From assembly GCF_004022215.1 (NCBI RefSeq), contig NZ_SAUZ01000017.1, positions 1-64,000 on the forward strand: DNA of 64,000 nucleotides, in the 5' to 3' direction. Positions 1-64,000 of this stretch are shown in pieces (position 1 is the stretch's first letter; each line of letters starts with the position of its first letter). The notes under the pieces were generated by a model that was given only the letters and a program-made list of their open reading frames with translations, was not told where the DNA came from and did no database searches. Made by a program: the position numbers and the translations under genes. This DNA comes from Paenirhodobacter populi (lineage in GTDB: Bacteria > Pseudomonadota > Alphaproteobacteria > Rhodobacterales > Rhodobacteraceae).

Positions 1-122
1 GCCTGATCTCCAACGAAGTCGCCCCCTTCGGCGGCGTCAAGCAATCCGGCCTCGGGCGCGAAGGCTCGAAATACGGTATCGAGGAATACCTCGAAATCAA
101 ATACATCTGCAGCGCCATCTAG
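1..122 (+). CDS. gabD: Succinate-semialdehyde dehydrogenase, C-terminal fragment
   Basis: Only the last 39 codons are in the window (frame from base 3, TAG at 120-122). The peptide contains [19 protein letters not shown] and ends near [12 protein letters not shown]. This is the highly conserved C-terminal signature of the aldehyde dehydrogenase superfamily, in the form typical of NAD(P)-dependent succinate-semialdehyde dehydrogenases (GabD), which oxidise succinate semialdehyde to succinate in GABA catabolism. The GGVKQSG segment belongs to the oligomerisation and active-site-closing tail of the family. Catalytic Cys and Glu lie outside the window, so the substrate assignment rests on tail similarity only; another semialdehyde dehydrogenase is possible. 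Confidence 0.8.
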
Positions 123-166
123 GCGCTTCAGAACCGGAATCGTGCGCGCTGGCGGATGGGACGAAA

Positions 167-255
167 AGGGGCGCTGCCCCTCACGTATTCGGCGGGCATC
201 CTTCCACTGGAAGGCTACCTGATCCGCCTTATCCCGGGATATTTCGGGAAGAAAG
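167..255 (-). repeat. Divergent, expanded copy of the intergenic hairpin repeat (copy 1)
   Basis: Read on the minus strand it has the AAATATCCCGGGA core (from 255 downwards), then an enlarged middle arm with the perfect stem CCTTCC-act-GGAAGG (200-214), then the terminal stem AGGGGC-agc-GCCCCT (167-181) followed by TTTT. It lies in the 241-bp gap between two convergent genes, beyond the terminator of the phytase-like gene. It is the most diverged member; assignment depends on the core and the GC terminal hairpin. Confidence 0.5.
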
Positions 256-316
256 AAGGCAGAAAGGGCCGGTTCGCGGTGGCTAACCTGTTCTCAGCTG
301 CCCGCGCGCGGATGAC

Positions 317-340
317 AAAAGGGCCGCCAACAGGCGGCCC
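317..340 (-). terminator. Rho-independent terminator of the phytase-like gene
   Basis: GGGCCGCC (321-328), loop AACA, GGCGGCCC (333-340): a perfect 8-bp stem. On the minus strand the stem is followed by TTTTGTC. It starts about 24 bases past the stop codon of the minus-strand gene. Confidence 0.85.
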
Positions 341-363
341 TTCGCATTTGCGCGGAGAGGGGA

Positions 364-2529
364 TCAGTCGAGCTTGCCCGCGTTCCAGAACAGCGTCTCG
401 CCCGAGCTGTCATCGACCCCGTCATTGTCGGTGATGATCCATGCGTCGCCCGCGGCGTCGAAGGCGAGCCCCTCGACCTTGTCGACGACATAGCCGTTGG
501 TCAGGGATTTGAGTTCCGGGATCAGGTCGCGGACTTCCTCCTTGCCGACGACGGGCAGGTCGCCGCCAAGGGCCGCGGGCTTCAGATCGGCCAGCGCGAC
601 GCGGAAGATCTTCTTCACCTTCGCCTTGTCGCCGATCAGGTTGTCGCGTTCTAGCACATAGGCATAATCGCCCTTCACCGCGATCTCGGACAGGCCCATC
701 CAGCCTTCGCCCTTCGGCTCCAGCGGATAGCGCACCGCGCCCCATTCACCGGTCTTGGTGTCATAGGCGAGCAGCTTCACCTGACCCTTCGGATCGTCGC
801 CCCATTCGCGCTGCATCGCGATCCAGAGCGTGTCGCCCACAAGCGCGATCCCCTCGGCGCCGAAGCGGGTCTGATGGGGCAGCAGTTCGGCGGGCAGGGC
901 GACTTCCTTCTTGATCTCGCCCTTGGCGTTCACGTTGAGGATCGCATGCGGCACCAGCTTCGCCGCATCGCCTTCGTTCGCCAGCCAGAAGCCACCCTTG
1001 CCGTCGGGGGTGATCCCCTCGATGTCGAGCTTCTGCGCCGGGTTGCCGTCGCGGGTGATGATGGTCTGCTTCACGATCCGCGCGGGCTTTTGCGTCGCAT
1101 CGATCTCGTAAAGCGAGGGCATCGCGGAATAGACGCTGTCCGAGGCGGCGACCAGATGGCCCGGCTGGCCCTCGACCGCGGCGAGCGCGCCAAGCGCCCC
1201 CCAGCCGACCAGCGGATCCGTTCCGGCCGAGGTCAGCATCGGATAGACCGGCGCGGCGTCCTGAAGTTCGTAGATCATCACATGGGCGCGGGCCGCGCCA
1301 TCCTCGCCCAGATCGGCCTCGTTCGCCGTCACCAGCAGGTTGCGCGACGGGATCGCCACGGCGCCTTCGGGGCTGATGCCCGAGGGCAGGATCTGCAGGA
1401 GCTTCGGCGCGGCGATGTCGGTCAGGTCATAGACCCCGACGACCGAGGCGCGTTCCGACACGACGAACAGATAGGGGGTGTCGCCGAAACGGGCGAATTC
1501 GACGCTTTCGATTTCCACGCCCTTGGATTTCGACCGCTTTTCCGGGTAATGGCCGATTTCCGCGATGGCGCGTTCCAGCGAGGCGCCGGAGTCGTAAACT
1601 ACGGTGCCGTCCTTGGCGAAGATGGTGAAGCCGCGCGAGCCGCCCTTCCAGTCGCCCTCGTTCGCGGTGGCGAAGTGATCGGCGTCGATCCATTTCACCC
1701 CATCGGGTTCGCGCGCGATCGGGTCGGTCGTCTGGGTGAAGCTCAGCTTGCCGTCGGTCTTGGTGTCCACGCCTTCCAGCGCGACGGAACCCGCCGGGAA
1801 ATGCGAGGCGATCTTGCCGTCCTTGCCGACCACGACGATGTGGTTGTTTTCCTGCAGGGTCACGACGATCTCACCCGCGTCGTTGATGTCGACGAATTCG
1901 GGTTCCGGGTCCTCGGCGCCGACTTCGGCAAGGCCGGTCAGGTCGATCTTCTGGAGCTGCGCGCAATCCACCGCCTCGCCCGAGATCGGCAGTTTCACCA
2001 GATAGCCCGCGGGCATCTGCGGCAGGCCGCCGTCGCCCAGATCCTCGTTCCGTTCATTCTCGATCGCGACGGCGAGGAAGCTGCCATCGGGCGCGATGGC
2101 GACGGAATCCGGCTGGCCGCCCAGATCGCAGGACGCGGTTTCCGTGGCGCTTTTCAGGTCCACCACGGCCAGACGGCCCGAAGGGTTCGCCTTGCTTTCC
2201 GAGGTGTTGACGCCGACGAAAGCCTTGCCGCCGATGATATGCGCGGTCGTCGGCTCGCCGTTCAGCACGACATTGCCAAGCGGCTTCGGCGCATGCGGAT
2301 CGGTGATGTCGATCAGCCCGACGACGCCAAGCGGGCTGTCGGTGTAGATCAGCGTGTTGCCGTCTTCGGAGACCGAGATGATCTCGGCCGAGGATGCGCG
2401 CCCGGTATCCTCGCCCGCGCCCATGTTGGCGATGACGGGGAAGGTGGCGATGCGGTTGAAGCTGTCGGCGAAGCCCGGCCCGGCGACAAGCGCCAGCACC
2501 GAAACGGCGGAAAGGAGGCGGGTGGTCAT
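364..2529 (-). CDS. Secreted esterase-like/phytase-like beta-propeller protein
   Basis: A 721-residue protein with a clear Sec signal peptide (MTTRLLSAVSVLALVAGPGFA, cut near residue 21), so periplasmic or extracellular. Residues about 25-430 form a first beta-propeller with repeated hydrophobic strands (for example DSVAIAPDGSFLAVAIEN, PEFVDINDAGEIVVTL), like the choice-of-anchor/YncE-type propellers. Residues about 435-720 match the layout of the phytase-like (esterase-like activity of phytase) domain, with DIEGITPDGKGGFWLANEGD and VEGLAFDAAGDAWIITDND. Such proteins are thought to hydrolyse phosphate esters and are often induced by phosphate limitation; I see no convincing Pho box upstream. 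It is a monocistronic gene with its own terminator. The enzymatic activity is inferred from family resemblance. Confidence 0.75.
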   Translation of the reverse strand: MTTRLLSAVSVLALVAGPGFADSFNRIATFPVIANMGAGEDTGRASSAEIISVSEDGNTLIYTDSPLGVVGLIDITDPHAPKPLGNVVLNGEPTTAHIIGGKAFVGVNTSESKANPSGRLAVVDLKSATETASCDLGGQPDSVAIAPDGSFLAVAIENERNEDLGDGGLPQMPAGYLVKLPISGEAVDCAQLQKIDLTGLAEVGAEDPEPEFVDINDAGEIVVTLQENNHIVVVGKDGKIASHFPAGSVALEGVDTKTDGKLSFTQTTDPIAREPDGVKWIDADHFATANEGDWKGGSRGFTIFAKDGTVVYDSGASLERAIAEIGHYPEKRSKSKGVEIESVEFARFGDTPYLFVVSERASVVGVYDLTDIAAPKLLQILPSGISPEGAVAIPSRNLLVTANEADLGEDGAARAHVMIYELQDAAPVYPMLTSAGTDPLVGWGALGALAAVEGQPGHLVAASDSVYSAMPSLYEIDATQKPARIVKQTIITRDGNPAQKLDIEGITPDGKGGFWLANEGDAAKLVPHAILNVNAKGEIKKEVALPAELLPHQTRFGAEGIALVGDTLWIAMQREWGDDPKGQVKLLAYDTKTGEWGAVRYPLEPKGEGWMGLSEIAVKGDYAYVLERDNLIGDKAKVKKIFRVALADLKPAALGGDLPVVGKEEVRDLIPELKSLTNGYVVDKVEGLAFDAAGDAWIITDNDGVDDSSGETLFWNAGKLD

Positions 2530-2628
2530 GGAATGTCCCTCTGGTCAGTCGAGGGTTCGGTAAGCGCCGCCTGTGTCGTTTCCGTTACCGGAAGATGAAG
2601 GTTATGTGTCGCCCGAAGGCACCGCAGA

Positions 2629-3408
2629 TCACCCCTGCGGGATGCGCAGATCCGCCGCCTGCATCGACAGCAGACCCGGTTGGTAATCGTCCCGTTCCGG
2701 CAGGGTGACGATCAGGACCGCCTCGGTCAGGGCGCCCGCGCCGGCGATCGCCCGCGCATCCGGCCCGGCGATCACGGACCGTCCGCTGAACCGCAGACCC
2801 TCTTCGCTGCCGCAAAAATTCGCATAGGCGACGATCAGCGCGTTTTCATGCGCGCGGGCGGGCACCAGCACATCGGCGACGAATTCGTAGCCTTCGGGAT
2901 TGGCCGTGGGGACGAGGATGATCCCCGCCCCTCGACGCGCGAGATCGGCGGCATGGGCGGGAAATTCGATATCGTAGCAGATCAGCAGGCCAAGCCTGCG
3001 CTTGCCGAGCGCGAAGACCGGTGGCGGTGCGTCGCCGGGGCGGAAGCTCGCCCTTTCCATCGGGCCGAACAGCTGGATCTTGCGATAGCTGGCAAGGATC
3101 GTGCCGTCGGGGCCGATGGCGACGGCGGTGTTGTAGACCTCGGCGCCGTCGCGTTCGGCCAGACCCAGCGTGACGCCGCAGCGGCTGTCCCGCGCCATCT
3201 GCCGCAGCCGGGCGATCCACGGCCCGTCGAGCGGCTGCGCCAGCGTGCCGTGCAGGTCGGGGCGGTTGTAGCCGGGCAGGAACAGCTCGGGCAGCAGCAC
3301 CATGTCGGCCCCCGCCGCGCGCGCGACGGCAAGCAGCGTCTCCACATGGGCGAAGGCCGCCTCGATCCGGCCATCGGTCGGCATGGGTTGCGAAAGGATG
3401 AGTTTCAC
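2629..3408 (-). CDS. Carbon-nitrogen hydrolase (nitrilase superfamily)
   Basis: With the GTG start at 3408 the protein has 259 residues. The nitrilase-superfamily Glu-Lys-Cys triad is visible: Glu41 in LLPELFLPGYN, Lys110 in YRKIQLFGP and Cys144 in LLICYDIEFP. The protein is cytoplasmic (no signal peptide). Members hydrolyse amides such as omega-amidase substrates, carbamoyl-putrescine or deaminated glutathione; the exact substrate cannot be read from the sequence. I chose GTG 3408 because AGGAG lies 6 bases upstream and family proteins start directly with the first beta strand (KLILSQ). An ATG at 3435 would add nine residues and has no ribosome-binding site. Its upstream side faces the D-aminopeptidase gene. 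Confidence 0.82.
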   Translation of the reverse strand: MKLILSQPMPTDGRIEAAFAHVETLLAVARAAGADMVLLPELFLPGYNRPDLHGTLAQPLDGPWIARLRQMARDSRCGVTLGLAERDGAEVYNTAVAIGPDGTILASYRKIQLFGPMERASFRPGDAPPPVFALGKRRLGLLICYDIEFPAHAADLARRGAGIILVPTANPEGYEFVADVLVPARAHENALIVAYANFCGSEEGLRFSGRSVIAGPDARAIAGAGALTEAVLIVTLPERDDYQPGLLSMQAADLRIPQG

Positions 3409-3553
3409 GTCTGGCTCCTGTTCCGGTCGGGTCATCTTCGCATGCCGGGCGGGGAGGGGGCAATCATCCCGTGACGGGTTCGGACGGGCTTCCCGTTTGC
3501 GCGGCGCGGCGCTAATTGTTGAAACCGCAACCGCAGGTGGGCGGATGGGGCGC

Positions 3554-3611
3554 AGGGGGCCAGCCCCCTCGGCGCAAGCGCCTCACCCCCGGGATATTTA
3601 TGGAAACACGA
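3554..3611 (-). repeat. Intergenic hairpin repeat, copy 2
   Basis: On the minus strand: CGTGTTTCCATAAATAT, then CCCGGGGGTGAG, the stem GGCGC-TT-GCGCC, then the stem AGGGGGC-TG-GCCCCCT. It lies between two divergent genes (nitrilase and D-aminopeptidase), so unlike most copies it follows no gene end. Confidence 0.9.
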
Positions 3612-3655
3612 CAGCCCGGAGGCGTTTCGGGCGGTCATGGAAAGGAGCCCTCCCC

Positions 3656-5221
3656 GTGGAAGATTTCAATGCCGGAGCCGTCGAGGCCGTTCTCGATTCC
3701 CTGCCGAAGACCGTTCAGGGGCCGGGCGGGGTGGCGGGCGTCGTCAAAGACGGGCGCATCGTCGCGGCCCGCGCCTGGGGCTATGCCGACCTGACCGACG
3801 CGCGCCCGATGACCGCCGCGACGCGGATGCCGATCTGTTCGATCTCGAAGCAGTTCACCTGCGGCACGCTTCTGGCGACGGCGGGCGGGCCCGAGGTGTT
3901 CGATGACCGTCTGAAGGATTATCTGCCCCGGTTCGAGGGCGCGCTGCCCACCGTGCGGCAATTGTGCGACAACCAGTCGGGCCTGCGCGACTACTGGGCG
4001 CTGACGGTGCTGCATGGCGCGCGCGCCGAGCAGGAATTCCGCCGCGAGGATGCGCTGCCGCTGATCGCGCGGATGCGGACCGGGCATTTCGCGCCGGGCA
4101 CGCAATATTCCTACTGCAACTGCAATTTCCGTATCCTTGGCGAGATGATCATGGCCCATACCGGGCGCGGGCTGGAGGATCTTTACCGCGAGCATATCTG
4201 GGGCCCGGCGGGGATGGAGACGGCCGTTCTGACCGCCGATACCCGCGCCCCGGTAGATGGTGTCGTGGGCTATGAAGGCAGTGCCGATCACGGCTATCTG
4301 CCCGCCGACAACGGCATCTACTGGATCGGGGATGCGGGGATTTCGGCCTCGCTCAACGACATGCTGGCCTATGAGGCATGGATCGACGCGACGCGCGACG
4401 ACCCGCAGTCGATCTACCGCCGGCTGAGCGGAACGCCGCATTTCGCCGATGGCACCCGCGCGTGGTATGGCTACGGGCTGGCGCATGAGCGGATCGGTGA
4501 TGTGGACTTCACCGGCCACGGCGGGGCGCTGCGCGGCTTTCGCGCCCATCGGATGAACGCCCGGTCGGCGCGGCTGTCGGTGGTGGTCATGCTCAACCAC
4601 GAGGCGGATGCCCATGCCTGCGCGGCGCGGATCGCGCGGGCGGCGCTTGGCCTGCCGGATCCCGCCGAGCCGCCGATGCCCGAGGGCTGGGACGGGCTGT
4701 GGCTCGACCGTGACCGTGGGATGATCGCGCGTATCGTGACGGACCGGACCTCGGCCCGGCTGTTCTATGCGACGGGGCCGGTGCGGTTGCTGGCGACGGA
4801 GGACGGGGCGCTGGCCGCGCCGAACCTGCGGGTCGAGCGCGACGGGGCGGGGCTGCGCCTTGCCATCGCCGGCGAGAACACCCTGCGCCATCTGGAGCCG
4901 CTGGACGAAATCGACGCGGCGGATGGTGCCGCCATCGCCGGGGAGTATGAAACCGACGAGCTTGAGGCCCGCCTGCGGATCGAGGCCCGCGACGGCGGTG
5001 TTTTCGCCCGGTTCGAGGGGATGCTGGGTCAGGGCCGGATGGAACAGATGATCCCCGTGGCGCAGGATATCTGGGCGGTGGTGACGCGCCGCTCGATGGA
5101 TGCGCCGGCGCCAGGGATCTGGACCTTCCGGATCGCGCGGGATGCGGCGGGCCAGGTCACGGGCGGCACGCTTGGCTGCTGGCTCGCGCGCGGGATCGGT
5201 TATCGCAGGATCGGTGGCTGA
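3656..5221 (+). CDS. dap: D-stereospecific aminopeptidase, serine hydrolase family
   Basis: A 521-residue protein, almost exactly the length of Ochrobactrum anthropi D-aminopeptidase (520). It has the penicillin-binding fold signature at matching positions: Ser62-Ile-Ser-Lys65 (CSISKQF), Tyr153 in YSYCN, and HGG near residue 288. The region after about residue 335 fits the two extra beta-barrel domains (DAP B and C) that distinguish the aminopeptidase from class C beta-lactamases. Known family members remove N-terminal D-amino acids from short peptides; there is no signal peptide, so it is cytoplasmic. GTG 3656 is chosen because AAGGAG sits 8 bases upstream; an open frame reaching back to 3302 lacks a ribosome-binding site. 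It probably acts on D-amino-acid peptides from wall turnover (inference). Confidence 0.87.
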   Translation: MEDFNAGAVEAVLDSLPKTVQGPGGVAGVVKDGRIVAARAWGYADLTDARPMTAATRMPICSISKQFTCGTLLATAGGPEVFDDRLKDYLPRFEGALPTVRQLCDNQSGLRDYWALTVLHGARAEQEFRREDALPLIARMRTGHFAPGTQYSYCNCNFRILGEMIMAHTGRGLEDLYREHIWGPAGMETAVLTADTRAPVDGVVGYEGSADHGYLPADNGIYWIGDAGISASLNDMLAYEAWIDATRDDPQSIYRRLSGTPHFADGTRAWYGYGLAHERIGDVDFTGHGGALRGFRAHRMNARSARLSVVVMLNHEADAHACAARIARAALGLPDPAEPPMPEGWDGLWLDRDRGMIARIVTDRTSARLFYATGPVRLLATEDGALAAPNLRVERDGAGLRLAIAGENTLRHLEPLDEIDAADGAAIAGEYETDELEARLRIEARDGGVFARFEGMLGQGRMEQMIPVAQDIWAVVTRRSMDAPAPGIWTFRIARDAAGQVTGGTLGCWLARGIGYRRIGG

Positions 5222-5313
5222 GGCGGCTCTTTGGTCTTTTTCACCGGGGCCTCTTCTTTTATGCAACGCCATGGAAGGTCCGCGGGGCCGCACTTGGACG
5301 GAAAGATCGCAGC

Positions 5314-6717
5314 ATGACGGCGCCCGCGCGGGGAACGACCGGAACGGCGGTGGCGCCGGTGGTCTGGATGCAATGCCTGATGCTGGCGGCGCTGGTGATC
5401 GGCGAGATCGGCGGCTTCGGGGTGGTTTCGCTGATCGCCGCGGCGCTTGCCGTGGCGGCGACGGTGATGCAGTGGCCCCGGCTTCTGCCGCAGGCGCGGC
5501 TGTTCTTCGCCCTCGCGGCGGCGGGCGCGGGGGCGGTGGTGGTTCTGGCGCCACAGGCGATCCCGCAACTGCGCATCGCCCTGTTGCAGGGCGTCGGCTT
5601 CGGGGCGCTGATGATGGTGCTGGGCCTTTTGCGCCAGCCGGTGCGGCGCGCCGCCATCACCCGCGCGGCGGCGGAATACCTGTTGTCCTTCGGCGCGCGC
5701 GGGCGGTTCGCCGCGATCCTCAGCGGTTCGCATTTCATGAGCCTGATGTTCAACATCGGCATCATCGCGATGATCGGCGATCTGGTCCATGCCGGAAAGG
5801 GGCCCGAGGCGCGCACCGATCCGCCGCGCCGGGCGGTGGTTCTGGCGGCGATGCGGGGGGCGGCGCTGGCCACGGTCTGGTCGCCGATCGGGCTCGGTTT
5901 CGCGATCGTCACGGCGGGCATACCGGGGATCCCTGCGCTGCCCTTCATGGTGCTGTGCTTCGGCTTCACGCTGGCGGCGATGGCGCTCTCCGCGCTGCGC
6001 CCGATGCTGCCGGCCGAGGCCTCGGGCCGCCATTCCGCCGCGCCGGTCACGACGGCGGGGCAGGGCTCGCCCAAGGCGGTGGCCGAGACGCTGGCCGTAA
6101 GCGCGCTGCTGCTTGGTCTCGCCATCGTGCTGCATCAGTGGCTGGAGGTCAGCTTCACCATCGTTTCGGTGTTCCTGCTGCCGGTCTTTTCCTTCATCTG
6201 GCTGGCGCTGGAAAACCGCTCCGAACATGGCGCGCTGGCGCCGCGGTTGTGCAATGCGCTCACCGCGATGGGGGATCTGCGATCCGAAAGCGCCATCTTC
6301 ATGTCGGCCAATGTCATCGGCGCCTGCCTGTCGATCGCGGTGCAGGCCTCGCCCCTGTGGGGCGCGATCCAGTCCGGCGGTTTCGCCGGGCTGCCGGTGC
6401 TGCTGGCCTGTCTGGTGATCGTGCCGCTGGTCGCCGCCTGCTACCTGCCGAACTCCATCGTCGTGGTGATGGCGGTGCAGCTTCTGGGGCCGACGCCCCT
6501 GGGGCAGGACCATCCGATGGCGCTTGGCCTGACGCTGGCGGTGGGCTGGGCGATGGCCATCGGCGTCTCGCCGATCAGCGCGATGACACTGATCTCAGGC
6601 GCGTTCTGCGCGGTGCCGCCGCGGCGCATCGCCTGGGGCTGGAACGTGCCCTTCGTCGTCTCTGTCACGGCGCTGGCGGCGGTCGCGGTGACGCTGGTTT
6701 ACCTTGCGGGATGGTAG
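5314..6717 (+). CDS. Polytopic inner-membrane protein of unknown function
   Basis: A 467-residue, very hydrophobic protein with roughly eleven to twelve candidate membrane segments. They fall in two halves separated by a polar stretch around residues 235-255 (SGRHSAAPVTTAGQGSPKAV). Short polar re-entrant-like motifs sit in each half: FGARGRFAAILSGSHFMS in the first, and DLRSESAIFMSANVIGA plus VGWAMAIGVSPISAM in the second. This two-fold layout with Ser/Asn-rich breaks resembles ion-transporter-superfamily permeases, but I do not recognise the family. It begins 92 bases after the D-aminopeptidase gene in the same direction. A role in importing its substrates or exporting its products is conceivable but unproven. 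The ribosome-binding site (GGAAAGA) is weak. Confidence 0.7.
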   Translation: MTAPARGTTGTAVAPVVWMQCLMLAALVIGEIGGFGVVSLIAAALAVAATVMQWPRLLPQARLFFALAAAGAGAVVVLAPQAIPQLRIALLQGVGFGALMMVLGLLRQPVRRAAITRAAAEYLLSFGARGRFAAILSGSHFMSLMFNIGIIAMIGDLVHAGKGPEARTDPPRRAVVLAAMRGAALATVWSPIGLGFAIVTAGIPGIPALPFMVLCFGFTLAAMALSALRPMLPAEASGRHSAAPVTTAGQGSPKAVAETLAVSALLLGLAIVLHQWLEVSFTIVSVFLLPVFSFIWLALENRSEHGALAPRLCNALTAMGDLRSESAIFMSANVIGACLSIAVQASPLWGAIQSGGFAGLPVLLACLVIVPLVAACYLPNSIVVVMAVQLLGPTPLGQDHPMALGLTLAVGWAMAIGVSPISAMTLISGAFCAVPPRRIAWGWNVPFVVSVTALAAVAVTLVYLAGW

Positions 6718-6797
6718 AACCGGGCCAAAAGGTCTTTCATGAAGCCGTCCCAGCGATTACATGACCTGCGTGACATGATCGAAACAAGGGGCAGACG

Positions 6798-7994
6798 GTG
6801 GAACTGAAGCATCTCGAACCGCGGGAAAACTGGCAGCAGATCGCGCAGGATGCGGGCTTCAGCTTCCACACGATGTATGGCGAGCCCTACTGGAACGAGG
6901 CGCGCGCCTACCGCTTCACCCTGCGCGAGATCGAGGAGGATATCGAGGATCCCTCGACCGAACTCCACCAGATGTGCCTCGACGCCGTGGGGCGGATCAT
7001 CGAGAGCCAAGAGCTGATGGCCCGCATGGGCCTGCCCGAAAAGCACTGGGATTACATCGCCGGCACGTGGCGCGGCGGCGATCCCGGGCTGTATGGCCGG
7101 ATGGATCTGGCTTATGGCGGCACGGGTCCGGCGAAACTGCTGGAATACAACGCCGATACGCCCACGTCGCTGTTCGAAAGCACCTCGTTCCAGTGGCAAT
7201 GGCTGGAGGACCAGATCACCGCCAAGGTCCTGCCGCGCGACGCCGACCAGTTCAACGGCACATGGGAAGCGCTGGTCGCGCGCTTCGCGGAAATGTGGCC
7301 CGGCGGCGACACGATCTATTTCACCTCGGTTCCCGAGAACAGCGAGGATTACGGCACGGTCGAGACCATGGCCTGGGCCGCGAAGGAAGGCGGGGTCAAC
7401 CCGCTCTACCTGACCATCGACAAGATCGGCGTCAGCGACGATGGCCGCTTCCTCGACGCCGACGGCTATCCGATCCGCTTCCTGTTCAAGCTCTACCCGT
7501 GGGAGAACATGCTGAACGAGCCCTTCGCCGATTATCTCGCGCAAAGCGGCTGTTTCATGCTGGAACCCGCGTGGAAGGCGCTCTTGTCGAACAAGGCGAT
7601 CCTGCCGATGCTGTGGCGCTTCAACGAGGGGCATCCGAACCTGCTGCCCGCCTTTTTCGAGGACGAATTCACCGAGGCCGGCCCCGCCGTGCAACGTGCG
7701 GAAGCCGCCTTTGCCGCCGGGCGGGTGCTGAAGCCGATCTTCTCGCGCGAGGGGGCATCGGTGCGCATCCTCGACGCCGCGGGGGGCGAGATCGCGGCCT
7801 CCACCGATCACGGCTACGACGAACATCCCAGAATCGTGCAGGCCTATCACCCGCTGCCCGAATTCGACGGCAGCCATCCGGTGATCGGGGCATGGATCAT
7901 CGGCGACACCTGCACCGGCATGGGCCTGCGCGAGGATCGCGGCCTGATCACCCAGAACCTGAGCCAGTTCATTCCGCATTACATCGAGGGTTGA
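6798..7994 (+). CDS. ygiC: Glutathionylspermidine synthase-like ATP-grasp protein (YgiC family)
   Basis: A 398-residue protein that starts at GTG 6798. It matches the YgiC/YjfC group of the glutathionylspermidine-synthase-like ATP-grasp family: the N-terminal W-x-x-I-A-x-D-x-GF block, the LLEYNADTPTSLFES motif, the ENSEDYGTVETM strand, and a C-terminal SREGASVRILD loop followed by GSHPVIGAWIIGDTCTGMGLRED. Family enzymes ligate a carboxyl group to an amine using ATP; the true substrate of YgiC is not settled, and E. coli YgiC does not make glutathionylspermidine. It is followed after one base by a YgiB-like lipoprotein gene, the same gene association as ygiB-ygiC in enterobacteria (order reversed here), which supports a joint envelope-related role. 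Confidence 0.85.
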   Translation: MELKHLEPRENWQQIAQDAGFSFHTMYGEPYWNEARAYRFTLREIEEDIEDPSTELHQMCLDAVGRIIESQELMARMGLPEKHWDYIAGTWRGGDPGLYGRMDLAYGGTGPAKLLEYNADTPTSLFESTSFQWQWLEDQITAKVLPRDADQFNGTWEALVARFAEMWPGGDTIYFTSVPENSEDYGTVETMAWAAKEGGVNPLYLTIDKIGVSDDGRFLDADGYPIRFLFKLYPWENMLNEPFADYLAQSGCFMLEPAWKALLSNKAILPMLWRFNEGHPNLLPAFFEDEFTEAGPAVQRAEAAFAAGRVLKPIFSREGASVRILDAAGGEIAASTDHGYDEHPRIVQAYHPLPEFDGSHPVIGAWIIGDTCTGMGLREDRGLITQNLSQFIPHYIEG

Positions 7995-7995
7995 G

Positions 7996-8565
7996 ATGAA
8001 GCGTTCCCGGAACTTCCGTCCCCTGACCATCGGCCTGATCGGCGCCTCCGCCTTCGCGCTTGCCGCCTGCAAGGAGGAAACCGAACAGGCCACGGCCTAT
8101 CCCGACCTGTCCGCATGCCTCGCCGACGCGAGCCGCGGCTCCGCCCCGGTGACCGAGGAGCAATGCCGCGTCGCCTATGCGCAGGCCTTGCAGACGGTCA
8201 ACGACTCCGGGCCGAAATACGATGCGCTTGCAGCCTGCGAGGAACAGCATGGCGTCGGCAACTGCCAGCAGGCGGAAAATCCGGGCGGCGGCATGGGCAG
8301 CATGTTCATGCCGCTGCTGACCGGGTTCCTGCTTGGCAAGATGATGGGCGGCGGAATGATGTCGCAGCCGCTGACACCCACCAAGAACGGCACCTTCACC
8401 ACGCCGGGCGGCACGCAGTTCAACAACAACCGGGGCGTGGCGACGGTGCCCACCTCGACCTTCACCAACAAATCCACCGCCGGGTGGAACAACGCGCAAT
8501 CGGCCGCCCGCTCGACCGGCGGCTTCGGCTCGACGATGAGAAGCACGGGCGGCGTCGGCGGCTGA
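7996..8565 (+). CDS. ygiB: YgiB-like (DUF1190) lipoprotein
   Basis: A 189-residue protein with a lipoprotein signal: basic MKRSRNFR, hydrophobic stretch, lipobox LAAC with Cys25. Mature residues 26-95 carry spaced cysteines (DLSACLADA, EEQCRVAY, LAACEEQHG, GNCQQAE) typical of the UPF0441/DUF1190 family. The C-terminal half is a low-complexity Gly/Met/Thr/Asn/Ser tail (GGGMGSMFMPLLTGF, then NNN and TGG motifs). The gene starts one base after the ygiC-like gene, with GAGGG as ribosome-binding site. It is probably anchored in the outer or inner membrane and partners the ATP-grasp enzyme; its function is unknown. Confidence 0.85.
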   Translation: MKRSRNFRPLTIGLIGASAFALAACKEETEQATAYPDLSACLADASRGSAPVTEEQCRVAYAQALQTVNDSGPKYDALAACEEQHGVGNCQQAENPGGGMGSMFMPLLTGFLLGKMMGGGMMSQPLTPTKNGTFTTPGGTQFNNNRGVATVPTSTFTNKSTAGWNNAQSAARSTGGFGSTMRSTGGVGG

Positions 8566-8583
8566 CCCGGCCGCACGCGCTGA

Positions 8584-8735
8584 CAGGCTGCTGAAAACGT
8601 CCGTGTGACGGGGTAGGGCTTGGCCGGAAACCGGGAAATCTGTCTTGCACTGGCCGGAAAAAACCGGATTTCAGGTCGATCTCATAGAACGATTTTGGCA
8701 ATGATGCCTGCTCAAAATCCCTTCTCAGCAGCCTG
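8584..8735. mobile_element. 152-bp MITE-like element or IS scar
   Basis: The ends CAGGCTGCTGA (8584-8594) and TCAGCAGCCTG (8725-8735) are perfect 11-bp inverted repeats. The CAGGCTGCTGA(A)AA terminus is of the type seen at the ends of IS5/IS1182-like insertion sequences. Inside there is no coding frame, but two small palindromes, CCGG-AAA-CCGG (8624-8634) and CCGG-AAAAAA-CCGG (8654-8667), sit in similar contexts. The middle is more AT-rich than its surroundings. No target duplication is obvious at the borders. It lies just after the ygiB-like gene. It is either a non-autonomous miniature element or the joined ends of a deleted IS. Confidence 0.65.
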
Positions 8736-8775
8736 CCACAGACGTTTGAACCCCCCGAACGAACCTTCTGCCATT

Positions 8776-8832
8776 CGTGTTTCCATAAATATCCCGGGGG
8801 TGAGGCGCTTGCGCCGAGGGGGCTGGCCCCCT
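8776..8832 (+). repeat. Intergenic hairpin repeat, copy 3
   Basis: Plus-strand orientation: CGTGTTTCCATAAATAT, CCCGGGGGTGAG, stem GGCGC-TT-GCGCC, stem AGGGGGC-TG-GCCCCCT. It lies between convergent genes: the ygiB-like gene upstream (after the MITE) and hmuV ending 29 bases beyond. Confidence 0.93.
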
Positions 8833-8861
8833 CGCACCCCATCCACCCGCGAGTCCCGTCG

Positions 8862-9641
8862 CTACCCGCGCCCGGCCATCTGCGGCAGCAGCCAAGGCCC
8901 CTGCGCCGGAGCGGTATTGATCCGGATCCGGCTGCGATAGGCGGCGGACAGGCGATCGTCGGTCAGCACGGCCTCGGGCGGACCGTCGGCCAGCACCCGG
9001 CCCTCGGACATCAGCACCACCCGGTCCGCGTGCATCGCCGTCAGGTTCAGGTCATGCATCACCGCGACCACGCCGCCCCCCGTATCGGCAAAGCGCCGCA
9101 GCACCTCCATCACCAGGATCTGGTGGCCGATGTCGAGTGCGGCCACCGGCTCATCCACGAACAGCCAGCAGGCGCGGCCCTGCGTCACCGGCTGCCATAT
9201 CTGCGCCCGCGCCCGCGCCAGATGACCGCGCGCCTGTTCGCCACCCGACAGATCGTGCAGGAAGTGATCGGCCTTGGCCGACAGACCGACCTCGGCGATC
9301 GCCATATCCACCACGGCGGGGGCATGGGCGCTGTGCCCGGCTTCAAACCCCATCCGCACCACCTCGCGCAGGGTGAAGGGAAAGCCCACCTGCACCGCCT
9401 GCTGCAAAACGGCGCGGCGCAGGGCCAGCAACCGGGGCGGCATCGCCGCAACCGGCGCAGCGTCCAAGGTCACCGCGCCGGGGCCGTCCAGATCGCCGGT
9501 CAACCGGCGCAACAGCGTCGTCTTCCCCGATCCGTTCGGGCCGACGATCACCGTCATCTCGCCGGGGCGGGCGGTGAAATCGACGCCATGCAGGATCTTG
9601 GTCCCGCCCAGTACCGCACCGATGCCGCGCGCCTCGATCAT
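8862..9641 (-). CDS. hmuV: Haem ABC transporter ATP-binding protein
   Basis: A 259-residue ABC ATPase: Walker A GPNGSGKTT (residues about 34-42), signature LSGGEQARGHLARARAQ, Walker B CWLFVDEPVAALD, and H-loop VAVMHDLNLT. The Q-loop region (LQQAVQVGFPFTLREVV) is typical of iron/haem FecE/HmuV ATPases. The signature has ARGH where most relatives have a QRV-type sequence directly after LSGGEQ, a mild departure. It powers import of haem through HmuU from the periplasmic HmuT. It is the last gene of the hmu operon, one base after hmuU, and is followed by a hairpin repeat in the convergent gap. Confidence 0.93.
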   Translation of the reverse strand: MIEARGIGAVLGGTKILHGVDFTARPGEMTVIVGPNGSGKTTLLRRLTGDLDGPGAVTLDAAPVAAMPPRLLALRRAVLQQAVQVGFPFTLREVVRMGFEAGHSAHAPAVVDMAIAEVGLSAKADHFLHDLSGGEQARGHLARARAQIWQPVTQGRACWLFVDEPVAALDIGHQILVMEVLRRFADTGGGVVAVMHDLNLTAMHADRVVLMSEGRVLADGPPEAVLTDDRLSAAYRSRIRINTAPAQGPWLLPQMAGRG

Positions 9642-9642
9642 C

Positions 9643-10704
9643 TCACATCACCGTTCCCGGCCGGCGCGACAGCAGCAGCCACAGAAAGACCGGCGCGCCG
9701 ATCAGCGCCATCAGGATGCCGATGGGCAGCTCCGCCGGGGCCACGATCAGCCGCGCCACGGTATCCGCCACGATCAGCAGCGCCGCCCCGAACAGCGCCG
9801 AGGCCGGGATCAGCCTGCGGTGATCCGGCCCGATCGCCAGCCGCAGCACATGCGGCGCGACGATGCCGACGAAGCCGATCCCGCCCGACACCGCGACCGC
9901 CGCCCCCGTCATCGCCGCGACGGCGAAGATCGCGCCGCGCTTCACCCGCTCGACCGGCACGCCCATGTGGCGCGCGGCGGGCTCGCCCATCGCCATCGCG
10001 TTCAGCCCGCGCGCCAGAAGCGGCGCGACCGCCAGCCCCGCCAGCAGCACCGGCGCGGCGGCGGCAAGCTTCACCCAGTTCGCCCCGGCGAGCGAGCCGA
10101 GCCCCCAGAAGGTCAGGTCGCGCAACTGCCGGTCGTCGGCCAGATAGATCAGGATCCCGGTGAAGGCATTCGCCAGCGCCCCGAGCACGATCCCCGCCAG
10201 CAGCATCGTGGTGACCGAGGTATGCCCCCGCAGCCGCGCCAGCCGATACAGGATCAGCGTGGTGATCCCGGCACCGGCAAAGGCGAAGACCGGCGCCAGA
10301 TACATCCCCGTCACCGCATGGATCCCCGCGGGGAGCGCGCCGCCAAGGACGATCGCGCCGACCGCGCCCAGCCCACCCCCGGCGCTGACGCCGACCAATC
10401 CGGGATCGGCCAGCGGATTGCGAAACAGCCCCTGCATCAGCACGCCCGACACGGCGAGTCCCGCCCCCACCAGCGCGCCGAGGATCAGCCTTGGCAGCCG
10501 GATGCTGAACAGGATCGCCGTTTCCGCGGGGTTCAGCGGACGGAGGAACATCTCCCACGGCAGGATGCCCGAGGCACCGAGGCTGAGGCTCGCCCCCGCC
10601 ACCAGCACCAGCAGCACCGCCAGACCCGCGACCACCGGCCCCGCGGGCAGGCGCGCGGGCGCGCGGCGGTTTCGTATCGGCGCGGATGCCCCGAGCACCG
10701 TCAT
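9643..10704 (-). CDS. hmuU: Haem ABC transporter permease
   Basis: A 353-residue FecCD/BtuC-type permease with about ten membrane segments. Family hallmarks are visible: RLPRLILGALVGAGLAVSGV followed by MQGLFRNPLADPGLVG, a cytoplasmic GEPAARHMGVPVERVK loop (the ATPase-coupling L-loop), and GFVGIVAPHVLRLAIG near the C-terminus. It forms the haem channel in the inner membrane with HmuV. The start codon overlaps the hmuT stop by four bases (ATGA), so translation is coupled. Confidence 0.94.
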   Translation of the reverse strand: MTVLGASAPIRNRRAPARLPAGPVVAGLAVLLVLVAGASLSLGASGILPWEMFLRPLNPAETAILFSIRLPRLILGALVGAGLAVSGVLMQGLFRNPLADPGLVGVSAGGGLGAVGAIVLGGALPAGIHAVTGMYLAPVFAFAGAGITTLILYRLARLRGHTSVTTMLLAGIVLGALANAFTGILIYLADDRQLRDLTFWGLGSLAGANWVKLAAAAPVLLAGLAVAPLLARGLNAMAMGEPAARHMGVPVERVKRGAIFAVAAMTGAAVAVSGGIGFVGIVAPHVLRLAIGPDHRRLIPASALFGAALLIVADTVARLIVAPAELPIGILMALIGAPVFLWLLLSRRPGTVM

Positions 10705-11540
10705 GGCGCCCGATGGGCCGCAAGCGCACTGTGGAGCATGTCGATCGCCGCGCCGGTGCGCGGCCCGAAGCCAAGCAGCAGCAGACCCGGCAGCCGGACG
10801 ACCGCACCCTTTTCCCCGGCGGGCGTATGGGCCAGCGCCGGATGCGCCAGCAGACCAGCGGTATCGTCACTGCCGTCGCCGCGGTCCATCATCAGGATGA
10901 CATCGGGGGCGGCGGTGGCGATGGCCTCGTCGCTCAGCGTCTTGTAGCCCGTGAAGCCGGTCACGGCATTCTCTCCGCCCGCCAGCTCGATGATCGAGGA
11001 GGCGGCCGTCTGCGCCCCGCCGCCGGTCAGCCTTCCACCGGAATTCGCCAGCACGAACAGCACGCGCGGCTTCGGGCCGTGATCTTCGGCGACCCGGGCG
11101 CGGGCGGCGGCGATATCCGCCTCGATCCGCGCGGCGAGGTCGGCGCCCTTGTCCGGCACGCCAAGCGCATCGGCCACGACCCGGACCTTTTGCGCGACGC
11201 CCTCGGGCGTGTAGTCATCGGGGACGGTCACCATCCGGACGCCCGCGCCGCGCAGGGCCTCGATCGTTTCGGCGGGGCCGGCGCCTTCCTCCATCAGGAT
11301 CAGGTCGGGGGACACCGACAGCACGCCTTCGGGCGAGAGCGCCCGGACATAGCCCACATCGGGCAAGGCCGTGGCCTCGGCGGGCCAGGTCGAGGTCGTG
11401 TCGCGGCCGATGAGCCGTTGCTGTTCGCCAAGCTGATAGATGATCTCGGTCACCGTGCCGCCAAGCGGCAGGACGCGATCCTGCGCATGGGCGGCGAGCG
11501 GCATCAGCATGAGCAGGGCGGACAGCAGCAGCCGGTTCAT
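10701..11540 (-). CDS. hmuT: Periplasmic haem-binding protein
   Basis: A 279-residue protein with a signal peptide (MNRLLLSALLMLMPLAAHA) and the single-domain helical-backbone fold of type III binding proteins (PF01497 type): RVLPLGGTVTEIIYQLGE at the start, IGRDTTSTWP, LPDVGYVRALSPEGVLSVSPDLIL and DVILMMDRGDG. It receives haem from the outer-membrane receptor and delivers it to HmuUV. The ATG at 11540 shares one base with the hmuS stop; a longer frame upstream belongs to hmuS sequence and has no signal peptide. Confidence 0.93.
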   Translation of the reverse strand: MNRLLLSALLMLMPLAAHAQDRVLPLGGTVTEIIYQLGEQQRLIGRDTTSTWPAEATALPDVGYVRALSPEGVLSVSPDLILMEEGAGPAETIEALRGAGVRMVTVPDDYTPEGVAQKVRVVADALGVPDKGADLAARIEADIAAARARVAEDHGPKPRVLFVLANSGGRLTGGGAQTAASSIIELAGGENAVTGFTGYKTLSDEAIATAAPDVILMMDRGDGSDDTAGLLAHPALAHTPAGEKGAVVRLPGLLLLGFGPRTGAAIDMLHSALAAHRAP

Positions 11541-12559
11541 CAGACCCCCTCCGGCAGCGCGGCGACCAGCGCGTTCCATTGCGAAACGGCGTCCTCGCCG
11601 GCGCGCAGCACGCCGAAGATCTGCGCGATCAGCGCGCCGTCGGCGGCGAAGAATTCGACCGAATGGGCCGGGCCGCGTTGGGTGTTCTTCACCACCGCAT
11701 AGATCTCGGCGATATGGTCCATCCGCAGGTGCAGATCGAACCCGGGGTCGAGGACGTTGATCCACGGCCCGGTTTCCACCACCCGCGCGATCGGGCCGGT
11801 GTGGATCTCGATGCAGCCCTGATTGCCGACGAAAACCATGATCGGCACGGCGACATCCGCCGCCTGCCGCAGCAGGCTTTCGACCGATCCGGGGGCGAGC
11901 CGCCGCGCATAGGGCAGCCCCGCGATCCGGTAGGCGCCCAGCCGGTTCATCTTGAGCCGCGAGGTCAGGCGCAGGAACTGATGCGTGTCGGTCAGCTCGT
12001 CCCAGCCGGCGCGCAGTTCATCGGCGCGGTCGGGGTTGGCCTTTGCGGGTTCGGGTGGCTTGCGCGGGGTGAGGGTCAGGCTCTGCCCCTGATCGGCCAG
12101 CCGCAGCCCGGCGACGAACCCGTCCCAATGCGCGGCATTGCTTTCGGGGCGCAGGTGGATCTTGTGGATCGCATCCCCCGCCGCGTCGAAGATCTGGACC
12201 GAGCGTTTCCCGCCCTCCCCCTCGACGGCAAAGGCATGGACCCAATGGCCGGGGAACAGCCGCAGGTCGATGCCTTCGTTCACCACCAGCGCGGCATGGG
12301 GACCGGGGCGGAAATTGTCATAGGTGCCGACCTTTTCGATCACGCAGCTTTCGTTGCGGGTCAGGGCCATGACCGGACCGAAACCCGCGAGCGCGGGGAT
12401 CAGGCGATCGGGATGCGCCTCGATCCGGATGACCCCCGCGCCTGCGAAGGCCGCGCAAAGCCCGGCCTCCGCGATACCAAGCTTCGCCGCCAGATCGCGC
12501 GGGCGGGCCTGCGGTTCAGCCTCCCTCGCGGCGCGGATGTCGGCGGGGGAGAGGCTCAT
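11540..12559 (-). CDS. hmuS: Hemin-degrading factor HmuS/ChuX family
   Basis: A 339-residue protein with two similar halves, as in HmuS/HemS/ChuS. Residues about 40-165 contain GPVMALTRNESCVIEKVGTY, and residues about 195-330 contain PIMVFVGNQGCIEIHTG followed by PWINVLDPGFDLHLRMDHI. Both carry the conserved haem-pocket strand pattern, and each half ends with a sentence like HSVEFFAADGALIAQIFG. It is cytoplasmic and binds or degrades imported haem. The ATG 12559 overlaps the haem-oxygenase stop by four bases. The N-terminal ADIRAAREAEPQARPRDLAAKLGI segment is the usual HmuS lead-in. Co-occurrence with a canonical haem oxygenase is discussed under findings. Confidence 0.92.
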   Translation of the reverse strand: MSLSPADIRAAREAEPQARPRDLAAKLGIAEAGLCAAFAGAGVIRIEAHPDRLIPALAGFGPVMALTRNESCVIEKVGTYDNFRPGPHAALVVNEGIDLRLFPGHWVHAFAVEGEGGKRSVQIFDAAGDAIHKIHLRPESNAAHWDGFVAGLRLADQGQSLTLTPRKPPEPAKANPDRADELRAGWDELTDTHQFLRLTSRLKMNRLGAYRIAGLPYARRLAPGSVESLLRQAADVAVPIMVFVGNQGCIEIHTGPIARVVETGPWINVLDPGFDLHLRMDHIAEIYAVVKNTQRGPAHSVEFFAADGALIAQIFGVLRAGEDAVSQWNALVAALPEGV

Positions 12560-13131
12560 GCGAAGCTCCGTTGTGCAAGGCCGCGGGCATGGTCGAAGGC
12601 CGCGACGGCACCGGCGATCACCCGTGCCTCGTCCTCGGGGGCAAGCGGCGCGCTGTCGAGCCCGGCCTTGAACGCGCGCCAATGCGCGGCGCGGCCCTCG
12701 GGCGCGCCGGCCAGATGGCGGGCGCCGTGGTCTTCGGACAGGCCGAGCTTCTGCGCCGCCTTCAGCAGGAAGGCCGCACCGAGATTGGACCCCTCGATCA
12801 CATAAAGCCAGCCGAGCGCCTCGGGCAGGGGCAGATCGCCCAACGGCGCGCCGGGATCGGGCAGGGCCCCGCCCAGATCGGCCAGATCCTGCGTGACGGC
12901 GGCAAAGCGGCTGAGCGCCGGCAGGTCCGCGATATGGTCCGCAAGGTCCGCCCGCGCGTAAAGCGGCGCGGTATGGTGGTGCAGGGAATATTGCATCGCC
13001 GCGAAGCGACCGTAATTTTCCACGCTGTCGAAGGGTTTGGCTGCCATGATCGTGCGGTCGAGCCGTTCATGCGCGTCATGGGTGGCGGCGCGCAGGGCCT
13101 CGGCACGGGTCAGGGTTGCGGTCTGGGTCAT
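12556..13131 (-). CDS. Biliverdin-producing haem oxygenase
   Basis: A 191-residue all-helical protein of the haem oxygenase family. The proximal ligand is His21 in RAATHDAHERLD; the distal-helix glycine motif is YVIEGSNLGAAF; a final helix (EARVIAGAVAAFDHA) completes the fold. It opens the haem ring to release iron, CO and biliverdin in the cytoplasm. It sits second in the hmu operon, 47 bases after hmuR, and is coupled to hmuS by an ATGA overlap, so it is made together with the uptake system. Names such as hmuO, hemO or bphO exist for relatives; the sequence does not decide between them. Confidence 0.9.
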   Translation of the reverse strand: MTQTATLTRAEALRAATHDAHERLDRTIMAAKPFDSVENYGRFAAMQYSLHHHTAPLYARADLADHIADLPALSRFAAVTQDLADLGGALPDPGAPLGDLPLPEALGWLYVIEGSNLGAAFLLKAAQKLGLSEDHGARHLAGAPEGRAAHWRAFKAGLDSAPLAPEDEARVIAGAVAAFDHARGLAQRSFA

Positions 13132-13178
13132 CGTCGGTTCCGTGTGTGGGGCCGGGTCCGGAAACCCGGCGGGGGAGG

Positions 13179-15215
13179 TCAGAACGTCTTGGCAAGCGTC
13201 AGCTTGAAGTTCCGCCCGGCTTCGGGGTAGGTCACGCTGGTTGCGGTGGTGGTGTATTGCAGCTGGTATTGCTTGTCGAAGACGTTTTCGACGCCAAAGT
13301 TGATCGTCGCGCCCGCCAGTGCGCCTTCCTGCACGGTGTAGCTTACGGCAAGATCGCTGACGCCGAAACCCGGCTGATGCACGATGCCCAGATCCTGCCC
13401 GGCGCCGCCGCGCAATGTCCAGGACAGATCAAGCCCGTTCCAGTCGCGGCCCACCGTGACGGAGCCCTGATCCATCAGCGCATATTCGTAGAACACCCAG
13501 TCCGTGGTGGGCGCGCGCTTGTTGTCGCTGAAGGTCTTGGTCAGCGCGAGGCGGGCGTAGACGCCGTTGTCGAGCTGATAGGTCGCCTGCGCCTCGATCC
13601 CCGAGGTCTTTCTCTGCGCGTAATAGACCGCCGTCGTGCCGACCGCCTGCGTGTTGTCGTTCCAGATGGCGGTCTGGAACAGGCCGATCGAGCCGCTCAG
13701 GCCGTCGCCGCCGGTGAAGACGTCATCGCCCCGATATTTCAGGCCGGTTTCCCAGGTGCGGCTCTGGAACACCTTGTCGCCGAAATAGATGGGGTCGATG
13801 GCGGGGCGGGAACCGGCGAAGTCGATCGGGCTGAGCCCCTCGCCATAGGCGAAGGAGCCGTAGCCCGTTACACCGTAGCCCAGACCCTTTTCGACGCCCA
13901 GACCGGCACTGCGGGCGGTGGCGCCCATATCGGCAAGCGGGGCCTCGGTATTGCTGCGCAGGGCATAGAGCCTTTGCCGTTCGATCCGCGCCCCGGCCGA
14001 GGCGGTCAGCTCATTGCCGAAATCCATCTGGTCGAGGGCGAAGATACCCTGCCGGACATATTTTCCGTCCCCGGAAACCTGCGTCATCACCTCTTTGCGG
14101 TGCTGGCGGGAAATCTCGGCCCCTGCGGTCAGCGTATGGCTGACGGTTCCGGTCACGAAGGTCGCGGTGTTCTTGGCGGTCAGCGTGTCGGTGTCGACGG
14201 AATACTCGCCGGCGAAGGAGCCGGAATAGCCGCTCACGGGTTCGATGTCGAACTGCTGGCGCGACTGCGAATATTGCAGGCTGAAATCGACCCAGGGGTT
14301 GTTTTCCGGCGCATAGGCATAGGTCAGACTGGCGGTGTGGCCCTTGCGGTCGCGGTTGATGGTGCCAAGCGCCGAGATGATCGAGGATTGCGCGAAGGGC
14401 ACGTTGCGCTGCGCGCTTTCCGACCGGTTGTAGGAGAAGGTCAGCGACTGGTCCATCGCCGCGCCGAAACGGTAGCGCGCCTTCAGCAGGTAGGACGGGA
14501 CGTTGTAGCCGCCAAGGTCGATCTTGTCGCCGTTGCCGTCCTTCTGGTTGTCGCGGTAGCTGCGGGTGTAGTTCGCCAGCAGGTCGAACGACTCGTTCGG
14601 CTGCCATGCCAGCGTGGTGGAGGTCGTCCAGCCGCCGCCGTTCGAGCTTGCGCCCAGAAGCTGGCGCACCTTGACGCCCGGCTGGTCGCCCGTCAGATCC
14701 GAGGCATTGATCGTTTCCGCCGCGACCGTGCCGCCGACCAGCCCCGAGCCGTATTCGAGCGAGGCGAGCGGCCCCTTGAACACCGAGACGGATTTCAGCA
14801 GCGCCGGATCGACGATCTGCCCCGATGTGTTGCGATAAAAGCTGCCGCCCGAGGAATCGACGCCATCCAGAACGAATTTCACCCGCGGATCGGAGGTCAG
14901 GGCCGAATTGCCGCCGAAGTTGCGGATGGTGAAGTTGGAGCTGAGCAGGTCATCCGCCCGCGCGACCGACACGCCCGGCACCTGCGAGATCGCCCGGGCC
15001 ACGGTGGCGGCCTGCTTCTTCTGGATCTCGGCCGCGGTGACGGTGGCCGAGGGGCTGGTGCCGGCGGGATCGTCTTCCTTCGTTCCAGTGGCGGTGATCT
15101 GGATCGTGCCGAGCGCGACCGGATCGGTGCGGGAGGTGACCTCTTGCGCCAGCGCCGTCAGGGGCAGGCAGGTGGTCGAAAGCAAAGTGAAGCAAAGCAG
15201 GGCGCGCGTGTTCAT
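13179..15215 (-). CDS. hmuR: TonB-dependent haem/haemoprotein receptor
   Basis: A 678-residue outer-membrane receptor with a signal peptide ending ...PLTALAQ. A TonB-box-like segment (IQITATGT) follows, then the plug domain (VARAISQVPGVSVARADDL, NFTIRNFGGN, VFKGPLASLEYGSGLVGGT). The remainder is a 22-strand barrel region ending with ENVFDKQYQLQY and the C-terminal ...LTLAKTF whose last residue is Phe, as needed for barrel insertion. Gene context (haem oxygenase and hmuSTUV directly downstream) supports haem as ligand. The FRAP motif of classical haem receptors is not exact here (YGEGLSPIDFAGS at the expected place), so haem specificity comes mainly from context. Confidence 0.88.
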   Translation of the reverse strand: MNTRALLCFTLLSTTCLPLTALAQEVTSRTDPVALGTIQITATGTKEDDPAGTSPSATVTAAEIQKKQAATVARAISQVPGVSVARADDLLSSNFTIRNFGGNSALTSDPRVKFVLDGVDSSGGSFYRNTSGQIVDPALLKSVSVFKGPLASLEYGSGLVGGTVAAETINASDLTGDQPGVKVRQLLGASSNGGGWTTSTTLAWQPNESFDLLANYTRSYRDNQKDGNGDKIDLGGYNVPSYLLKARYRFGAAMDQSLTFSYNRSESAQRNVPFAQSSIISALGTINRDRKGHTASLTYAYAPENNPWVDFSLQYSQSRQQFDIEPVSGYSGSFAGEYSVDTDTLTAKNTATFVTGTVSHTLTAGAEISRQHRKEVMTQVSGDGKYVRQGIFALDQMDFGNELTASAGARIERQRLYALRSNTEAPLADMGATARSAGLGVEKGLGYGVTGYGSFAYGEGLSPIDFAGSRPAIDPIYFGDKVFQSRTWETGLKYRGDDVFTGGDGLSGSIGLFQTAIWNDNTQAVGTTAVYYAQRKTSGIEAQATYQLDNGVYARLALTKTFSDNKRAPTTDWVFYEYALMDQGSVTVGRDWNGLDLSWTLRGGAGQDLGIVHQPGFGVSDLAVSYTVQEGALAGATINFGVENVFDKQYQLQYTTTATSVTYPEAGRNFKLTLAKTF

Positions 15216-15268
15216 GGCATATCCGCTGAAAGGGGGAGGACAGCTGGCGATACGCTTGCGTTACCTGC

Positions 15269-15334
15269 TCGTTACTTAAGTCGACTGTTTCTGTCAAATA
15301 ACATGTATGCGCGGAGGATTGTGCATCCATGCAC
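15269..15334 (-). promoter_or_regulatory. Candidate hmu promoter and operator region
   Basis: On the minus strand a perfect TTGACA -35 lies at 15297-15292. A poor -10 (TAACGA, 15274-15269) follows at 17-bp spacing, as expected for a promoter needing an activator or carrying weak basal activity. Upstream is a dyad GTGCAT-cc-ATGCAC (15321-15334). No canonical Fur or Irr (ICE) box was recognised. Iron control is expected from gene content but is not demonstrated by the sequence. Confidence 0.4.
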
Positions 15335-15348
15335 GGGCGGAAAGGGTC

Positions 15349-15374
15349 CGGAGCGCCGTATAAAAGGCGCTCCG
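15349..15374 (-). terminator. Hairpin after glcF
   Basis: CGGAGCGCC (15349-15357), loop GTATAAAA, GGCGCTCCG (15366-15374): a 9-bp perfect stem ten bases beyond the glcF stop. Only a short T run (TTT) follows, so termination may be weak or Rho-aided. Confidence 0.5.
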
Positions 15375-15383
15375 AATCCGGTG

Positions 15384-16685
15384 TCAGGCAGCGGCACGGC
15401 CAGCCAGAGCGCGCGGTTTGGGCCCGCCGGTCGCCCAGTCCAGCAGCTCGACCGTATGGATCACCGGAACCCCGGTGGCCGAGCCGATCTGCATCATGCA
15501 GCCGATGTTGCCGGCGCTGATGACATCGGGTTTCAGCTCCTCCAGCGTTTCGACCTTGCGGGCTTTCAGCTCGGCCGAGATCTTTGGCTGCAACAGGTTG
15601 TAGGTCCCGGCGGAGCCGCAGCACAGATGGCCGTTGCGCGGCTCGACCACGGTGAAGCCGGCGGCGGACAGCAGTTCCTTCGGCGTCGCCTTGATCTGCT
15701 GGCCGTGTTGCAGCGAGCAGGCGGAATGATAGGCGACACGCAGCGGCACGGCATTGGATGCCGGGCCAAGCCCGAGCGTGGCGACGAATTCCGTCACGTC
15801 CTTTGCCAGAGCCGCGACCTTTGCCGCGTCCTGCGCCAGCGGACCGTCGCGGAACATCTGCCCGTAATCCTTGACCGTCGTGCCGCAGCCCGAGGTGTTG
15901 ATGATCACGGCATCCAGCCCCTGACCCTTCACCTCGGCCATCAGGGCCCGGATATTGTCGGCGGCAAGGCCGTGGGCCTGTTCCTCCTTGCCCATGTGCT
16001 GCGGCAGCGCTCCGCAGCAGCCAAGCCCCTTGGGCACCACCACCTCGCATCCCAGACGCCGCAGCAGGCGGATGGTCGCATCGTTGATGTCAGTGTTCAG
16101 CGCCCGCTGCGCGCAGCCGATCAGCAGCGCCACGCGCTTCCTGCGCGCGCCCTGCGCCGCAAAGACCTGAGGCGCGTCATTCGGGCTGGGCGCCGGGGTC
16201 GCCGCCGGCGCCATGTCGATCATCGCACGCAGCCGTTCGTCGGGCAGCAGCCGCCGGAACGGCCGGGCAAGCCGAGCCCCCTTCAGCGCCAGCCGGAACC
16301 GCCCCGGATAGGGCAGGATCCACGCCAGCAGGCCGCGCAGCAGGCGGTCGCGCAGGGGGCGTTCGTATTTCTGCTCGATATAACTGCGGGCGTGGTCCAC
16401 CAGATGCATGTAATCCACGCCCGAAGGGCAGGTGGACATGCAGCTGAGGCAGCCGAGGCAGCGGTCGATATGCCGGACGGTCGCCTCATCCGGCACCTTG
16501 TCGTTTTCCAGCATGTCCTTGATCAGGTAGATCCGCCCGCGCGGACTGTCGAGTTCGTCGCCCAGCACCTGATAGGTCGGGCAGGTGGCGGTGCAGAAGC
16601 CGCAATGGACGCAACTGCGCAGGATCTCGTTCGAGCGGCGGGTCGCGCTGTCGGCCAGTTGTTCCGGCGTAAAGGTGGTTTGCAT
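15384..16685 (-). CDS. glcF: Glycolate oxidase iron-sulfur subunit
   Basis: A 433-residue protein with two ferredoxin-type [4Fe-4S] motifs: Cys25-x2-Cys28-x2-Cys31-x3-Cys35 (CVHCGFCTATCP) and Cys76-x2-Cys79-x2-Cys82-x3-Cys86 (CLGCLSCMSTCP). Two cysteine-rich CCG domains follow (GLGCCGALPQHMG and GHLCCGSAGTYNLL). This is the standard GlcF architecture. It passes electrons from the flavoprotein subunits GlcD/GlcE to the membrane quinone pool during oxidation of glycolate to glyoxylate. It is the last gene of the glcDEF transcription unit, one base after glcE. Confidence 0.95.
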   Translation of the reverse strand: MQTTFTPEQLADSATRRSNEILRSCVHCGFCTATCPTYQVLGDELDSPRGRIYLIKDMLENDKVPDEATVRHIDRCLGCLSCMSTCPSGVDYMHLVDHARSYIEQKYERPLRDRLLRGLLAWILPYPGRFRLALKGARLARPFRRLLPDERLRAMIDMAPAATPAPSPNDAPQVFAAQGARRKRVALLIGCAQRALNTDINDATIRLLRRLGCEVVVPKGLGCCGALPQHMGKEEQAHGLAADNIRALMAEVKGQGLDAVIINTSGCGTTVKDYGQMFRDGPLAQDAAKVAALAKDVTEFVATLGLGPASNAVPLRVAYHSACSLQHGQQIKATPKELLSAAGFTVVEPRNGHLCCGSAGTYNLLQPKISAELKARKVETLEELKPDVISAGNIGCMMQIGSATGVPVIHTVELLDWATGGPKPRALAGRAAA

Positions 16686-16686
16686 G

Positions 16687-17817
16687 TCAGGCGTCCATCA
16701 GGCCGGGATTGAGGATCCGCGCCGGATCGAACGTGCGGCGCAACTGGTCGGAAAGGCGGGCGACGACGGGTGGCGGGGGCGTGAAGGCAGGTCCTTCGGC
16801 CCCGCCGCGCCGGATCAGCGTCGCATGGCCCGAAGGCAGCGCCGCGCGCAGCTGCGTCCCGCTGCCCGGTCCGCAATACCAGATCAGCCCGCCCCCCCAG
16901 TCGAGCGAGAAGGCCCCGCCAAGCGCCGCGAGCCGCCCGGTGATCGCCCCCGCATCGGTCGGACGCACCATCAGCCGCCACAAGGGCGCCGCCGTCCCGG
17001 CGAAATGGTCAAGCTCGCGCAGCGACCGCCACAGCGCGCGGGTTCCCTCGGCGTCGATCTGGTCGATCTCGCGGTTGCGGAACATCGCGCGCAGCTTTTC
17101 GCTGCGATAGGGAACCTGCCGGTCCAGCCCCTCGATCCGCAGATAGGCGGTGCCGTCGCGCCATGCGGCCCCGGCGATGTCATAGGGCGTGGCAAGCGCC
17201 ACGGAAAACACCTCGACCGCCTGCGCGACGCTCAGCCCCGGCAGCGCCAGCGTTTCCGTCGCGCGGGCGGCGGGCAGGGTCTTCATCACCACCTCTGTTA
17301 GCACTCCGAGCGTGCCGAACGAGCCGCACATCACCTTGCCCAGATCGAGCCCGGTGACATTCTTCATCACCCGGCCGCCGTTCTTCAGGATCCGCCCCTG
17401 ACCGTCGACGAAACGCACGCCCAGAAGATGGTCGCGGCAGGCGCCGACCCGCAGCCGGCGCGGACCGGAATCGTTCGCCGCCACCACGCCGCCGATCGTC
17501 GGTGTGCCGTTGCCGCCAAGCACGCCGCGCAGGTCGGCGGGTTCAAAGGCAAGGGACTGGTTTTCGCGGGCGAGCATCTCCTCGATCTCGGACACCGACG
17601 TGCCGGGGCGGACGATCAGGGTCATCTCGCCCGGTTCATAGGTGACGACGCCGGACAGGCGGGCGGTGGACAGGGTCAGCCATTCGGGGGATCGCCCCTC
17701 GATCCGCGTGCCGCCGCCGAAAATGCCGATCGGCGTGCGCCGGGCATGGGCTTCCGCGATAACCTCGGAAAGCTCCTGTTCGCTCGCGGGGGCGAGCATC
17801 TCGTCTTGCACTGTCAT
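16687..17817 (-). CDS. glcE: Glycolate oxidase FAD-binding subunit
   Basis: A 376-residue FAD-linked oxidase of the PCMH fold: PIGIFGGGTRIEG, GVVTYEPGEMTLIVRPGTSVSEIE, GGNGTPTIGGVVAANDSGPRRLRVG and KNVTGLDLGKVMCGSFGTLGVLTEVVMK. It is shorter than GlcD and lacks its full C-terminal substrate domain, as usual for GlcE. It forms the glycolate dehydrogenase complex with GlcD and GlcF at the inner membrane. Its ATG directly abuts the glcD stop (0-base gap), which implies coupled translation. Confidence 0.95.
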   Translation of the reverse strand: MTVQDEMLAPASEQELSEVIAEAHARRTPIGIFGGGTRIEGRSPEWLTLSTARLSGVVTYEPGEMTLIVRPGTSVSEIEEMLARENQSLAFEPADLRGVLGGNGTPTIGGVVAANDSGPRRLRVGACRDHLLGVRFVDGQGRILKNGGRVMKNVTGLDLGKVMCGSFGTLGVLTEVVMKTLPAARATETLALPGLSVAQAVEVFSVALATPYDIAGAAWRDGTAYLRIEGLDRQVPYRSEKLRAMFRNREIDQIDAEGTRALWRSLRELDHFAGTAAPLWRLMVRPTDAGAITGRLAALGGAFSLDWGGGLIWYCGPGSGTQLRAALPSGHATLIRRGGAEGPAFTPPPPVVARLSDQLRRTFDPARILNPGLMDA

Positions 17818-19269
17818 TCAACGGGCCTCCGCGCTGCGATGTGCCGCGCTCGATTGCAGCGGGAAGACCTTGGCGGGGTTCAGCAGCCAGTCGGGATCGA
17901 AGACATCCTTCACCGCCATCTGGATCGACAGGTCGTCATCCGTGTATTGCACGGTCATCAGGTCGCGCTTTTCCACGCCCACGCCATGCTCGCCGGTCAG
18001 GCAGCCGCCGACCTCGACGCACAGCCGCAGGATGTCGGCGCCGAAGGCCTCGGCCCGTTCCAGATCGCCGGGGGTGTTGGCGTTGAACAGGATCAGCGGA
18101 TGCATGTTGCCGTCGCCCGCGTGAAAAACGTTGCCGACCTCCAGCCCGTGTTCCTTCGACAATTCGCCGATCCGGCGCAGCGTGTAGGGCAGTTGCGAAA
18201 CCGGCACCGTGCCGTCGAGGCACATGTAATCGTTGATCCGCCCCATCGCGCCGAAGGCCGACTTGCGGCCCTTCCAGATCGCCATCGCCTCGTCGCCGTT
18301 GCGGGCCTCGCGGAATTCGACAGGGTTCAAGGTGTCGGCGATCTCGCGGATCAGGGCGATCTGGTGGTCGATCTCGTCGGGCGATCCCTCGACCTCGACG
18401 ATCAGCACCGCCGTGCAGGTGGGATAGCCGGCATGGACGAAATCCTCGACCGCGCGCACGACCACGTCATCCATGTATTCGATCGCGACCGGGATGACGC
18501 CGGAGCGGATGATCTTGGCCACGCATTCGCCCGCGACCTCGGCGCTGTCATAGCCGATCAGGACGGGGCGGGCGCCCTCGGGTTTGGGCAGGATGCGCAG
18601 GACCGCCTCGGTCACGATGCCAAGCTGGCCTTCGGACCCGCAGATCAGGCCCAGCAGGTCCAGCCCCTCGGGCCCCATCTCGGTGCCGCCCAGCTCGATC
18701 ACCTCGCCCGTGGTCAGCACCACCGTCGCGCCCATCAGGTTGTTGGTGGTGACGCCGTATTTCAGGCAATGCGCGCCCCCCGAATTCATCGCGATATTGC
18801 CCGCGATGGTGCAGGCAAGCTGCGACGAGGGGTCCGGCGCGTAGAAGAACCCGTGCGGGTCCAGCTCGCCGCTGACCGACAGGTTCGTCACCCCGGTCTG
18901 CACCCGGATGAAGCGGTTGTCGGTGTCGATCTCCAGATAGCCCCGCAGCCGCAGGGTCGAGATGATGACGCTGTCCGCCGTCGGCAGCGCCCCCCCGGCA
19001 AGCGAGGTGCCCGCGCCGCGCGGCACCACCGGAATGCCGTGGGCATGGCAGACCGTCATCGCCGCCGCCACCTCGGCCGTGGTGCGCGGCAGGACGACCG
19101 CCAGCGGCGGGCAGCGATAGGCCGTCAGCGCGTCGCATTCGTAGGCGTGGGTCTCGGCCGGGTCGGAAATCACGAGTTCCGCCGGCAATGCGGCGCGCAG
19201 GGCGGCGACGACCTCTTCCTTGCGGTTCAGGATGGCCTGATCCGGGGCGGGCATGGCGATGGTGGACAT
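17818..19269 (-). CDS. glcD: Glycolate oxidase catalytic subunit
   Basis: A 483-residue FAD-binding (PCMH-type) dehydrogenase with the C-terminal FAD-oxidase domain. Diagnostic segments are VPRGAGTSLAGGALPTADSV, FFYAPDPSSQLACTIAGNIA followed by MNSGGAHCLKYG, GSEGQLGIVTEAVLRILP and GCLTGEHGVGVEKRD near the C-terminus. It oxidises glycolate (often also D-lactate) to the 2-oxo acid. It is the first gene of glcDEF, transcribed from the divergent promoter shared with its GntR regulator; an operator palindrome overlies the promoter. Confidence 0.95.
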   Translation of the reverse strand: MSTIAMPAPDQAILNRKEEVVAALRAALPAELVISDPAETHAYECDALTAYRCPPLAVVLPRTTAEVAAAMTVCHAHGIPVVPRGAGTSLAGGALPTADSVIISTLRLRGYLEIDTDNRFIRVQTGVTNLSVSGELDPHGFFYAPDPSSQLACTIAGNIAMNSGGAHCLKYGVTTNNLMGATVVLTTGEVIELGGTEMGPEGLDLLGLICGSEGQLGIVTEAVLRILPKPEGARPVLIGYDSAEVAGECVAKIIRSGVIPVAIEYMDDVVVRAVEDFVHAGYPTCTAVLIVEVEGSPDEIDHQIALIREIADTLNPVEFREARNGDEAMAIWKGRKSAFGAMGRINDYMCLDGTVPVSQLPYTLRRIGELSKEHGLEVGNVFHAGDGNMHPLILFNANTPGDLERAEAFGADILRLCVEVGGCLTGEHGVGVEKRDLMTVQYTDDDLSIQMAVKDVFDPDWLLNPAKVFPLQSSAAHRSAEAR

Positions 19270-19367
19270 GCGATGCTCCTGGCTGGCGGGCGGGGCCCCC
19301 GCGTGCGTGGAAGGACGGCCCGCTCCTCCTCCGCGCGGCCCGCGACAGCCGGAATCCTCCTGCCGGC

Positions 19368-19386
19368 TGGTAAAATTATTTTACCA
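19368..19386. promoter_or_regulatory. GntR (GlcC) operator, 19-bp perfect palindrome
   Basis: TGGTAAAAT-t-ATTTTACCA is a perfect palindrome with 9-bp arms. TGGT...ACCA half-sites are typical of FadR/FCD-type GntR regulators. It lies between divergent glcD and the GntR gene. A second half-site-like TGGTATA occurs on the minus strand around 19409-19416. The palindrome overlaps the likely glcD -10. Confidence 0.8.
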
Positions 19387-19408
19387 CTCGATTCCGGGGA
19401 AAAGTCAA
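19378..19408 (-). promoter_or_regulatory. Candidate glcD promoter
   Basis: On the minus strand, -35 TTGACT (19408-19403) and -10 TAAAAT (19383-19378) are separated by 19 bp. The -10 is inside the operator palindrome, so a bound GntR protein would block RNA polymerase. The long spacer makes this a moderate-confidence call. Confidence 0.5.
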
Positions 19409-19457
19409 TATACCATTATCGGCGACGTGGCGTCGGCTGGCGCAAAGAGGGCATGTG

Positions 19458-20228
19458 ATGGCGATACCCCTGAAATCCGAACCCGCCGCGCAGGTCGTGG
19501 CGCGCCATATCGAGGCGCTGATCCTCGAAGGGTCGCTCGTTCCCGGCGAGCCCCTGCGGTCCGAACGCGATCTGGCCGAGCAATTCGCGGTTTCGCGCCC
19601 GACGCTGCGCGACGGGCTGAGGATTCTCGTCGACAAGGGGCTCTTGCGGCAAGGCGCGGGCCGGGGGCTGGAGGTGGCGCCGCTCGGCACCAGCATCACC
19701 GATCCGCTGATCGCGCTGCTGGCCGCACATGGCGAGGTGGCGGACGACTACCTCGAATTCCGCGACATCGTCGAATGTTCGGCGGCGGCCTATGCTGCGG
19801 TGCGCGCGAACGACATCGACCGCGACCGGCTGCGCGAATGCCTCGACCGGATCGCGCGCGCCCATGCCGCCGCCGACCCGCAGGAAGAGGCCGATGCAGA
19901 TACCGAACTGCATCAGCTCATCTACGAGGCCAGCCACAACCTCGTCCTGCTGCAGATCATGCGGGCGCTGTCGGATTCGCTACGCCAGGATGTGATCCAG
20001 AACCGCGGGCGGCTGTTTTCCATCCCGACGATCCGCGAGACCCTGCGTGATCAGCACGTCGCCATCGCGCAGGCGATCCTCGACGGCGATGCAAAACGGG
20101 CGCAGGCGGCGGCGCATGACCACCTGACCTATCTGCGGCAGGCGGCGCGCGAAGTCCGCATGGCGCAGGAAAAGCTCGACCTGTCCCTGCGCCGGCTGCA
20201 ACGGGGAGGGGTCGGAGTGCCCGGCTGA
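19458..20228 (+). CDS. glcC: GntR/FadR-family regulator of the glycolate genes
   Basis: A 256-residue protein. Residues about 10-75 form the GntR winged helix (PGEPLRSERDLAEQFAVSRPTLRDGLRILVDKGLL read in pieces), and residues about 95-225 form an all-helical FCD ligand domain with metal-type residues in YLEFRDIVECSAAAYA and DTELHQLIYEASHN. It is divergent from glcDEF and most likely controls it and itself through the 19-bp palindrome between them. I place the start at ATG 19458 (AGAGGG seven bases upstream) rather than the GTG just before it. Operator placement over the glcD -10 suggests repression, whereas E. coli GlcC mainly activates. Confidence 0.85.
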   Translation: MAIPLKSEPAAQVVARHIEALILEGSLVPGEPLRSERDLAEQFAVSRPTLRDGLRILVDKGLLRQGAGRGLEVAPLGTSITDPLIALLAAHGEVADDYLEFRDIVECSAAAYAAVRANDIDRDRLRECLDRIARAHAAADPQEEADADTELHQLIYEASHNLVLLQIMRALSDSLRQDVIQNRGRLFSIPTIRETLRDQHVAIAQAILDGDAKRAQAAAHDHLTYLRQAAREVRMAQEKLDLSLRRLQRGGVGVPG

Positions 20229-20250
20229 AAAGGCGCCGCGCCTCCTCTTT

Positions 20251-20308
20251 CGTGTTTCCATAAATATCCCGGGGGTGAGCCCGGAACGGGCGAGGGGGCT
20301 GGCCCCCT
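20251..20308 (+). repeat. Intergenic hairpin repeat, copy 4
   Basis: Plus orientation, 22 bases after the glcC stop. The 5' core is the same, but the central stem is GCCCG-GAA-CGGGC instead of GGCGC-TT-GCGCC: both arms changed and pairing was kept. The terminal stem AGGGGGC-TG-GCCCCCT is unchanged. Confidence 0.93.
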
Positions 20309-20388
20309 GCTCGCTATCCGCGATATCAGCGGTTCGGAGTCCGGGTGCGTTTCCGGCCGCATCCGGTCGCGCAGACGGACAGGTCGCA

Positions 20389-20446
20389 AGGGGGCCAGCC
20401 CCCTCGGCGCAAGCGCCTCACCCCCGGGATATTTATGGAAACACGA
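20389..20446 (-). repeat. Intergenic hairpin repeat, copy 5
   Basis: Minus orientation, beginning 34 bases after the stop of the minus-strand IclR gene. The central stem is GGCGC-TT-GCGCC. Together with copy 4 it forms a tail-to-tail pair, with each copy following the gene on its own side. Confidence 0.93.
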
Positions 20447-20480
20447 AAAGGGGTTTGTTTCGGAATTCCTGAGGTCCGGC

Positions 20481-21263
20481 CTATGCGTTTCCCGCCGAGA
20501 CGGTGCCGCCAAGCACGCCGGTCAGCGCCCGCGCCTGATCGCGCACCTTTTCGCCGAGTGCGGCCATATCCGCCTCGCCCAGCCGGGCGGCGAGGGCCGA
20601 GACCGACAGCGCCCCCACCGGATCCCCCGCCGGCGACCAGACCACGGCGGCGACGCAGCGCATGCCGATGGTGAATTCCTCGTTGTCGAAAGCATAGCCG
20701 CGGGCGCGGATCAGGGCGATTTCCTGCCAGACGGCCTCGGGCGAATGCAGGCTGTGGCGGGTCATCGGGCGCAGGGGATGGCGGGCCAGCAATTCCTCGA
20801 TCGCCGCATCGGGCCAGGTGGCGACGATCGCCTTGCCCATGCCGGAATTCATCACCGGGGCGCGGCCGCCGGGGGGAGCGATCGCGCGGATGATCTCGCG
20901 GCTTTCGACCTGGGCCACGGTAATGACTTCGCCGTCTTCGAGCACGCCGAGGTTGGCGGTCTCGCGGCTCATGTCGCGCAGGCGGCGCAGGTAGGGCGTG
21001 GCGGCGGCGATGAAGCTTTGCCAGCGGGTATAGGCGACGCCGACGACAAAGGCCTTGCGCCCGATGTGCCAATGCGTCTTCGCCGGGTCGAACTGCGCGA
21101 AGCCCCGCTGTTCCAGCGTCGTCAGCAGCCGGTGCGTGGTCGAGGGCGCCAGCCCGACCTCGCGCGCGATATCTGACAAACGCACGCCGTCGGGATGGAT
21201 GGCGAGCGTTTCCAGCAATTGAAGGGCCCTGTCGACGGCCTGAACGGTTCCGGTCTTTTCCAT
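20481..21263 (-). CDS. IclR-family transcriptional regulator
   Basis: A 260-residue protein with an IclR winged helix at residues about 6-66 (VQAVDRALQLLETLA, RLSDIAREVGLAPSTTHRLL) and an IclR effector domain at about 80-250 (RETANLGVLEDGEVITVAQVES, PVMNSGMGKAIVA, DNEEFTIGMRCVAAVV). Divergent from malate synthase G (98-bp gap), it probably regulates glyoxylate use, as E. coli IclR does for ace genes. ATG 21263 is chosen (GCGGA just upstream) over a TTG at 21305 without a ribosome-binding site. An imperfect inverted repeat covers this start codon and may be its own operator. Confidence 0.87.
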   Translation of the reverse strand: MEKTGTVQAVDRALQLLETLAIHPDGVRLSDIAREVGLAPSTTHRLLTTLEQRGFAQFDPAKTHWHIGRKAFVVGVAYTRWQSFIAAATPYLRRLRDMSRETANLGVLEDGEVITVAQVESREIIRAIAPPGGRAPVMNSGMGKAIVATWPDAAIEELLARHPLRPMTRHSLHSPEAVWQEIALIRARGYAFDNEEFTIGMRCVAAVVWSPAGDPVGALSVSALAARLGEADMAALGEKVRDQARALTGVLGGTVSAGNA

Positions 21264-21291
21264 TCCGCGATTGGTATTCCGTATCGTGGAA
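21263..21291. promoter_or_regulatory. Candidate IclR operator over the iclR start
   Basis: TTCCGCGAT (21263-21271) and ATCGTGGAA (21283-21291) form an inverted repeat with 8 of 9 positions matching and an 11-bp centre that contains GGTATTCC. It lies in the divergent gap to glcB, partly on the iclR start codon. IclR-type regulators bind such TTCC/GGAA dyads; the assignment is inferred. Confidence 0.45.
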
Positions 21292-21360
21292 AAGTCAAAC
21301 GCCAAACTGGAACTGCGCCCGCCCCTGCGCCTAACTGTTCCGCAAATGAGGAGAAAAGAG

Positions 21361-23508
21361 ATGACGGATCGTGTCTCGCGTGCGGGGCTGGCGGTGGCGC
21401 CGGTCCTTGCGGATTTCGTGGAACAAAAACTGCTGCCCGGTCTGCCGGTGACGGCGGAGGCCTTCTGGACGGGCTATGCGGGCCTCCTGCGCGACCTCGC
21501 GCCGGAGAACCGCGCGCTGCTGGCGGAACGGGACGATCTGCAAAAGCGGATCGACGACTGGCTGACGGCGCATCGCGGCAAGGACTGGGACAATGCCGAA
21601 TGGCAGTCCTTCCTGCGCGAGATCGGCTATCTGCTGCCCGAAGGGCCGGATTTCAAGGTCGAGACCGGGCCGAGCGACCCGGAGATTTCCGCCGTCGCCG
21701 GGCCGCAGCTTGTCGTGCCGGTGATGAACGCGCGCTTCGCGCTGAACGCGACGAATGCGCGGTGGGGATCGCTGTATGACGCGCTTTACGGCACCGATGC
21801 TCTGCCGGGACAGGCCGAGGGGCCGGGCTATGACGCGGCGCGGGGGGCGCAGGCGGTGGCCTGGGCAGCGGATTTCCTTGACCAGTCGGTGCCGCTGGCC
21901 GAAGGCTCGCACAAGGATGTGACGGATTACCGGGTCGAGGGTGGCAAGGTGGTCGCCACCTTGGGCGACGCGGAAACCGGGCTGACGGATCCCGACTGGT
22001 TCGTCGGCTTCTCGGGCGAGGGTGACCAGCGGTCGATCCTGCTGCGCCAGAACGGGCTGCATATCGAACTGGTCTTCGATCCCGCGCATCCGGTCGGCAA
22101 GGCTTCGGCCTCGGGCCTGCGCGATGTGGTGCTGGAAGCGGCGCTGACCGCCATTCAGGACTGCGAGGATTCGATCGCCGCCGTGGACGCCGAGGACAAA
22201 GTGGCGGCCTACACCAACTGGCTGGGCCTGATGAAGGGCGATCTGGTCGAGACCTTCGAGAAGGGCGGCAAGTCCCTGACCCGGCGGCTGGGCCCGGACC
22301 GCAGCTTCACCGCGCCGAATGGCGGCACGCTGACCCTGCCGGGGCGCGCGGTGCTGCTGAGCCGCAATGTCGGCCATCTGATGACGACGGATGCCGTGCT
22401 GCTCGACGGGCAGGAAACGCCCGAGGGGATGATGGATGCCATCGTCACCGTCGCCGCCGCGCTGCACGACCTGCAAAAGACCGAAGGTCCGCGCAATTCC
22501 CGCGCCGGTTCGGTCTATATCGTCAAGCCGAAGATGCATGGCCCGAAAGAGGCGGCCTTCGCCGACCGCACCTATGCGCGGGTCGAGGATATCCTCGGCC
22601 TCGCACGCGGCACGGTGAAGCTGGGCCTGATGGACGAGGAGCGCCGCACCTCGGCCAACCTGCGCGAATGTATCCGCGCGCTGAAAGGGCGGATCGTGTT
22701 CATCAACACCGGCTTCCTCGACCGCACCGGGGACGAGATCCACACCGTCATGCAGGCAGGCCCCGTGCTGCCGAAGTCGGAGATGAAGGATGCCGCCTGG
22801 CTGCCCGCCTATGAGGCCGGGAATGTCGATGCGGGTCTGGCGACGGGGCTGCGCGGCAAGGGCCAGATCGGCAAGGGCATGTGGGCGAAGCCCGACGCCA
22901 TGGCCGAGATGCTGGCGACCAAGCAGGGCCATCCGCTGGCCGGCGCCACCACCGCTTGGGTGCCGAGCCCGACCGCCGCGACGCTGCACGCCGTCCACTA
23001 TCATCAGGTCGACGTGCCCGCCCGGCAGGACGAACTGGCGAAACGCGAACGCGCCAGCCTCGACGCGCTGATGACCCCGCCGCTGATGGGGCCGCGCAAT
23101 CTGTCGGCCGAACGCATCGCGCGGGAAATCGACCTGAACTGCCAGTCAATCCTTGGCTATGTGGTGCGGTGGGTCGATCAGGGCATCGGCTGCTCCAAGG
23201 TGCCGGACATCGACGATGTGGCGCTGATGGAGGACCGGGCGACGCTGCGGATCTCGGCCCAGTTCCTGGCGAACTGGCTGCTGCACGGGCTGATCACCGA
23301 GGAACAGATCGACGAGAGCCTGCGCCGGATGGCCATTGCGGTGGACCGGCAAAACGCCAAGGATGCGGCCTATGTCCCGATGGCGCCGGGCTATGACGGC
23401 CCGGCCTTCAAGGCGGCGCGTGCGCTCATCATCGAAGGCACGACCCAGCCCTCGGGCTATACCGAACCCCTGCTGCACGCCTGGCGGCGCGTGGCGAAGG
23501 CCCAGTGA
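21361..23508 (+). CDS. glcB: Malate synthase G
   Basis: A 715-residue protein, close to the usual roughly 720 of the monomeric G isoform. Family blocks are present: VPVMNARFALNATNARWGSLYDALYG (written here in part), DCEDSIAAVDAEDKV, GSVYIVKPKMHGP, and ECIRALKGRIVFINTGFLDR followed by TGDEIHTVMQAG in the TIM barrel, then the C-terminal helical plug with CSKVPDIDDVALMEDRATL. It condenses glyoxylate with acetyl-CoA to malate, the step that follows glycolate oxidation. ATG 21361 follows AGGAG by eight bases; an upstream in-frame extension is noncoding. It is followed 10 bases later by glcG and faces the IclR gene. Confidence 0.96.
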   Translation: MTDRVSRAGLAVAPVLADFVEQKLLPGLPVTAEAFWTGYAGLLRDLAPENRALLAERDDLQKRIDDWLTAHRGKDWDNAEWQSFLREIGYLLPEGPDFKVETGPSDPEISAVAGPQLVVPVMNARFALNATNARWGSLYDALYGTDALPGQAEGPGYDAARGAQAVAWAADFLDQSVPLAEGSHKDVTDYRVEGGKVVATLGDAETGLTDPDWFVGFSGEGDQRSILLRQNGLHIELVFDPAHPVGKASASGLRDVVLEAALTAIQDCEDSIAAVDAEDKVAAYTNWLGLMKGDLVETFEKGGKSLTRRLGPDRSFTAPNGGTLTLPGRAVLLSRNVGHLMTTDAVLLDGQETPEGMMDAIVTVAAALHDLQKTEGPRNSRAGSVYIVKPKMHGPKEAAFADRTYARVEDILGLARGTVKLGLMDEERRTSANLRECIRALKGRIVFINTGFLDRTGDEIHTVMQAGPVLPKSEMKDAAWLPAYEAGNVDAGLATGLRGKGQIGKGMWAKPDAMAEMLATKQGHPLAGATTAWVPSPTAATLHAVHYHQVDVPARQDELAKRERASLDALMTPPLMGPRNLSAERIAREIDLNCQSILGYVVRWVDQGIGCSKVPDIDDVALMEDRATLRISAQFLANWLLHGLITEEQIDESLRRMAIAVDRQNAKDAAYVPMAPGYDGPAFKAARALIIEGTTQPSGYTEPLLHAWRRVAKAQ

Positions 23509-23518
23509 GGAGGAAATC

Positions 23519-23944
23519 ATGAAGACCATCACCCGACTCGACCTTGAAGACGCCCGCGTCCTGATCGCCGGGGCCGAGGCCCATGCGCGCGAGATCGGCG
23601 TGCCGATGTGCATCGCCGTGGTCGACGAAAGCGCCCAGCTCATCGCCTTTGAGCGGATGGAGGGCGGCAAGGTCACCTCGACGACCATCGCGCTCGACAA
23701 GGCGTTCACCGCCGCCGGGGCGAAGAAGGCCACGCATGAATACGGCGCATCGAGCCAGCCGGGCGCGCCCGCCTACGGCATCTTCTCGGCCATCGGCGGG
23801 CGGCTGATGGTCGTGGGCGGCGGCCTGCCCATCGCCTTCGACGGTGCGGTCGTTGGCGGCATCGGCGTGTCCTCGGGCACGCCCGCGCAGGATCAGGCCG
23901 TCGCGCAGGCCGGGATCGACCACTGGCTGGCACAGCAGAAGTAA
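23519..23944 (+). CDS. glcG: GlcG/HbpS-family haem-binding-like protein
   Basis: A 141-residue single-domain protein of the GlcG/HbpS family (PF03928 type): a long helix (LDLEDARVLIAGAEAHAREIG), strands with CIAVVDESAQLIAFERM, then STTIALDKAFTAAGAKKAT and a C-terminal GGGLPIAFDGAVVGGIGVSSGT loop. It has no signal peptide. glcG accompanies glcB and glcDEF in many proteobacteria; its biochemical role there is not known, although distant relatives bind haem or cobalamin. ATG 23519 follows GAGGAGG closely. It is the second gene of glcBG and is ended by the hairpin at 23971. Confidence 0.9.
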   Translation: MKTITRLDLEDARVLIAGAEAHAREIGVPMCIAVVDESAQLIAFERMEGGKVTSTTIALDKAFTAAGAKKATHEYGASSQPGAPAYGIFSAIGGRLMVVGGGLPIAFDGAVVGGIGVSSGTPAQDQAVAQAGIDHWLAQQK

Positions 23945-23970
23945 CACAGACCACTACCACTCGCGATCAG

Positions 23971-23996
23971 CGGCGCCCGGGTCAATCCGGGCGCCG
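23971..23996 (+). terminator. Terminator of glcBG
   Basis: CGGCGCCCGG (23971-23980), loop GTCAAT, CCGGGCGCCG (23987-23996), then TTTC: a 10-bp perfect GC stem 26 bases after the glcG stop. Confidence 0.82.
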
Positions 23997-24095
23997 TTTC
24001 GCGTTCCGGCGGCGCTGATTCGGGCGATCCGGGCGGCGCAAGGGGGCGCGACCATCCGCCGCAGTCCGATCCGGCGAAACCTGAGCGCAAGAAAA

Positions 24096-24127
24096 TTACG
24101 TCGCCCGACAAGATGACGTAAAGTCAT
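24096..24127. promoter_or_regulatory. Nested dyads upstream of lldP
   Basis: TTACGTC (24096-24102) pairs with GACGTAA (24115-24121). Overlapping it, ATGAC-gtaaa-GTCAT (24113-24127) is a perfect dyad. The segment is AT-rich compared with its surroundings. It is about 200 bases upstream of lldP, beyond the LldR sites, and suggests a binding site for another regulator; which one is unknown. Confidence 0.4.
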
Positions 24128-24150
24128 AACTCACGGAATCTTGAGCGGCG

Positions 24151-24168
24151 GCCCTGTAAAATCAGGGC
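24151..24168 (+). terminator. Small hairpin in the lldP leader region
   Basis: GCCCTG, loop TAAAAT, CAGGGC, then TTTGG. The stem is short (6 bp). It may be a back-up terminator for upstream transcription or the end of a short unannotated transcript. Confidence 0.35.
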
Positions 24169-24201
24169 TTTGGACGGAGCGCACGGTCCCCCATTCCGTC
24201 G

Positions 24202-24212
24202 TGGTCAGACCA
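24202..24212. promoter_or_regulatory. LldR operator O1
   Basis: TGGTC-a-GACCA is a perfect 11-bp palindrome of the TGGT-N3-ACCA class bound by PdhR/LldR-type GntR proteins. Its centre is 86 bp upstream of the matching O2 site. It lies upstream of the -35-like TTGACT at 24240. Confidence 0.72.
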
Positions 24213-24239
24213 AGCTACTGAAATTCCGCAAATAAATGT

Positions 24240-24270
24240 TTGACTTGGCGGGGCGCTTCGCAATCATACC
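24240..24270 (+). promoter_or_regulatory. Candidate lldP promoter
   Basis: TTGACT at 24240-24245 is a good -35. The -10 region (ATCATACC, 24263-24270) is poor. The site lies between operators O1 and O2, which supports it as the regulated promoter. Confidence 0.4.
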
Positions 24271-24285
24271 CCGATATTGGGCCAT

Positions 24286-24300
24286 TATGGTCCGACCATA
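24286..24300. promoter_or_regulatory. LldR operator O2
   Basis: TATGGT-ccg-ACCATA is a perfect dyad (15 bp). Its core TGGTC-c-GACCA is identical to O1 except for the central base. It lies 24 bases before the lldP start, downstream of the candidate promoter, so a bound repressor would block transcription. Confidence 0.78.
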
Positions 24301-24323
24301 CTCTGGGAGGAGGACAGTCTCAC

Positions 24324-25985
24324 ATGACCTGGGCTCAGGATTATGTTCCTTTGGGCAATATCTGGATTTCGGCGCTGGTCGCCGCGATTCCGATCATTTT
24401 CTTTTTCGTCGCCCTCACGTTCCTTCGGCTGAAGGGATACATGGCGGGAACGATCACCGTCCTTCTGACGCTGCTGATCGCGATCCTCGTCTATCGCATG
24501 CCGGTGTCCGCGGCGCTGGCCTCCGGCGTCTACGGGTTCTTCTATGGCCTGTGGCCGATCGCGTGGATCATCGTCAGCTCGGTCTTCCTCTACAAGCTCA
24601 CCGTGGCGACGGGGCAGTTCGACATCATCCGCAGCTCGATCCTCAGCGTGACCGAGGACCAGCGCCTGCAGATGCTGCTCGTCGGTTTCGCCTTCGGTGC
24701 CTTCCTTGAAGGCGCGGCGGGTTTCGGCGCGCCGGTGGCGATCACCGCGGCGCTGCTGGTGGGGCTGGGCTTCAAGCCGCTTTACGCCGCGGGGTTGTGC
24801 CTGATCGCCAACACCGCGCCGGTCGCCTTTGGCGCGATGGGGATCCCGATCATCGTCGCCGGTCAGGTCAGCAACATCGACCCGTTCCACATCGGCCAGA
24901 TGGCCGGGCGTCAGCTGCCGCTTCTGTCGATCATCGTGCCGTTCTGGCTGATCATGATCATGGACGGCTGGCGCGGCGTGAAGGAAACCTGGCCCGCGAT
25001 CCTTGTCTGCGGCATCACCTTCGCCACCGTCCAGTTCCTCACCGCCAACTTCATCGGCCCGGAGCTGCCCGACATCACCGCCGCCATCGCCGCGCTGATC
25101 GCCCTGCCGCTGTTCCTGCGCGTGTGGAAGCCGAAGCGCATCTTCCGCTTCGACGTCGAACGTGACGCGAGCGGCGCCGAGATCGCGCCCGTCGACACCT
25201 CGAAGACCTTCACCTCGGGCCAGATCTTCAAGGCCTGGTCGCCCTTCATCATCCTGACCGTGATGGTCACGATCTGGAGCCTCGCGCCCTTCAAGCGGCT
25301 GTTCGCCCCGAATGGCGCGATGTCGAACTGGGTTGCCTCGATCCATGTGCCGCTCCTTGACAACATCGTGCTGAAGACCCAGCCGATCGTGGCCGAGCCC
25401 ACACCCTTCGCCGCCGTCTACAAGTTCGACTGGCTGTCGGCGGTGGGCACGGCGATCCTGATCGCGGCGCTGATCTCGATCGTGGTGCTGAAGGTGAAGC
25501 CCTCCAAGGCGGTCGAGGTGTTCGGCGACACGCTCAAGACCCTGATGATCCCGATCTACTCGATCGGCATGGTTCTGGCCTTCGCCTTCCTCGCCAACTA
25601 TTCGGGCCTTTCGGCAACGCTGGCGCTGGCGCTGGCGCATACCGGGCACGCCTTCACCTTCTTCTCGCCGTTCCTCGGCTGGCTCGGGGTGTTCGTGACC
25701 GGCTCGGATACTTCGTCGAACGCGCTGTTCGGGGCCTTGCAGGCGACGACCGCGCACCAGATCGGCGTGCCCGACGTGCTGCTTGTCGCGGTGAACACCA
25801 CCGGCGGCGTGACGGGCAAGATGATCTCGCCGCAGTCGATCGCCATCGCCTGTGCGGCGGTGGGGATCATCGGACGGGAATCCGACCTGTTCCGCTTCAC
25901 GGTCAAGCACTCGCTGGCGATGTGTACGATCATCGGCATCGTCACCACGTTGCAGGCCTATGTGTTCCCCTGGATGATCCCATGA
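24324..25985 (+). CDS. lldP: L-lactate permease
   Basis: A 553-residue integral membrane protein of the LctP family with 12-14 predicted helices. Family signatures are [56 protein letters not shown] and [19 protein letters not shown] (each written in part from the sequence). It imports lactate with protons; E. coli LldP and its paralogue GlcA also carry glycolate, which fits the neighbouring glc genes. ATG 24324 follows GGGAGGAGG; the longer open frame from 24240 would begin inside the promoter. Its stop overlaps the lldR start (ATGA). It is first gene of lldPRD. Confidence 0.94.
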
Positions 25986-26770
25986 CCACGGCGGAGCCAC
26001 AGCCGAGACTGCGTGTGGCCGAGCGCCTCGAAAAGGAGATCGAGGCGCTCATCCCGAACAAGGGGCTGAAGCCGGGCGACCGGCTTCCGTCCGAACGGAC
26101 CCTCGCGCAGACGATGAACGCCTCGCGCGCCTCGCTGCGCGAGGCGATCCGGCAGCTTGTCGCGCGCCAGATCATCGAGGTGCGCAAGACCGGCATTTTC
26201 GTCGCGCAGCCCCTGCCGCAGACCTGGGCCGAGGAAGCCATTGGCACGCCCCTCTCCGCGCTGGTCGCCGAACATGTCGGATACGGCCATGACGTGATGG
26301 AGGTGCGCACCGCGCTCGAAGGCACGGCGGCCTATTACGCGGCGCTGCGGGCGGACGATACCGCCCGGCGGCGGATCCGCGAGCGGCTGGAAGAGATGGA
26401 GGCCACCTACGGCAACGGCGACGCCCGGGAACAGGCGCGCCGCGACGCGGCCTTCCACCTCGCCATCGCCGAAGCCTCGAACAACGCCATCCTGCGCCAT
26501 GTCATGTCGAGCCTGCTCGGCCTGTTGCAAAGCTCGATCTCGCAGAGCCTCGAAAAGCTCTACCTGCTGCCGCGCATGGCCGAGGGTCTCGCGCAGCAGC
26601 ATCGCGCGCTATACGACGCGATCGTCGCCGGCGATGCCGAGGCGGCGCGCGGCGCCTCGGACACGCATCTGACCTTCATCGAGAATTCGATCCGGCAGAT
26701 TGACGACGATCTGGCGCGCAAAGACCGTGCCCGTGCCGCCCGCGCGGCGCATATCACCTCCAGGAGTTGA
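25982..26770 (+). CDS. lldR: GntR/FadR-family lactate regulator
   Basis: A 262-residue protein with an N-terminal GntR winged helix (residues about 8-72: [37 protein letters not shown]) and an FCD domain with the metal-ligand pattern [30 protein letters not shown] and [14 protein letters not shown]. Its place between lldP and lldD matches E. coli lldPRD, where LldR represses without L-lactate and activates with it. The two TGGTC-N-GACCA sites upstream of lldP are its likely targets. Start and lldP stop overlap by four bases. Confidence 0.9.
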
Positions 26771-26780
26771 GACCGTATCC

Positions 26781-27914
26781 ATGATCATCTCGTCCATTTC
26801 CGATTACCGCGAGGCGGCGCGCCGCAGGCTGCCGCCCTTCCTGTTCCATTACATCGACGGCGGCGCCTATGCGGAATACACGCTCGGGCGCAATGTCTCG
26901 GATCTGTCGGAAATCGCCCTGCGCCAGCGGATCCTGAAGAACGTGGCGGAGCTGAGCCTTGAAACCGAGGTGCTGGGCCAGAAATTCGCCATGCCGGTGG
27001 CACTGTCGCCGGTGGGGCTGACCGGCATGTATGCCCGCCGCGGCGAGGTGCAGGCGGCGAAGGCCGCGGCGTCGCGCGGGGTGCCCTTCACCCTCTCCAC
27101 CGTCTCGGTCTGCCCGATCGAGGAGGTGCAGTCCCAGTCCCCCGCGCCGATCTGGTTCCAGCTTTACGTGCTGAAGGACCGCGGCTTCATGAAGAACGCG
27201 CTCGAATGCGCGCAGGCGGCGGGGATCACCACGCTGGTCTTCACGGTGGACATGCCGGTGCCCGGCGCGCGCTACCGCGACCTGCATTCCCACATGTCGG
27301 GGGCGAATGCCAAATACTGGCAATACTGGCAGGCGGTGACGCATCCGCAATGGGCCTGGGACGTGGGCATCCACGGCAAGCCGCACGATCTGGGCAACAT
27401 CTCCGCCTATCGCGGCCAGCCGACGAAGCTCGAGGATTACATCGGCTGGCTCGGGGCGAATTTCGACCCGTCGATCAGCTGGTCCGATCTGGAATGGATC
27501 CGCGAGTTCTGGAAGGGACCGATGCTGATCAAGGGCATTCTGGACGTGGAAGATGCGCGCGACGCGGTGCGTTTCGGGGCGGACGGGATTATCGTGTCGA
27601 ACCACGGCGGGCGGCAGCTCGACGGGGTGCTGTCCTCGACCCGGGCGCTGCCGGCGATCGCCGATGCGGTCAAGGGCGACCTGACGATCCTTGCCGACAG
27701 CGGCGTGCGCTCGGGCCTCGACGTGGTGCGGATGATCGCGCTCGGGGCCGATGTGGCGATGATGGGGCGCGCCTTCGTCTACGCCCTCGCCACCGGGGGC
27801 GAGTCGGCGGTCGGCCATATGCTCGACCTCGTGGCGAAGGAGATGCGGGTGGCGATGGCGCTGACCGGCGCGCGCTCGATCGCGGAAATCAGTGCCGACT
27901 CGCTCGTCCGCTGA
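26781..27914 (+). CDS. lldD: L-lactate dehydrogenase (FMN, quinone-linked)
   Basis: A 377-residue FMN-dependent alpha-hydroxyacid dehydrogenase. Active-site features are [11 protein letters not shown] near the N-terminus, [26 protein letters not shown], Lys251 in MLIKGILD, and the catalytic base His275 in [10 protein letters not shown] (same number as in E. coli LldD), followed by [20 protein letters not shown] for FMN phosphate binding. It oxidises L-lactate to pyruvate and feeds quinone at the inner membrane. It is the third gene of lldPRD, ten bases after lldR; the AGGAG is rather far (about 14 bases) from the ATG. Confidence 0.95.
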
Positions 27915-27974
27915 CCCCTTGGCCGCCGTCCCGCCCCGTGGCAGGATGGCGGCCGGGAAACTAACGGACGCATC

Positions 27975-28682
27975 ATGACCGCCGCGACCAGACGCTTTCG
28001 GGGACGCCCGACGGAATTCGACATCTTCGAGGGCCATGTCTCCTACAAGATCGTCCCCTTTCTGGATGGCCGGAGCGAGGAGATCCTTGCGCTGGCCGAA
28101 ACCGCGGAGGGTGCGGAGGTCGAATCCGCGCTGGTCGCCTTCGGCCGCGACTGCGCGCTGACCGGGGCGCTGGCGCTGGCGGCGGCGGTGAACCGCTCGG
28201 TGATCGGCGAGGATTCCGATATCGTCTTCGCCGATGCCTGTCTGGCCGCATATTTCATCCTGACGGATCCGTTCAAGACCACGCGCAACACGCGGATCAT
28301 GCTGTCCACGCATTTCCGCCGCTTCTTCGGGCAGGACATCGACTATCTGATCCTGTCCCCGGAACGCGAGATCCTGCACCTGAAACGCAAGGGCTGGCCC
28401 GCGATGGTCGCCCAACGCGATATGACACAGGAGCCGCGCGATCCGGATTTCTACGTCGATCTGCTCGCCCGGGTCAGCGCCGCCCGGCTGAACGCCAACT
28501 GGCACCCCTATGACGATCTCGAAAGCCGTCCCCCCCTGAAACCCGAGGCGCAGGAATTCTTCGACGAAAACCTCGACGCTCTGCGCCTGCGGAACTTCCC
28601 GAAGCTGACGGCATGGATAACCACCGCCCGTCAGGCACGCGCAACGCTGCAGGCGCGCGGCATCGCCTTCTGGGCGGACTAG
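27975..28682 (+). CDS. Hypothetical cytoplasmic protein
   Basis: A 235-residue protein that I do not recognise. It has no signal peptide or membrane segment and is a mixture of helices with moderately charged surface. Notable segments are GRPTEFDIFEGHVSYKIVPFLDGRSEEIL, FADACLAAYFILTDPFKTTRNTRI (residues about 85-108, hydrophobic), YLILSPEREILHLKRKGWP and a Pro/Glu-rich SRPPLKPEAQEFFDENLDAL. Codon usage is like that of its neighbours and a full open frame with an ATG supports a real gene. It starts 60 bases after lldD in the same direction and could be cotranscribed. A hairpin repeat follows it. Confidence 0.6.
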   Translation: MTAATRRFRGRPTEFDIFEGHVSYKIVPFLDGRSEEILALAETAEGAEVESALVAFGRDCALTGALALAAAVNRSVIGEDSDIVFADACLAAYFILTDPFKTTRNTRIMLSTHFRRFFGQDIDYLILSPEREILHLKRKGWPAMVAQRDMTQEPRDPDFYVDLLARVSAARLNANWHPYDDLESRPPLKPEAQEFFDENLDALRLRNFPKLTAWITTARQARATLQARGIAFWAD

Positions 28683-28734
28683 GCCGCGGGCTCTGCCCCC
28701 GGCCGTTTGCAGCCCGCCAGATCTTTCCTGCTTT

Positions 28735-28791
28735 CATCTTTCCGAAAATATCCCGGGGGTGAGGCGCTTGCGCCGAGGGGGCTGGCCCCCT
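28735..28791 (+). repeat. Intergenic hairpin repeat, copy 6
   Basis: Plus orientation, 52 bases after the hypothetical gene. The 5' end is the CATCTTTCCGAAAATAT variant; it continues CCCGGGGGTGAG, stem GGCGC-TT-GCGCC and stem AGGGGGC-TG-GCCCCCT. It sits between convergent genes. Confidence 0.92.
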
Positions 28792-28806
28792 GACCCCGCC
28801 CGCCAA

Positions 28807-30561
28807 TCACTCTTTCGGCGTCGTGATCGCGCCTTCGGTCACCATTCGCGCGAACAGCCCGCCCCGCCGCACCAGACTGTCGAAATCGCCCCGCTCCACG
28901 ATCCGGCCCTGATCGAAGACAAGGATCAGGTCCGCATCCGCCACGGTCGACAGCCGGTGCGCGATGATCAGGGTGGTGCGGTCCGTCCGCAGCCGGTCGA
29001 TGGCGCGCTTGATCCGGGCCTCGGTCACTGAATCGAGCGCCGATGTCGCCTCGTCCAGCACCAGGATCGGCGCGTTCTTCAGGATCGCGCGCGCCAGCGC
29101 CAGCCGCTGGCGTTCCCCGCCCGACAGCGATGCGCCGCGTTCGCCGATGACGAACTCATAGCCGCCCGGCTTGTGGCGGATGAAGTCATCCGCCTCGGCC
29201 AGTTTCGCGGCCTCGACGATCTCTTCCATCGTGGCCTCGGGGCGGCCGACGCGGATATTCTCGGCGATCGAGCGGTTGAACAGCCCCGCCTCCTGAAACA
29301 CCGTGGCGATATTGTCGCGCAACGCTGCCAGCGTGATCGAGGGCAGGGGCCGCCCGTCGATGGAAATCGCCCCGCTGTCCGGATCGCGCAGGCGCTGCAA
29401 CAGCGCAAGACAGGTGGTCTTGCCCGCCCCGGTCGCGCCGACCAGCGCCACGGTCTGGCCCGGCATCACCTCGAAGTCGATGTCGAACACGCCCTGATCG
29501 CTGTCGGGGAAGTGGTAGCTGACGTGATCGAAAACGATATGCCCCCTGGGCGGCGCGTCGAAGGGGTGCGCATCGGGGCCGTCGGCGACCTCGGCGGTGG
29601 CGTCGAGCAGGCCGAAATAGCTGCGCAGCACCGGGGTCTGCCGAAAGACATTGGTGACGAAGGACGCCAGCTGATCCAATTGCCCGACCAGCAGCCCGGC
29701 AAAGGCGCCGAAGGACACGATCTGACCCACGCTGATCTCTCCCCGCGCGGCGAAGATCGCGCCCACGGCAAAGATCACCACCATCGTCAGCGTCGCCGCC
29801 GCCCGCGTCAGCACCGTCAGCAGCCCCCACCACGTCAGCACCGGATATTGCGCCGCGAGCAGGGAGGAGGTGAGATTGCGCAGCTCGTTCATCTCCATCG
29901 CGAAGCGGCCATAGCTCTGCACCACGGTGACATTGCCCAGCACGTCGCCCACCCGGCTGTAGAGTGCGCCGGACACCCGCTCCACCACCCTCTGCCCGCT
30001 GTCGGTCTTGTGCACGACAAGGACATTGGCGGACAGATAGACGAGCCCCAGCACCAGCAGCACCACCGCCATCCGCGCATCCATCGAGAAGGCCGTGGGG
30101 ATCATCAGCGCCACCCCGAACAGCGCCGTCATCTGCTGGCGCAGCGCGCCGAGCCAGATCGCGAACAGCGCATCCGTCCCCGACAGGATCGCCCGCACCA
30201 CCGCCCCGGTGCCCGACCGCGCGTGATAGCTGATCGGCAGGGTGATCGCCTGCGAAAAGGCCCGGCTCAGCGCCGCCATGCGGGTGCGATGCGCCAGCCG
30301 GTCGGCGGCGATCGCCAGAACCGCGCTCGACAGGATGCCCGCCAGCCCGAACAGCGCCCACAGCCCGATCAGGCCAAAGGCGCCCGCGCCCTCGGCCAGC
30401 CGGTCCACCATGCGCCCGAACAGCACCGGCTCCGCCAGTTGCACCACCGCGACGCCGACCCCCGCCAGCGCCAGCCCCACCGCCAGTGCCTTTTCCCGCG
30501 CCAGCAGCAAAAGCGTGCGCCGATAGATTTCCAGCGTTCCCGGTTCGGCGGATGGGGTCAC
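28807..30561 (-). CDS. Glucan-exporter-type ABC transporter (NdvA/ChvA-like), permease-ATPase fusion
   Basis: A 584-residue half-transporter. Six membrane helices lie in residues about 20-320, including [19 protein letters not shown], a motif typical of beta-1,2-glucan exporters of the NdvA/ChvA group. The ATPase domain follows: Walker [28 protein letters not shown], signature [15 protein letters not shown], Walker [13 protein letters not shown], and [13 protein letters not shown]. It works as a homodimer in the inner membrane. GTG 30561 follows AGGAGA by seven bases; a longer frame to 30858 has no ribosome-binding site and non-membrane-like sequence. No glucan synthase is nearby, so the cargo could be another glycan or lipid. 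Confidence 0.82.
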
Positions 30562-30918
30562 GATCTGTCTCCTGCGCAAGGCGGTCCGCCTGTGCTGCGG
30601 CAGCGGGCGGCAACTGTCAACGGCTGTCGCATTTCGCGGCATTTCCGTGCGCACGGCGCGTGGCCGGGCGCCGGTCCTTTGCGCAGCCGGCGTTTGCGCG
30701 CATCCTGTGACTCTGCGGCAACCCGGATCGCGGCTGAGTCTTTGCGACGCGCACCAAAATTCGACCATTTTTTGCCTCTGTCGAATAATCTGTCGCCCGA
30801 TAATCCCGCACCGATGCAATCGTCGATCAATCGTGGATATGTGCGGCATCTTTGCCAAGTTCTTTCATCGCCGCCGATTATAGTGGGGCATCTCGCAATT
30901 CTTCGGCACGAGGCAGCC
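30562..30918. other. 357-bp divergent intergenic region
   Basis: It separates the ABC exporter and dadA. No coding frame with typical codon usage was seen. The part around 30750-30890 is AT-richer than the rest (AAAATTCGACCATTTTTTGC is one stretch) and includes a -10-like TATAGT at 30879-30884, 35 bases before dadA. These are probably promoter and regulator sites for both genes. A degenerate Lrp-type site is possible, but I cannot define one. Confidence 0.5.
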
Positions 30919-32217
30919 ATGAAAGTCGTCATTCTCGGGTCGGGTGTCGTTGGCGTCACCTCGGCATGGTATCTTGCAAAGGCAGGGCATGAGGTCACGG
31001 TCATCGACCGCGAACCGGGTCCGGCGCTGGAAACGTCCTTCGCCAATGCGGGGCAGGTCAGCCCCGGCTATTCCGCCCCATGGGCCGCGCCCGGCATTCC
31101 GCTGAAGGCGCTGAAATGGATGTTCCAGAAACATGCGCCACTGGTCATCAACCTGACGCCCGACATGAAGAAGCTCGGCTGGATGGCGCGGATGCTGATG
31201 AACTGCACCGCCGAGGCCTATGCGGTCAACAAGAGCCGCATGGTCCGCATCGCCGAATATTCGCGCGACTGCCTGCGCGACATGCGCGCCGAGACGGGCA
31301 TCACCTATGACGACCGGCAGCAGGGCACGTTGCAGATCTTCCGCCACGCCTATCAGGTCGAGGCAGCGGCGAAGGATATCGCCGTGCTCAAGGCCGATGG
31401 TGTGCCGTTCGAGGTTTATGACGCCGATGGCTGCGTCGCGCTGGAACCCGGCCTGAAGGCCTTCAAGGGCCAGATCGCCGGGGCGCTGCGGCTGCCGGGC
31501 GATGAAACCGGCGACTGCTTCAAATTCACCAACCGGCTGCGCGATCTGGCGATCGAAAAGGGCGTAACCTTCCGCTGGAACACCGCGATCGACGCGCTGG
31601 AAACCGAGGGCGGGCGGATCGTCGCCGCGCGCTCGGGCGCGGAACGGATCACCGCGGACGCCTTCGTCGTGGCCTTCGGCAGCTACTCGCCCATGCTGGT
31701 GAAGCCGCTTGGCATCAACCTGCCGATCTACCCGCTCAAGGGCTATTCGCTGACCGTGCCGATCACCGATTTCGACCATGCGCCGATCTCGACCGTGATG
31801 GACGAAACCTACAAGGTGGCGATCACCCGTCTGGGCGACCGGATCCGCGTCGGCGGTCTGGCGGAGATCAACGGTTTCAACCTCGACCTGACGCCCAAGC
31901 GCCGCGCGACGCTGGACAAGTCGCTGACCGATCTGTTCGGCGGGGCCTGCGATCCGGCACAGGCGCAGTTCTGGTGCGGCCTGCGCCCGATGACGCCCGA
32001 CGGAACCCCGATCATCGGCCGCACCCAATACGGCAACCTGTTCCTGAACACCGGGCACGGCACGCTTGGCTGGACCATGTCGGCGGGCTCGGGCCGGGTG
32101 CTGGCGGATATCGTGTCCGGCAAGGCGACCGAGATCGACGCCACCGATCTGGGCTATGCCCGCTACCTGAAGGATCACGGCGGCCGGGTGCATCATCCGA
32201 AGCCGCAGGCCGCCTGA
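30919..32217 (+). CDS. dadA: D-amino-acid dehydrogenase small subunit
   Basis: A 432-residue FAD enzyme. The N-terminal Rossmann motif is [20 protein letters not shown], then [20 protein letters not shown] and [19 protein letters not shown], all classical DadA sequence. C-terminal [16 protein letters not shown] and [19 protein letters not shown] complete the FAD and substrate site. It deaminates D-alanine and other D-amino acids oxidatively to 2-oxo acids and passes electrons to quinone. ATG 30919 is the family start; the open frame extends far upstream only as antisense to the exporter gene. It is followed 146 bases later by a TRAP transporter in the same direction. Confidence 0.94.
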
Positions 32218-32363
32218 CGGCAGCGCCCGGATATTGGGCAGCCCGGCGCGGATTTCACCGCACCGGGCATATTCCCGCCCGCAACCGATGGACCATCGTC
32301 CTGCCGTGTTCTAACAATCGGGCAACACCGCCCGAGAGGGCGCGAAGCAAGGGGACGATCGGA

Positions 32364-33380
32364 ATGGGCAGACATATCCTTTGGGCCGGAACGGCGATCT
32401 GGCTGGGCGCGGCGGCGATGGCTTCGGCGCAGACGACGCTGACCGTGGCGAACTGGCTGCCGCCCTCGCATCCGCTGGTGTCCGAGGTGATCGTGCCCAT
32501 GACCGAACAGATCGCCGAGGCGACGGGCGGGACGGTCAAGGCCACGATCCTGCCCGCACCGCTCGGCCCGCCCGGCGCGCATTTCGACTTCGCCGTGAAC
32601 GGGGTCGCCGACATCACCTTTGGCGTGCAGGGCTACAACCCCGGCCGGTTCAAGACGACCAATGTGGTCGAGCTGCCCTTCCTTGGCGAAAGCGCCGAGG
32701 ATATCTCGGTCGCCTACTGGCGCGTGTGGGAGAAATACCTGCAACCCGCCGGGGAATATGATCAGGTCAAGGTGCTGGCGGTGTTCAGCCACGGTCCGGG
32801 CGAGGTCTTCCTCAAGGACGGCGATCCGTCGGCGACCGACGTTCTGAAGAACCGCAAGATCCGCGTCGGCGGCGGCATCGTGCATGAGGTCGTCTCGGCA
32901 CTCGGGGCCGTGCCGGTTGAGGGGCCGTCGTCCAAGGCCTATGAACTGCTCAGCCAGGGCGTCGCCGACGGGATCACCTTCCCCTATGAATCGGTCGCCT
33001 ATTTCAAGCTGATCCCGCAGTTGAAAACCGCGATCTCGGTCCCCGGCGGGCTGTTCAACACCTCGTTCTACATCGTCATGAACAAGGCGAAATGGAACAG
33101 CCTGACCGAAGAGCAGCAGGCGCAGATCGACAGCGTGACCGGCGAGGCGCTGGCCCGCATGGCCGGGCAGATGTGGGACCGCGCCGATGCGGCGGGCCGC
33201 GCCGAGATGGAGGGCAAGATCGCCATCTCGCCGGCGACCGAGGACCAGATGGCCGAATGGCGCGCCGCGCTGCAACCGCTGACGGATGCGAAACTGGCCG
33301 AGGCGGCCTCGGCCGGGATCGACGCAGAGGCGGCGCATGACATGCTGGCGGCGGAAATCGCGGCCGAGGCGGCGAAGTGA
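32364..33380 (+). CDS. dctP: TRAP transporter substrate-binding protein (DctP family)
   Basis: A 338-residue periplasmic protein with a signal peptide (MGRHILWAGTAIWLGAAAMASA). The DctP fold is indicated by LTVANWLPPSHPLVSEVIVP, the FGVQGYNPGRFK strand, KIRVGGGIVHEVVSALGAVPV and SYELLSQGVADGITF-like sequence (here KAYELLSQGVADG). A binding-site Arg typical of the family is in KNRKIRVGG. It captures an organic acid or similar anion for DctQM. The ligand is not readable; neighbouring dadA and gamma-glutamyltransferase hint at an amino-acid-derived compound (inference). It overlaps the next gene by four bases. Confidence 0.92.
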   Translation: MGRHILWAGTAIWLGAAAMASAQTTLTVANWLPPSHPLVSEVIVPMTEQIAEATGGTVKATILPAPLGPPGAHFDFAVNGVADITFGVQGYNPGRFKTTNVVELPFLGESAEDISVAYWRVWEKYLQPAGEYDQVKVLAVFSHGPGEVFLKDGDPSATDVLKNRKIRVGGGIVHEVVSALGAVPVEGPSSKAYELLSQGVADGITFPYESVAYFKLIPQLKTAISVPGGLFNTSFYIVMNKAKWNSLTEEQQAQIDSVTGEALARMAGQMWDRADAAGRAEMEGKIAISPATEDQMAEWRAALQPLTDAKLAEAASAGIDAEAAHDMLAAEIAAEAAK

Positions 33381-33913
33381 CCTCGGACACCGCGGACGCC
33401 AAGCCCCGCATGCCGGAGACGGACCCGTCTTCCGGCAAGCGGCCGGAGCCGGTGCCGCGCACCCTCGGGCGGCGGGTTCTGGCGGCGGTCTGCGGCACGA
33501 TGCTGATGGCGATGATGGCGCTGACGGTCTGCGACGTGATCGGGCGCTATGTCTTTGCCCATCCCGTCACCGGCGCCACCGAACTGACGGAAATGATGCT
33601 GGTGGGGGTGATCTTCCTTGGCCTGCCGGCCGTCAGCCTCGACCGTGACCATGTGGCCGTCGACATCCTGACCGACCGCCTGCCCGGATGGATCCAGCCG
33701 TGGCGGGAGCTGCTGGTGTCGATCCTTTCCGCTGCCATCCTTGGCGTGATCTCGTGGCGGATCTGGATCTATGCGGGGCAGATCGCCAGCTATGGCGGGG
33801 CCACGAATTCGCTGCGCCTGCCGGTCGCGCCGCTTGGATATCTGTGCGCGACGGCGGGCGCGGTGGCGGCGGTCTTCATGGCCGTCGTCGCGCTGCGCGA
33901 CCTGCGGCGCTGA
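33377..33913 (+). CDS. dctQ: TRAP transporter small membrane subunit
   Basis: A 178-residue protein with a polar Pro-rich N-terminus (residues 1-30) and four membrane helices. DctQ hallmarks are TVCDVIGRYVFAHPVTGATE and LGLPAVSLDRDHVAVDILTDRLP. It bridges the binding protein and the large subunit in the inner membrane. GTG 33377 overlaps the dctP stop (GTGA). Confidence 0.9.
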   Translation: MTSDTADAKPRMPETDPSSGKRPEPVPRTLGRRVLAAVCGTMLMAMMALTVCDVIGRYVFAHPVTGATELTEMMLVGVIFLGLPAVSLDRDHVAVDILTDRLPGWIQPWRELLVSILSAAILGVISWRIWIYAGQIASYGGATNSLRLPVAPLGYLCATAGAVAAVFMAVVALRDLRR

Positions 33914-33925
33914 ACGGAGACGATC

Positions 33926-35206
33926 ATGAATCACTGGCAGGTGGGCATTCTCGTCCTCTTGGTTCTGCTGTTCGCGGGGATGCCGATCGCCTTCGCGCTG
34001 ACGCTTGTCGGGTTGGTGGGGGTGATCTCGATCATCGGGATGCAGCCGGCGCTGGCGCTGCTGGGCTCGACCTTCTTCGACAGCGGGCGGGACTATTCGC
34101 TGTCGGTGCTGCCGCTGTTCCTGATGATGGGCAATTTCGTCGTGCAATCGGGCATTGCAGGCGAGCTTTACAAGGCCGCCTACGCCTGGACGCGGCACCG
34201 CAAGGGGGGGCTCGCCTCGGCCACGGTGCTGGCCTGCGGGGCGTTTTCCTCGGTCTGCGGATCGTCGATGGCGACGGCGGCGACGATGGCGCGGATCGCG
34301 CTGCCCTCGATGCGGAAATTCGGCTACCCGGACCGGCTTTCGACCGCCTCGATCGCGGCGGGGGGGACGTTGGGGATCCTGATCCCGCCTTCGGTGATCC
34401 TCGTCTTTTACGGGATCATGACGCAGCAGGATATCGGGCGGCTGTTCCTTGCGGGGATCATTCCGGGGGTGATCGGGGTGATCGGCTACATGATCGCGGT
34501 GCGGATTTCCGTCGCGCTGTCGGGCCATGACCTGCCGGTCGAGCCGAAGCTGCCGCTGAAGGACCGGATCATGGCGCTGAAGGGCACGGCCGGGGCGATC
34601 TTGCTGTTTGTCTATGTGATGGGCGGGATCTATCTGGGCGTCTTCACCCCCACCGAAAGCGCCGGCATGGGGGCGGGCGGGGCGCTGCTCCTGCTGATCC
34701 TGTCGCGGCGCTTCAGCTGGAAGGGGCTGCTCGACGTGCTTTACGACACGATGAAGACCACCGCGATGATGTTCTTCATCCTCTTCGGCGCGCTGACATT
34801 TTCCAACTATGTCAACATGTCGGGGATGACGACCGACATTCAGGCCTTCATCGAGACATGGGGCGGCAACCGCTGGGGCGTGATCCTGATCATTCTGGCG
34901 ATCTACCTTGTGCTCGGCTGCGTGTTCGAGAGCCTGTCGATGATCATGCTGACGGTGCCGGTGCTGTATCCGATCGTCGCGGCGCAGGGGTTCGACCTGA
35001 TCTGGTTCGGTATCTTCGTCGTCGTGGTGACGGAGATTTCGCTGATCACCCCGCCCGTGGGGATGAATGCCTTCGTGCTGCGCTCGGTCGTGCCGGATGT
35101 GCCGATCGGCACGATCTTCCGCGGTCTCGTGCCGTTCGTGGCGATCGACCTTGTGCGGGTGGCGGTGATCATCCTGTTGCCGGGGCTGGTGCTGTTCCTG
35201 ACCTGA
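33926..35206 (+). CDS. dctM: TRAP transporter large permease subunit
   Basis: A 426-residue, 12-helix permease of the DctM/ion-transporter superfamily. Conserved elements are FDSGRDYSLSVLPLFLMMGNF, ACGAFSSVCGSSMATAATMARIALPSM (in parts), GGTLGILIPPSVILVFYGI, FTPTESAGMGAGGALLL, and near the end TPPVGMNAFVLRSV. It moves the DctP-bound solute with Na+. It starts 12 bases after dctQ. A hairpin repeat on the other strand lies in the convergent gap to the next gene. Confidence 0.94.
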   Translation: MNHWQVGILVLLVLLFAGMPIAFALTLVGLVGVISIIGMQPALALLGSTFFDSGRDYSLSVLPLFLMMGNFVVQSGIAGELYKAAYAWTRHRKGGLASATVLACGAFSSVCGSSMATAATMARIALPSMRKFGYPDRLSTASIAAGGTLGILIPPSVILVFYGIMTQQDIGRLFLAGIIPGVIGVIGYMIAVRISVALSGHDLPVEPKLPLKDRIMALKGTAGAILLFVYVMGGIYLGVFTPTESAGMGAGGALLLLILSRRFSWKGLLDVLYDTMKTTAMMFFILFGALTFSNYVNMSGMTTDIQAFIETWGGNRWGVILIILAIYLVLGCVFESLSMIMLTVPVLYPIVAAQGFDLIWFGIFVVVVTEISLITPPVGMNAFVLRSVVPDVPIGTIFRGLVPFVAIDLVRVAVIILLPGLVLFLT

Positions 35207-35230
35207 AGGGCGCGCATGGGGAGGCGGAGG

Positions 35231-35295
35231 AGGGGGCCAGCCCCCTCTTTGCGCTGACGCGCAAATTCACCCCCGGGATATTTATGGAAAAACGA
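35231..35295 (-). repeat. Intergenic hairpin repeat, copy 7
   Basis: Minus orientation, 19 bases past the gamma-glutamyltransferase stop. The 5' variant is CGTTTTTCCATAAATAT. The central stem is TTTGCGC-gtca-GCGCAAA (7 bp), unrelated in sequence to other copies yet fully paired. The terminal stem AGGGGGC-TG-GCCCCCT is intact. Confidence 0.92.
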
Positions 35296-35314
35296 CGGCA
35301 GGGACCGGCGCGCG

Positions 35315-36895
35315 TCAGTAGCCGAGCGCCATGCCGTCCTTGCGGCTGTCCGAGCCGCCTTCGAGCAGGCCGTCGGCCATGCGGATGGCTTGGCTGCCGC
35401 CGATCGGGCTTTTGACCACGACGATGCTGTGGCCGCGCGCGGCAAGGTCGGCGCGGACGGCCTCGGGCACGGTGGGTTCCACTTCGAGCACGCCGCCGTA
35501 GGCGAAGCTGCGCGGCCGGTCCATCGCCTCCTGCAGGCCGAGGCCGAGGTCGATGACCCCGGACAGGAAGGCCGCGTGGCCCGCCGCCTGATACTGCCCG
35601 CCCATGACGCCGAAGGGCATCTCGACCCGGCCGCCGCGCGTGACCATGCCGGGGATGATCGTGTGCATCGGGCGCTTGTTCGGGCCGATGGCGTTCGGGT
35701 GCCCCTCGATCAGCCGGAAGGACGCGCCGCGGCTGTGGAACAGCACCCCGGTTTCCGGGTCGAGATGCCCCGAACCGAAGCCGTGGAAGATCGAGTTGAT
35801 GAAGGAGATCGCATTGCCCTCTTCGTCGACGACGCAGAGGTAGATGGTGTCCTTGTGCTCGGGCTCGTCCCAGAGCGCGGGGGCGCCGGCGCGGGTCATG
35901 TCGATGCGGGCGCGCAGGGTGGCGATGACCTCGTCCGAGAGCAGCCTTTCCGCCACGCCCCGGCAATGGTCGGGATCGCCGATCAGCGCGTCGCGGTGGT
36001 GGTAGGCGATCTTCGTCGCCTCGGCATGCAGGTGGATGCGGTCGGCCTCCGACAGGCTCGCCATGTCGAAGCCTTCGAGGATCTTCAGGATCAGCAGCGC
36101 CGCCGTGCCCTGCCCGTTGGGCGGGCATTCGTGGATGTCGTAGCCGCGGTAATTGGCGCTGACCGGCGTCACCCATTCGGCGCTTTCCTTGCCCGCGGCG
36201 AAATCCTCGGGCGTGTGCAACCCGCCAAGCGCCTGCAGCCGGGCGACCATGGCGGCGGCGTTCGGGCCTTCGTAGAAGGCGGCGGCGCCACCTTCGGCGA
36301 TCTGGCGCAGGGTGCGGCCAAGGCGGGGCTGGGCGATGAGCGACCCCTCGGCCGGCACCGCGCCGCCGGGCAGGAAGACGGCGGCGGCGAATTCGTCGCC
36401 CGCCACGGTGGCCTTGCTGCCGGCCCAGTCCTGCGCGACGCGCGGCGTCACGCGGAAGCCGTCCTCGGCATAGCCGATGGCGCGGGCGAAGATGGTGGCG
36501 AGCGGCAGCGAGCCGTGATCCGCCATCAACCGGCACCAGGCCGAAATGGCGCCCGGCACGGTGACCGCATGGGGCGAGGTCTGCGGGATCGTGTCGGTCA
36601 GGCCGGCGGCCTTCAGCGCGGCGACCGTCGCGGCGGCGGGCGCCCGGCCCGAGCCGTTCAGCGCCATGACCTTGCCGCCCGCAGGCGCATAAAGCGCAAA
36701 GCAGTCGCCGCCGATCCCGGTCATCAGCGGATCCACCACCGCCTGCACGGCGACCGCCGCGATCGCCGCATCGACGGCATTGCCGCCGCGTTGCAGAACC
36801 TCAAGCCCCGCCGCCGTCGACAGCGGATGCGAGGTGGCGATCATCGCCTTGCCGGTCAGCGTCGAGGGCCGGCGGGCGGAAAAGAAGTTGAACAT
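35315..36895 (-). CDS. Gamma-glutamyltransferase family protein (YwrD-like)
   Basis: A 526-residue Ntn-hydrolase of the GGT family: MIATSHPLSTAAGLEVLQRG, GNAVDAAIAAVAVQAVVDP, TGIGGDCFALY and ECPPNGQGTAALLILKIL in the alpha part. The likely autocleavage/nucleophile is Thr350 in EHKDTIYLCVVDEEGNAISF. The DTIYL form, instead of GTTH-type, marks the YwrD-like branch rather than classical periplasmic GGT. No signal peptide is visible from ATG 36895 (GAGGGA eight bases upstream), so it is probably cytoplasmic. It would split gamma-glutamyl bonds of glutathione or related amides. Confidence 0.88.
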   Translation of the reverse strand: MFNFFSARRPSTLTGKAMIATSHPLSTAAGLEVLQRGGNAVDAAIAAVAVQAVVDPLMTGIGGDCFALYAPAGGKVMALNGSGRAPAAATVAALKAAGLTDTIPQTSPHAVTVPGAISAWCRLMADHGSLPLATIFARAIGYAEDGFRVTPRVAQDWAGSKATVAGDEFAAAVFLPGGAVPAEGSLIAQPRLGRTLRQIAEGGAAAFYEGPNAAAMVARLQALGGLHTPEDFAAGKESAEWVTPVSANYRGYDIHECPPNGQGTAALLILKILEGFDMASLSEADRIHLHAEATKIAYHHRDALIGDPDHCRGVAERLLSDEVIATLRARIDMTRAGAPALWDEPEHKDTIYLCVVDEEGNAISFINSIFHGFGSGHLDPETGVLFHSRGASFRLIEGHPNAIGPNKRPMHTIIPGMVTRGGRVEMPFGVMGGQYQAAGHAAFLSGVIDLGLGLQEAMDRPRSFAYGGVLEVEPTVPEAVRADLAARGHSIVVVKSPIGGSQAIRMADGLLEGGSDSRKDGMALGY

Positions 36896-37238
36896 GGGAT
36901 CTTCCCTCAGGCGTTGGTATGGCAGGTGGGCGCGGCGGTTCGCACGGATCGGCCGAGTCGTCCGGATTTTGATAGAGGATCGCCGCGCCGCAGGCAAAGG
37001 CCATGGCTCAGGCACGGGCGAAACCCGCCGGACTTGCGGGAGGCGAAGCCCTCTGCCGGTGCCCCCGACAGCGCCGATTTGCCCGGACCGGATCGGCCCC
37101 GGGCGGCGGCTTCACGCGGGATTTTCGCGCGCCGATGCCCGAAGCACATTGACGGCTGGCGGATAATCTGACCGCCTTGGGTCATTACCGGAAGGATTCG
37201 GCAGGCACTGACCCCGGATCCCGGAGGAGGAGAAACGG
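36896..37238. other. 343-bp divergent intergenic region
   Basis: It lies between the gamma-glutamyltransferase and D-lactate dehydrogenase starts. No open frame with convincing coding character or ribosome-binding site was seen, and no clear palindromic operator. A strong ribosome-binding site (CCCGGAGGAGGAG) precedes dld. Promoters for both genes must lie here, but none has good -35/-10 boxes by eye. Confidence 0.5.
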
Positions 37239-38972
37239 ATGAAGGACTTCCCGCCCCCCGCGTCGCCGCGCGGCGCATTGCTCGAATCGCTCCGCGCCAT
37301 TGTCGGGGCGGAGAACGTGCTGACCGCCGCGCGCCACACAAGGCGGTATATCCGCGGGATCCGCTTTGGCGGCGGGCCGGTCGCGGCGGTGGTGCGGCCC
37401 GGATCGCTGGTCGAGATGTGGCGCGCGCTCAACACCGCGATAGCCTCGGGCCGGGCGGTGATCTTTCAGGCGGCGAACACCGGGCTGACCGGCGGCTCGA
37501 CCCCCTGGGGCGAGGATTATGACCGCGAGATCGTGCTGATCAGCGTGATGCGCCTGCGCGGGATCCATCACCTCGACGGCGGCAAGCAGGTCTTGTGCCT
37601 GCCGGGCGCGACGCTCGACACGCTGGAGAAATCGCTGCGTCCTCTGGGGCGGGAGCCGCATTCGGTGATCGGATCGTCTTGCATCGGGGCCTCGGTTCTG
37701 GGCGGGATCTGCAACAATTCGGGCGGCGCGCTGATCCGGCGCGGCCCGGCCTATACGGAAATGACGCTTTATGCCGAGATCCGGCCCGACGGCTCCATCG
37801 CGCTGGTGAACCATCTGGGGATGGAGCTGGGCAATGACCCCGAGGAAATCCTTGCCCGTGTCGAGCGGGGGGAATTGCCCGAGGTCGGGGACAGCACCGC
37901 CTGGGCCTCGGACCACGAATACAAGGACCATGTGCGCGAGGTCGATGCCGAGACGCCGGCCCGTTTCAATGCCGATCCGCGGCGGCTGCATGAATCGGCG
38001 GGCTGCGCCGGCAAGCTCGCGGTTTTCGCGGTGCGGCTGGATACGTTCGAGGCGGAAAAGGAAACGGCGGTCTTTTACATCGGCACCAACGACCCGGCCG
38101 AACTGACCGAGATCCGCCGCCATATCCTGTCGGGTTTCGAGAGCCTGCCGATCGCCGGGGAATACATCCACCGCGACGCCTATGACATCGCGGCGCGCTA
38201 CGGCAAGGACACCTTCCTGTTCATCCAGAAGGCCGGGACGGACCGGATGCCCGCCTTTTTCGAGGCCAAGTCCCGCGTCGACGCCTTCACCGAAAAGCTC
38301 GGGCTTGGCACGACGATCTCGGACCGGATCGCGCAGGGCATCGCCGATCTGATGCCGCAGCACCTGCCGAAGCGGATGAACGACTGGCGCGACCGCTACG
38401 AACATCACCTGATCCTGCGGATGGGCGGCACCGGCATCGCCGAGGCCCGCGCATGGTTCGGGGAAATCTTCCCCTCGGCCCAGGGCGACATGTTCGAATG
38501 CACGGCGGAAGAGGGCAAGGCCGCCTTCCTGCATCGTTTCGCCGTGGCGGGCGCGGCGGGGCGCTACCGCGCGATCCACAAGCGCACGGTCGAGGATATC
38601 GTCGCGCTGGACATCGCGCTGCGCCGCAACGACCGCGACTGGGTGGAACATCTGCCGCCCGAGATCGACAGCCAGATCGAGAAAAAGCTCTATTACGGCC
38701 ATTTCTTCTGCCACGTCTTCCATCAGGATTACGTGGCGAAGAAGGGCACGGACTGCATCGCGCTGGAACATGCGATGTGGCATCTGCTCGACGCGCGCGG
38801 GGCCGAATATCCGGCCGAGCATAACGTCGGCCATCTCTACAAGGCCAAACCGTCGCTTGCGGATTTCTATCGCCGGATCGACCCGACCAACAGTCTCAAC
38901 CCCGGCATCGGGCAGACCTCGCGCAGCGCCCACTGGCATGAGGGGGGAAAGGGGTCGTCCTGTTGCGGTTGA
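37239..38972 (+). CDS. dld: Quinone-dependent D-lactate dehydrogenase
   Basis: A 577-residue FAD enzyme, close to E. coli Dld (571). It has the PCMH FAD motif (ANTGLTGGSTPWGEDYDREI), GREPHSVIGSSCIGASVLGG with ICNNSGGALIRRGPAYTEM, and the long D-LDH-specific C-terminal domain including YGHFFCHVFHQDYVAKKG and PAEHNVGHLYKA. It ends with an unusual GKGSSCCG. It is a peripheral inner-membrane enzyme that oxidises D-lactate to pyruvate and reduces quinone. With LldD and GlcDEF it gives the cell separate dehydrogenases for both lactate isomers and glycolate. It is divergent from the gamma-glutamyltransferase gene. Confidence 0.94.
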   Translation: MKDFPPPASPRGALLESLRAIVGAENVLTAARHTRRYIRGIRFGGGPVAAVVRPGSLVEMWRALNTAIASGRAVIFQAANTGLTGGSTPWGEDYDREIVLISVMRLRGIHHLDGGKQVLCLPGATLDTLEKSLRPLGREPHSVIGSSCIGASVLGGICNNSGGALIRRGPAYTEMTLYAEIRPDGSIALVNHLGMELGNDPEEILARVERGELPEVGDSTAWASDHEYKDHVREVDAETPARFNADPRRLHESAGCAGKLAVFAVRLDTFEAEKETAVFYIGTNDPAELTEIRRHILSGFESLPIAGEYIHRDAYDIAARYGKDTFLFIQKAGTDRMPAFFEAKSRVDAFTEKLGLGTTISDRIAQGIADLMPQHLPKRMNDWRDRYEHHLILRMGGTGIAEARAWFGEIFPSAQGDMFECTAEEGKAAFLHRFAVAGAAGRYRAIHKRTVEDIVALDIALRRNDRDWVEHLPPEIDSQIEKKLYYGHFFCHVFHQDYVAKKGTDCIALEHAMWHLLDARGAEYPAEHNVGHLYKAKPSLADFYRRIDPTNSLNPGIGQTSRSAHWHEGGKGSSCCG

Positions 38973-39093
38973 CCCCCGCCTTCGGCAAGGCGCCGCGCGG
39001 GCGTTCCGAAACCGCGTGCGTTCCATCGGATGGCGGCGCAGAATGAGGCGCGGCGGTCCCGCCCCCGGGCCGGATCACGTGAGGGAGGACGAC

Positions 39094-40302
39094 ATGACGA
39101 CAGATCCCGCGAAGGACATCGCGGAGTATTCCGACAAACGCTGGCTGCTGGCGCAGGCCCGCGCGCTGCTGGATTTCCATGTGAATGCGGTCGATCCGAA
39201 GGGCGGATTCCGGACGCTTGATCTGGAAGGCCAGCCCTTGCCCCCCGGCCCCGGCGGGGCGGAGCGCGCGTTGCATGAGGTGACGCGGATGGTGCATGCC
39301 TATACGATGGCGACGCGGCTCGATTACCCGAAGGCGCGCGAGATCGTCGATCACGGCATCGAATGGCTGCTGACCCGGCAGTATGATGCACAGAACGGCG
39401 GTTTCTTCTGGAGTGTCGACGACAATGGCCCGGTGGACCCGCTGAAACAGGCCTATGGCCATGCCTTCGTGCTGCTCGCCGCCGCCTCGGCGCATCAGGC
39501 GGGGCACGGGGATGCGGAAAAGCTGCGCGATCTGGCGATGGAAACGCTCTGGACCCGGTTCTGGGAAGAAGAGCACGGCGCGGTCAGCGATACCTTCGAT
39601 GCCGACTGGACCAACGGGCTGGCCTATCGCGGGCAGAACGCCAACATGCACCTGACCGAGGCGCTGATGGCCGCCCACGATGCCTGGGGGGATGCGATCT
39701 ACCTGACCTCGGCGCGGCGGATCGCTGAGCGGATCATCAACGTGAACGCCCGGGCGGCGGGCTGGGTCGTGCCGGAACATTTCCACCCGGACTGGAGCCC
39801 CGATCCCGATTTCGCGGGGGATGTGATGTTCCGCCCCTCGGGCACGACGCCGGGCCATGCGCTGGAATGGGCGCGGCTGGTGCTGGAACTGTGGCAGCGC
39901 ACGGGCCGCATGGACGACTGGATGCCAGAGGCGGCGCAGGGGCTGTTCCGGCAGGCGGTGGGGCTGGGCTGGCTGCCGGACGGCGGCTTTGCCTATACGC
40001 TGGCGAATGACGGAACGGTCTCGCGCGACTGGCGGCTGTGGTGGCCCTGCGCCGAGGCGATCAACGCGGCCTGGGCGCTGGATCAGGTCACCCCGGATCC
40101 GTTCTGGCGCGGCTGGTATGGCCGGGTCTGGAGCTTCGTCGACCGCAACATGATCGATCACCGGCATGGCGGCTGGTTCCCCGAAATCGGCCCGGATGGC
40201 GAACCGAAGACCACCGTGTTTGCCGGCAAGCCGGACATCTACCACGCCTTGCAGGCCTGCCTGATCCCGGCGGGCGTGATGGGGCCGGCGTATCAGCCGT
40301 AA
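39094..40302 (+). CDS. AGE-family sugar epimerase/isomerase
   Basis: A 402-residue (alpha/alpha)6-barrel protein of the N-acylglucosamine 2-epimerase/YihS/mannose isomerase family: VTRMVHAYTMATRLDYP, GGFFWSVDDNGPVDPLKQAYGHAF (in parts), YRGQNANMHLTEALMAA, PSGTTPGHALEWARLVL and RLWWPCAEAI. The conserved active-site His residues are in GQNANMHLTEA and TPGHALEW. These enzymes interconvert aldose/ketose or 2-epimers, for example mannose and fructose; the exact sugar is not evident. ATG 39094 follows GAGGGAGGA. Its 3' end overlaps the convergent thiX gene by ten bases. Confidence 0.85.
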   Translation: MTTDPAKDIAEYSDKRWLLAQARALLDFHVNAVDPKGGFRTLDLEGQPLPPGPGGAERALHEVTRMVHAYTMATRLDYPKAREIVDHGIEWLLTRQYDAQNGGFFWSVDDNGPVDPLKQAYGHAFVLLAAASAHQAGHGDAEKLRDLAMETLWTRFWEEEHGAVSDTFDADWTNGLAYRGQNANMHLTEALMAAHDAWGDAIYLTSARRIAERIINVNARAAGWVVPEHFHPDWSPDPDFAGDVMFRPSGTTPGHALEWARLVLELWQRTGRMDDWMPEAAQGLFRQAVGLGWLPDGGFAYTLANDGTVSRDWRLWWPCAEAINAAWALDQVTPDPFWRGWYGRVWSFVDRNMIDHRHGGWFPEIGPDGEPKTTVFAGKPDIYHALQACLIPAGVMGPAYQP

Positions 40303-41027
40303 CGCGCGAACCGCGCGGCCACCAGCCGCGCGACCGCCGCATGAAAGGCCAACGCCAGCCCCGTCACCACGACAAGGCAGGCGAAAACGAGGTCGATCCG
40401 CATCCGCCCGTTCGCATGGATCATCAGCGCGCCCAGCCCCTCGGACCCGCCGACCCATTCGCCGATCACCGCGCCGACGGGCGCGTAGACGGCGGCGATC
40501 GTCAGCCCGATGCCAAGCGCGGGCAGCGCCGCGGGAATACGGATCCGCGTCATCACCCGCCACCGCGAGGCCCCCATCACCTGCGCCAGATCGAGCCACG
40601 CCGCCGGCGTCCGCCCCAGCCCGTCCAGAAACGCCGAGGCGACCGGGAAGAAGGTGATCAGCACCGTCACCGCGATCTTCGGCGCCATCCCGTAGCCCAG
40701 CCACAGCGTCAGGATCGGCGCGAGCGCGAAGATCGGGATCGTCTGCGACACCAGCAGCACTGGCCGCAGCGCCGCGCCGACCCGCGGCAGGGCGGAGGTC
40801 AGCAGCGCCACCGCGATGCCAAGGGCAGCGCCGAGCCCGAACCCCGCGATGATCTCCGTCGCGGTGCGCAGGGTCGCCCATGCCAGATCGGCGCGGTAGC
40901 GCCACAGCGCCTCGGCCACCGCCAAAGGCCCCGGCAGCAGAAAGGGCGGCAGGCCCGCGAGCACGATCACCCCTTGCCAGAGGCCCAGAAGGGCCGCCAC
41001 CGTCAGAACCGGACGGGCGAATTTCAT
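40293..41027 (-). CDS. thiX: Thiamine-precursor ABC transporter permease
   Basis: A 244-residue permease of the SsuC/TauC type with about six helices. The EAA loop is seen in LDLAQVMGASRWRVMTRIRIPAALPALGIG (about residues 145-174), followed by GAVIGEWVGGSEGLGALM. In the TPP-riboswitch operon thiYZX it carries pyrimidine precursors such as HMP or formylaminopyrimidine. Its ATG overlaps the thiZ stop by four bases. The ribosome-binding site lies within thiZ. It converges on the epimerase gene with a ten-base overlap of coding ends. Confidence 0.88.
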   Translation of the reverse strand: MKFARPVLTVAALLGLWQGVIVLAGLPPFLLPGPLAVAEALWRYRADLAWATLRTATEIIAGFGLGAALGIAVALLTSALPRVGAALRPVLLVSQTIPIFALAPILTLWLGYGMAPKIAVTVLITFFPVASAFLDGLGRTPAAWLDLAQVMGASRWRVMTRIRIPAALPALGIGLTIAAVYAPVGAVIGEWVGGSEGLGALMIHANGRMRIDLVFACLVVVTGLALAFHAAVARLVAARFARYG

Positions 41028-41725
41028 GCCGCCGCCCCGATCAGTCGGCCAAGGAGCGCAGCCTGCGCGGCCAGAACCTCGGGCGCATCCATAGGGCGCG
41101 GCGGCGGGGTCGCGGGGACCGGCTGTGCGGTCAGGCCGTTTTCGGTCAGAAGCAGGATGTGATCCGAAAGCCGCGCCGCCTCGCCGGGGTCGTGGGTCAC
41201 CATCAGCACCATCCGGCCGCGCAGCAGCTCCGCCGCCAGATCCTGCATCCGCAGCCGCGACAGCGCATCGAGCGCCGAGAAGGGTTCGTCGAGCAGGACC
41301 GGATCGCGATCCTCGATCAGCGTGCGGGCAAGGGCGACCCGCTGCCGTTGCCCGCCCGACAGAGCGGCGGGAAACCGTTCGGACAGATCGCCGAGCCCCA
41401 CGCGGGCCAGCAGGTCCCGCACCCGCGCGGGGTCCGCGCGTTCCCCCCGCAGGCGCGCGCCAAGGGCGACGTTCTGCGCCACCGTCAGCCAGGGCAGCAG
41501 CCCCGCATCCTGCGCCATCAGCGCGGCGGGGCGGCGGCCCTCGACCCGGCCCTCGAACCGCACGCCGGTGGGCAGCCCGGCGATCAGGCGCAGCAGCGTC
41601 GTCTTGCCGACGCCCGAGGGGCCGAGAAGCGAGGTCCATGCCCCCGTCGCCAGTTCCAGCCGCAGGGGCGGGAACAGCGGTCGGTCCTCCACCCATGCCG
41701 ATCCGGTCAGGACCAGTGGGGTCAT
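41024..41725 (-). CDS. thiZ: Thiamine-precursor ABC transporter ATPase
   Basis: A 233-residue ABC ATPase: Walker A GPSGVGKTT, MAQDAGLLPWLTVAQNV (Q-loop), signature LSGGQRQRVALARTL, Walker B VLLDEPFSALD, and H-loop MVTHDPGEAARLSD. It is of the nitrate/taurine/NMT1 importer group. It starts at ATG 41725, which overlaps the thiY stop; the longer open frame upstream is thiY in another frame. It drives ThiX-mediated uptake. Confidence 0.89.
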   Translation of the reverse strand: MTPLVLTGSAWVEDRPLFPPLRLELATGAWTSLLGPSGVGKTTLLRLIAGLPTGVRFEGRVEGRRPAALMAQDAGLLPWLTVAQNVALGARLRGERADPARVRDLLARVGLGDLSERFPAALSGGQRQRVALARTLIEDRDPVLLDEPFSALDALSRLRMQDLAAELLRGRMVLMVTHDPGEAARLSDHILLLTENGLTAQPVPATPPPRPMDAPEVLAAQAALLGRLIGAAA

Positions 41726-42672
41726 TCCTGCGCCCCCGGATCGATTGCCAGCCTTGCCACGGGGAACACCGTGTCGACCAGCCCGGCCTCTTTCAGAAAG
41801 ACCTCGAACCGCGCATAGCGCCCCTGATCCAGCGCGGCGGGGCTGTGGGCAAAGCGGGGCAGGGTGTCGATCCACGCCTGCCGGTTCAGCTCATCCGACA
41901 GATCGGGCGAGGTGGCGGCGAAGGCGGCCCATGCCGCGTCGGGGTGGTTCAGGATCTCGGTCACGCCACGCTCCACCGCGCCGAGGAAGCGGTTGATCCG
42001 GTCGCGGTCGAGCGTTTCGGAATTGGCGACGAAGATCAGTTCGTCATAGGCGGGCAGGCCGGCTTCCTCGGGGTAGAAGCATTTGCCCGCGCCGCCCGCG
42101 AGCCGCATCTGCGTCAGCTCGAAATTGCGGAAGGCGCCGGCCACGGCATCCACCTGCCCGGTCATCAGCGCCGGGGTCAGCGACCAGTTGACGTTGATCA
42201 TCTGGACGTCTTCCATGCTCAGCCCGGCGGAGCCGAGCATCGCCGCCATCATCGCCGTCTCGATCCCCGAAAGCGAATAGCCGACCTTGCGGCCCTTGAG
42301 GTCGGCGAGGCTTTGCACCGGCCCGTTCGCATCGACCATCAGGCAGTTGAGCGGCGTCGAAACCAGCGTGCCCACCCGCACCAGTGGCAGGCCCTCATGC
42401 ACCTGCAGATGCAGTTGCGGCTGGTAGCTGACGGCAAGATCCGCCTTGCCCGCGGCGACGAGCTTGGGCGGTTCGGTCGGATCGGCGGGGGCGACGATGT
42501 CGACCTCGAGCCCGGCGTCGCGGAAATAGCCCATCTCCTGCGCGACGATGACCGGCGCATGGTCTGGGTTCACATACCAGTCGAGGATCAGCGTCAGTCG
42601 GTCCTGTGCCAGCGCCGGAGCGGCAAGCAGCAGGCCGGCAAGAAGCGCGGCGGTCAGTCGGGTCGGACGCAT
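41722..42672 (-). CDS. thiY: Thiamine-precursor binding protein (NMT1/THI5-like)
   Basis: A 316-residue periplasmic protein with signal peptide MRPTRLTAALLAGLLLAAPALA. NMT1/THI5 motifs are RLTLILDWYVNPDHAPVIVA, KADLAVSYQPQLHLQVHEGLP, GRKVGYSLSGIETAMMAAML and GGAGKCFYPEEAGLPAYDEL (in parts). ThiY binds N-formyl-4-amino-5-aminomethyl-2-methylpyrimidine or HMP. It is the first gene of thiYZX; the mRNA leader holds a TPP riboswitch about 160-240 bases upstream. The start ATG 42672 has AAAGGG eight bases before it. Confidence 0.92.
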   Translation of the reverse strand: MRPTRLTAALLAGLLLAAPALAQDRLTLILDWYVNPDHAPVIVAQEMGYFRDAGLEVDIVAPADPTEPPKLVAAGKADLAVSYQPQLHLQVHEGLPLVRVGTLVSTPLNCLMVDANGPVQSLADLKGRKVGYSLSGIETAMMAAMLGSAGLSMEDVQMINVNWSLTPALMTGQVDAVAGAFRNFELTQMRLAGGAGKCFYPEEAGLPAYDELIFVANSETLDRDRINRFLGAVERGVTEILNHPDAAWAAFAATSPDLSDELNRQAWIDTLPRFAHSPAALDQGRYARFEVFLKEAGLVDTVFPVARLAIDPGAQE

Positions 42673-42757
42673 GGGAAGCCCTTTCGCGGAGGAATGAAAC
42701 GCGGGAAAGGGGCAAGCATGCCGCAATGCAGACTGTGATAGACGGCGCCATGCCGTG

Positions 42758-42781
42758 CCCCCTCTTGAACCGGCGAGGGGG
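42758..42781 (-). promoter_or_regulatory. Possible expression-platform hairpin of the TPP riboswitch
   Basis: CCCCCTC (42758-42764) and GAGGGGG (42775-42781) form a 7-bp stem with a 10-base loop between the aptamer and thiY. No U-run follows. It may be part of a transcription or translation switch; the mode is undecided. Confidence 0.4.
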
Positions 42782-42829
42782 ACAGGACGGAACACCACGG
42801 CAGGGCCGCGATCGCATCCGTGCTTTACC

Positions 42830-42915
42830 CGTTCCCTCCGCCGGCATGAACCGGATCAGGTTCGATGGGTTGGCAAAGCCTCTCAGCCCCGGTTTCCCGG
42901 GACACCCCAACGAGT
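42830..42915 (-). ncRNA. TPP riboswitch (THI element)
   Basis: On the minus strand the invariant parts appear in order: GGGGTG, CTGAGA in the P3-side loop, ACCC, then GAACCTGATCCGGTTCATGC and CGGCGGAGGGA. These form the P2-P3 pyrimidine-sensing arm and the P4-P5 pyrophosphate-sensing arm. It precedes thiY, and thiamine pyrophosphate binding should lower thiYZX expression. Confidence 0.96.
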
Positions 42916-43012
42916 AATCGCGCGAAGCCTACCCCGGCGCGGGGCGCGGTGCAACGGGGGAAGGGGCAGGTTGTTCGGGATGACGGGCGCGGGTGCGGGC
43001 GGTGAGGGAAGA

Positions 43013-43071
43013 AGGGGGCCAGCCCCCTCGCGCGTTCCGCGCTCACCCCCGGGATATTTATGGAAACACGA
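43013..43071 (-). repeat. Intergenic hairpin repeat, copy 8
   Basis: Minus orientation in the divergent gap between the TPP riboswitch and the antiporter gene. The 5' core is identical to copies 2-5, the central stem is GCGCG-GAA-CGCGC, and the terminal stem AGGGGGC-TG-GCCCCCT is intact. It lies about 97 bases upstream of the riboswitch, so it is not 3' of any visible gene. Confidence 0.92.
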
Positions 43072-43193
43072 AAGGCAGAAGGCGGGTCGGGGGCAAGATC
43101 CGTTGGGGGGAGGCGGGCAGGTGTGCCTGAAAAATGAACCTGCGGTTGCGCCGGGATTTGCACCGTCGCGGCCGCGCATGTAGCTATGGGGAA

Positions 43194-44870
43194 ATGGCCG
43201 CGCGGTCGCGCGCGGCGGGCATCTTGCAGGTGGGACAGGTGGCCGAACTTTCCGTCGTTCTTATCCTTCTTTTCGTCGTCGTGGTCAGTGGCGGGCTCAG
43301 CCGGATGCTGCCGAAGACGATCCCGCTGCCGCTGGTGCAGATCGCGCTTGGCGCCGGGGTGGCGGCGATCGCCGATCTGGGGGTTTCGCTGGAGCCGGAG
43401 CTGTTCTTCCTGCTGTTCCTGCCGCCGCTGCTGTTCCTCGATGGCTGGCGGATCCAGAAAGAGGGGCTGTTTCGCGACATCGGCACGATCCTGAATCTGG
43501 CGCTCGGGCTGGTGGTGTTCACGGTGCTGGGGATCGGGCTGCTGATCAACTGGCTGATTCCGGCGATCTCGCTGCCGCTGGCCTTCGCGCTGGCGGCGAT
43601 CCTGTCGCCCACCGATCCGGTGGCGGTTTCGGCGATTTCGCGGCGGGTCAACGTGCCGAAGCGGTTGATGCACATTCTGGAAGGCGAGTCGCTGCTGAAC
43701 GACGCATCGGGCCTTGTGTGCATGCGCTTTGCCGTCGCGGCGGCGATGACGGGGGCGTTTTCGCTGTCCTCCGCCGCGCTGACCTTTCTGTGGCTTGCGC
43801 TGGCCGGGGTGGCGGCGGGGGTGGCGGTGTGCTGGCTCGTCACCTTCACCAAGGGGCTGGTCACGGCGCGCTATGGCGAGGATGCGGGGTCGCAGATCCT
43901 CGTCAGCCTGCTGATCCCTTTCGCCGCCTATCTGGTGGCGGAAAAGATCGGCGCCTCGGGCATTCTGGCGGCCGTTTCGGCCGGGCTGACGATGAGCTAT
44001 TCGGAAATCAGCGGCAAGGCGCTGGCGACGACGCGGATCCGGCGCAATGCCGTCTGGGATACGGTGCAGTTCTCGCTCAACGGCGTCATGTTCGTGATCC
44101 TGGGCGAGCAATTGCCGAAGATCGTCTCGAACGCCGTGGTGGTGGTGCAGGAAACCGGCCATCACGATCCGATCTGGATGCTGGCCTATGTTGTGGTGAT
44201 CAATGTCGCGCTGGCGGTGCTGCGGTTCGTCTGGGTCTGGGTGTCCTACCGGCTGGTGCTGTTGCGCCAGCACCGGCAGGAAAAGACGGACTGGAAGCTG
44301 ATCGCGGCCACCTCGGTCGCGGGGGCGCGGGGGGCGATCACGCTGGCGGCGGTGCTGTCGCTGCCGCTGACGATGACCGACGGATCGATGCTGCCGGCGC
44401 GGGACCTGCTGATCTTCATTGCCGCCGGGGTCATCATCGTGTCTCTGATCATGGCGAGCATCATCCTGCCGCTGCTGTTGCGCAATGTCGCCATGCCGCC
44501 GGAGCCCTTGCTGCTGCAACAGCAGGACCGCGTGCGGCAGGCCGCCGCCGAGGCCGCGATCACCGCCGTGGGCAAGGCGGTGCATGCGCTGCCGGTCGGG
44601 CAGGAGGACAAGGATCTGTATACCCACGCCGCCACCCGCATCATCGACATGTATCGCGAACGGATCGCGGGCTACGGCAGCAAGGAAGCCGCCGACATGG
44701 CCCGCTACAAGCGCGCGCAGGAGGCGGAGCGGCAGCTCTGGCTTGTCGCCATGCGGGCGGAGCGCGAGACGATCTACGATGCCTCGCGCCGCAACCGCCT
44801 GCCCGATGACGTTGCCCGCGACATGGTGCGCGAGGTCGACCTGATCGAGGAACGCCTCGGGTCGGCCTGA
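43194..44870 (+). CDS. Na+/H+ antiporter, CPA1/NhaP type
   Basis: A 558-residue protein with about twelve membrane helices followed by a cytoplasmic tail (residues about 450-558, charged, predicted helical). Key CPA1 motifs are FLLFLPPLLFLDGWRI, AAILSPTDPVAVSAIS (unwound helix and ion site), EGESLLNDASGLVCMRFA (the ion-binding ND pair) and SVAGARGAITLAAVLSLPL. It exchanges cytoplasmic Na+ (or K+) for protons and serves in pH and salt homeostasis. The start is uncertain: ATG 43194 has GGGGA very close, and GTG codons around 43227-43242 directly before the first helix are alternatives. Confidence 0.87.
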   Translation: MAARSRAAGILQVGQVAELSVVLILLFVVVVSGGLSRMLPKTIPLPLVQIALGAGVAAIADLGVSLEPELFFLLFLPPLLFLDGWRIQKEGLFRDIGTILNLALGLVVFTVLGIGLLINWLIPAISLPLAFALAAILSPTDPVAVSAISRRVNVPKRLMHILEGESLLNDASGLVCMRFAVAAAMTGAFSLSSAALTFLWLALAGVAAGVAVCWLVTFTKGLVTARYGEDAGSQILVSLLIPFAAYLVAEKIGASGILAAVSAGLTMSYSEISGKALATTRIRRNAVWDTVQFSLNGVMFVILGEQLPKIVSNAVVVVQETGHHDPIWMLAYVVVINVALAVLRFVWVWVSYRLVLLRQHRQEKTDWKLIAATSVAGARGAITLAAVLSLPLTMTDGSMLPARDLLIFIAAGVIIVSLIMASIILPLLLRNVAMPPEPLLLQQQDRVRQAAAEAAITAVGKAVHALPVGQEDKDLYTHAATRIIDMYRERIAGYGSKEAADMARYKRAQEAERQLWLVAMRAERETIYDASRRNRLPDDVARDMVREVDLIEERLGSA

Positions 44871-44960
44871 TCCCGCCGGCGGGGCTGTCAGCGGGGTCCG
44901 TGCCGGACTATGTTGCGCGGCAGGCCCACCGAGAATGGAAACCGCGAGAAAGGAAACCGG

Positions 44961-45833
44961 ATGAGCGTTTTCGATCCCCGCATCTGCACCTTGGGCGAGG
45001 GGGCGTTGTGGCATCCCGAACGGCGCGCGCTGTTCTGGTTCGACGTCGCCGGGCGCCGTCTTCTGTCGCGCTGCCCCGAAACGGGCGAGACCCACGACTA
45101 CGCCTTGCCGGAAATCTGTTCCGCCGCCGCGTGGATCGACCGGGACAGGCTGCTGATCGCCTCGGAAACCGGGCTTTCGGTCTTTGATCTGGAGGCCGGG
45201 CGGTTCCTGTTGCGGCTGGCGGATCTTGAGGCGGACAATCCCGACACCCGCACCAACGACGGGCGCGCCGATCCCTGGGGCGGGTTCTGGATCGGCACCA
45301 TGGGGCGCGAGGCGGAGCCGGGCGCGGGCGCGATCTACCGCCTTTACGGCGGCGAGCTGCGGCGGCTGTTCGACAATATCTCGGTCCCGAACGGGATCTG
45401 CTTCGCGCCGGACGGGTCCTGCGCCTATCACGCGGATACCGACCGTGGCCTGATGTTCCGCACGGCGCTGAACCGCAACGGCTGGCCGCAGGCGGAGCCG
45501 GAGCCTTTCGTGGATTTTTCCCGGATCGGCTTCTGGCCGGATGGGGCGGTGACGCTGTCGGACGGGTCGCTGCGCGTCGCGCTCTGGGGGGAGGGGGCGG
45601 TGATCGCCGTATCCCCGGTGGGCGAGGTGGGCGCGCGCAAGACCTTTGACGCGCCGCAGACGACCTGTCCGGCCATGGGCGGCGAGGATTATCTGACGCT
45701 GTTCTGCACCTCGGCGGCGCAGGGCCTGTCGCCCGCGCGGATCGCCGAGGCGCCGCTGTCGGGCGCGGTCTTCGCGGTCGAGGAAACGGTGCCGGGGCGT
45801 CCGGAACCGGCGTTCCGGCCGGGTCCGGCCTGA
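44961..45833 (+). CDS. SMP-30/gluconolactonase family lactonase
   Basis: A 290-residue six-bladed propeller of the SMP-30/regucalcin type: LGEGALWHPERRALFWFD (metal Glu), TRTNDGRADPWGGFWIGTMG, SVPNGICFAPDGSCAYHADT (metal Asn/Asp) and FWPDGAVTLSDGSLRVALWG. Such proteins hydrolyse sugar lactones (gluconolactone, arabinolactone) in the cytoplasm. Gluconolactone made by the PQQ dehydrogenase further along would arise in the periplasm, so a direct link is uncertain. ATG 44961 follows AAAGGAAACCGG. The stop lies four bases from the convergent stop of the next gene. Confidence 0.88.
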   Translation: MSVFDPRICTLGEGALWHPERRALFWFDVAGRRLLSRCPETGETHDYALPEICSAAAWIDRDRLLIASETGLSVFDLEAGRFLLRLADLEADNPDTRTNDGRADPWGGFWIGTMGREAEPGAGAIYRLYGGELRRLFDNISVPNGICFAPDGSCAYHADTDRGLMFRTALNRNGWPQAEPEPFVDFSRIGFWPDGAVTLSDGSLRVALWGEGAVIAVSPVGEVGARKTFDAPQTTCPAMGGEDYLTLFCTSAAQGLSPARIAEAPLSGAVFAVEETVPGRPEPAFRPGPA

Positions 45834-45837
45834 AGGA

Positions 45838-47355
45838 TCAGTCCCGCGCGGCGAGCCATGCGCGCGCGGCTGCCTCATCCTCGGGGATCAGGTTGTGGCC
45901 CGCCTCGACCGTGACCACCTCGACCCGCGCGCCATCCGCGGCAAGGTCCGTTGCCAGCGCCGGCCCCGCCGGGCCGGTGAGCAGATCGAGCCGGCCATCG
46001 AGCATCAGCACTTCGGTCGTGATCGCGGCATCGGGCGGGTCGCGCAGCACCTCTTGCGCGCGCAACAGGATCGCGCGGGAAACGAGGCCCGGATGCAGCC
46101 GCAGGAAGGCCGCGAGGAAATTCGCCCCGTTCGACTGCCCGATGAACACCGCCTTTGACAGGTCGATATCGTAGAGCTGCGCCAGATCCGGCAGGAAGGC
46201 GGCGAAGGCCTCGGCCTCGGCGGCGATGTCGTCCTGATCGAAATCCTGAAAGCCGAAGCGGCGGAACCAGCGCAGGCTGCCTTCCTCGGTCGCGCGGCCT
46301 CGTAGACCAACCAGCCGCGCGCGCGGCGCGACGGCATGGGCAAAGGGCAGGAGGCTGGTTTCATCACCGCCCGAGCCATGCAGCGTGATGAGCACCTGAT
46401 CGTCGACCGGATCGGGCGTATGGAGCCGCTGGCCGAACAGCAACTGGCGGCGGGGCCAGCGTTCCTCCCCCGGCAGGGCGAATTGCGGCAGGGTCACGCG
46501 CAGATCGTCGCTCATGCCCGGCGGGGTGAAAAGCGTCTCGCCCAGATGCGCGGGGGGTTCGTCCACGGTGAAGCCGGGCCCGTCCGAGGCGTATTCATAC
46601 AGGATGCCCGCCGCGTCGCGCACATAGAGGGAGACGAAATACTTGCGGTCATGCAGGTTGGTCTCGCCCAGATCGGGCGGCAGCGCGGCCCCCACGGCGC
46701 GGACCTGATCCGCATCGCGCGCCCGCAGCGCCACATGATCGAAGGTGCCGGTGCCCGCGATGCCCGGCGCATAGCCCGCCACATCGCGCAGGTCGATCAC
46801 GTCGCTGTCCGAAACCATCCGCAGGATCGCCCCCGATCGCGGCCCGGGACGATAGCCGAATCGCTCCAGCATCGCGCGGCCCGAATCCGGCTGGTCGGTC
46901 AGCAGCGTGACGGAATGGAGGCGCGTCGGCGCGGCCGGATCGGGCAGGGGCGCGGTGGCGGGGATGTCCCGGCCCACCAGCTTGACGATGATTCCATCCG
47001 GATCCTTGAGCCGCAGCACGGTTTCGCCGAATTCGCGCAAAGGCCCCTCGACCGGCACCCGCGCGGTCAGCGCCCGCGTCAGCCATTCGCCGATGGAACC
47101 GGGGGGCACGGCAAAGGCGATCTCGCCCACCTGACCGATGCCGACGCGCCCCGGCGCGCCATCCTCCCATACGAGGAAGCTGATCACCGATCCGGGCGCG
47201 CCGACCGCATCGCCGTAAAACAGGTGCAGCTGGCGGGCATCCTCGAACCCCGCGGTCCGCTTGACCAGCCTAAGCCCCAGAAATCCCAGATAGAAATCGA
47301 CGTTCGCCTGAACGTCGCGGGTCAGCGCGGTGACGTGATGAATGCCGGTGGTCAT
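45838..47355 (-). CDS. Fused ring-cleaving dioxygenase (MhqO-like) and MhqD-like hydrolase
   Basis: A 505-residue two-part enzyme. Residues 1-300 are a two-module VOC/extradiol dioxygenase like MhqO/MhqA: GIHHVTALTRDVQANVDFYL at the start, and candidate metal ligands His6 or His7, His207 (FDHVALR) and Glu254 (LYEYASDGPG). Residues about 318-505 form an alpha/beta hydrolase like Bacillus MhqD, with oxyanion HGSGGDE, nucleophile Ser408 in GQSNGAN, Asp457 in DGRLDLL and His487 in EAGHN. In Bacillus these are separate proteins that detoxify hydroquinones and catechols. The frame is continuous with a normal linker. ATG 47355 has AGGAGG five bases upstream. Confidence 0.87.
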   Translation of the reverse strand: MTTGIHHVTALTRDVQANVDFYLGFLGLRLVKRTAGFEDARQLHLFYGDAVGAPGSVISFLVWEDGAPGRVGIGQVGEIAFAVPPGSIGEWLTRALTARVPVEGPLREFGETVLRLKDPDGIIVKLVGRDIPATAPLPDPAAPTRLHSVTLLTDQPDSGRAMLERFGYRPGPRSGAILRMVSDSDVIDLRDVAGYAPGIAGTGTFDHVALRARDADQVRAVGAALPPDLGETNLHDRKYFVSLYVRDAAGILYEYASDGPGFTVDEPPAHLGETLFTPPGMSDDLRVTLPQFALPGEERWPRRQLLFGQRLHTPDPVDDQVLITLHGSGGDETSLLPFAHAVAPRARLVGLRGRATEEGSLRWFRRFGFQDFDQDDIAAEAEAFAAFLPDLAQLYDIDLSKAVFIGQSNGANFLAAFLRLHPGLVSRAILLRAQEVLRDPPDAAITTEVLMLDGRLDLLTGPAGPALATDLAADGARVEVVTVEAGHNLIPEDEAAARAWLAARD

Positions 47356-47446
47356 GCTGCCTCCTGTCCTGCGATCAGTGTCCCCGGGAACGGCGGAGAT
47401 GGGAAGGGCCATAGGCGGATTTCCGCAAAAGATACGGCAAGAATGA

Positions 47447-47461
47447 ACGAAACCGTTTCGT
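47447..47461. promoter_or_regulatory. 15-bp palindrome upstream of the aco operon
   Basis: ACGAAAC-c-GTTTCGT is a perfect palindrome with 7-bp arms, eight bases from the FNR-type box. It resembles LacI-family or other dimeric repressor sites; the binding protein is unknown. Confidence 0.55.
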
Positions 47462-47468
47462 ATCGATA

Positions 47469-47482
47469 TTGATCTGAATCAA
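47469..47482 (+). promoter_or_regulatory. FNR/FnrL-type box
   Basis: TTGAT-ctga-ATCAA is a perfect match to the consensus TTGAT-N4-ATCAA. With the centre at 47475.5, a start site about 41 bases downstream falls near 47517, and a weak -10 (TAGCTC, 47505-47510) lies at the right distance. This fits class II activation of the operon that starts at 47536. Confidence 0.78.
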
Positions 47483-47535
47483 CGCATATTGTCTGCTGTC
47501 AGGGTAGCTCTGTTCTTGGAAAAGGAGGACCAAGC

Positions 47536-48504
47536 ATGGTTATGCAGCTCGACAAAGACCAGCTCCTGCAAGCCTATCGGAAGATGAGCGAGATTCGCGC
47601 TTTCGAGGAACGCCTGCACGAGGAAAACGCCACCGGCGACATCCCGGGGTTCATTCACCTCTACACCGGCGAGGAGGCCATCGCGGTCGGCGTCTGTCAG
47701 AATCTTCTGCCGACGGATTACATCGGCTCGACCCACCGCGGGCACGGCCACTCGATCGCCAAGGGCTGTGACATCCACGGCATGATGGCCGAGGTGTTCG
47801 GCAAGGATGCCGGCGTCTGCCGCGGCAAGGGTGGATCGATGCACATCGCCGACCTGTCGAAAGGCATGCTCGGCGCGAACGGGATCGTGGGCGGTGCGCC
47901 CTCGCTCGCCATCGGCGCGGCGCTGACGGCCAAGACGCTGAAGAACGGCGGCGTGGCCGTGTCGTTCACGGGCGACGGCGGCTCGAACCAGGGGCTCGTC
48001 TTCGAGGCGATGAACATGGCCACCGTCCTGCAACTGCCGGTGATCTTCATCTTTGAAAACAACGGCTACGGCGAAGGCACGGGCTTCGACTACGCGGTCG
48101 GCGGCCGGGACATCACCAAGCGGTCCTCGGGCTTCGGCATGCCGTCGATCCGCGTTGACGGGACGGATTTCTTTGCCGTCTACGAGGCGGTGTCGGAAGC
48201 GGTGGACCGGGCGCGCACGGGCGGCGGTCCGACCTCGATCGAATGCATGGCCTATCGCTGGCACGGGCATTTCGAGGGGGATCCGGGTCTCTATCGCGCC
48301 AAGGGCGAAGTCGCCGGACTGCGCAAGAACCACGACCCGCTGAAGATCTTCCGCGACAAGGTCAGGGATCAGATCAAGGCTTCGGAACTCGACAAGATCG
48401 ACGCCGAGGTGACCGCGCAGGTCGACGATGCCGTCAAGCAGGCGCGCGCCGCGGCCTATCCGCCGGCGGAGAACCTGCTGGCCGATGTCTATGTGTCCTA
48501 CTGA
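47536..48504 (+). CDS. acoA: Acetoin/2-oxoacid dehydrogenase E1 alpha subunit
   Basis: A 322-residue thiamine-diphosphate enzyme subunit: MSEIRAFEERLHEEN, YTGEEAIAVGVCQNL, STHRGHGHSIAKG, CRGKGGSMHIAD, and the TPP motif that starts GDGGSNQGLVFEAM and ends IFENNGYGEGTG. It matches AcoA-type E1 alpha and lacks the longer N-terminal part of branched-chain enzymes. With AcoB it cleaves acetoin or decarboxylates pyruvate and passes the acetyl unit to the lipoyl E2. It is the first gene of a four-gene operon with a GGAGG site before ATG; an FNR box lies upstream. Pyruvate dehydrogenase activity remains possible. Confidence 0.86.
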   Translation: MVMQLDKDQLLQAYRKMSEIRAFEERLHEENATGDIPGFIHLYTGEEAIAVGVCQNLLPTDYIGSTHRGHGHSIAKGCDIHGMMAEVFGKDAGVCRGKGGSMHIADLSKGMLGANGIVGGAPSLAIGAALTAKTLKNGGVAVSFTGDGGSNQGLVFEAMNMATVLQLPVIFIFENNGYGEGTGFDYAVGGRDITKRSSGFGMPSIRVDGTDFFAVYEAVSEAVDRARTGGGPTSIECMAYRWHGHFEGDPGLYRAKGEVAGLRKNHDPLKIFRDKVRDQIKASELDKIDAEVTAQVDDAVKQARAAAYPPAENLLADVYVSY

Positions 48505-48520
48505 GGGGGAGGTCAGACAG

Positions 48521-49531
48521 ATGAGCACGAAAAGCTATCGCGAGGCCATCAAGGATGCCATCGCACAGGAAATGCGCCTTGACGACACGGTTGTCGTGAT
48601 CGGCGAGGACCAGCGCGGCGGCCACGGCGGCCACCAGCCCGAGGTCGAGGCGCTTGGCGGCGTTCTGGGCGTCACCAAGGGTCTGTGGACGGAATTCGGA
48701 TCCGAGCGCGTGATCGACACGCCGATCACCGAATCCGCTATCATCGGCATGGCGGCGGGTGCCGCCGCGACGGGCCTGCGCCCGGTGGCCGAGCTGATGT
48801 TCATGGATTTCTTCGGCGTCGCCTTCGACGGGATCTACAATCAGGCGGCCAAGTTCCGCTACATGTTCGGCGGCAAGGCGAAAGCGCCGCTGGTCGTGCG
48901 CGGCATGGTCGGCGCCGGGTTCTCGGCGGCGGGGCAGCATTCGCAATCGCCCTACCACATCTTCGCCTCGGTGCCCGGCCTGAAGGTCGTGTGTCCCTCG
49001 ACCCCCTATGACGCCAAGGGGCTGCTGATCGCCTCGATCCGCGACGACGACCCGGTGATGTTCTGCGAGAACAAGATCCTCTACGACATGAAGGGCGAGG
49101 TGCCGGACGAACCCTACACCATCCCGCTCGGCGTGGCGAACTACACCCGCGAGGGCGAGGACGTGACGATCATCGCGCTCGGCTCGCTGGTGCATCAGGC
49201 CAATGCCGCCGCCGACAGGCTGGCGAAGGACGGGATCACCTGCGACGTGATCGACCCGCGCACCATCTCGCCGCTCGATGAAACGGCGATCCTCGAATCC
49301 GTCGCGGCGACGGGCCGGGTGGTGATCGTGGACGAAAGCGCGGCCCGCTGCGGTTTCGCCCATGACGTGGCGGCGCTGATCGCCTCGAAGGGCTTCGACT
49401 ATCTGCGCGCGCCGATCGAACTGGTGCTGCCGCCGCATACGCCGGTGCCGTTCTCGCCTGCGCTGGAAAAACTGTGGCTGCCCGATGCCGCGAAGATCGA
49501 GGCCGCCGCCCGCAAGCTGATGGGGGCTTAA
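48521..49531 (+). CDS. acoB: Acetoin/2-oxoacid dehydrogenase E1 beta subunit
   Basis: A 336-residue transketolase-like subunit: YREAIKDAIAQEMRLDDTVVVIGED (in part), GLWTEFGSERVIDTPITESA, AELMFMDFFGVAFDGIYNQAAK, and the C-terminal TISPLDETAILESVAATGRV transketolase-C domain. It lacks the N-terminal lipoyl domain that many alphaproteobacterial PdhB proteins carry, which favours an acetoin-type complex over the housekeeping pyruvate dehydrogenase. ATG 48521 follows GGAGG by eight bases, 16 bases after acoA. Confidence 0.87.
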   Translation: MSTKSYREAIKDAIAQEMRLDDTVVVIGEDQRGGHGGHQPEVEALGGVLGVTKGLWTEFGSERVIDTPITESAIIGMAAGAAATGLRPVAELMFMDFFGVAFDGIYNQAAKFRYMFGGKAKAPLVVRGMVGAGFSAAGQHSQSPYHIFASVPGLKVVCPSTPYDAKGLLIASIRDDDPVMFCENKILYDMKGEVPDEPYTIPLGVANYTREGEDVTIIALGSLVHQANAAADRLAKDGITCDVIDPRTISPLDETAILESVAATGRVVIVDESAARCGFAHDVAALIASKGFDYLRAPIELVLPPHTPVPFSPALEKLWLPDAAKIEAAARKLMGA

Positions 49532-49532
49532 G

Positions 49533-51074
49533 ATGGCCGATCTCAAGACGCTTGAAATGCCGAAGTATGGGCTTTCCATGACGGAAGGCACCGTGGCGAA
49601 CTGGCTGGTCGAACCCGGCCAGTCCTTCGACAAGGGGCAGGAGGTCTGCGAGGTGGAAACCTCCAAGATCACCAATGTCTTCGAGGCGCCTTTTGCCGCG
49701 ACGCTTTATGCGGTGATCGCGCCCAAGGGCACCGTCCTGCCGGTCGGCGCGCCGATGGCCGTCGTCGGTGAGGCAGGGGCAACGCCCGCCGAGGTCGAGG
49801 CCTTCGTCGCCGCGCTGAACGGCGCGAAGGAGCCGGAGCCCGCCGTTGCGGCACCGGCCAAGGCCGAAGCCAAGGCGGCCCCCAAGGCCGCACCTGCACC
49901 CGCGCCCAAGGCGGCGGCGACCGTTGCCGCTTTGGCGAAGAGCATCGACAAACCCGTCGCCGGGGCGACGGTCGTTCCCGCCGCGCTGAAGGGCGAAACG
50001 CCGGAAGGGGTGAACGCCTCTTCGCGGGCGCTGCGTCTGGCACAAAAGCTTGGCATCAACCTCGCGCTCGTCACTGGGTCGGGGGCGGAGGGCCGCATCT
50101 CGGTCGAGGATATCGAGGTGGCGGTGCGCGCCGCCGGGGGTTCCGTCGCGGCCCCCGCGCCTGCGGAGCGGGCGAAGGTGGAAAGCCATGCGGACGACAG
50201 CGCGGTTCCGGCGACTCCGGTCGCCCGCCGTCTGGCGCAGAAGCTGGGCGTCAACCTGAACGACTGCCGGGCGACCGGAACGCAGGGCCGGGTCTGCCGT
50301 GACGATGTGCTGCTTGCGGCACAAAAGCTCGGCAAACTGGAAGACGCCCCCGCCTCGGTCGCGGCGGCGGTGCCGCAGCCCGCGGAAGACCCCGTCGTCA
50401 CGCCCATGTCCGGCATGCGCCGGGCGATCGGCGCGCGGCTGGTGCAGTCGAAGCTCGAAGCGCCGCATTTCCGCCTGACCACGGAAATCGACATGTCCCG
50501 GCTGAACGCGCTCCGCAAGGAGATCAACGCCGATGTTCCGGGGGTGAAGATCTCGGTCAACGACCTGCTGATCAAGGCGGTCGCGGCGGCGCTGATCAAG
50601 GTGCCCGACGTCAACGTCTGCTACGACGCGGAACAGCAGGCCATCGTCAGGTATCCGGATGCCGACATCTCGGTCGCCGTGGCGCTGAACGGCGGGCTGA
50701 TTACCCCGATCGTCAAGGCGGCGAACCGGAAATCGGTGACCGACATCTCGAAAGAGGTGGTGGCGCTGGTGACCAAGGCCAAGGCCGGGACGCTGCAGCC
50801 CGAGGAATTCCAAGGCGGGTCGTTCTCGATCTCCAACCTCGGGATGTTCGGGATCACCCAGTTCGACGCGATCATCAACCCGCCGCAGGGGGCAATCCTT
50901 GCCGTCGGCGCGGCGATCGAACGCGCAGTGCCGGTGAAGGGGCAGGTCGAAATCCGACCGATCCTGACCGCCACCCTGTCGTGCGATCACCGGGTGATCG
51001 ACGGGGCCTTGGGTGCGCAGTTCCTGAAGGAGCTGAAGCGCTTCGCCGAAGCCCCCAACCTGATGCTGGTGTAA
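49533..51074 (+). CDS. acoC: E2 dihydrolipoamide acyltransferase with two peripheral-subunit domains
   Basis: A 513-residue E2. The lipoyl domain (1-80) carries Lys45 in EVETSKITNVF. A flexible Ala/Pro/Lys linker spans 95-150. Peripheral-subunit-binding domain 1 is at 161-198 (SSRALRLAQKLGINLALVTG) and domain 2 at 226-263 (ATPVARRLAQKLGVNLNDCR). The catalytic domain is about 285-513, ending with the active-site SCDHRVIDGALG. It accepts the acetyl group on the swinging lipoyl arm and transfers it to CoA. Two binding domains could hold E1 and E3 separately. It starts one base after acoB. Confidence 0.9.
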   Translation: MADLKTLEMPKYGLSMTEGTVANWLVEPGQSFDKGQEVCEVETSKITNVFEAPFAATLYAVIAPKGTVLPVGAPMAVVGEAGATPAEVEAFVAALNGAKEPEPAVAAPAKAEAKAAPKAAPAPAPKAAATVAALAKSIDKPVAGATVVPAALKGETPEGVNASSRALRLAQKLGINLALVTGSGAEGRISVEDIEVAVRAAGGSVAAPAPAERAKVESHADDSAVPATPVARRLAQKLGVNLNDCRATGTQGRVCRDDVLLAAQKLGKLEDAPASVAAAVPQPAEDPVVTPMSGMRRAIGARLVQSKLEAPHFRLTTEIDMSRLNALRKEINADVPGVKISVNDLLIKAVAAALIKVPDVNVCYDAEQQAIVRYPDADISVAVALNGGLITPIVKAANRKSVTDISKEVVALVTKAKAGTLQPEEFQGGSFSISNLGMFGITQFDAIINPPQGAILAVGAAIERAVPVKGQVEIRPILTATLSCDHRVIDGALGAQFLKELKRFAEAPNLMLV

Positions 51075-51083
51075 GAGGACGAT

Positions 51084-52484
51084 ATGTCTGGCTCATATGA
51101 CGTGCTGGTGATCGGCGGTGGACCGGGTGGTTACATCGCCGCGATCCGGGCCGCCCAGCTGGGACTGAAGGCGGCGCTGGTAGAGCGCCGTCACCTCGGC
51201 GGGATCTGCCTCAACTGGGGCTGCATCCCGACCAAGGCGCTGCTTCAGGGGGCGGAATTTTCCCATGCGCTGAAGGACAAGGCCCCGATGCTGGGCTTTG
51301 ACGTGGCGCTGAACGGCTTCGAGCTGTCGAAGCTCGTCGGCCACAGCCGCTCGGTTTCCGAACGGCTTGCGGGCGGTGTCGGCTACCTGCTGAAGAAGAA
51401 CGGCGTGACCGTCTACGACGGAACCGCCCGCCTGACCGGCAAGGGTCAGGTCGAGGTCGAGGCGAAGGACGGCGCGAAGAAGCCCTTGACCGCCGCCCAT
51501 GTCATCCTCGCCACCGGGGCGCGGCCACGGGTTTTCCCCGGCATCAATCCGGATGGCGAGAATGTCTGGGTCTCGTCCGACGCGCTGGTGCCGAAGGCGG
51601 TTCCGGAAACCCTGCTGGTCATCGGCTCGGGTGCGATCGGGGCGGAATTCGCCAGCCTCTTCAATGATCTGGGAACCAAGGTTCACCTTGTGGAAATGGC
51701 TCCCACGATCATGCCGAACGAGGATGCCGAGGTCGCGGCCTTCGTCAGGAAGCAGTTCCAGCGCCGCGGCATGGAGATCCACGAGGGCACGAAGGTGGTC
51801 TCCGTCACCCCCGGCCCCTCGGGCGTGGTGTGCCGGCTCTCCGGCCCGGCGGGCGAGGTCGAACTGACGGTGGACAAGGTGCTCTCCGCCACCGGCGTCG
51901 TGCCGAATGTCGAGGATCTGGGGCTCGAGGCGCTTGGCGTGGAACTCGACCGCGGTTTCATCAAGACCGACGCCTTCTGCCGCACCAATGTCTTCGGTCT
52001 CTATGCGATCGGCGACGTGGCGGGGCCGCCGTGTCTGGCGCACAAGGCCAGCCACGAAGGTGTCCTCTGCGTCGAGGCGCTGGCCGGTGTCGCGGGGGTG
52101 CATCCGATGAACCGCGCGACGATCCCGGGCTGCACCTATACCCGCCCGCAGGTCGCCAGCTTCGGTCTGACCGAAGCGACGGCGAAGAAGAACGGCATCG
52201 CGGTGAAGATCGGCCGCTTCAACTTTCAGGCCAACGGCAAGGCGCTGGCGATGGGAGAGGCCGAGGGCTTCGTCAAGGTTCTCTTCGACAAGGAAACCGG
52301 CGAGCTTCTGGGCGCCCATATGGTCGGCCCCGACGTGACCGAGATGATCCAGGGCTACGGCATCGCCCAGCATCTGGAAGCGACCGAGGAAAGCCTCGCT
52401 CAGGTGGTCTTCGCCCACCCGACGCTGTCGGAGGCGATGCACGAGGCCGTGCTCGACGCGCTTGGCCGGGCGCTGAACCAGTAA
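51084..52484 (+). CDS. lpdA: E3 dihydrolipoamide dehydrogenase
   Basis: A 466-residue flavoprotein disulfide reductase: the FAD motif VLVIGGGPGGYIAAIRAAQLG, redox pair Cys42/Cys47 in GGICLNWGCIPTKALL, NAD motif VIGSGAIGAEFASLFNDLG, FAD site YAIGDVAGPPCLAHKASHEG, and the C-terminal catalytic His-Glu in FAHPTLSEAMHEA. It reoxidises dihydrolipoamide of AcoC with NAD+. It is the last gene of the aco operon, nine bases after acoC, and is followed by a hairpin. Confidence 0.95.
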   Translation: MSGSYDVLVIGGGPGGYIAAIRAAQLGLKAALVERRHLGGICLNWGCIPTKALLQGAEFSHALKDKAPMLGFDVALNGFELSKLVGHSRSVSERLAGGVGYLLKKNGVTVYDGTARLTGKGQVEVEAKDGAKKPLTAAHVILATGARPRVFPGINPDGENVWVSSDALVPKAVPETLLVIGSGAIGAEFASLFNDLGTKVHLVEMAPTIMPNEDAEVAAFVRKQFQRRGMEIHEGTKVVSVTPGPSGVVCRLSGPAGEVELTVDKVLSATGVVPNVEDLGLEALGVELDRGFIKTDAFCRTNVFGLYAIGDVAGPPCLAHKASHEGVLCVEALAGVAGVHPMNRATIPGCTYTRPQVASFGLTEATAKKNGIAVKIGRFNFQANGKALAMGEAEGFVKVLFDKETGELLGAHMVGPDVTEMIQGYGIAQHLEATEESLAQVVFAHPTLSEAMHEAVLDALGRALNQ

Positions 52485-52485
52485 T

Positions 52486-52508
52486 CTGTGGTGGCCTCCC
52501 CACCACAG
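52486..52508 (+). terminator. Hairpin after the aco operon
   Basis: CTGTGGTGG (52486-52494), loop CCTCC, CCACCACAG (52500-52508): a 9-bp perfect stem directly after the lpdA stop. No T-run follows, so its strength as a terminator is uncertain. Confidence 0.55.
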
Positions 52509-52685
52509 CCGGGAGGGCGCGGGCGACCGCGTCCCCTATTTTCTTGCGCGGCGTCGAATTGCCGAAATCCGCGTCAATCCCGTCACACTCCATCGCGGCA
52601 ACATGCGGCGGCGCGCATGCGGACTTTACCCGTGGGAAGGAGCCGCTACAGTGTCACAAACTAAACCGTCGAAAGGAGCAAAGCG

Positions 52686-54428
52686 ATCTCGACCTCGCCC
52701 GCCACTCTCGGCCATCGGCTGAAGACGCTGCTGGAGCAGATCTATCCCGATCTGGACGCGGATCCCCTTGCGGCGCAGGTCATCGAGGCCTTCTGGCCCG
52801 AGGGCAGGCCCCATCGGCAAAGACCGCGCAAACCCTCGAACAACATGTGGTCGGAACGCGACGCGCTTGTCATCACCTATGGCAATTCGATCGTCGACGG
52901 CCAGCACAAGCCGCTGGACCTGCTGCTGGATTTCCTCGACCGCCATCTGCGCGGGACAGTCAGCGGCGTGCATATCCTGCCGTTCTTCCCCTATACATCG
53001 GACGACGGTTTCGCGGTCACCGATTACCTGAAGGTCGATCCGGCGCTTGGCGACTGGTCCGACATCCGCCGCATCGGCGCGGAGTTCAGCCTGATGTCGG
53101 ACATGGTGCTGAACCACGTTTCCTCGGCGGGCACATGGTTCACCGCCTACCGGCAGGGCATCCCGCCCTACAACGGCTTCTTCATCGAGGTCGAACCGGG
53201 GGACGATCTGTCCGCCGTGATCCGCCCGCGCACCTCGCCCCTGCTGCGCGAGGTCGAGACCGTGGCGGGCAAGCGCGAGATTTGGTGCACCTTCAGCCAC
53301 GATCAGGTCGATCTGAATTTCCGCAACCCCGAGGTGCTGCTGGAAATCCTGCGGGTGCTGCGGTTCCATATCGACGCGGGGGTGCGGACCATCCGGCTCG
53401 ACGCGGTGGCGTTCCTGTGGAAGATCCCCGGCTCGACCTGCATCCACCTGCCGCAGACCCATGCCGTGGTCAAGCTGATGCGCGTGCTGGCCGATTTCGC
53501 CACCGAGCCGGTGATCCTGCTGACCGAAACCAACGTGCCCAAGGCCGAGAACCTTTCCTATTTCGGCCGGCGCGACGAAGCGCATATGGTCTACAACTTC
53601 CCGCTGCCGCCTCTGGTGCTGCACGCGATGCTGTCGGGCAATGTGCGCTACCTGCGCAAATGGCTGCGCGCCATGCCGCCGGCGCCCCTTGGCTGCGCCT
53701 ATTTCAACTTCACCGCCAGCCATGACGGCATCGGCATGCGGCCCGTCGAGGGGATCCTGCCGCCCGAGGAAATCACCCGGATGATCGAATCCGTGCGCTC
53801 GGCCGGCGGGCTCGTGTCGATGCGGGCACTGCCGGGCGGGGGCGAGGCGCCCTACGAACTCAATTGCGGCTATTTCGACGCGATGAGCCGCACCTTCGCC
53901 GGCGAGGAAAAGCTGAAGATCGCCCGCTTCCTCTGCTCGCAGACCATCGTCATGTCGATCGAGGGGGTGCCTGCCTTCTATATCCATTCCTTCCTCGCCA
54001 CCCCGAACGATTACGAGGGCGTGGCCAAGCGCGGCATCAACCGCGCGATCAACCGGCACAGGTGGAGCTATCCGGACCTGCGCGAACGTCTGGCCGATCC
54101 GGGCAGCAACCAGTCGGTCGTGCTGCGCGAATTGCAGCGGCGGCTGCGGCGGCGCGGGCAGCAACCGGCCTTCCATCCGAACGGGACGCAGCTGACATTG
54201 CAACTCGACGACCGGGTGCTGGGCATCTGGCGCCAGTCGCTCGACCGCAACCAGTCGGTCTTCGCGCTGCACAATGTCTCGGACGAGGTGGTCGAGATGG
54301 ACGCCTACCTGCTGAACCTGATCGACGACGAGGACTGGCGCGACCTGCTGAACGGCGAAATCATCCAGCCGGACGGCAAGATCGTCCTCGCGCCCTATCA
54401 GTGCCGCTGGATCTCCAACACCGCATGA
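52686..54428 (+). CDS. Glucosylglycerate phosphorylase (GH13_18), apparent AUC start
   Basis: 580 residues if translation begins at ATC 52686. The enzyme is a sucrose-phosphorylase-like GH13_18 protein most similar in layout to E. coli YcjM (glucosylglycerate phosphorylase, 559 residues): HILPFFPYTSDDGFAVTDYL, nucleophile Asp in TIRLDAVAFLWK, acid/base Glu in ILLTETNVPK, and NFTASHDGIGMRP. It splits glucosylglycerate with phosphate into glucose 1-phosphate and glycerate. The first in-frame ATG (52845) would remove a 53-residue N-terminal helix region (LLEQIYPDLDADPLAAQVIE) present in relatives. In-frame TAA 52662 leaves no ATG/GTG/TTG before it, whereas AAAGGAG lies seven bases before ATC 52686. 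It converges on the synthase gene. Confidence 0.8.
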   Translation: MSTSPATLGHRLKTLLEQIYPDLDADPLAAQVIEAFWPEGRPHRQRPRKPSNNMWSERDALVITYGNSIVDGQHKPLDLLLDFLDRHLRGTVSGVHILPFFPYTSDDGFAVTDYLKVDPALGDWSDIRRIGAEFSLMSDMVLNHVSSAGTWFTAYRQGIPPYNGFFIEVEPGDDLSAVIRPRTSPLLREVETVAGKREIWCTFSHDQVDLNFRNPEVLLEILRVLRFHIDAGVRTIRLDAVAFLWKIPGSTCIHLPQTHAVVKLMRVLADFATEPVILLTETNVPKAENLSYFGRRDEAHMVYNFPLPPLVLHAMLSGNVRYLRKWLRAMPPAPLGCAYFNFTASHDGIGMRPVEGILPPEEITRMIESVRSAGGLVSMRALPGGGEAPYELNCGYFDAMSRTFAGEEKLKIARFLCSQTIVMSIEGVPAFYIHSFLATPNDYEGVAKRGINRAINRHRWSYPDLRERLADPGSNQSVVLRELQRRLRRRGQQPAFHPNGTQLTLQLDDRVLGIWRQSLDRNQSVFALHNVSDEVVEMDAYLLNLIDDEDWRDLLNGEIIQPDGKIVLAPYQCRWISNTA

Positions 54429-54451
54429 GGTCCTGAAACGGTTTCTGCCGT

Positions 54452-54495
54452 CGTTTTTCCATAAATATCCCGGGGGCGAGGGGGCAGCGCCCCCT
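54452..54495 (+). repeat. Intergenic hairpin repeat, copy 9 (short form)
   Basis: Plus orientation, 23 bases after the phosphorylase gene: CGTTTTTCCATAAATAT, CCCGGGGGCG, then directly the terminal stem AGGGGGC-agc-GCCCCCT. The central hairpin is missing. It is again in a convergent gap. Confidence 0.85.
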
Positions 54496-54521
54496 CTGCG
54501 CCGCTGCCACGAAACCGGACG

Positions 54522-55742
54522 CTATTCCGTATCCGCCATATCCGCCGCCACCGCCGCCCGGAAATCCGACAGCAGCGTCGGATCGGCCGCATGGACGAGG
54601 TTCCAGTTCGGGATGAAGGGCAGCTCCTGCGGATTGTCGAGGAACATCTGCCCCGCCTGCATGATGTTCTCGGCGAACATCGCGATCGAGGTTTCCTCGG
54701 AATGGCGCTCGAACACCAGCCCGTTCATCATCGCATCATGCGAATAGACGTCGAGCAGATCGAGCGCCCGGCGGTGATAGGTCGCCTTCAGCGTGCGGAA
54801 GATGTTGGGCGAAAACACCGTCCCGTCCGCCGCCAGCTTGCGGAAGATCGCCTTGCAGATGTCGAGCGACATGCGGTTCAGCCCGGCCTGCGCATCCTCG
54901 GCCGAAAGGTCCTGATGCTTGTGGTCGTAGATGTCGGCGATCTCCACCTGACAGACGGCGCGCGGGCCCATGTTGCGCCAGGCCTCGGAGAGGATGCCGA
55001 TCTCCAGCCCCCAGTCGGCGGGCATGCGCAGGTCGGGCAGGGTGGCGGTGCGCATGGCGAATTCGCCCGACAGCGGGTAGCGGAAGGCGCGCAGGTAATC
55101 GATGTAGTCGCGGTCCCCCAGCACCTTCTTCAGCGCGATCAGCAGCGGGCTGACAAGATTGCGCGTCACCCGCCCGCCCATCCGGTTGTTGCCGATCCGG
55201 GGGTAGAAGCCCTTGGACAGGTGATAGGGGAAGGCCGGATGCACCACCGGATAGACCAGCCGCGACAGCATCCCGCGTTCATAGGTGACGATGTCGCAAT
55301 CGTGGATCGCCATCACCGCGCTGTCGGCGCAGGCGATCAGATAGCCGATGCAGCCCCAGACGTTGCGGCCCTTGCCCGGCTCGATCGGGCCGATGCCCAA
55401 GGGTTCCAGCCGGTCCATGATCGCCCGCACCCGCGGCCCGTCGTTCCAGATCACCACATGGTTCTGCGGCAGCACGGAAAAGAACTCGCGCGCATGGCGG
55501 AACTGCGCCTCATCCGCCGCATCGAGACCGATGATGATCCGGTGCAGGTATTTCACCTTCGACAGTTCCTGCAGGATCTTGCCGAGCGCCGGGCCTTCGA
55601 GTTCGGAAAACAGCGAGGGCAGGATCAGCGTGATCTTGCGCACCTGCGCAAAGGTTTCCAGCCGGTATTCAAGCTCTTCAAGCGGGCGGGTGCGCAGATT
55701 GTGGAACTGCGCGATATTCCCGTTCTGCTGGAAATCAGCCAT
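54522..55742 (-). CDS. gpgS: Glucosyl-3-phosphoglycerate synthase
   Basis: A 406-residue GT-A glycosyltransferase of the GT81 type: KITLILPSLFSELEGPALGK, YLHRIIIGLDAADEAQF, the metal-binding AIHDCDIVTYERGML (D-x-D), and KGFYPRIGNNRMGGRVTRNL. It transfers glucose from an NDP-glucose to 3-phosphoglycerate to give glucosyl-3-phosphoglycerate in the cytoplasm. The phosphatase gene lies 39 bases upstream in the same direction, and a glucosylglycerate phosphorylase gene converges on it. This context supports the glucose rather than the mannose version. ATG 55742. Confidence 0.86.
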   Translation of the reverse strand: MADFQQNGNIAQFHNLRTRPLEELEYRLETFAQVRKITLILPSLFSELEGPALGKILQELSKVKYLHRIIIGLDAADEAQFRHAREFFSVLPQNHVVIWNDGPRVRAIMDRLEPLGIGPIEPGKGRNVWGCIGYLIACADSAVMAIHDCDIVTYERGMLSRLVYPVVHPAFPYHLSKGFYPRIGNNRMGGRVTRNLVSPLLIALKKVLGDRDYIDYLRAFRYPLSGEFAMRTATLPDLRMPADWGLEIGILSEAWRNMGPRAVCQVEIADIYDHKHQDLSAEDAQAGLNRMSLDICKAIFRKLAADGTVFSPNIFRTLKATYHRRALDLLDVYSHDAMMNGLVFERHSEETSIAMFAENIMQAGQMFLDNPQELPFIPNWNLVHAADPTLLSDFRAAVAADMADTE

Positions 55743-55781
55743 GATCCTGTCCTTTCAGGCGCGCTGCGCCCCTGTGCCACG

Positions 55782-56555
55782 TCATCCGGCGGGCAAGGTG
55801 GCCAGAACATGTTCCAGCCCCTCCCGCCATCCTTCCGGGCCGCTGGCCTGCGTGCGCAGGATGCGGCCTTCGTCTTCGCCCGGCAGCGGCGGCAGGCCGG
55901 GGCCGTGATCGTTGCGGATGACGATGCCGCGATCCGCCGCCGCGATCATTTCCGCATCATTCGGCGCATCGCCAAGCGCCACCGTCAGATCGGGGCTGAA
56001 GCGCGCGATCAGCTCGGCCATCCGTCTGGCCTTGGTGCCGCCGTAGCTGAGCGTCAGGAACCGTCCGCCGCGACGCCCGCTGATGCCCTGCGCCTGCAAC
56101 GCCGACAGGAACGCCGTAAGGTCAGCTTCGGATCCCTGCCACAGGCCCGGCTCGGAAAATCCCCGCCTGCGGGCAAGGATCGCATCCGCTTCCGACAGGC
56201 CGGTGACAGTGCGGACCTCCTCCACGCTCATGTCGGAAAAACCCCGGAAGGGCGCGCCGGTCGCGCGGATCGCCGCACAGAGCCTGCGGTAGGGGCCGTC
56301 GTCCAGCGCGCCCTCAAAGATCGCCGCGCCGTTTTCCACGATCGCGGGCCAGCGCGTCAGGCCAAGCCGTTCCTGCCAGACCGCGATTTCCGCCGCCGTC
56401 TTGGACGAGGCCAGAATGACCGGAACCCCGTCCCCGGCAAGCCGCCGCAACATCGGCTGCGCAGGCGCATAGTCATAGGTTTCGTGATCGAGGAGCGTGC
56501 CGTCGAGATCGGTGAAGATCAGCAGGCGTGGGCGCGTGTTCGGAGTCATCACCAT
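55782..56555 (-). CDS. gpgP: Glucosyl-3-phosphoglycerate phosphatase (HAD-IIB, MpgP-like)
   Basis: A 257-residue HAD phosphatase of the mannosyl-3-phosphoglycerate phosphatase group: motif I FTDLDGTLLDHETYDY (nucleophile Asp), motif II VILASSKTAAEI, motif III Lys in GGTKARRMAELI, motif IV VALGDAPNDAEMIAAAD. It removes the phosphate from glucosyl-3-phosphoglycerate, which yields the compatible solute glucosylglycerate. It is cotranscribed with gpgS. ATG 56555 is used; a second ATG six bases on is possible. The cap domain lies at about 90-190. Confidence 0.86.
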   Translation of the reverse strand: MVMTPNTRPRLLIFTDLDGTLLDHETYDYAPAQPMLRRLAGDGVPVILASSKTAAEIAVWQERLGLTRWPAIVENGAAIFEGALDDGPYRRLCAAIRATGAPFRGFSDMSVEEVRTVTGLSEADAILARRRGFSEPGLWQGSEADLTAFLSALQAQGISGRRGGRFLTLSYGGTKARRMAELIARFSPDLTVALGDAPNDAEMIAAADRGIVIRNDHGPGLPPLPGEDEGRILRTQASGPEGWREGLEHVLATLPAG

Positions 56556-56621
56556 GACCCTAGGGCAAACGCGGCGCGAAAGATAGCCGCAGCGCCGCCA
56601 AAATCCCCGACCCGCGCCGGA

Positions 56622-57269
56622 TCACGCCGATCCATGCGTGACGATGCGGCCTGTCACCATGTCGAGCAGCTTGTCCAGATAGCGCGTCTGCGCATCGGCT
56701 GCCGTCATGTCCTGCCGCAGGACCGCGGTGCGGATGATCATGTCCCCGAAAACGGCGTCGAAAAGCATCTCGGGCAGGTCCTCATGGTCGAAATCGGCGG
56801 GCAGCCTGCCGCGGGCGATTTCCTCCTCGAAAGCCTCGTTCATCAGCTTGTACCAGACGCCCGGCCCATGCGTATGCCACGCCACGCCGATCTCGGGCGC
56901 CAGCTTCGCGCCGGTGACGATCAGGCGGAAGAAATCCGGATGGCTCGGCTTCAGGATGACGCGGATCAGTTCGACAAGGATGGCGCGCAATCTGGTGCGC
57001 AGGTCGGCGTCGCGCGGCGCATGGGGGGCAATGTCGGACAGGAAATCGGCGCACAGATATTGCACCGCCTCGACCATCAGCCCGTGCCGGTCGCCGAAAT
57101 GACGATAGAGCGTCGCCTTGGACGCCCCCGCCTCGCTGGCGATCAGATCCATGCTGGTGCCGTCGAGGCCGTCGCGCAACAGGATGCGCGCGGCCTCGGC
57201 GACCAGTTCCCGCCGCCTCGCCTTGCCTCTGGAGATCTTCGGAGAGGCGGGGCGAGGAGCGGTTGGCAT
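56622..57269 (-). CDS. TetR-family regulator
   Basis: A 215-residue protein. The TetR helix-turn-helix is at residues about 18-65 (RRELVAEAARILLRDGLDGT, IASEAGASKATLYRHFGDRH). The C-terminal ligand domain resembles the TetR_C type found in AefR-like regulators (HPDFFRLIVTGAKLAPEIGV). It starts six bases after the stop of the PQQ dehydrogenase gene and 66 bases before gpgP, all on the minus strand. It may thus be read from the dehydrogenase promoter and control that operon. The effector is unknown. Confidence 0.86.
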   Translation of the reverse strand: MPTAPRPASPKISRGKARRRELVAEAARILLRDGLDGTSMDLIASEAGASKATLYRHFGDRHGLMVEAVQYLCADFLSDIAPHAPRDADLRTRLRAILVELIRVILKPSHPDFFRLIVTGAKLAPEIGVAWHTHGPGVWYKLMNEAFEEEIARGRLPADFDHEDLPEMLFDAVFGDMIIRTAVLRQDMTAADAQTRYLDKLLDMVTGRIVTHGSA

Positions 57270-57275
57270 ATGGGT

Positions 57276-59684
57276 CTACTTCTTGTCTGGCAGTGCGAAG
57301 GCGATGACATAATCACCGCGATCGGGGGACTGGCGCGCCCCACCGGCTACGATGACGATATACTGCTTACCCGTCACTGGCGAGATGTAACTCATCGGCG
57401 TGGCCTGCGCCCCGACCGGCAGGCGGCCTTTCCACAGTTCCTTGCCCGTTTCGATGTCCATCGCGCGCAGATAATAGTCCTGCGTGCCGGCGTAGAAGAC
57501 GATTCCCGAAGCCGTGACGACCCCGCCGCCAAGCGTCGGCATGCCAAGCGGCACCGGCAGACCGACCCGCAGGCCGTCCATCTTGACATCCTGCACGGTG
57601 CCGGCCGGACGTTCCCAGACAAGCTGCTGCGTCTTCAGGCTGACCGCGGCGAACACGCCCCACGGCGGCTGCTGGCACGGCAGGCCGAGCGGCGAGTTGA
57701 AGGCCTCGTGGTCGATGACGAAGGGCGTGCCGATCATCGGATAGGTCGATCCGACGCCGTGGCCCGAGACGAGCGAGTCCATGTCCACGCCTTCGGCCGG
57801 GCGCAAAGTCACCACCTGCGGCATGCGGATGTCGTTGACAAAGAGGAAACCGTTGCGCTTGTCCAGCGCCGCGCTGCCCCAGTTGAAGCCACCGTAGTAG
57901 CCCGGATAGATCAGCGTCGGTTCAAGGCTGGGGGCGGTGAATTCGCCCTTGTAGTTCAGCTTTTTGAACGCGATCCGGCAGGCGAGCTGGTCAAAGAATG
58001 TGGCGCCCCACATGTCCTGTTCGGTCAGCGGCTTGGTCCCGAAGGACGGCATGTCGACCGTGTAGGGCTGGGTCGGCGAAACGCGGTCGCCAAAGGCCAC
58101 TTCCTGCGGCACGGGGCGTTCCTCGACCTTCGAGATCGGTTCGCCGGTGCGGCGGTCCAGCATGAACAGCTGCCCGCGCTTGGTCGGCTGGATCAGCGCC
58201 GGGGTGCCGTCGGGCAGGTCATAGAGCGTCGGCTGCGAGGCGAGGTCATAGTCCCAGATGTCGTGATGCGCGGTCTGGAAGACCCATTTGTCGCGCCCCG
58301 TGGCGATATCCAGCGCGACCACGCCCGTCGAATATTTGTCGGTCAGCGGCGGGCGATCGCCACCCCAGAAGTCGGGCTGCTGATTGCCGAGCGGCATGTA
58401 GACGAGGCCGAGCTTTTCATCGAAAGCCGGATGGGTCCACATGTTCGGCGTCGAACGGGTGTAGGTTTCGCCTTCCGGCGGCAGGCGGGTGATCTCGGGG
58501 TTGCCCAGATCCCAGGCCCAGACCAGTTCCCCCGTATCGGCGGAAAAGGCCCGGATCACGCCCGAAGGCTCGTCCAGCGCGCGGCCGTCGAAGACCCAGC
58601 CGCCGACCACGATCAGGTTGCGGATGATCGTCGGCGCCGAGGTATAGGCGTAGGAGAAGCTATGGCCGAATTTCACATCGCCAAGGCCGGTCATCATCGA
58701 AACCTTGCCGTCCGTGCCGAAATCGGTGCAGAGCGCGCCGGTATCCGCGTCGAGCGCGACGATATCGGCGTCCATCGTCACCTGGATGATCCGGCGTTCG
58801 CACAGCGCGCCTGCTGCCGGGACCACATGGGTCTCGCCCTCGATCGGATAGGGGGCGGAGACGGCGGCGGGTTCGTAATAGCCGACACCACGGCAGCGGT
58901 TCCAGACGGTCTTGGTGTTCTGCAACTCGACCCGGTGACGCCATTTGACATCGCCCGTATCGGCGTTCAGCGCGATCACCTCGGAGGTCGGCGTGCAGGT
59001 GTAAACCGTGTCGCCGATCTGCGAGGGCGTGTTCTGCGATTCCGAGGCGCCCACGGCAAGCTCGCCCGAGCGGAACTGCCATGCGATCTGAAGATCCTTG
59101 ACGTTGTCCTTGTTTATCTTGTCGAAAGCGACGAAGCGCGTGCCCTCGGGATCGTTGCCGTAGAATTCCCAGTTGGCGGTGCCGTCATCCTGCAGCGCGA
59201 TGGGATCGTTCTGCGCGGCGACGTTGTTTTCGATCACGCCATGCGGCTTGAACATCGCGGCGAAGCCCGCCACCAGCAGCAGGGCAAAGACACCCGCCAC
59301 GGCGAAGCTTTCCTTGCGAAAGCGGCCGCCGGTCAGCAGCGGATGGATCAGCCCCGCGATCAGCCCCATGACGAGGAAGGGCGCCAGCCGCGGCACGAGG
59401 CCCCAGTAGTCGAACCCGACCTCATGGAGCGACCACAGCACGGTGAAGACCGTCAGCGCGGCCAGCAGAGCCGCCGCCGCCGGCCTGCGCAGGATATACA
59501 GGATCCCCGCCACCAGCATGACGACCCCGGCGATCAGGTAATACCAGCTTCCGCCGAGCGAAATCAGCTCGACCCCTCCGAGTCCCAGTCCAAGCCCGCT
59601 GAGCGCCAGCAGGCCGCCCAGAAGCCACAGGACAATGCGACTCCATCCGGTGGCCGAGGCCCCGGTGGCAGAGATTTTATCCAT
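57276..59684 (-). CDS. gcd: Membrane-bound PQQ-dependent dehydrogenase, glucose/quinate family
   Basis: An 802-residue quinoprotein, close to E. coli Gcd (796). Five membrane helices occupy residues about 12-145 and anchor it in the inner membrane. An eight-bladed PQQ propeller follows in the periplasm: ANWEFYGNDPEGTRF, RCRGVGYYEPA, FGHSFSYAYTSAPTI, NQQPDFWGGDRPP, FQTAHHDIWDYDLASQPTLY and AFNSPLGLPCQQPPWG. It oxidises D-glucose to gluconolactone (or quinate/shikimate in the sister group) with electrons to ubiquinone. Length and motifs favour glucose, but quinate cannot be excluded. No PQQ synthesis genes are in the window. ATG 59684. Confidence 0.9.
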   Translation of the reverse strand: MDKISATGASATGWSRIVLWLLGGLLALSGLGLGLGGVELISLGGSWYYLIAGVVMLVAGILYILRRPAAAALLAALTVFTVLWSLHEVGFDYWGLVPRLAPFLVMGLIAGLIHPLLTGGRFRKESFAVAGVFALLLVAGFAAMFKPHGVIENNVAAQNDPIALQDDGTANWEFYGNDPEGTRFVAFDKINKDNVKDLQIAWQFRSGELAVGASESQNTPSQIGDTVYTCTPTSEVIALNADTGDVKWRHRVELQNTKTVWNRCRGVGYYEPAAVSAPYPIEGETHVVPAAGALCERRIIQVTMDADIVALDADTGALCTDFGTDGKVSMMTGLGDVKFGHSFSYAYTSAPTIIRNLIVVGGWVFDGRALDEPSGVIRAFSADTGELVWAWDLGNPEITRLPPEGETYTRSTPNMWTHPAFDEKLGLVYMPLGNQQPDFWGGDRPPLTDKYSTGVVALDIATGRDKWVFQTAHHDIWDYDLASQPTLYDLPDGTPALIQPTKRGQLFMLDRRTGEPISKVEERPVPQEVAFGDRVSPTQPYTVDMPSFGTKPLTEQDMWGATFFDQLACRIAFKKLNYKGEFTAPSLEPTLIYPGYYGGFNWGSAALDKRNGFLFVNDIRMPQVVTLRPAEGVDMDSLVSGHGVGSTYPMIGTPFVIDHEAFNSPLGLPCQQPPWGVFAAVSLKTQQLVWERPAGTVQDVKMDGLRVGLPVPLGMPTLGGGVVTASGIVFYAGTQDYYLRAMDIETGKELWKGRLPVGAQATPMSYISPVTGKQYIVIVAGGARQSPDRGDYVIAFALPDKK

Positions 59685-60016
59685 GTCTTTTCCCAAAATA
59701 TGTCGGTTCACGACCGCGCGGGGCGGTGATTCCCTCCCGCAACGAAACTGCGCGGTTTCATTAGAGCACTTTTGCGTGTTCCGAAAGACATTTTGTCGCA
59801 CCCTTGCCCGTGGCGCATGGGGGGCTTGCGGGGGCGGTTCCGTCTCTGGGCCGGACGGGGTGTGTCAGGACAGGCGAAGCAAGGGGGCCAGCCCCCTCGC
59901 GGCTTCGCCGCTCACCCCCGGGATATTTCTGGAAAGATGAATGGAGAAGGAACTCCTGCGGAGAGGAAATGCGATCCGCGATCCGTGGAGCCATTTTTCC
60001 GTGGATTGTCAGACGG
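59685..60016. other. 332-bp gap between gcd and the HTH gene
   Basis: It contains repeat copy 10 (59882-59939). The rest is about 195 bases of gcd upstream sequence, with a more AT-rich stretch around 59750-59800 (TTAGAGCACTTTTGCGTGTTC) that is likely the promoter area. No coding frame was seen. Confidence 0.5.
59882..59939 (-). repeat. Intergenic hairpin repeat, copy 10
   Basis: Minus orientation, 77 bases after the stop of the minus-strand HTH gene. The 5' variant is CATCTTTCCAGAAATAT. The central stem is GCGGC-GAA-GCCGC; the terminal stem AGGGGGC-TG-GCCCCCT is intact. Confidence 0.93.
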
Positions 60017-61114
60017 TCAGGTTGCCGCGGTCCACAGGCGGAAACGGCTCTGGCCGGTGATCTCGCGCACCACGCCGGCGTCAAGCATGCGCGCCAGCAT
60101 CCGTTCGGCGCTGTCGCGGCTGATGCCGGTTGTCAGCGCCGCATCCTCGGTGCTGAGCAGCGGGCGGCTGATCAGCGCGTCGATCAGCCGGGCGGGCGTG
60201 CGGCCCTTGATGCCGGCGGTCGTCGCGCGGGCCGAAACGGCCCATGCGTCCAGTCGCCGCAGGTCGAGCATCGCCGCCAGTGCTCCGGACCGGACCGAGA
60301 CGATCCAGCGTCGCAGGCGTTCCTCGGCGGTGCCGCCGGAGTTCCACACCTGCCGCGCCGTCGCGCAGGGCGCGAAGCCGATCATCCGGTTCTCGCTTGC
60401 CGCGATGCGCGAGGCCGCCGTCGCCGGTTCCGTCACCACGCCCGAGGCGGACAGGCTGCACAGCGGCCACAGCCGGTAGGCGAAGGCCGCGCGGGTGAGG
60501 GGGTGGGCGTCGTCCAGCTCGGCCAGCCCCATGCCGAAATCCGCGGCGGCGGCGGAAAACTCGGCCCCCGCGAGCCTGCGGCGGAAATCGCCCGGAACGG
60601 CGGAGACGGCATCCGGATCGGCCTCGTGCAGGCCGAGGAAGTCGCGCAGCCCGCCGGGCGGGGCAGGGCGCTGTTCCAGCCGCCGCAGCGCCCAACGCGC
60701 TCGTGCCAGATCGGTGTGCAGGCGCGGATCCGTCGCCCGTGCCATCAGGTCGCGGCCGATCTCCTCCCGGCGCAGGCGGGTGCCTTCGGCCCAGGCCATC
60801 GCCTCGGCCTCGATCAGGGCAAGGCGGGTCACGGCGCCTTCGCCCAGATGTTCGGTCATCATGTCGAGGCGCCCCAGCTCCGCCGCCGCACGGGCAAGCT
60901 CGGCCGCCTGCGCGGCCTCGGCCAGCCGCCATTCCCCGGCATCCACCAGAATGCGCCGGTCGGCCCGGGGGCCGGGCTGATCGGCGGGATCGTCGTCCGG
61001 CAGGTCGGGCAGGAACCAGGCCGTGTCGCCCGCCTCCGGATCGGGATCATAGGGGGAGGGGAGGCCGAAGGCCTCGTCCGGGTCGTCCTGCGGAAGATTG
61101 CGATGCGAAGTCAT
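60017..61114 (-). CDS. Unknown protein with C-terminal winged helix (DUF1612-like layout)
   Basis: A 365-residue protein without membrane segments. The N-terminus (1-50) is acidic and Pro-rich (PYDPDPEAGDTAWFLPDLPD). Residues about 55-150 form Ala/Glu/Arg-rich helices (LGEGAVTRLALIEAEAMAWA). Residues about 300-362 look like a winged helix (RPLLSTEDAALTTGISRDSAERMLARMLDAGVV, in parts). The layout recalls the RHE_PE00001/DUF1612 group of plasmid- and Rhizobium-borne proteins, but this is tentative. ATG 61114 has no good ribosome-binding site and lies seven bases after TATAGT, which suggests a leaderless transcript. It is divergent from the M20 gene. Confidence 0.65.
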   Translation of the reverse strand: MTSHRNLPQDDPDEAFGLPSPYDPDPEAGDTAWFLPDLPDDDPADQPGPRADRRILVDAGEWRLAEAAQAAELARAAAELGRLDMMTEHLGEGAVTRLALIEAEAMAWAEGTRLRREEIGRDLMARATDPRLHTDLARARWALRRLEQRPAPPGGLRDFLGLHEADPDAVSAVPGDFRRRLAGAEFSAAAADFGMGLAELDDAHPLTRAAFAYRLWPLCSLSASGVVTEPATAASRIAASENRMIGFAPCATARQVWNSGGTAEERLRRWIVSVRSGALAAMLDLRRLDAWAVSARATTAGIKGRTPARLIDALISRPLLSTEDAALTTGISRDSAERMLARMLDAGVVREITGQSRFRLWTAAT

Positions 61115-61231
61115 GCCACCACTATATATCGTGATCGCCCCTCCCCGCCAGAGCGGATGGCGCGCCGCGCTGGCCTCCGGCGCGGCAACGTGGCAGGATC
61201 GCGCCCGTCCCAAGCAAGAGCCGGAGCCCCG

Positions 61232-62428
61232 ATGCCGATCCGCAACCGATTTTCCGAGATGCTGCCCGAAATGACCGCCTGGCGGCACGATTTCCACGAA
61301 CATCCCGAGCTGCTTTACGACCTGCCGCGCACCTCGGCGCGGGTGGCCGACCTGCTGCGCGGCTTCGGCTGCGACGAGGTGGTGACGGGTATTGCGCAAA
61401 CCGGCGTTGTCGGCGTGATCCGGGGGCGGGGGCGGGGGCCGGGCCGGGTCGTCGGCCTGCGCGCCGACATGGACGCCCTGCCGATCGGGGAAACCACGGG
61501 GCGCGCCTATGCCTCGCACACGCCGGGGCGGATGCACGCCTGCGGGCATGACGGGCACATGACGATGCTGCTTGGCGCGGCGAAATACCTGGCCGGGACG
61601 CGGAATTTCGACGGCACGGTCGTGGTCATCTTCCAGCCCGCCGAAGAAGGCGGCGGTGGCGGGCTGGCGATGGTGCAGGACGGGCTGTTTGTGCGCTGGA
61701 ACATTCAGGAGGTCTACGGGATGCACAATCATCCGGGCCTGCCGGTCGGGCATTTCGCCATCCGGCCCGGGGCGATCATGGCCTCGGCCGACAGTTTCGA
61801 GATCATCCTGACCGGCAAGGGTGGCCATGCGGCGCGCCCGCATCTGTGCGTCGATACGATGGTCGTGGCGGCGCAGGTCATCACCGCCTTGCAAACGGTC
61901 GTGTCGCGCGGTGTCGATCCGATGGAACAGGCGGTGCTGTCCGTCAGCACTATCACCACCGACAGCCCCGCCTACAATGTCCTGCCGCAGGTCGTGCGGA
62001 TGAGCGGCACCGCCCGCACGATGAGCGAATCCGTCCGCGGCTTCATCGAGAGCCGCGTGAAGGAAATCGTCACCGGCGTCGCGACCGCCCTTCAGGCGCA
62101 GGCCGAGGTGATCTGGCAAAGCGGCTATCCGGTCACGGTGAACGGCGCCGCGGAAACCGACCATGCCATCGCCGCCGCCCGCGCTGTCAGCGCCGATGTG
62201 GATGCCGATGTCGCCCCGCAGATGGCCGCCGAGGATTTCAGCTACATGCTGCGCGAATGCCCGGGCGCCTATATCCTGCTGGGCAACGGTGCATCCGCCC
62301 CCGTGCATCACCCGGATTACGATTTCGACGATGCCGCCTTGCCCTTCGGCGCAAGCTGGTATGTCGAGATCGCCGAAAATCGCCTTGGAGCGCCAGAAGG
62401 AGATCGCCATGACCTACAATCCCGCTGA
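61232..62428 (+). CDS. M20-family amidohydrolase (hippurate/N-acyl-amino-acid hydrolase type)
   Basis: A 398-residue metallopeptidase-fold amidohydrolase: WRHDFHEHPELLYDLPRTSA, VGLRADMDALPIGE, metal-binding MHACGHDGHMTMLLGAAKYL, QPAEEGGGGGLAMVQDG (catalytic and metal Glu), MHNHPGLPVGHFA, the lid domain with GKGGHAARPHLCVD, and the C-terminal MAAEDFSYML. It cleaves N-acyl, amide or IAA-type conjugates in the cytoplasm. ATG 61232; the open frame extends far upstream only by antisense. Its end overlaps the next gene by 20 bases, so the two are an operon. Confidence 0.93.
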   Translation: MPIRNRFSEMLPEMTAWRHDFHEHPELLYDLPRTSARVADLLRGFGCDEVVTGIAQTGVVGVIRGRGRGPGRVVGLRADMDALPIGETTGRAYASHTPGRMHACGHDGHMTMLLGAAKYLAGTRNFDGTVVVIFQPAEEGGGGGLAMVQDGLFVRWNIQEVYGMHNHPGLPVGHFAIRPGAIMASADSFEIILTGKGGHAARPHLCVDTMVVAAQVITALQTVVSRGVDPMEQAVLSVSTITTDSPAYNVLPQVVRMSGTARTMSESVRGFIESRVKEIVTGVATALQAQAEVIWQSGYPVTVNGAAETDHAIAAARAVSADVDADVAPQMAAEDFSYMLRECPGAYILLGNGASAPVHHPDYDFDDAALPFGASWYVEIAENRLGAPEGDRHDLQSR

Positions 62429-63452
62429 AACCCGCTACGATAGCGCGCAATACAAGCGCTGCGGCCGCTCCGGGCTGCTGCTGCCGCGCCTCTCGCTTGG
62501 CCTTTGGCACAATTTCGGCGAGCCGGTGCCGTTGACGACGCAGAAAGAGATGATCTTTCGCGCCTTCGACCTTGGCATCACGCATTTCGATCTGGCCAAC
62601 AACTACGGCCCGCCTCCGGGCAGCGCCGAGCGCAACTTCGGCCGCATCCTCGCCGACGACCTGAAGGCCTATCGGGATGAGATCATCATCTCGACCAAGG
62701 CCGGCTGGGACATGTGGCCCGGTCCCTACGGTCAGGGCGGTGGATCGCGCAAGATGCTGCTGGCGAGCCTCGACCAAAGCCTGTCGCGGATGGGGGTCGA
62801 TTATGTCGACATCTTCTATTCGCACCGCTTCGACGCGGAAACGCCGCTTGAGGAAACCGCCTCGGCGCTGGCGCAGGCGGTGAAGCAGGGCAAGGCGCTG
62901 TATGTCGGCATCTCCTCCTATTCCGGCCTCAAGACGCGCGAGATGGCCGCGCTGCTGAAGGCCGAGGGCGTGCCCCTGCTGATCAACCAGCCCTCCTACA
63001 ACATGTTCAACCGTTGGGCCGAACAGGACCTGTTCGCCGCCTGCGAAGAGGTGGGATCGGGTGTCATCGTCTTCACCGCGCTGGCGCAGGGACTGCTGAC
63101 CGGGAAATACCTGAACGGCGTGCCGGAACATGCGCGGATCCATCAGCCGGGCGGCGGATCGCTGCTGCCCGCGCATCTGAAGCCCGAAAACATCGCCCGC
63201 GCCCGCGTATTGAACGAAATCGCCGCGCGCCGCGGGCAGAGCCTTGCGCAGATGGCGCTGGCATGGGTGCTGCGGCTGCCCGCCGTCACCTCGGCGCTGA
63301 TCGGGGCGTCAAGCGCCGCGCAGATCGAGGAAAACGTCAAGGCATTGGAAGAGCTCGATTTCACCGAGGCCGAACTGGCCGAGATCGAAACCTATGCGGT
63401 CGAGGGCGGGGTAAACCTGTGGGATAAGCCCTCGCACGATCAGGCGGTCTGA
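62409..63452 (+). CDS. Aldo/keto reductase, YghZ/Gpr type
   Basis: A 347-residue NADPH-dependent TIM-barrel reductase similar to E. coli YghZ (L-glyceraldehyde 3-phosphate reductase): RCGRSGLLLPRLSLGLWHNFG, THFDLANNYGPPPGSAERNFG (catalytic Asp and Tyr), IISTKAGWDMWPGPYGQGG (Lys), YVDIFYSHRFD (His), SSYSGLKTREMA and SALIGASSAAQIEENVKALE. It reduces aldehydes such as methylglyoxal or L-glyceraldehyde 3-phosphate. AAGGAG stands before ATG 62409 inside the M20 gene. Confidence 0.9.
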   Translation: MTYNPAETRYDSAQYKRCGRSGLLLPRLSLGLWHNFGEPVPLTTQKEMIFRAFDLGITHFDLANNYGPPPGSAERNFGRILADDLKAYRDEIIISTKAGWDMWPGPYGQGGGSRKMLLASLDQSLSRMGVDYVDIFYSHRFDAETPLEETASALAQAVKQGKALYVGISSYSGLKTREMAALLKAEGVPLLINQPSYNMFNRWAEQDLFAACEEVGSGVIVFTALAQGLLTGKYLNGVPEHARIHQPGGGSLLPAHLKPENIARARVLNEIAARRGQSLAQMALAWVLRLPAVTSALIGASSAAQIEENVKALEELDFTEAELAEIETYAVEGGVNLWDKPSHDQAV

Positions 63453-63551
63453 ACGGGGAGGGGCGGGCTTCGGCCTGCCCTGTCCGTTTCGCACAGGCCC
63501 CCGTGCGCCCGCGCGCAGATTTCCGTCACCGGCGCTATTCCATCACGCTTC

Positions 63552-63563
63552 TTAGCACGCTAA
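63552..63563. promoter_or_regulatory. Candidate MarR operator
   Basis: TTAGC-ac-GCTAA is a perfect 12-bp palindrome 15 bases before the marR-type start, directly followed by the AT-rich TAATTAATG stretch. It is a likely autoregulatory site. Confidence 0.5.
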
Positions 63564-63578
63564 TTAATGTGCCTGCTT

Positions 63579-64000
63579 ATGAATGAGTCGGTGATGGACG
63601 ACACTCTGCTTCTGGAAAGCCTGCTTCGGGTGATGCGCGAACTGCGCAGCCAATATGACGCCTCGGCGCGCGATCTCGGCCTCACGATGGCGCGGGCGCG
63701 GGTGGTGACCATGCTTGCCCGGATGGAGGGGGCGACACAGTCCGAACTCGCCGCCGCGCTGGAAATCGAGCCGCCGACCCTGAAACGCCAGATCGACGCG
63801 CTGGAACGCGACGGCTTCATCGAACGGCGCGAGGCGCCGGGCGATCTGCGCAAGCGCGCGCTGTATCTGACCGACCGCAGCCGCGCCGCGCCCACGACCC
63901 GCTTTCTGGACCATATCCGCGCCGAGCTGTTGCAGGGCATCTCGCCCGAGGAACAGGAAACGGTGCGCAGGATCCTCGACCGGATCGCTGACAACGCGGT
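63579..64000 (+). CDS. MarR-family regulator (3' end outside the window)
   Basis: 140 codons are visible without a stop. Residues about 10-110 form the MarR fold: LLRVMRELRSQYDASARDLG, LTMARARVVTMLARMEGATQ, the recognition helix region SELAAALEIEPPTLKRQIDA, and the wing IERREAPGDLRKRALYLTD. It is probably nearly complete (typical 140-160 residues). ATG 63579 is assumed; GTG 63591 and ATG 63594 are alternatives. Transcribed in the same direction as the reductase gene, 126 bases later, with its own palindrome upstream. Confidence 0.85.
   Translation, partial: MNESVMDDTLLLESLLRVMRELRSQYDASARDLGLTMARARVVTMLARMEGATQSELAAALEIEPPTLKRQIDALERDGFIERREAPGDLRKRALYLTDRSRAAPTTRFLDHIRAELLQGISPEEQETVRRILDRIADNA

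What the first reader, a model, noticed from the sequence alone, without database searches (positions are those of the whole stretch)
3554..59939. Ten-copy intergenic element with a covarying central hairpin
Copies at 167-255, 3554-3611, 8776-8832, 20251-20308, 20389-20446, 28735-28791, 35231-35295, 43013-43071, 54452-54495 and 59882-59939 share a 5' core (CGTGTTTCCATAAATAT then CCCGGGGGTGAG) and a terminal stem AGGGGGC/GCCCCCT. The central stem differs but always pairs: GGCGC/GCGCC, GCCCG/CGGGC, TTTGCGC/GCGCAAA, GCGCG/CGCGC, GCGGC/GCCGC. Loops are TT, GAA or gtca. Changes on both arms that keep pairing indicate selection on a folded RNA or DNA hairpin, not mere sequence copying. About one copy per 6 kb is very dense.
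Basis: seen in the sequence. Interest (0 to 1): 0.72.

Follow-up and report, generated by a model that had tools for sequence, protein, structure and literature searches.

The report
Bacterial repeat coded for triple-stranded DNA
A short repeat scattered between genes of Rhodobacter-like bacteria changes over evolution by the rules of a three-stranded DNA fold, which suggests that cells, or the repeat itself, have kept a DNA triple helix because it does something.

Summary
The repeat is real: its core occurs 269 times in the 4.8-Mb genome, reversed control 0. Eight of ten listed copies have the covarying central hairpin; 54452 has a 3-nt spacer instead, and 167-255 is another module behind the same 5' block. 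The hairpin is an optional insert. The constant part is three runs: G1, G2 and C. G2 pairs with C; G1 matches G2 in length (4, 5 or 6) across many genera. Where G2 carries an A, G1 is its mirror image with A or T opposite: 56 of 61 with no alignment freedom, direct repeat 1 of 61; 33 of 38 after setting aside 23 of one shared type. Arms with C or T were found in 1 of 374 genomes each. This is the code of a class I purine-motif DNA triplex, related to E. coli BoxC/PIT/TMECO. New are the order-wide family, the hairpin-bearing loop and the covariation. Copies favour convergent gene ends (47 of 65 gaps) and avoid divergent ones (5 of 118). A two-way barrier at gene ends is my inferred guess. No fold was measured.

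The parts
167..255 (-). Related copy of another module ('type C'): same 5' block ending AAATATCCCGGG, then GATAAGGCGGATCAGG..CCTTCCAGTGGAAGG..CCCGCC, then a GAGGGGCAGCGCCCCT hairpin
3554..3617 (-). Long-form element; G1 3586-3590, hairpin insert 3569-3585, G2 3564-3568, C-run 3555-3559. Divergent gap 3409-3655
8769..8832 (+). Long-form element; G1 8796-8800, insert 8801-8817, G2 8818-8822, C-run 8827-8831. Convergent gap
20244..20308 (+). Long-form element; G1 20271-20275, insert 20276-20293, G2 20294-20298, C-run 20303-20307. Convergent gap, first of an inverted pair
20389..20452 (-). Long-form element; G1 20421-20425, insert 20404-20420, G2 20399-20403, C-run 20390-20394. Second of the inverted pair
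28728..28791 (+). Long-form element; G1 28755-28759, insert 28760-28776, G2 28777-28781, C-run 28786-28790. Convergent gap
35231..35301 (-). Long-form element with the 24-nt insert TGAATTTGCGC..GCGCAAAGA; G1 35270-35274, insert 35246-35269, G2 35241-35245, C-run 35232-35236. Convergent gap
43013..43077 (-). Long-form element; G1 43046-43050, insert 43028-43045, G2 43023-43027, C-run 43014-43018. Divergent gap beside a TPP riboswitch
54445..54495 (+). Short-form element without central hairpin: G1 54472-54476, 3-nt spacer CGA 54477-54479, G2 54480-54484, C-run 54490-54494. Convergent gap
59882..59946 (-). Long-form element; G1 59915-59919, insert 59897-59914, G2 59892-59896, C-run 59883-59887. 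Tandem gap

Best explanation
The element is an intrastrand purine-motif DNA triplex of class I (reverse-Hoogsteen strand first, then purine strand, then pyrimidine strand), a Rhodobacterales relative in kind of the BoxC/PIT/TMECO repeats. G2 and C form the Watson-Crick hairpin. G1 folds back antiparallel on G2 as third strand (G.G-C, A.A-T, T.A-T). The link from G1 to G2 is a 3-nt turn (short form) or an independent covarying hairpin (long form, the usual one here). SHOWN by sequence: length lock, mirror symmetry, triplex letter code, homopurine restriction, covariation of the insert, intergenic placement. INFERRED: that it folds in vivo, in single-stranded DNA exposed by transcription or replication, nucleated at the adjacent AAATAYY. 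INFERRED and weaker (about 0.3): that at gene ends it works as an orientation-independent barrier that stops or insulates transcription coming from either side, in place of ordinary terminators.
For: Length lock: of 24 elements among 234 whose G2 is not 5 long, 22 have G1 of the same length; of 210 with G2 = 5, 208 have G1 = 5. Independent set, one locus from each of 30 genomes: G1 = 4 gives G2 = 4 in 27 of 30; G1 = 6 gives G2 = 6 in 26 of 30 (genomes). Without the 23 that share one border (GGGGT with AGGGG): 33 of 38, direct 1 of 38 anchored and 9 of 38 with any of five offsets, shuffles mean 14.1, highest 24. Arms with A: 35 of 374 genomes have the shorter A pattern, and 15 of its 30 loci have the full 7-nt arm GGAGGGC..GCCCTCC; the 7-nt C and T arms occur in 1 of 374 genomes each, neither element-like. 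Insert covariation. Gene context. Canonical terminators outside the element in 8 of 46 convergent gaps with an element against 11 of 20 without, p = 0.003.
Against: No biophysics was done. Holder 2015 saw no protection of triplex guanines in vivo for TMECO, and tells that PIT elements had no promoter or terminator activity. Five layers plus T.A-T are short for a triplex. Five of 61 arms break the code. Twenty-three of the 61 share one border by descent, and most T.A-T positions (23 of 31) come from it. The rule allows two letters opposite A; with A alone the mirror fits 25 of 61. The terminator anti-correlation appears only with the third, strictest detector with elements masked; two looser ones gave p = 1.0 and 0.17, tandem gaps show none (3 of 41 against 24 of 151, p = 0.21), and masking removes search space from element gaps. 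Copies in divergent gaps exist (2 of the 10 here).
Confidence: 0.64

Rival explanations
1. An RNA element: hairpins in the mRNA 3' UTR that act as a terminator or as a block to 3'-5' exonucleases. The G1 match would be incidental.
For: Central hairpin covaries; copies sit between genes, most often in convergent gaps; G/C hairpins work in both directions.
Against: A hairpin needs no G1, yet G1 is locked to G2 in length and mirrored. A hairpin tolerates C or T in the arm; these were found in 1 of 374 genomes each and not in elements. No U-run: 9 of 110 elements pass a simple terminator test in one sense and 0 of 110 in the other. No clear orientation preference in tandem gaps. Holder 2015 states that purine-motif triplexes cannot form in RNA.
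Confidence: 0.15
2. A mobile palindromic repeat of the REP/BIME sort, kept by its own spread; the fold is the signal for its carrier and host function is incidental.
For: 5 to 273 copies among 18 same-genus genomes; gene ends differ between species: of 66 gene-by-genome comparisons 4 have it in both, 15 only here, 6 only in the relative; species-specific 5' blocks; two copies in one gap lie in opposite orientation in 13 of 13 gaps.
Against: Y1 transposase PF01797 was found in 0 of the 26 element-bearing genomes tested (some of them incomplete), and the two family genomes that have it carry no element. No carrier enzyme identified. Strong avoidance of divergent gaps (5 of 118) needs selection anyway.
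Confidence: 0.3
3. A Watson-Crick switch: G1 and G2 compete for the same C-run, as in an attenuator.
For: Explains equal run lengths.
Against: Needs G1 to be a direct copy of G2. Observed is the mirror image: of 60 asymmetric arms the anchored mirror rule fits 55, the direct rule 0 anchored and 8 with any of five offsets. T stands in G1 where the C-run has T (GGGTGGG with GGGAGGG..CCCTC).
Confidence: 0.02
4. The complementary strand forms a pyrimidine-motif triplex (C+.G-C, T.A-T), possibly in RNA.
For: The same mirror symmetry is required; Holder 2015 says such triplexes can form in RNA. Outside the shared border A is commoner than T opposite A (28 against 8).
Against: Where G1 has T opposite A the third strand would carry A, which is not a standard pyrimidine-motif triplet. 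T is seen at 31 of 65 A positions, 8 of 42 outside the shared border, and by eye in 9 listed rows of 7 genomes as GGGTGGG(G) with (G)GGGAGGG. Needs protonated C.
Confidence: 0.08
5. A protein binds three G-rich half-sites.
For: Three similar G/C runs with fixed order.
Against: 4/4/4, 5/5/5 and 6/6/6 elements coexist in this genome, each matched within itself; in L238 two neighbouring elements are 4/4/4 and 6/6/6. Fixed half-sites would not be matched copy by copy.
Confidence: 0.05

Closest known systems
TMECO / BoxC / PIT element (Holder et al. 2015, PMC4666352; PIT from Hoyne and Maher as told there)
   Same: Intrastrand purine-motif triplex code, intergenic, many copies, no strand bias, inverted pairs, strong copy-number differences between near relatives, association with variable loci
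   Different: TMECO is class II (pyrimidine strand first, 9-nt stems, 3-nt second loop). Here class I, order G1-G2-C, core runs mostly 4-8 nt, usually (in this genome) a hairpin in the G1-G2 loop, an AT block in front, and placement at gene ends; TMECO was reported more often upstream than downstream of genes
H-DNA mirror repeats
   Same: Mirror-symmetric purine-rich G1-spacer-G2
   Different: The pyrimidine run lies on the same strand, so one strand alone can form the whole fold
REP / BIME with RAYT
   Same: Short intergenic palindromes, hundreds of copies in this genome, inverted pairs
   Different: No Y1 transposase found in element-bearing genomes; mirror triplex code
Bidirectional intrinsic terminators
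   Same: G/C hairpin at convergent gene ends
   Different: No U-run; extra third strand; ordinary terminators occur in other gaps of the same genome

Membership tests
Class I intrastrand purine-motif triplex | Order reverse-Hoogsteen, purine, pyrimidine on one strand, third strand antiparallel | tested here: met
   Mirror alignment with fixed ends, 56 of 61; 33 of 38 without the shared border type
Class I intrastrand purine-motif triplex | Only G.G-C, A.A-T, T.A-T triplets | tested here: met
   294 of 305 anchored positions; C or T arms in 1 of 374 genomes each, not element-like
   In this genome 85 of 91 parsed elements have 5-nt runs and most have a hairpin in the link; distinct TGA..GA links are 12-32 nt. 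Some relatives meet the limits, with 6-8 nt stems and 3-nt loops
Class I intrastrand purine-motif triplex | Folds as a triplex in vitro or in vivo | not testable with these tools
   No biophysics available
TMECO / BoxC | Order C-G-G with 9-nt stems | tested here: not met
   Order is G-G-C
REP with RAYT | Y1 (RAYT) transposase in the genome | tested here: not met
   0 of 26 element-bearing genomes
REP with RAYT | Intergenic palindrome in high copy | tested here: met
Intrinsic terminator | G/C hairpin followed directly by a U run | tested here: not met
   9 of 110 in one sense, 0 of 110 in the other, by a simple test
Known Rfam RNA family | Match at gathering score | tested here: not met
   Only a TPP riboswitch in the window; at E up to 10 over two copies two matches far below their gathering scores

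The most novel reading that the evidence does not exclude
Evolution itself shows that a three-stranded DNA fold has been selected in living bacteria: across Rhodobacterales the third strand coevolves with the duplex by the reverse-Hoogsteen code, and the fold serves at gene ends as a DNA-structure barrier that works in both directions and replaces ordinary terminators.
Probability: 0.3. Interest if true: 0.92.

Novelty: new variant of a known kind. Interest (0 to 1): 0.76.

Why it matters
Whether intramolecular DNA triplexes form and matter in cells has stayed open; for TMECO, in vivo footprinting did not show them (Holder 2015, section 20 part 1). Coevolution of the third strand by the triplex letter code, with mirror symmetry that ordinary template copying does not produce, is a kind of evidence that I did not find in the papers searched (listings). 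It gives a large natural set of matched and mismatched copies in culturable bacteria, which makes the question directly testable.

Tried and rejected
RNA-family matches: none relevant. Literature search by literal core sequence: 110 papers, nothing relevant among the 30 listed. RAYT-driven REP: no transposase. Watson-Crick switch: first favoured after the length lock, then refuted by mirror symmetry. Terminator exclusion: two looser detectors gave no significant effect; only the strict masked one did. Bulk orthology with one relative gave 12 syntenic gaps, too few, and a paired-gap test of the window gave one gap; the one-sided test replaced them. Linkage of 5' block with insert is weak (p = 0.02), of block with terminal loop not seen (p = 0.12); insert with terminal loop is linked (p = 0.0002). 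let both alignments slide and let the mirror rule take A or T opposite A while the direct rule took identity only, and most of its 273 arms share the GA border. In one search the best mirror alignment was chosen, which favours the code (83 of 90 rows parsed, 7 dropped; opposite A: A 74, T 25, G 7, C 1). Searches were made to remove these freedoms. R-scape was not available and not run. Rows dropped: of 473 anchored sites with any hairpin, 332 had a CNNG-type closed hairpin, 317 were G-rich in G1, 230 of those purine-only in the arm, 61 with an A; in the other 87 the hairpin picked has pyrimidines (I did not check these one by one; the picker can take the central insert or another module).

Full report
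WHAT IS THERE. The window is G000:C8:1-64000 of an unnamed 4.78-Mb genome. A same-genus relative, G003, has two contig lengths equal to those of Paenirhodobacter enshiensis DW2-9, so the window lies in that genus of Rhodobacteraceae. The core CCATAAATATCCCGGGGGTGAG occurs 269 times with up to 2 mismatches; the reversed control occurs 0 times. Read in sense 1 the element is: a pyrimidine-rich block such as CTTTC(A/G)T..TTCC, two free letters, AAATAT, CCC, a G-run (G1), a link, a second G-run (G2), a 4-5 nt loop C..G, and a C-run. Eight of the ten listed copies have the long link TGA-hairpin-GA. Copy 54452 has a 3-nt link, CGA. Copy 167-255 shares the 5' block only.

CENTRAL HAIRPIN. The covariation is real. 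Nineteen distinct 18-nt links gave 97.9% paired cells against 65.1% for shuffles, and 22 double-change cells against 7.0; no shuffle of 500 reached either. Two coarser measures (pairs with a double change, further pair types) did not exceed the shuffles, and relatedness is not corrected. Of 106 distinct TGA..GA links from all fetched sequences, 96 have a stem of at least 3 bp flush inside TGA/GA or TGAA/GA. But the hairpin is optional. In those 80 loci 37 elements have a link of 5 nt or less and 38 a long one. In a draw of 61 genomes the core (up to 1 mismatch) is in 18 of 18 of the genus, 8 of 19 others of the family, and 0 of 24 outside it.

LENGTH LOCK. G1 need not match anything if the element is a hairpin. 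Yet in 234 elements the three runs are 5/5/5 in 201, 4/4/4 in 17, 6/6/6 in 5, and mixed in 11. Many of these loci were found through a 5-G pattern, so I tested the others apart. In 149 family genomes, 52 have the 4-G form and 33 the 6-G form of G1. Reading one locus from each of 30 genomes: G1 = 4 goes with G2 = 4 in 27 of 30 (26 fully 4/4/4), and G1 = 6 with G2 = 6 in 26 of 30 (21 fully 6/6/6); G1 = 5 with G2 = 5 in 71 of 82 sites of the order-wide scan, chance hits included. The seven misses, by eye: four are the second module (L256, L300, L302, L306), L298 was misparsed and is 6/6/6, L265 has a longer G-run of which 4 pair, L277 has no hairpin. In L238 two neighbouring inverted elements are 4/4/4 and 6/6/6, so the match is within each copy.

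MIRROR AND CODE. Elements whose arm carries an A tell what G1 matches. Examples: GAGGGGG-TCC-GGGGGAG, GGGAGG-TCC-GGAGGG, GGGAGGGG-TCC-GGGGAGGG, GGGAGAG-CGC-GAGAGGG. G1 is the mirror image of G2, not a copy. Opposite A: T 31, A 28, G 5, C 1. Opposite G: G 235, others 5. Twenty-three of the 61 are one type, the 4-G long form with the TG..GA border (GGGGT with AGGGG), and so not independent. Without them 33 of 38, in 38 loci, fit the mirror rule; the direct rule fits 1 of 38 anchored and 9 of 38 with any of five offsets; shuffles give 14.1 on average and at most 24; opposite A are A 28, T 8, G 5, C 1. Five exceptions are listed. Control: hairpin arms with C (GGCGGGC..GCCCGCC) and with T (GGTGGGC..GCCCACC) occur in 1 of 374 genomes each and neither is element-like. 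The A pattern searched was one letter shorter (GAGGGC..GCCCTC): 35 of 374 genomes; of its 30 loci, one per genome, 15 have the full 7-nt arm GGAGGGC..GCCCTCC. So the arm is homopurine, not merely paired.

READING. Purine strand, antiparallel third strand, and only G.G-C, A.A-T and T.A-T triplets: this is the purine-motif, reverse-Hoogsteen triplex. With the Hoogsteen strand first it is class I as defined in Holder et al. 2015 (PMC4666352; I read the outline, the abstract, sections 15, 16 and 18, the first parts of sections 3 and 20, and passages). Watson-Crick competition of G1 and G2 for the C-run would need a direct repeat and is refuted. The complementary pyrimidine triplex would put A opposite A where G1 has T. 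Template switching makes direct or inverted repeats, not mirror repeats (general knowledge), so I read the match as selection acting through the fold. The same paper states that purine-motif triplexes cannot form in RNA; hence single-stranded DNA.

WHERE COPIES SIT. I used my own simple gene caller; eight window genes next to copies were checked by Pfam and 7 matched a family. On 843 kb: gaps of 80 nt or more hold an element in 47 of 65 convergent, 41 of 169 tandem and 5 of 118 divergent cases; in tandem gaps 21 of 46 copies lie on the genes' strand. Order-wide, 75 elements: 26 convergent, 33 tandem (11 same strand, 22 opposite; p = 0.08), 2 divergent, 1 in a gene, 13 at an edge; gaps of 80 nt or more in the same loci, which were chosen for holding the core: 38 convergent, 126 tandem, 56 divergent. 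Two copies in one gap: 13 of 13 in opposite orientation. Convergent gaps of 60-600 nt with an element hold a canonical terminator outside it in 8 of 46, those without in 11 of 20 (p = 0.003; coding control 13 of 271). Two looser detectors showed no significant difference (p = 1.0 and 0.17), and tandem gaps show none (p = 0.21), so this is weak support.

GAIN AND LOSS. Of 66 gene-by-genome comparisons of gene ends, 4 have an element in both (3 gaps, matching orientation), 15 only here, 6 only in the relative, 41 in neither; several share a gene or a gap, so they are not independent. The 5' block is species-specific. Copy numbers in the genus range from 5 to 273. This fits the instability reported for TMECO, and also a mobile repeat. 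A Y1 transposase was found in 0 of the 26 element-bearing genomes, so the REP/RAYT route is unlikely; another carrier is not excluded.

FUNCTION. Most likely, in my view: single-stranded DNA exposed by a passing polymerase, starting at AAATAYY, folds into the triplex and blocks or insulates polymerases from either side. It would thereby serve as an end point for converging genes. This is inference; the E. coli relatives are reported to lack terminator activity. Keeping by the element's own spread is the main rival, and both may hold.

NOVELTY. The kind (intrastrand triplex repeat) is known. I found no mention of Rhodobacter, Paracoccus, Ruegeria or Alphaproteobacteria in the main text of Holder 2015, and no paper on such an element in this order in the listings of the searches named. 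Passages of three more papers (PMC3733652, PMC7866481, PMC12306157) gave nothing on it. The long form lies outside the loop limits of the published searches as told in Holder 2015 (1-6 nt there, 0-10 nt in Hoyne). The evolutionary covariation by the triplex code is, as far as I could see, new.

Noticed in passing
42816-42919 (-): TPP riboswitch (70.5 bits) in the divergent gap that also holds the copy at 43013; the neighbouring + gene is a sodium/hydrogen exchanger.
   Followed up: no
167-255; also L256, L300, L306: A second structured module behind the same 5' block (..GGCGGATCAGG..CCTTCCAGTGGAAGG..CCCGCC / ..GAACGC), with paired changes between copies, found in other genera too.
   Followed up: partly
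L012 about 6.4-6.8 kb (own genome C1 66.4-66.8 kb); L238; L081, L107: Element pairs whose 5' blocks face each other; in relatives these can form one long hairpin (..GGATATTT..AAGATGAA / TTCACCTT..AAATATCC..).
   Followed up: partly
own genome C5 about 46.3-46.6 kb (L042): A convergent gap with several tandem degenerate copies of the second module.
   Followed up: no
L118 near 6.1 kb (- strand reading): Tandem array of the terminal hairpin plus CTGATCTTTTGTG: two units and the start of a third in the printed stretch.
   Followed up: no
28735-28791 and G003 ortholog: At one shared site both species keep the same two free letters before AAATAT while the rest of the 5' block is species-specific; may be chance.
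   Followed up: no
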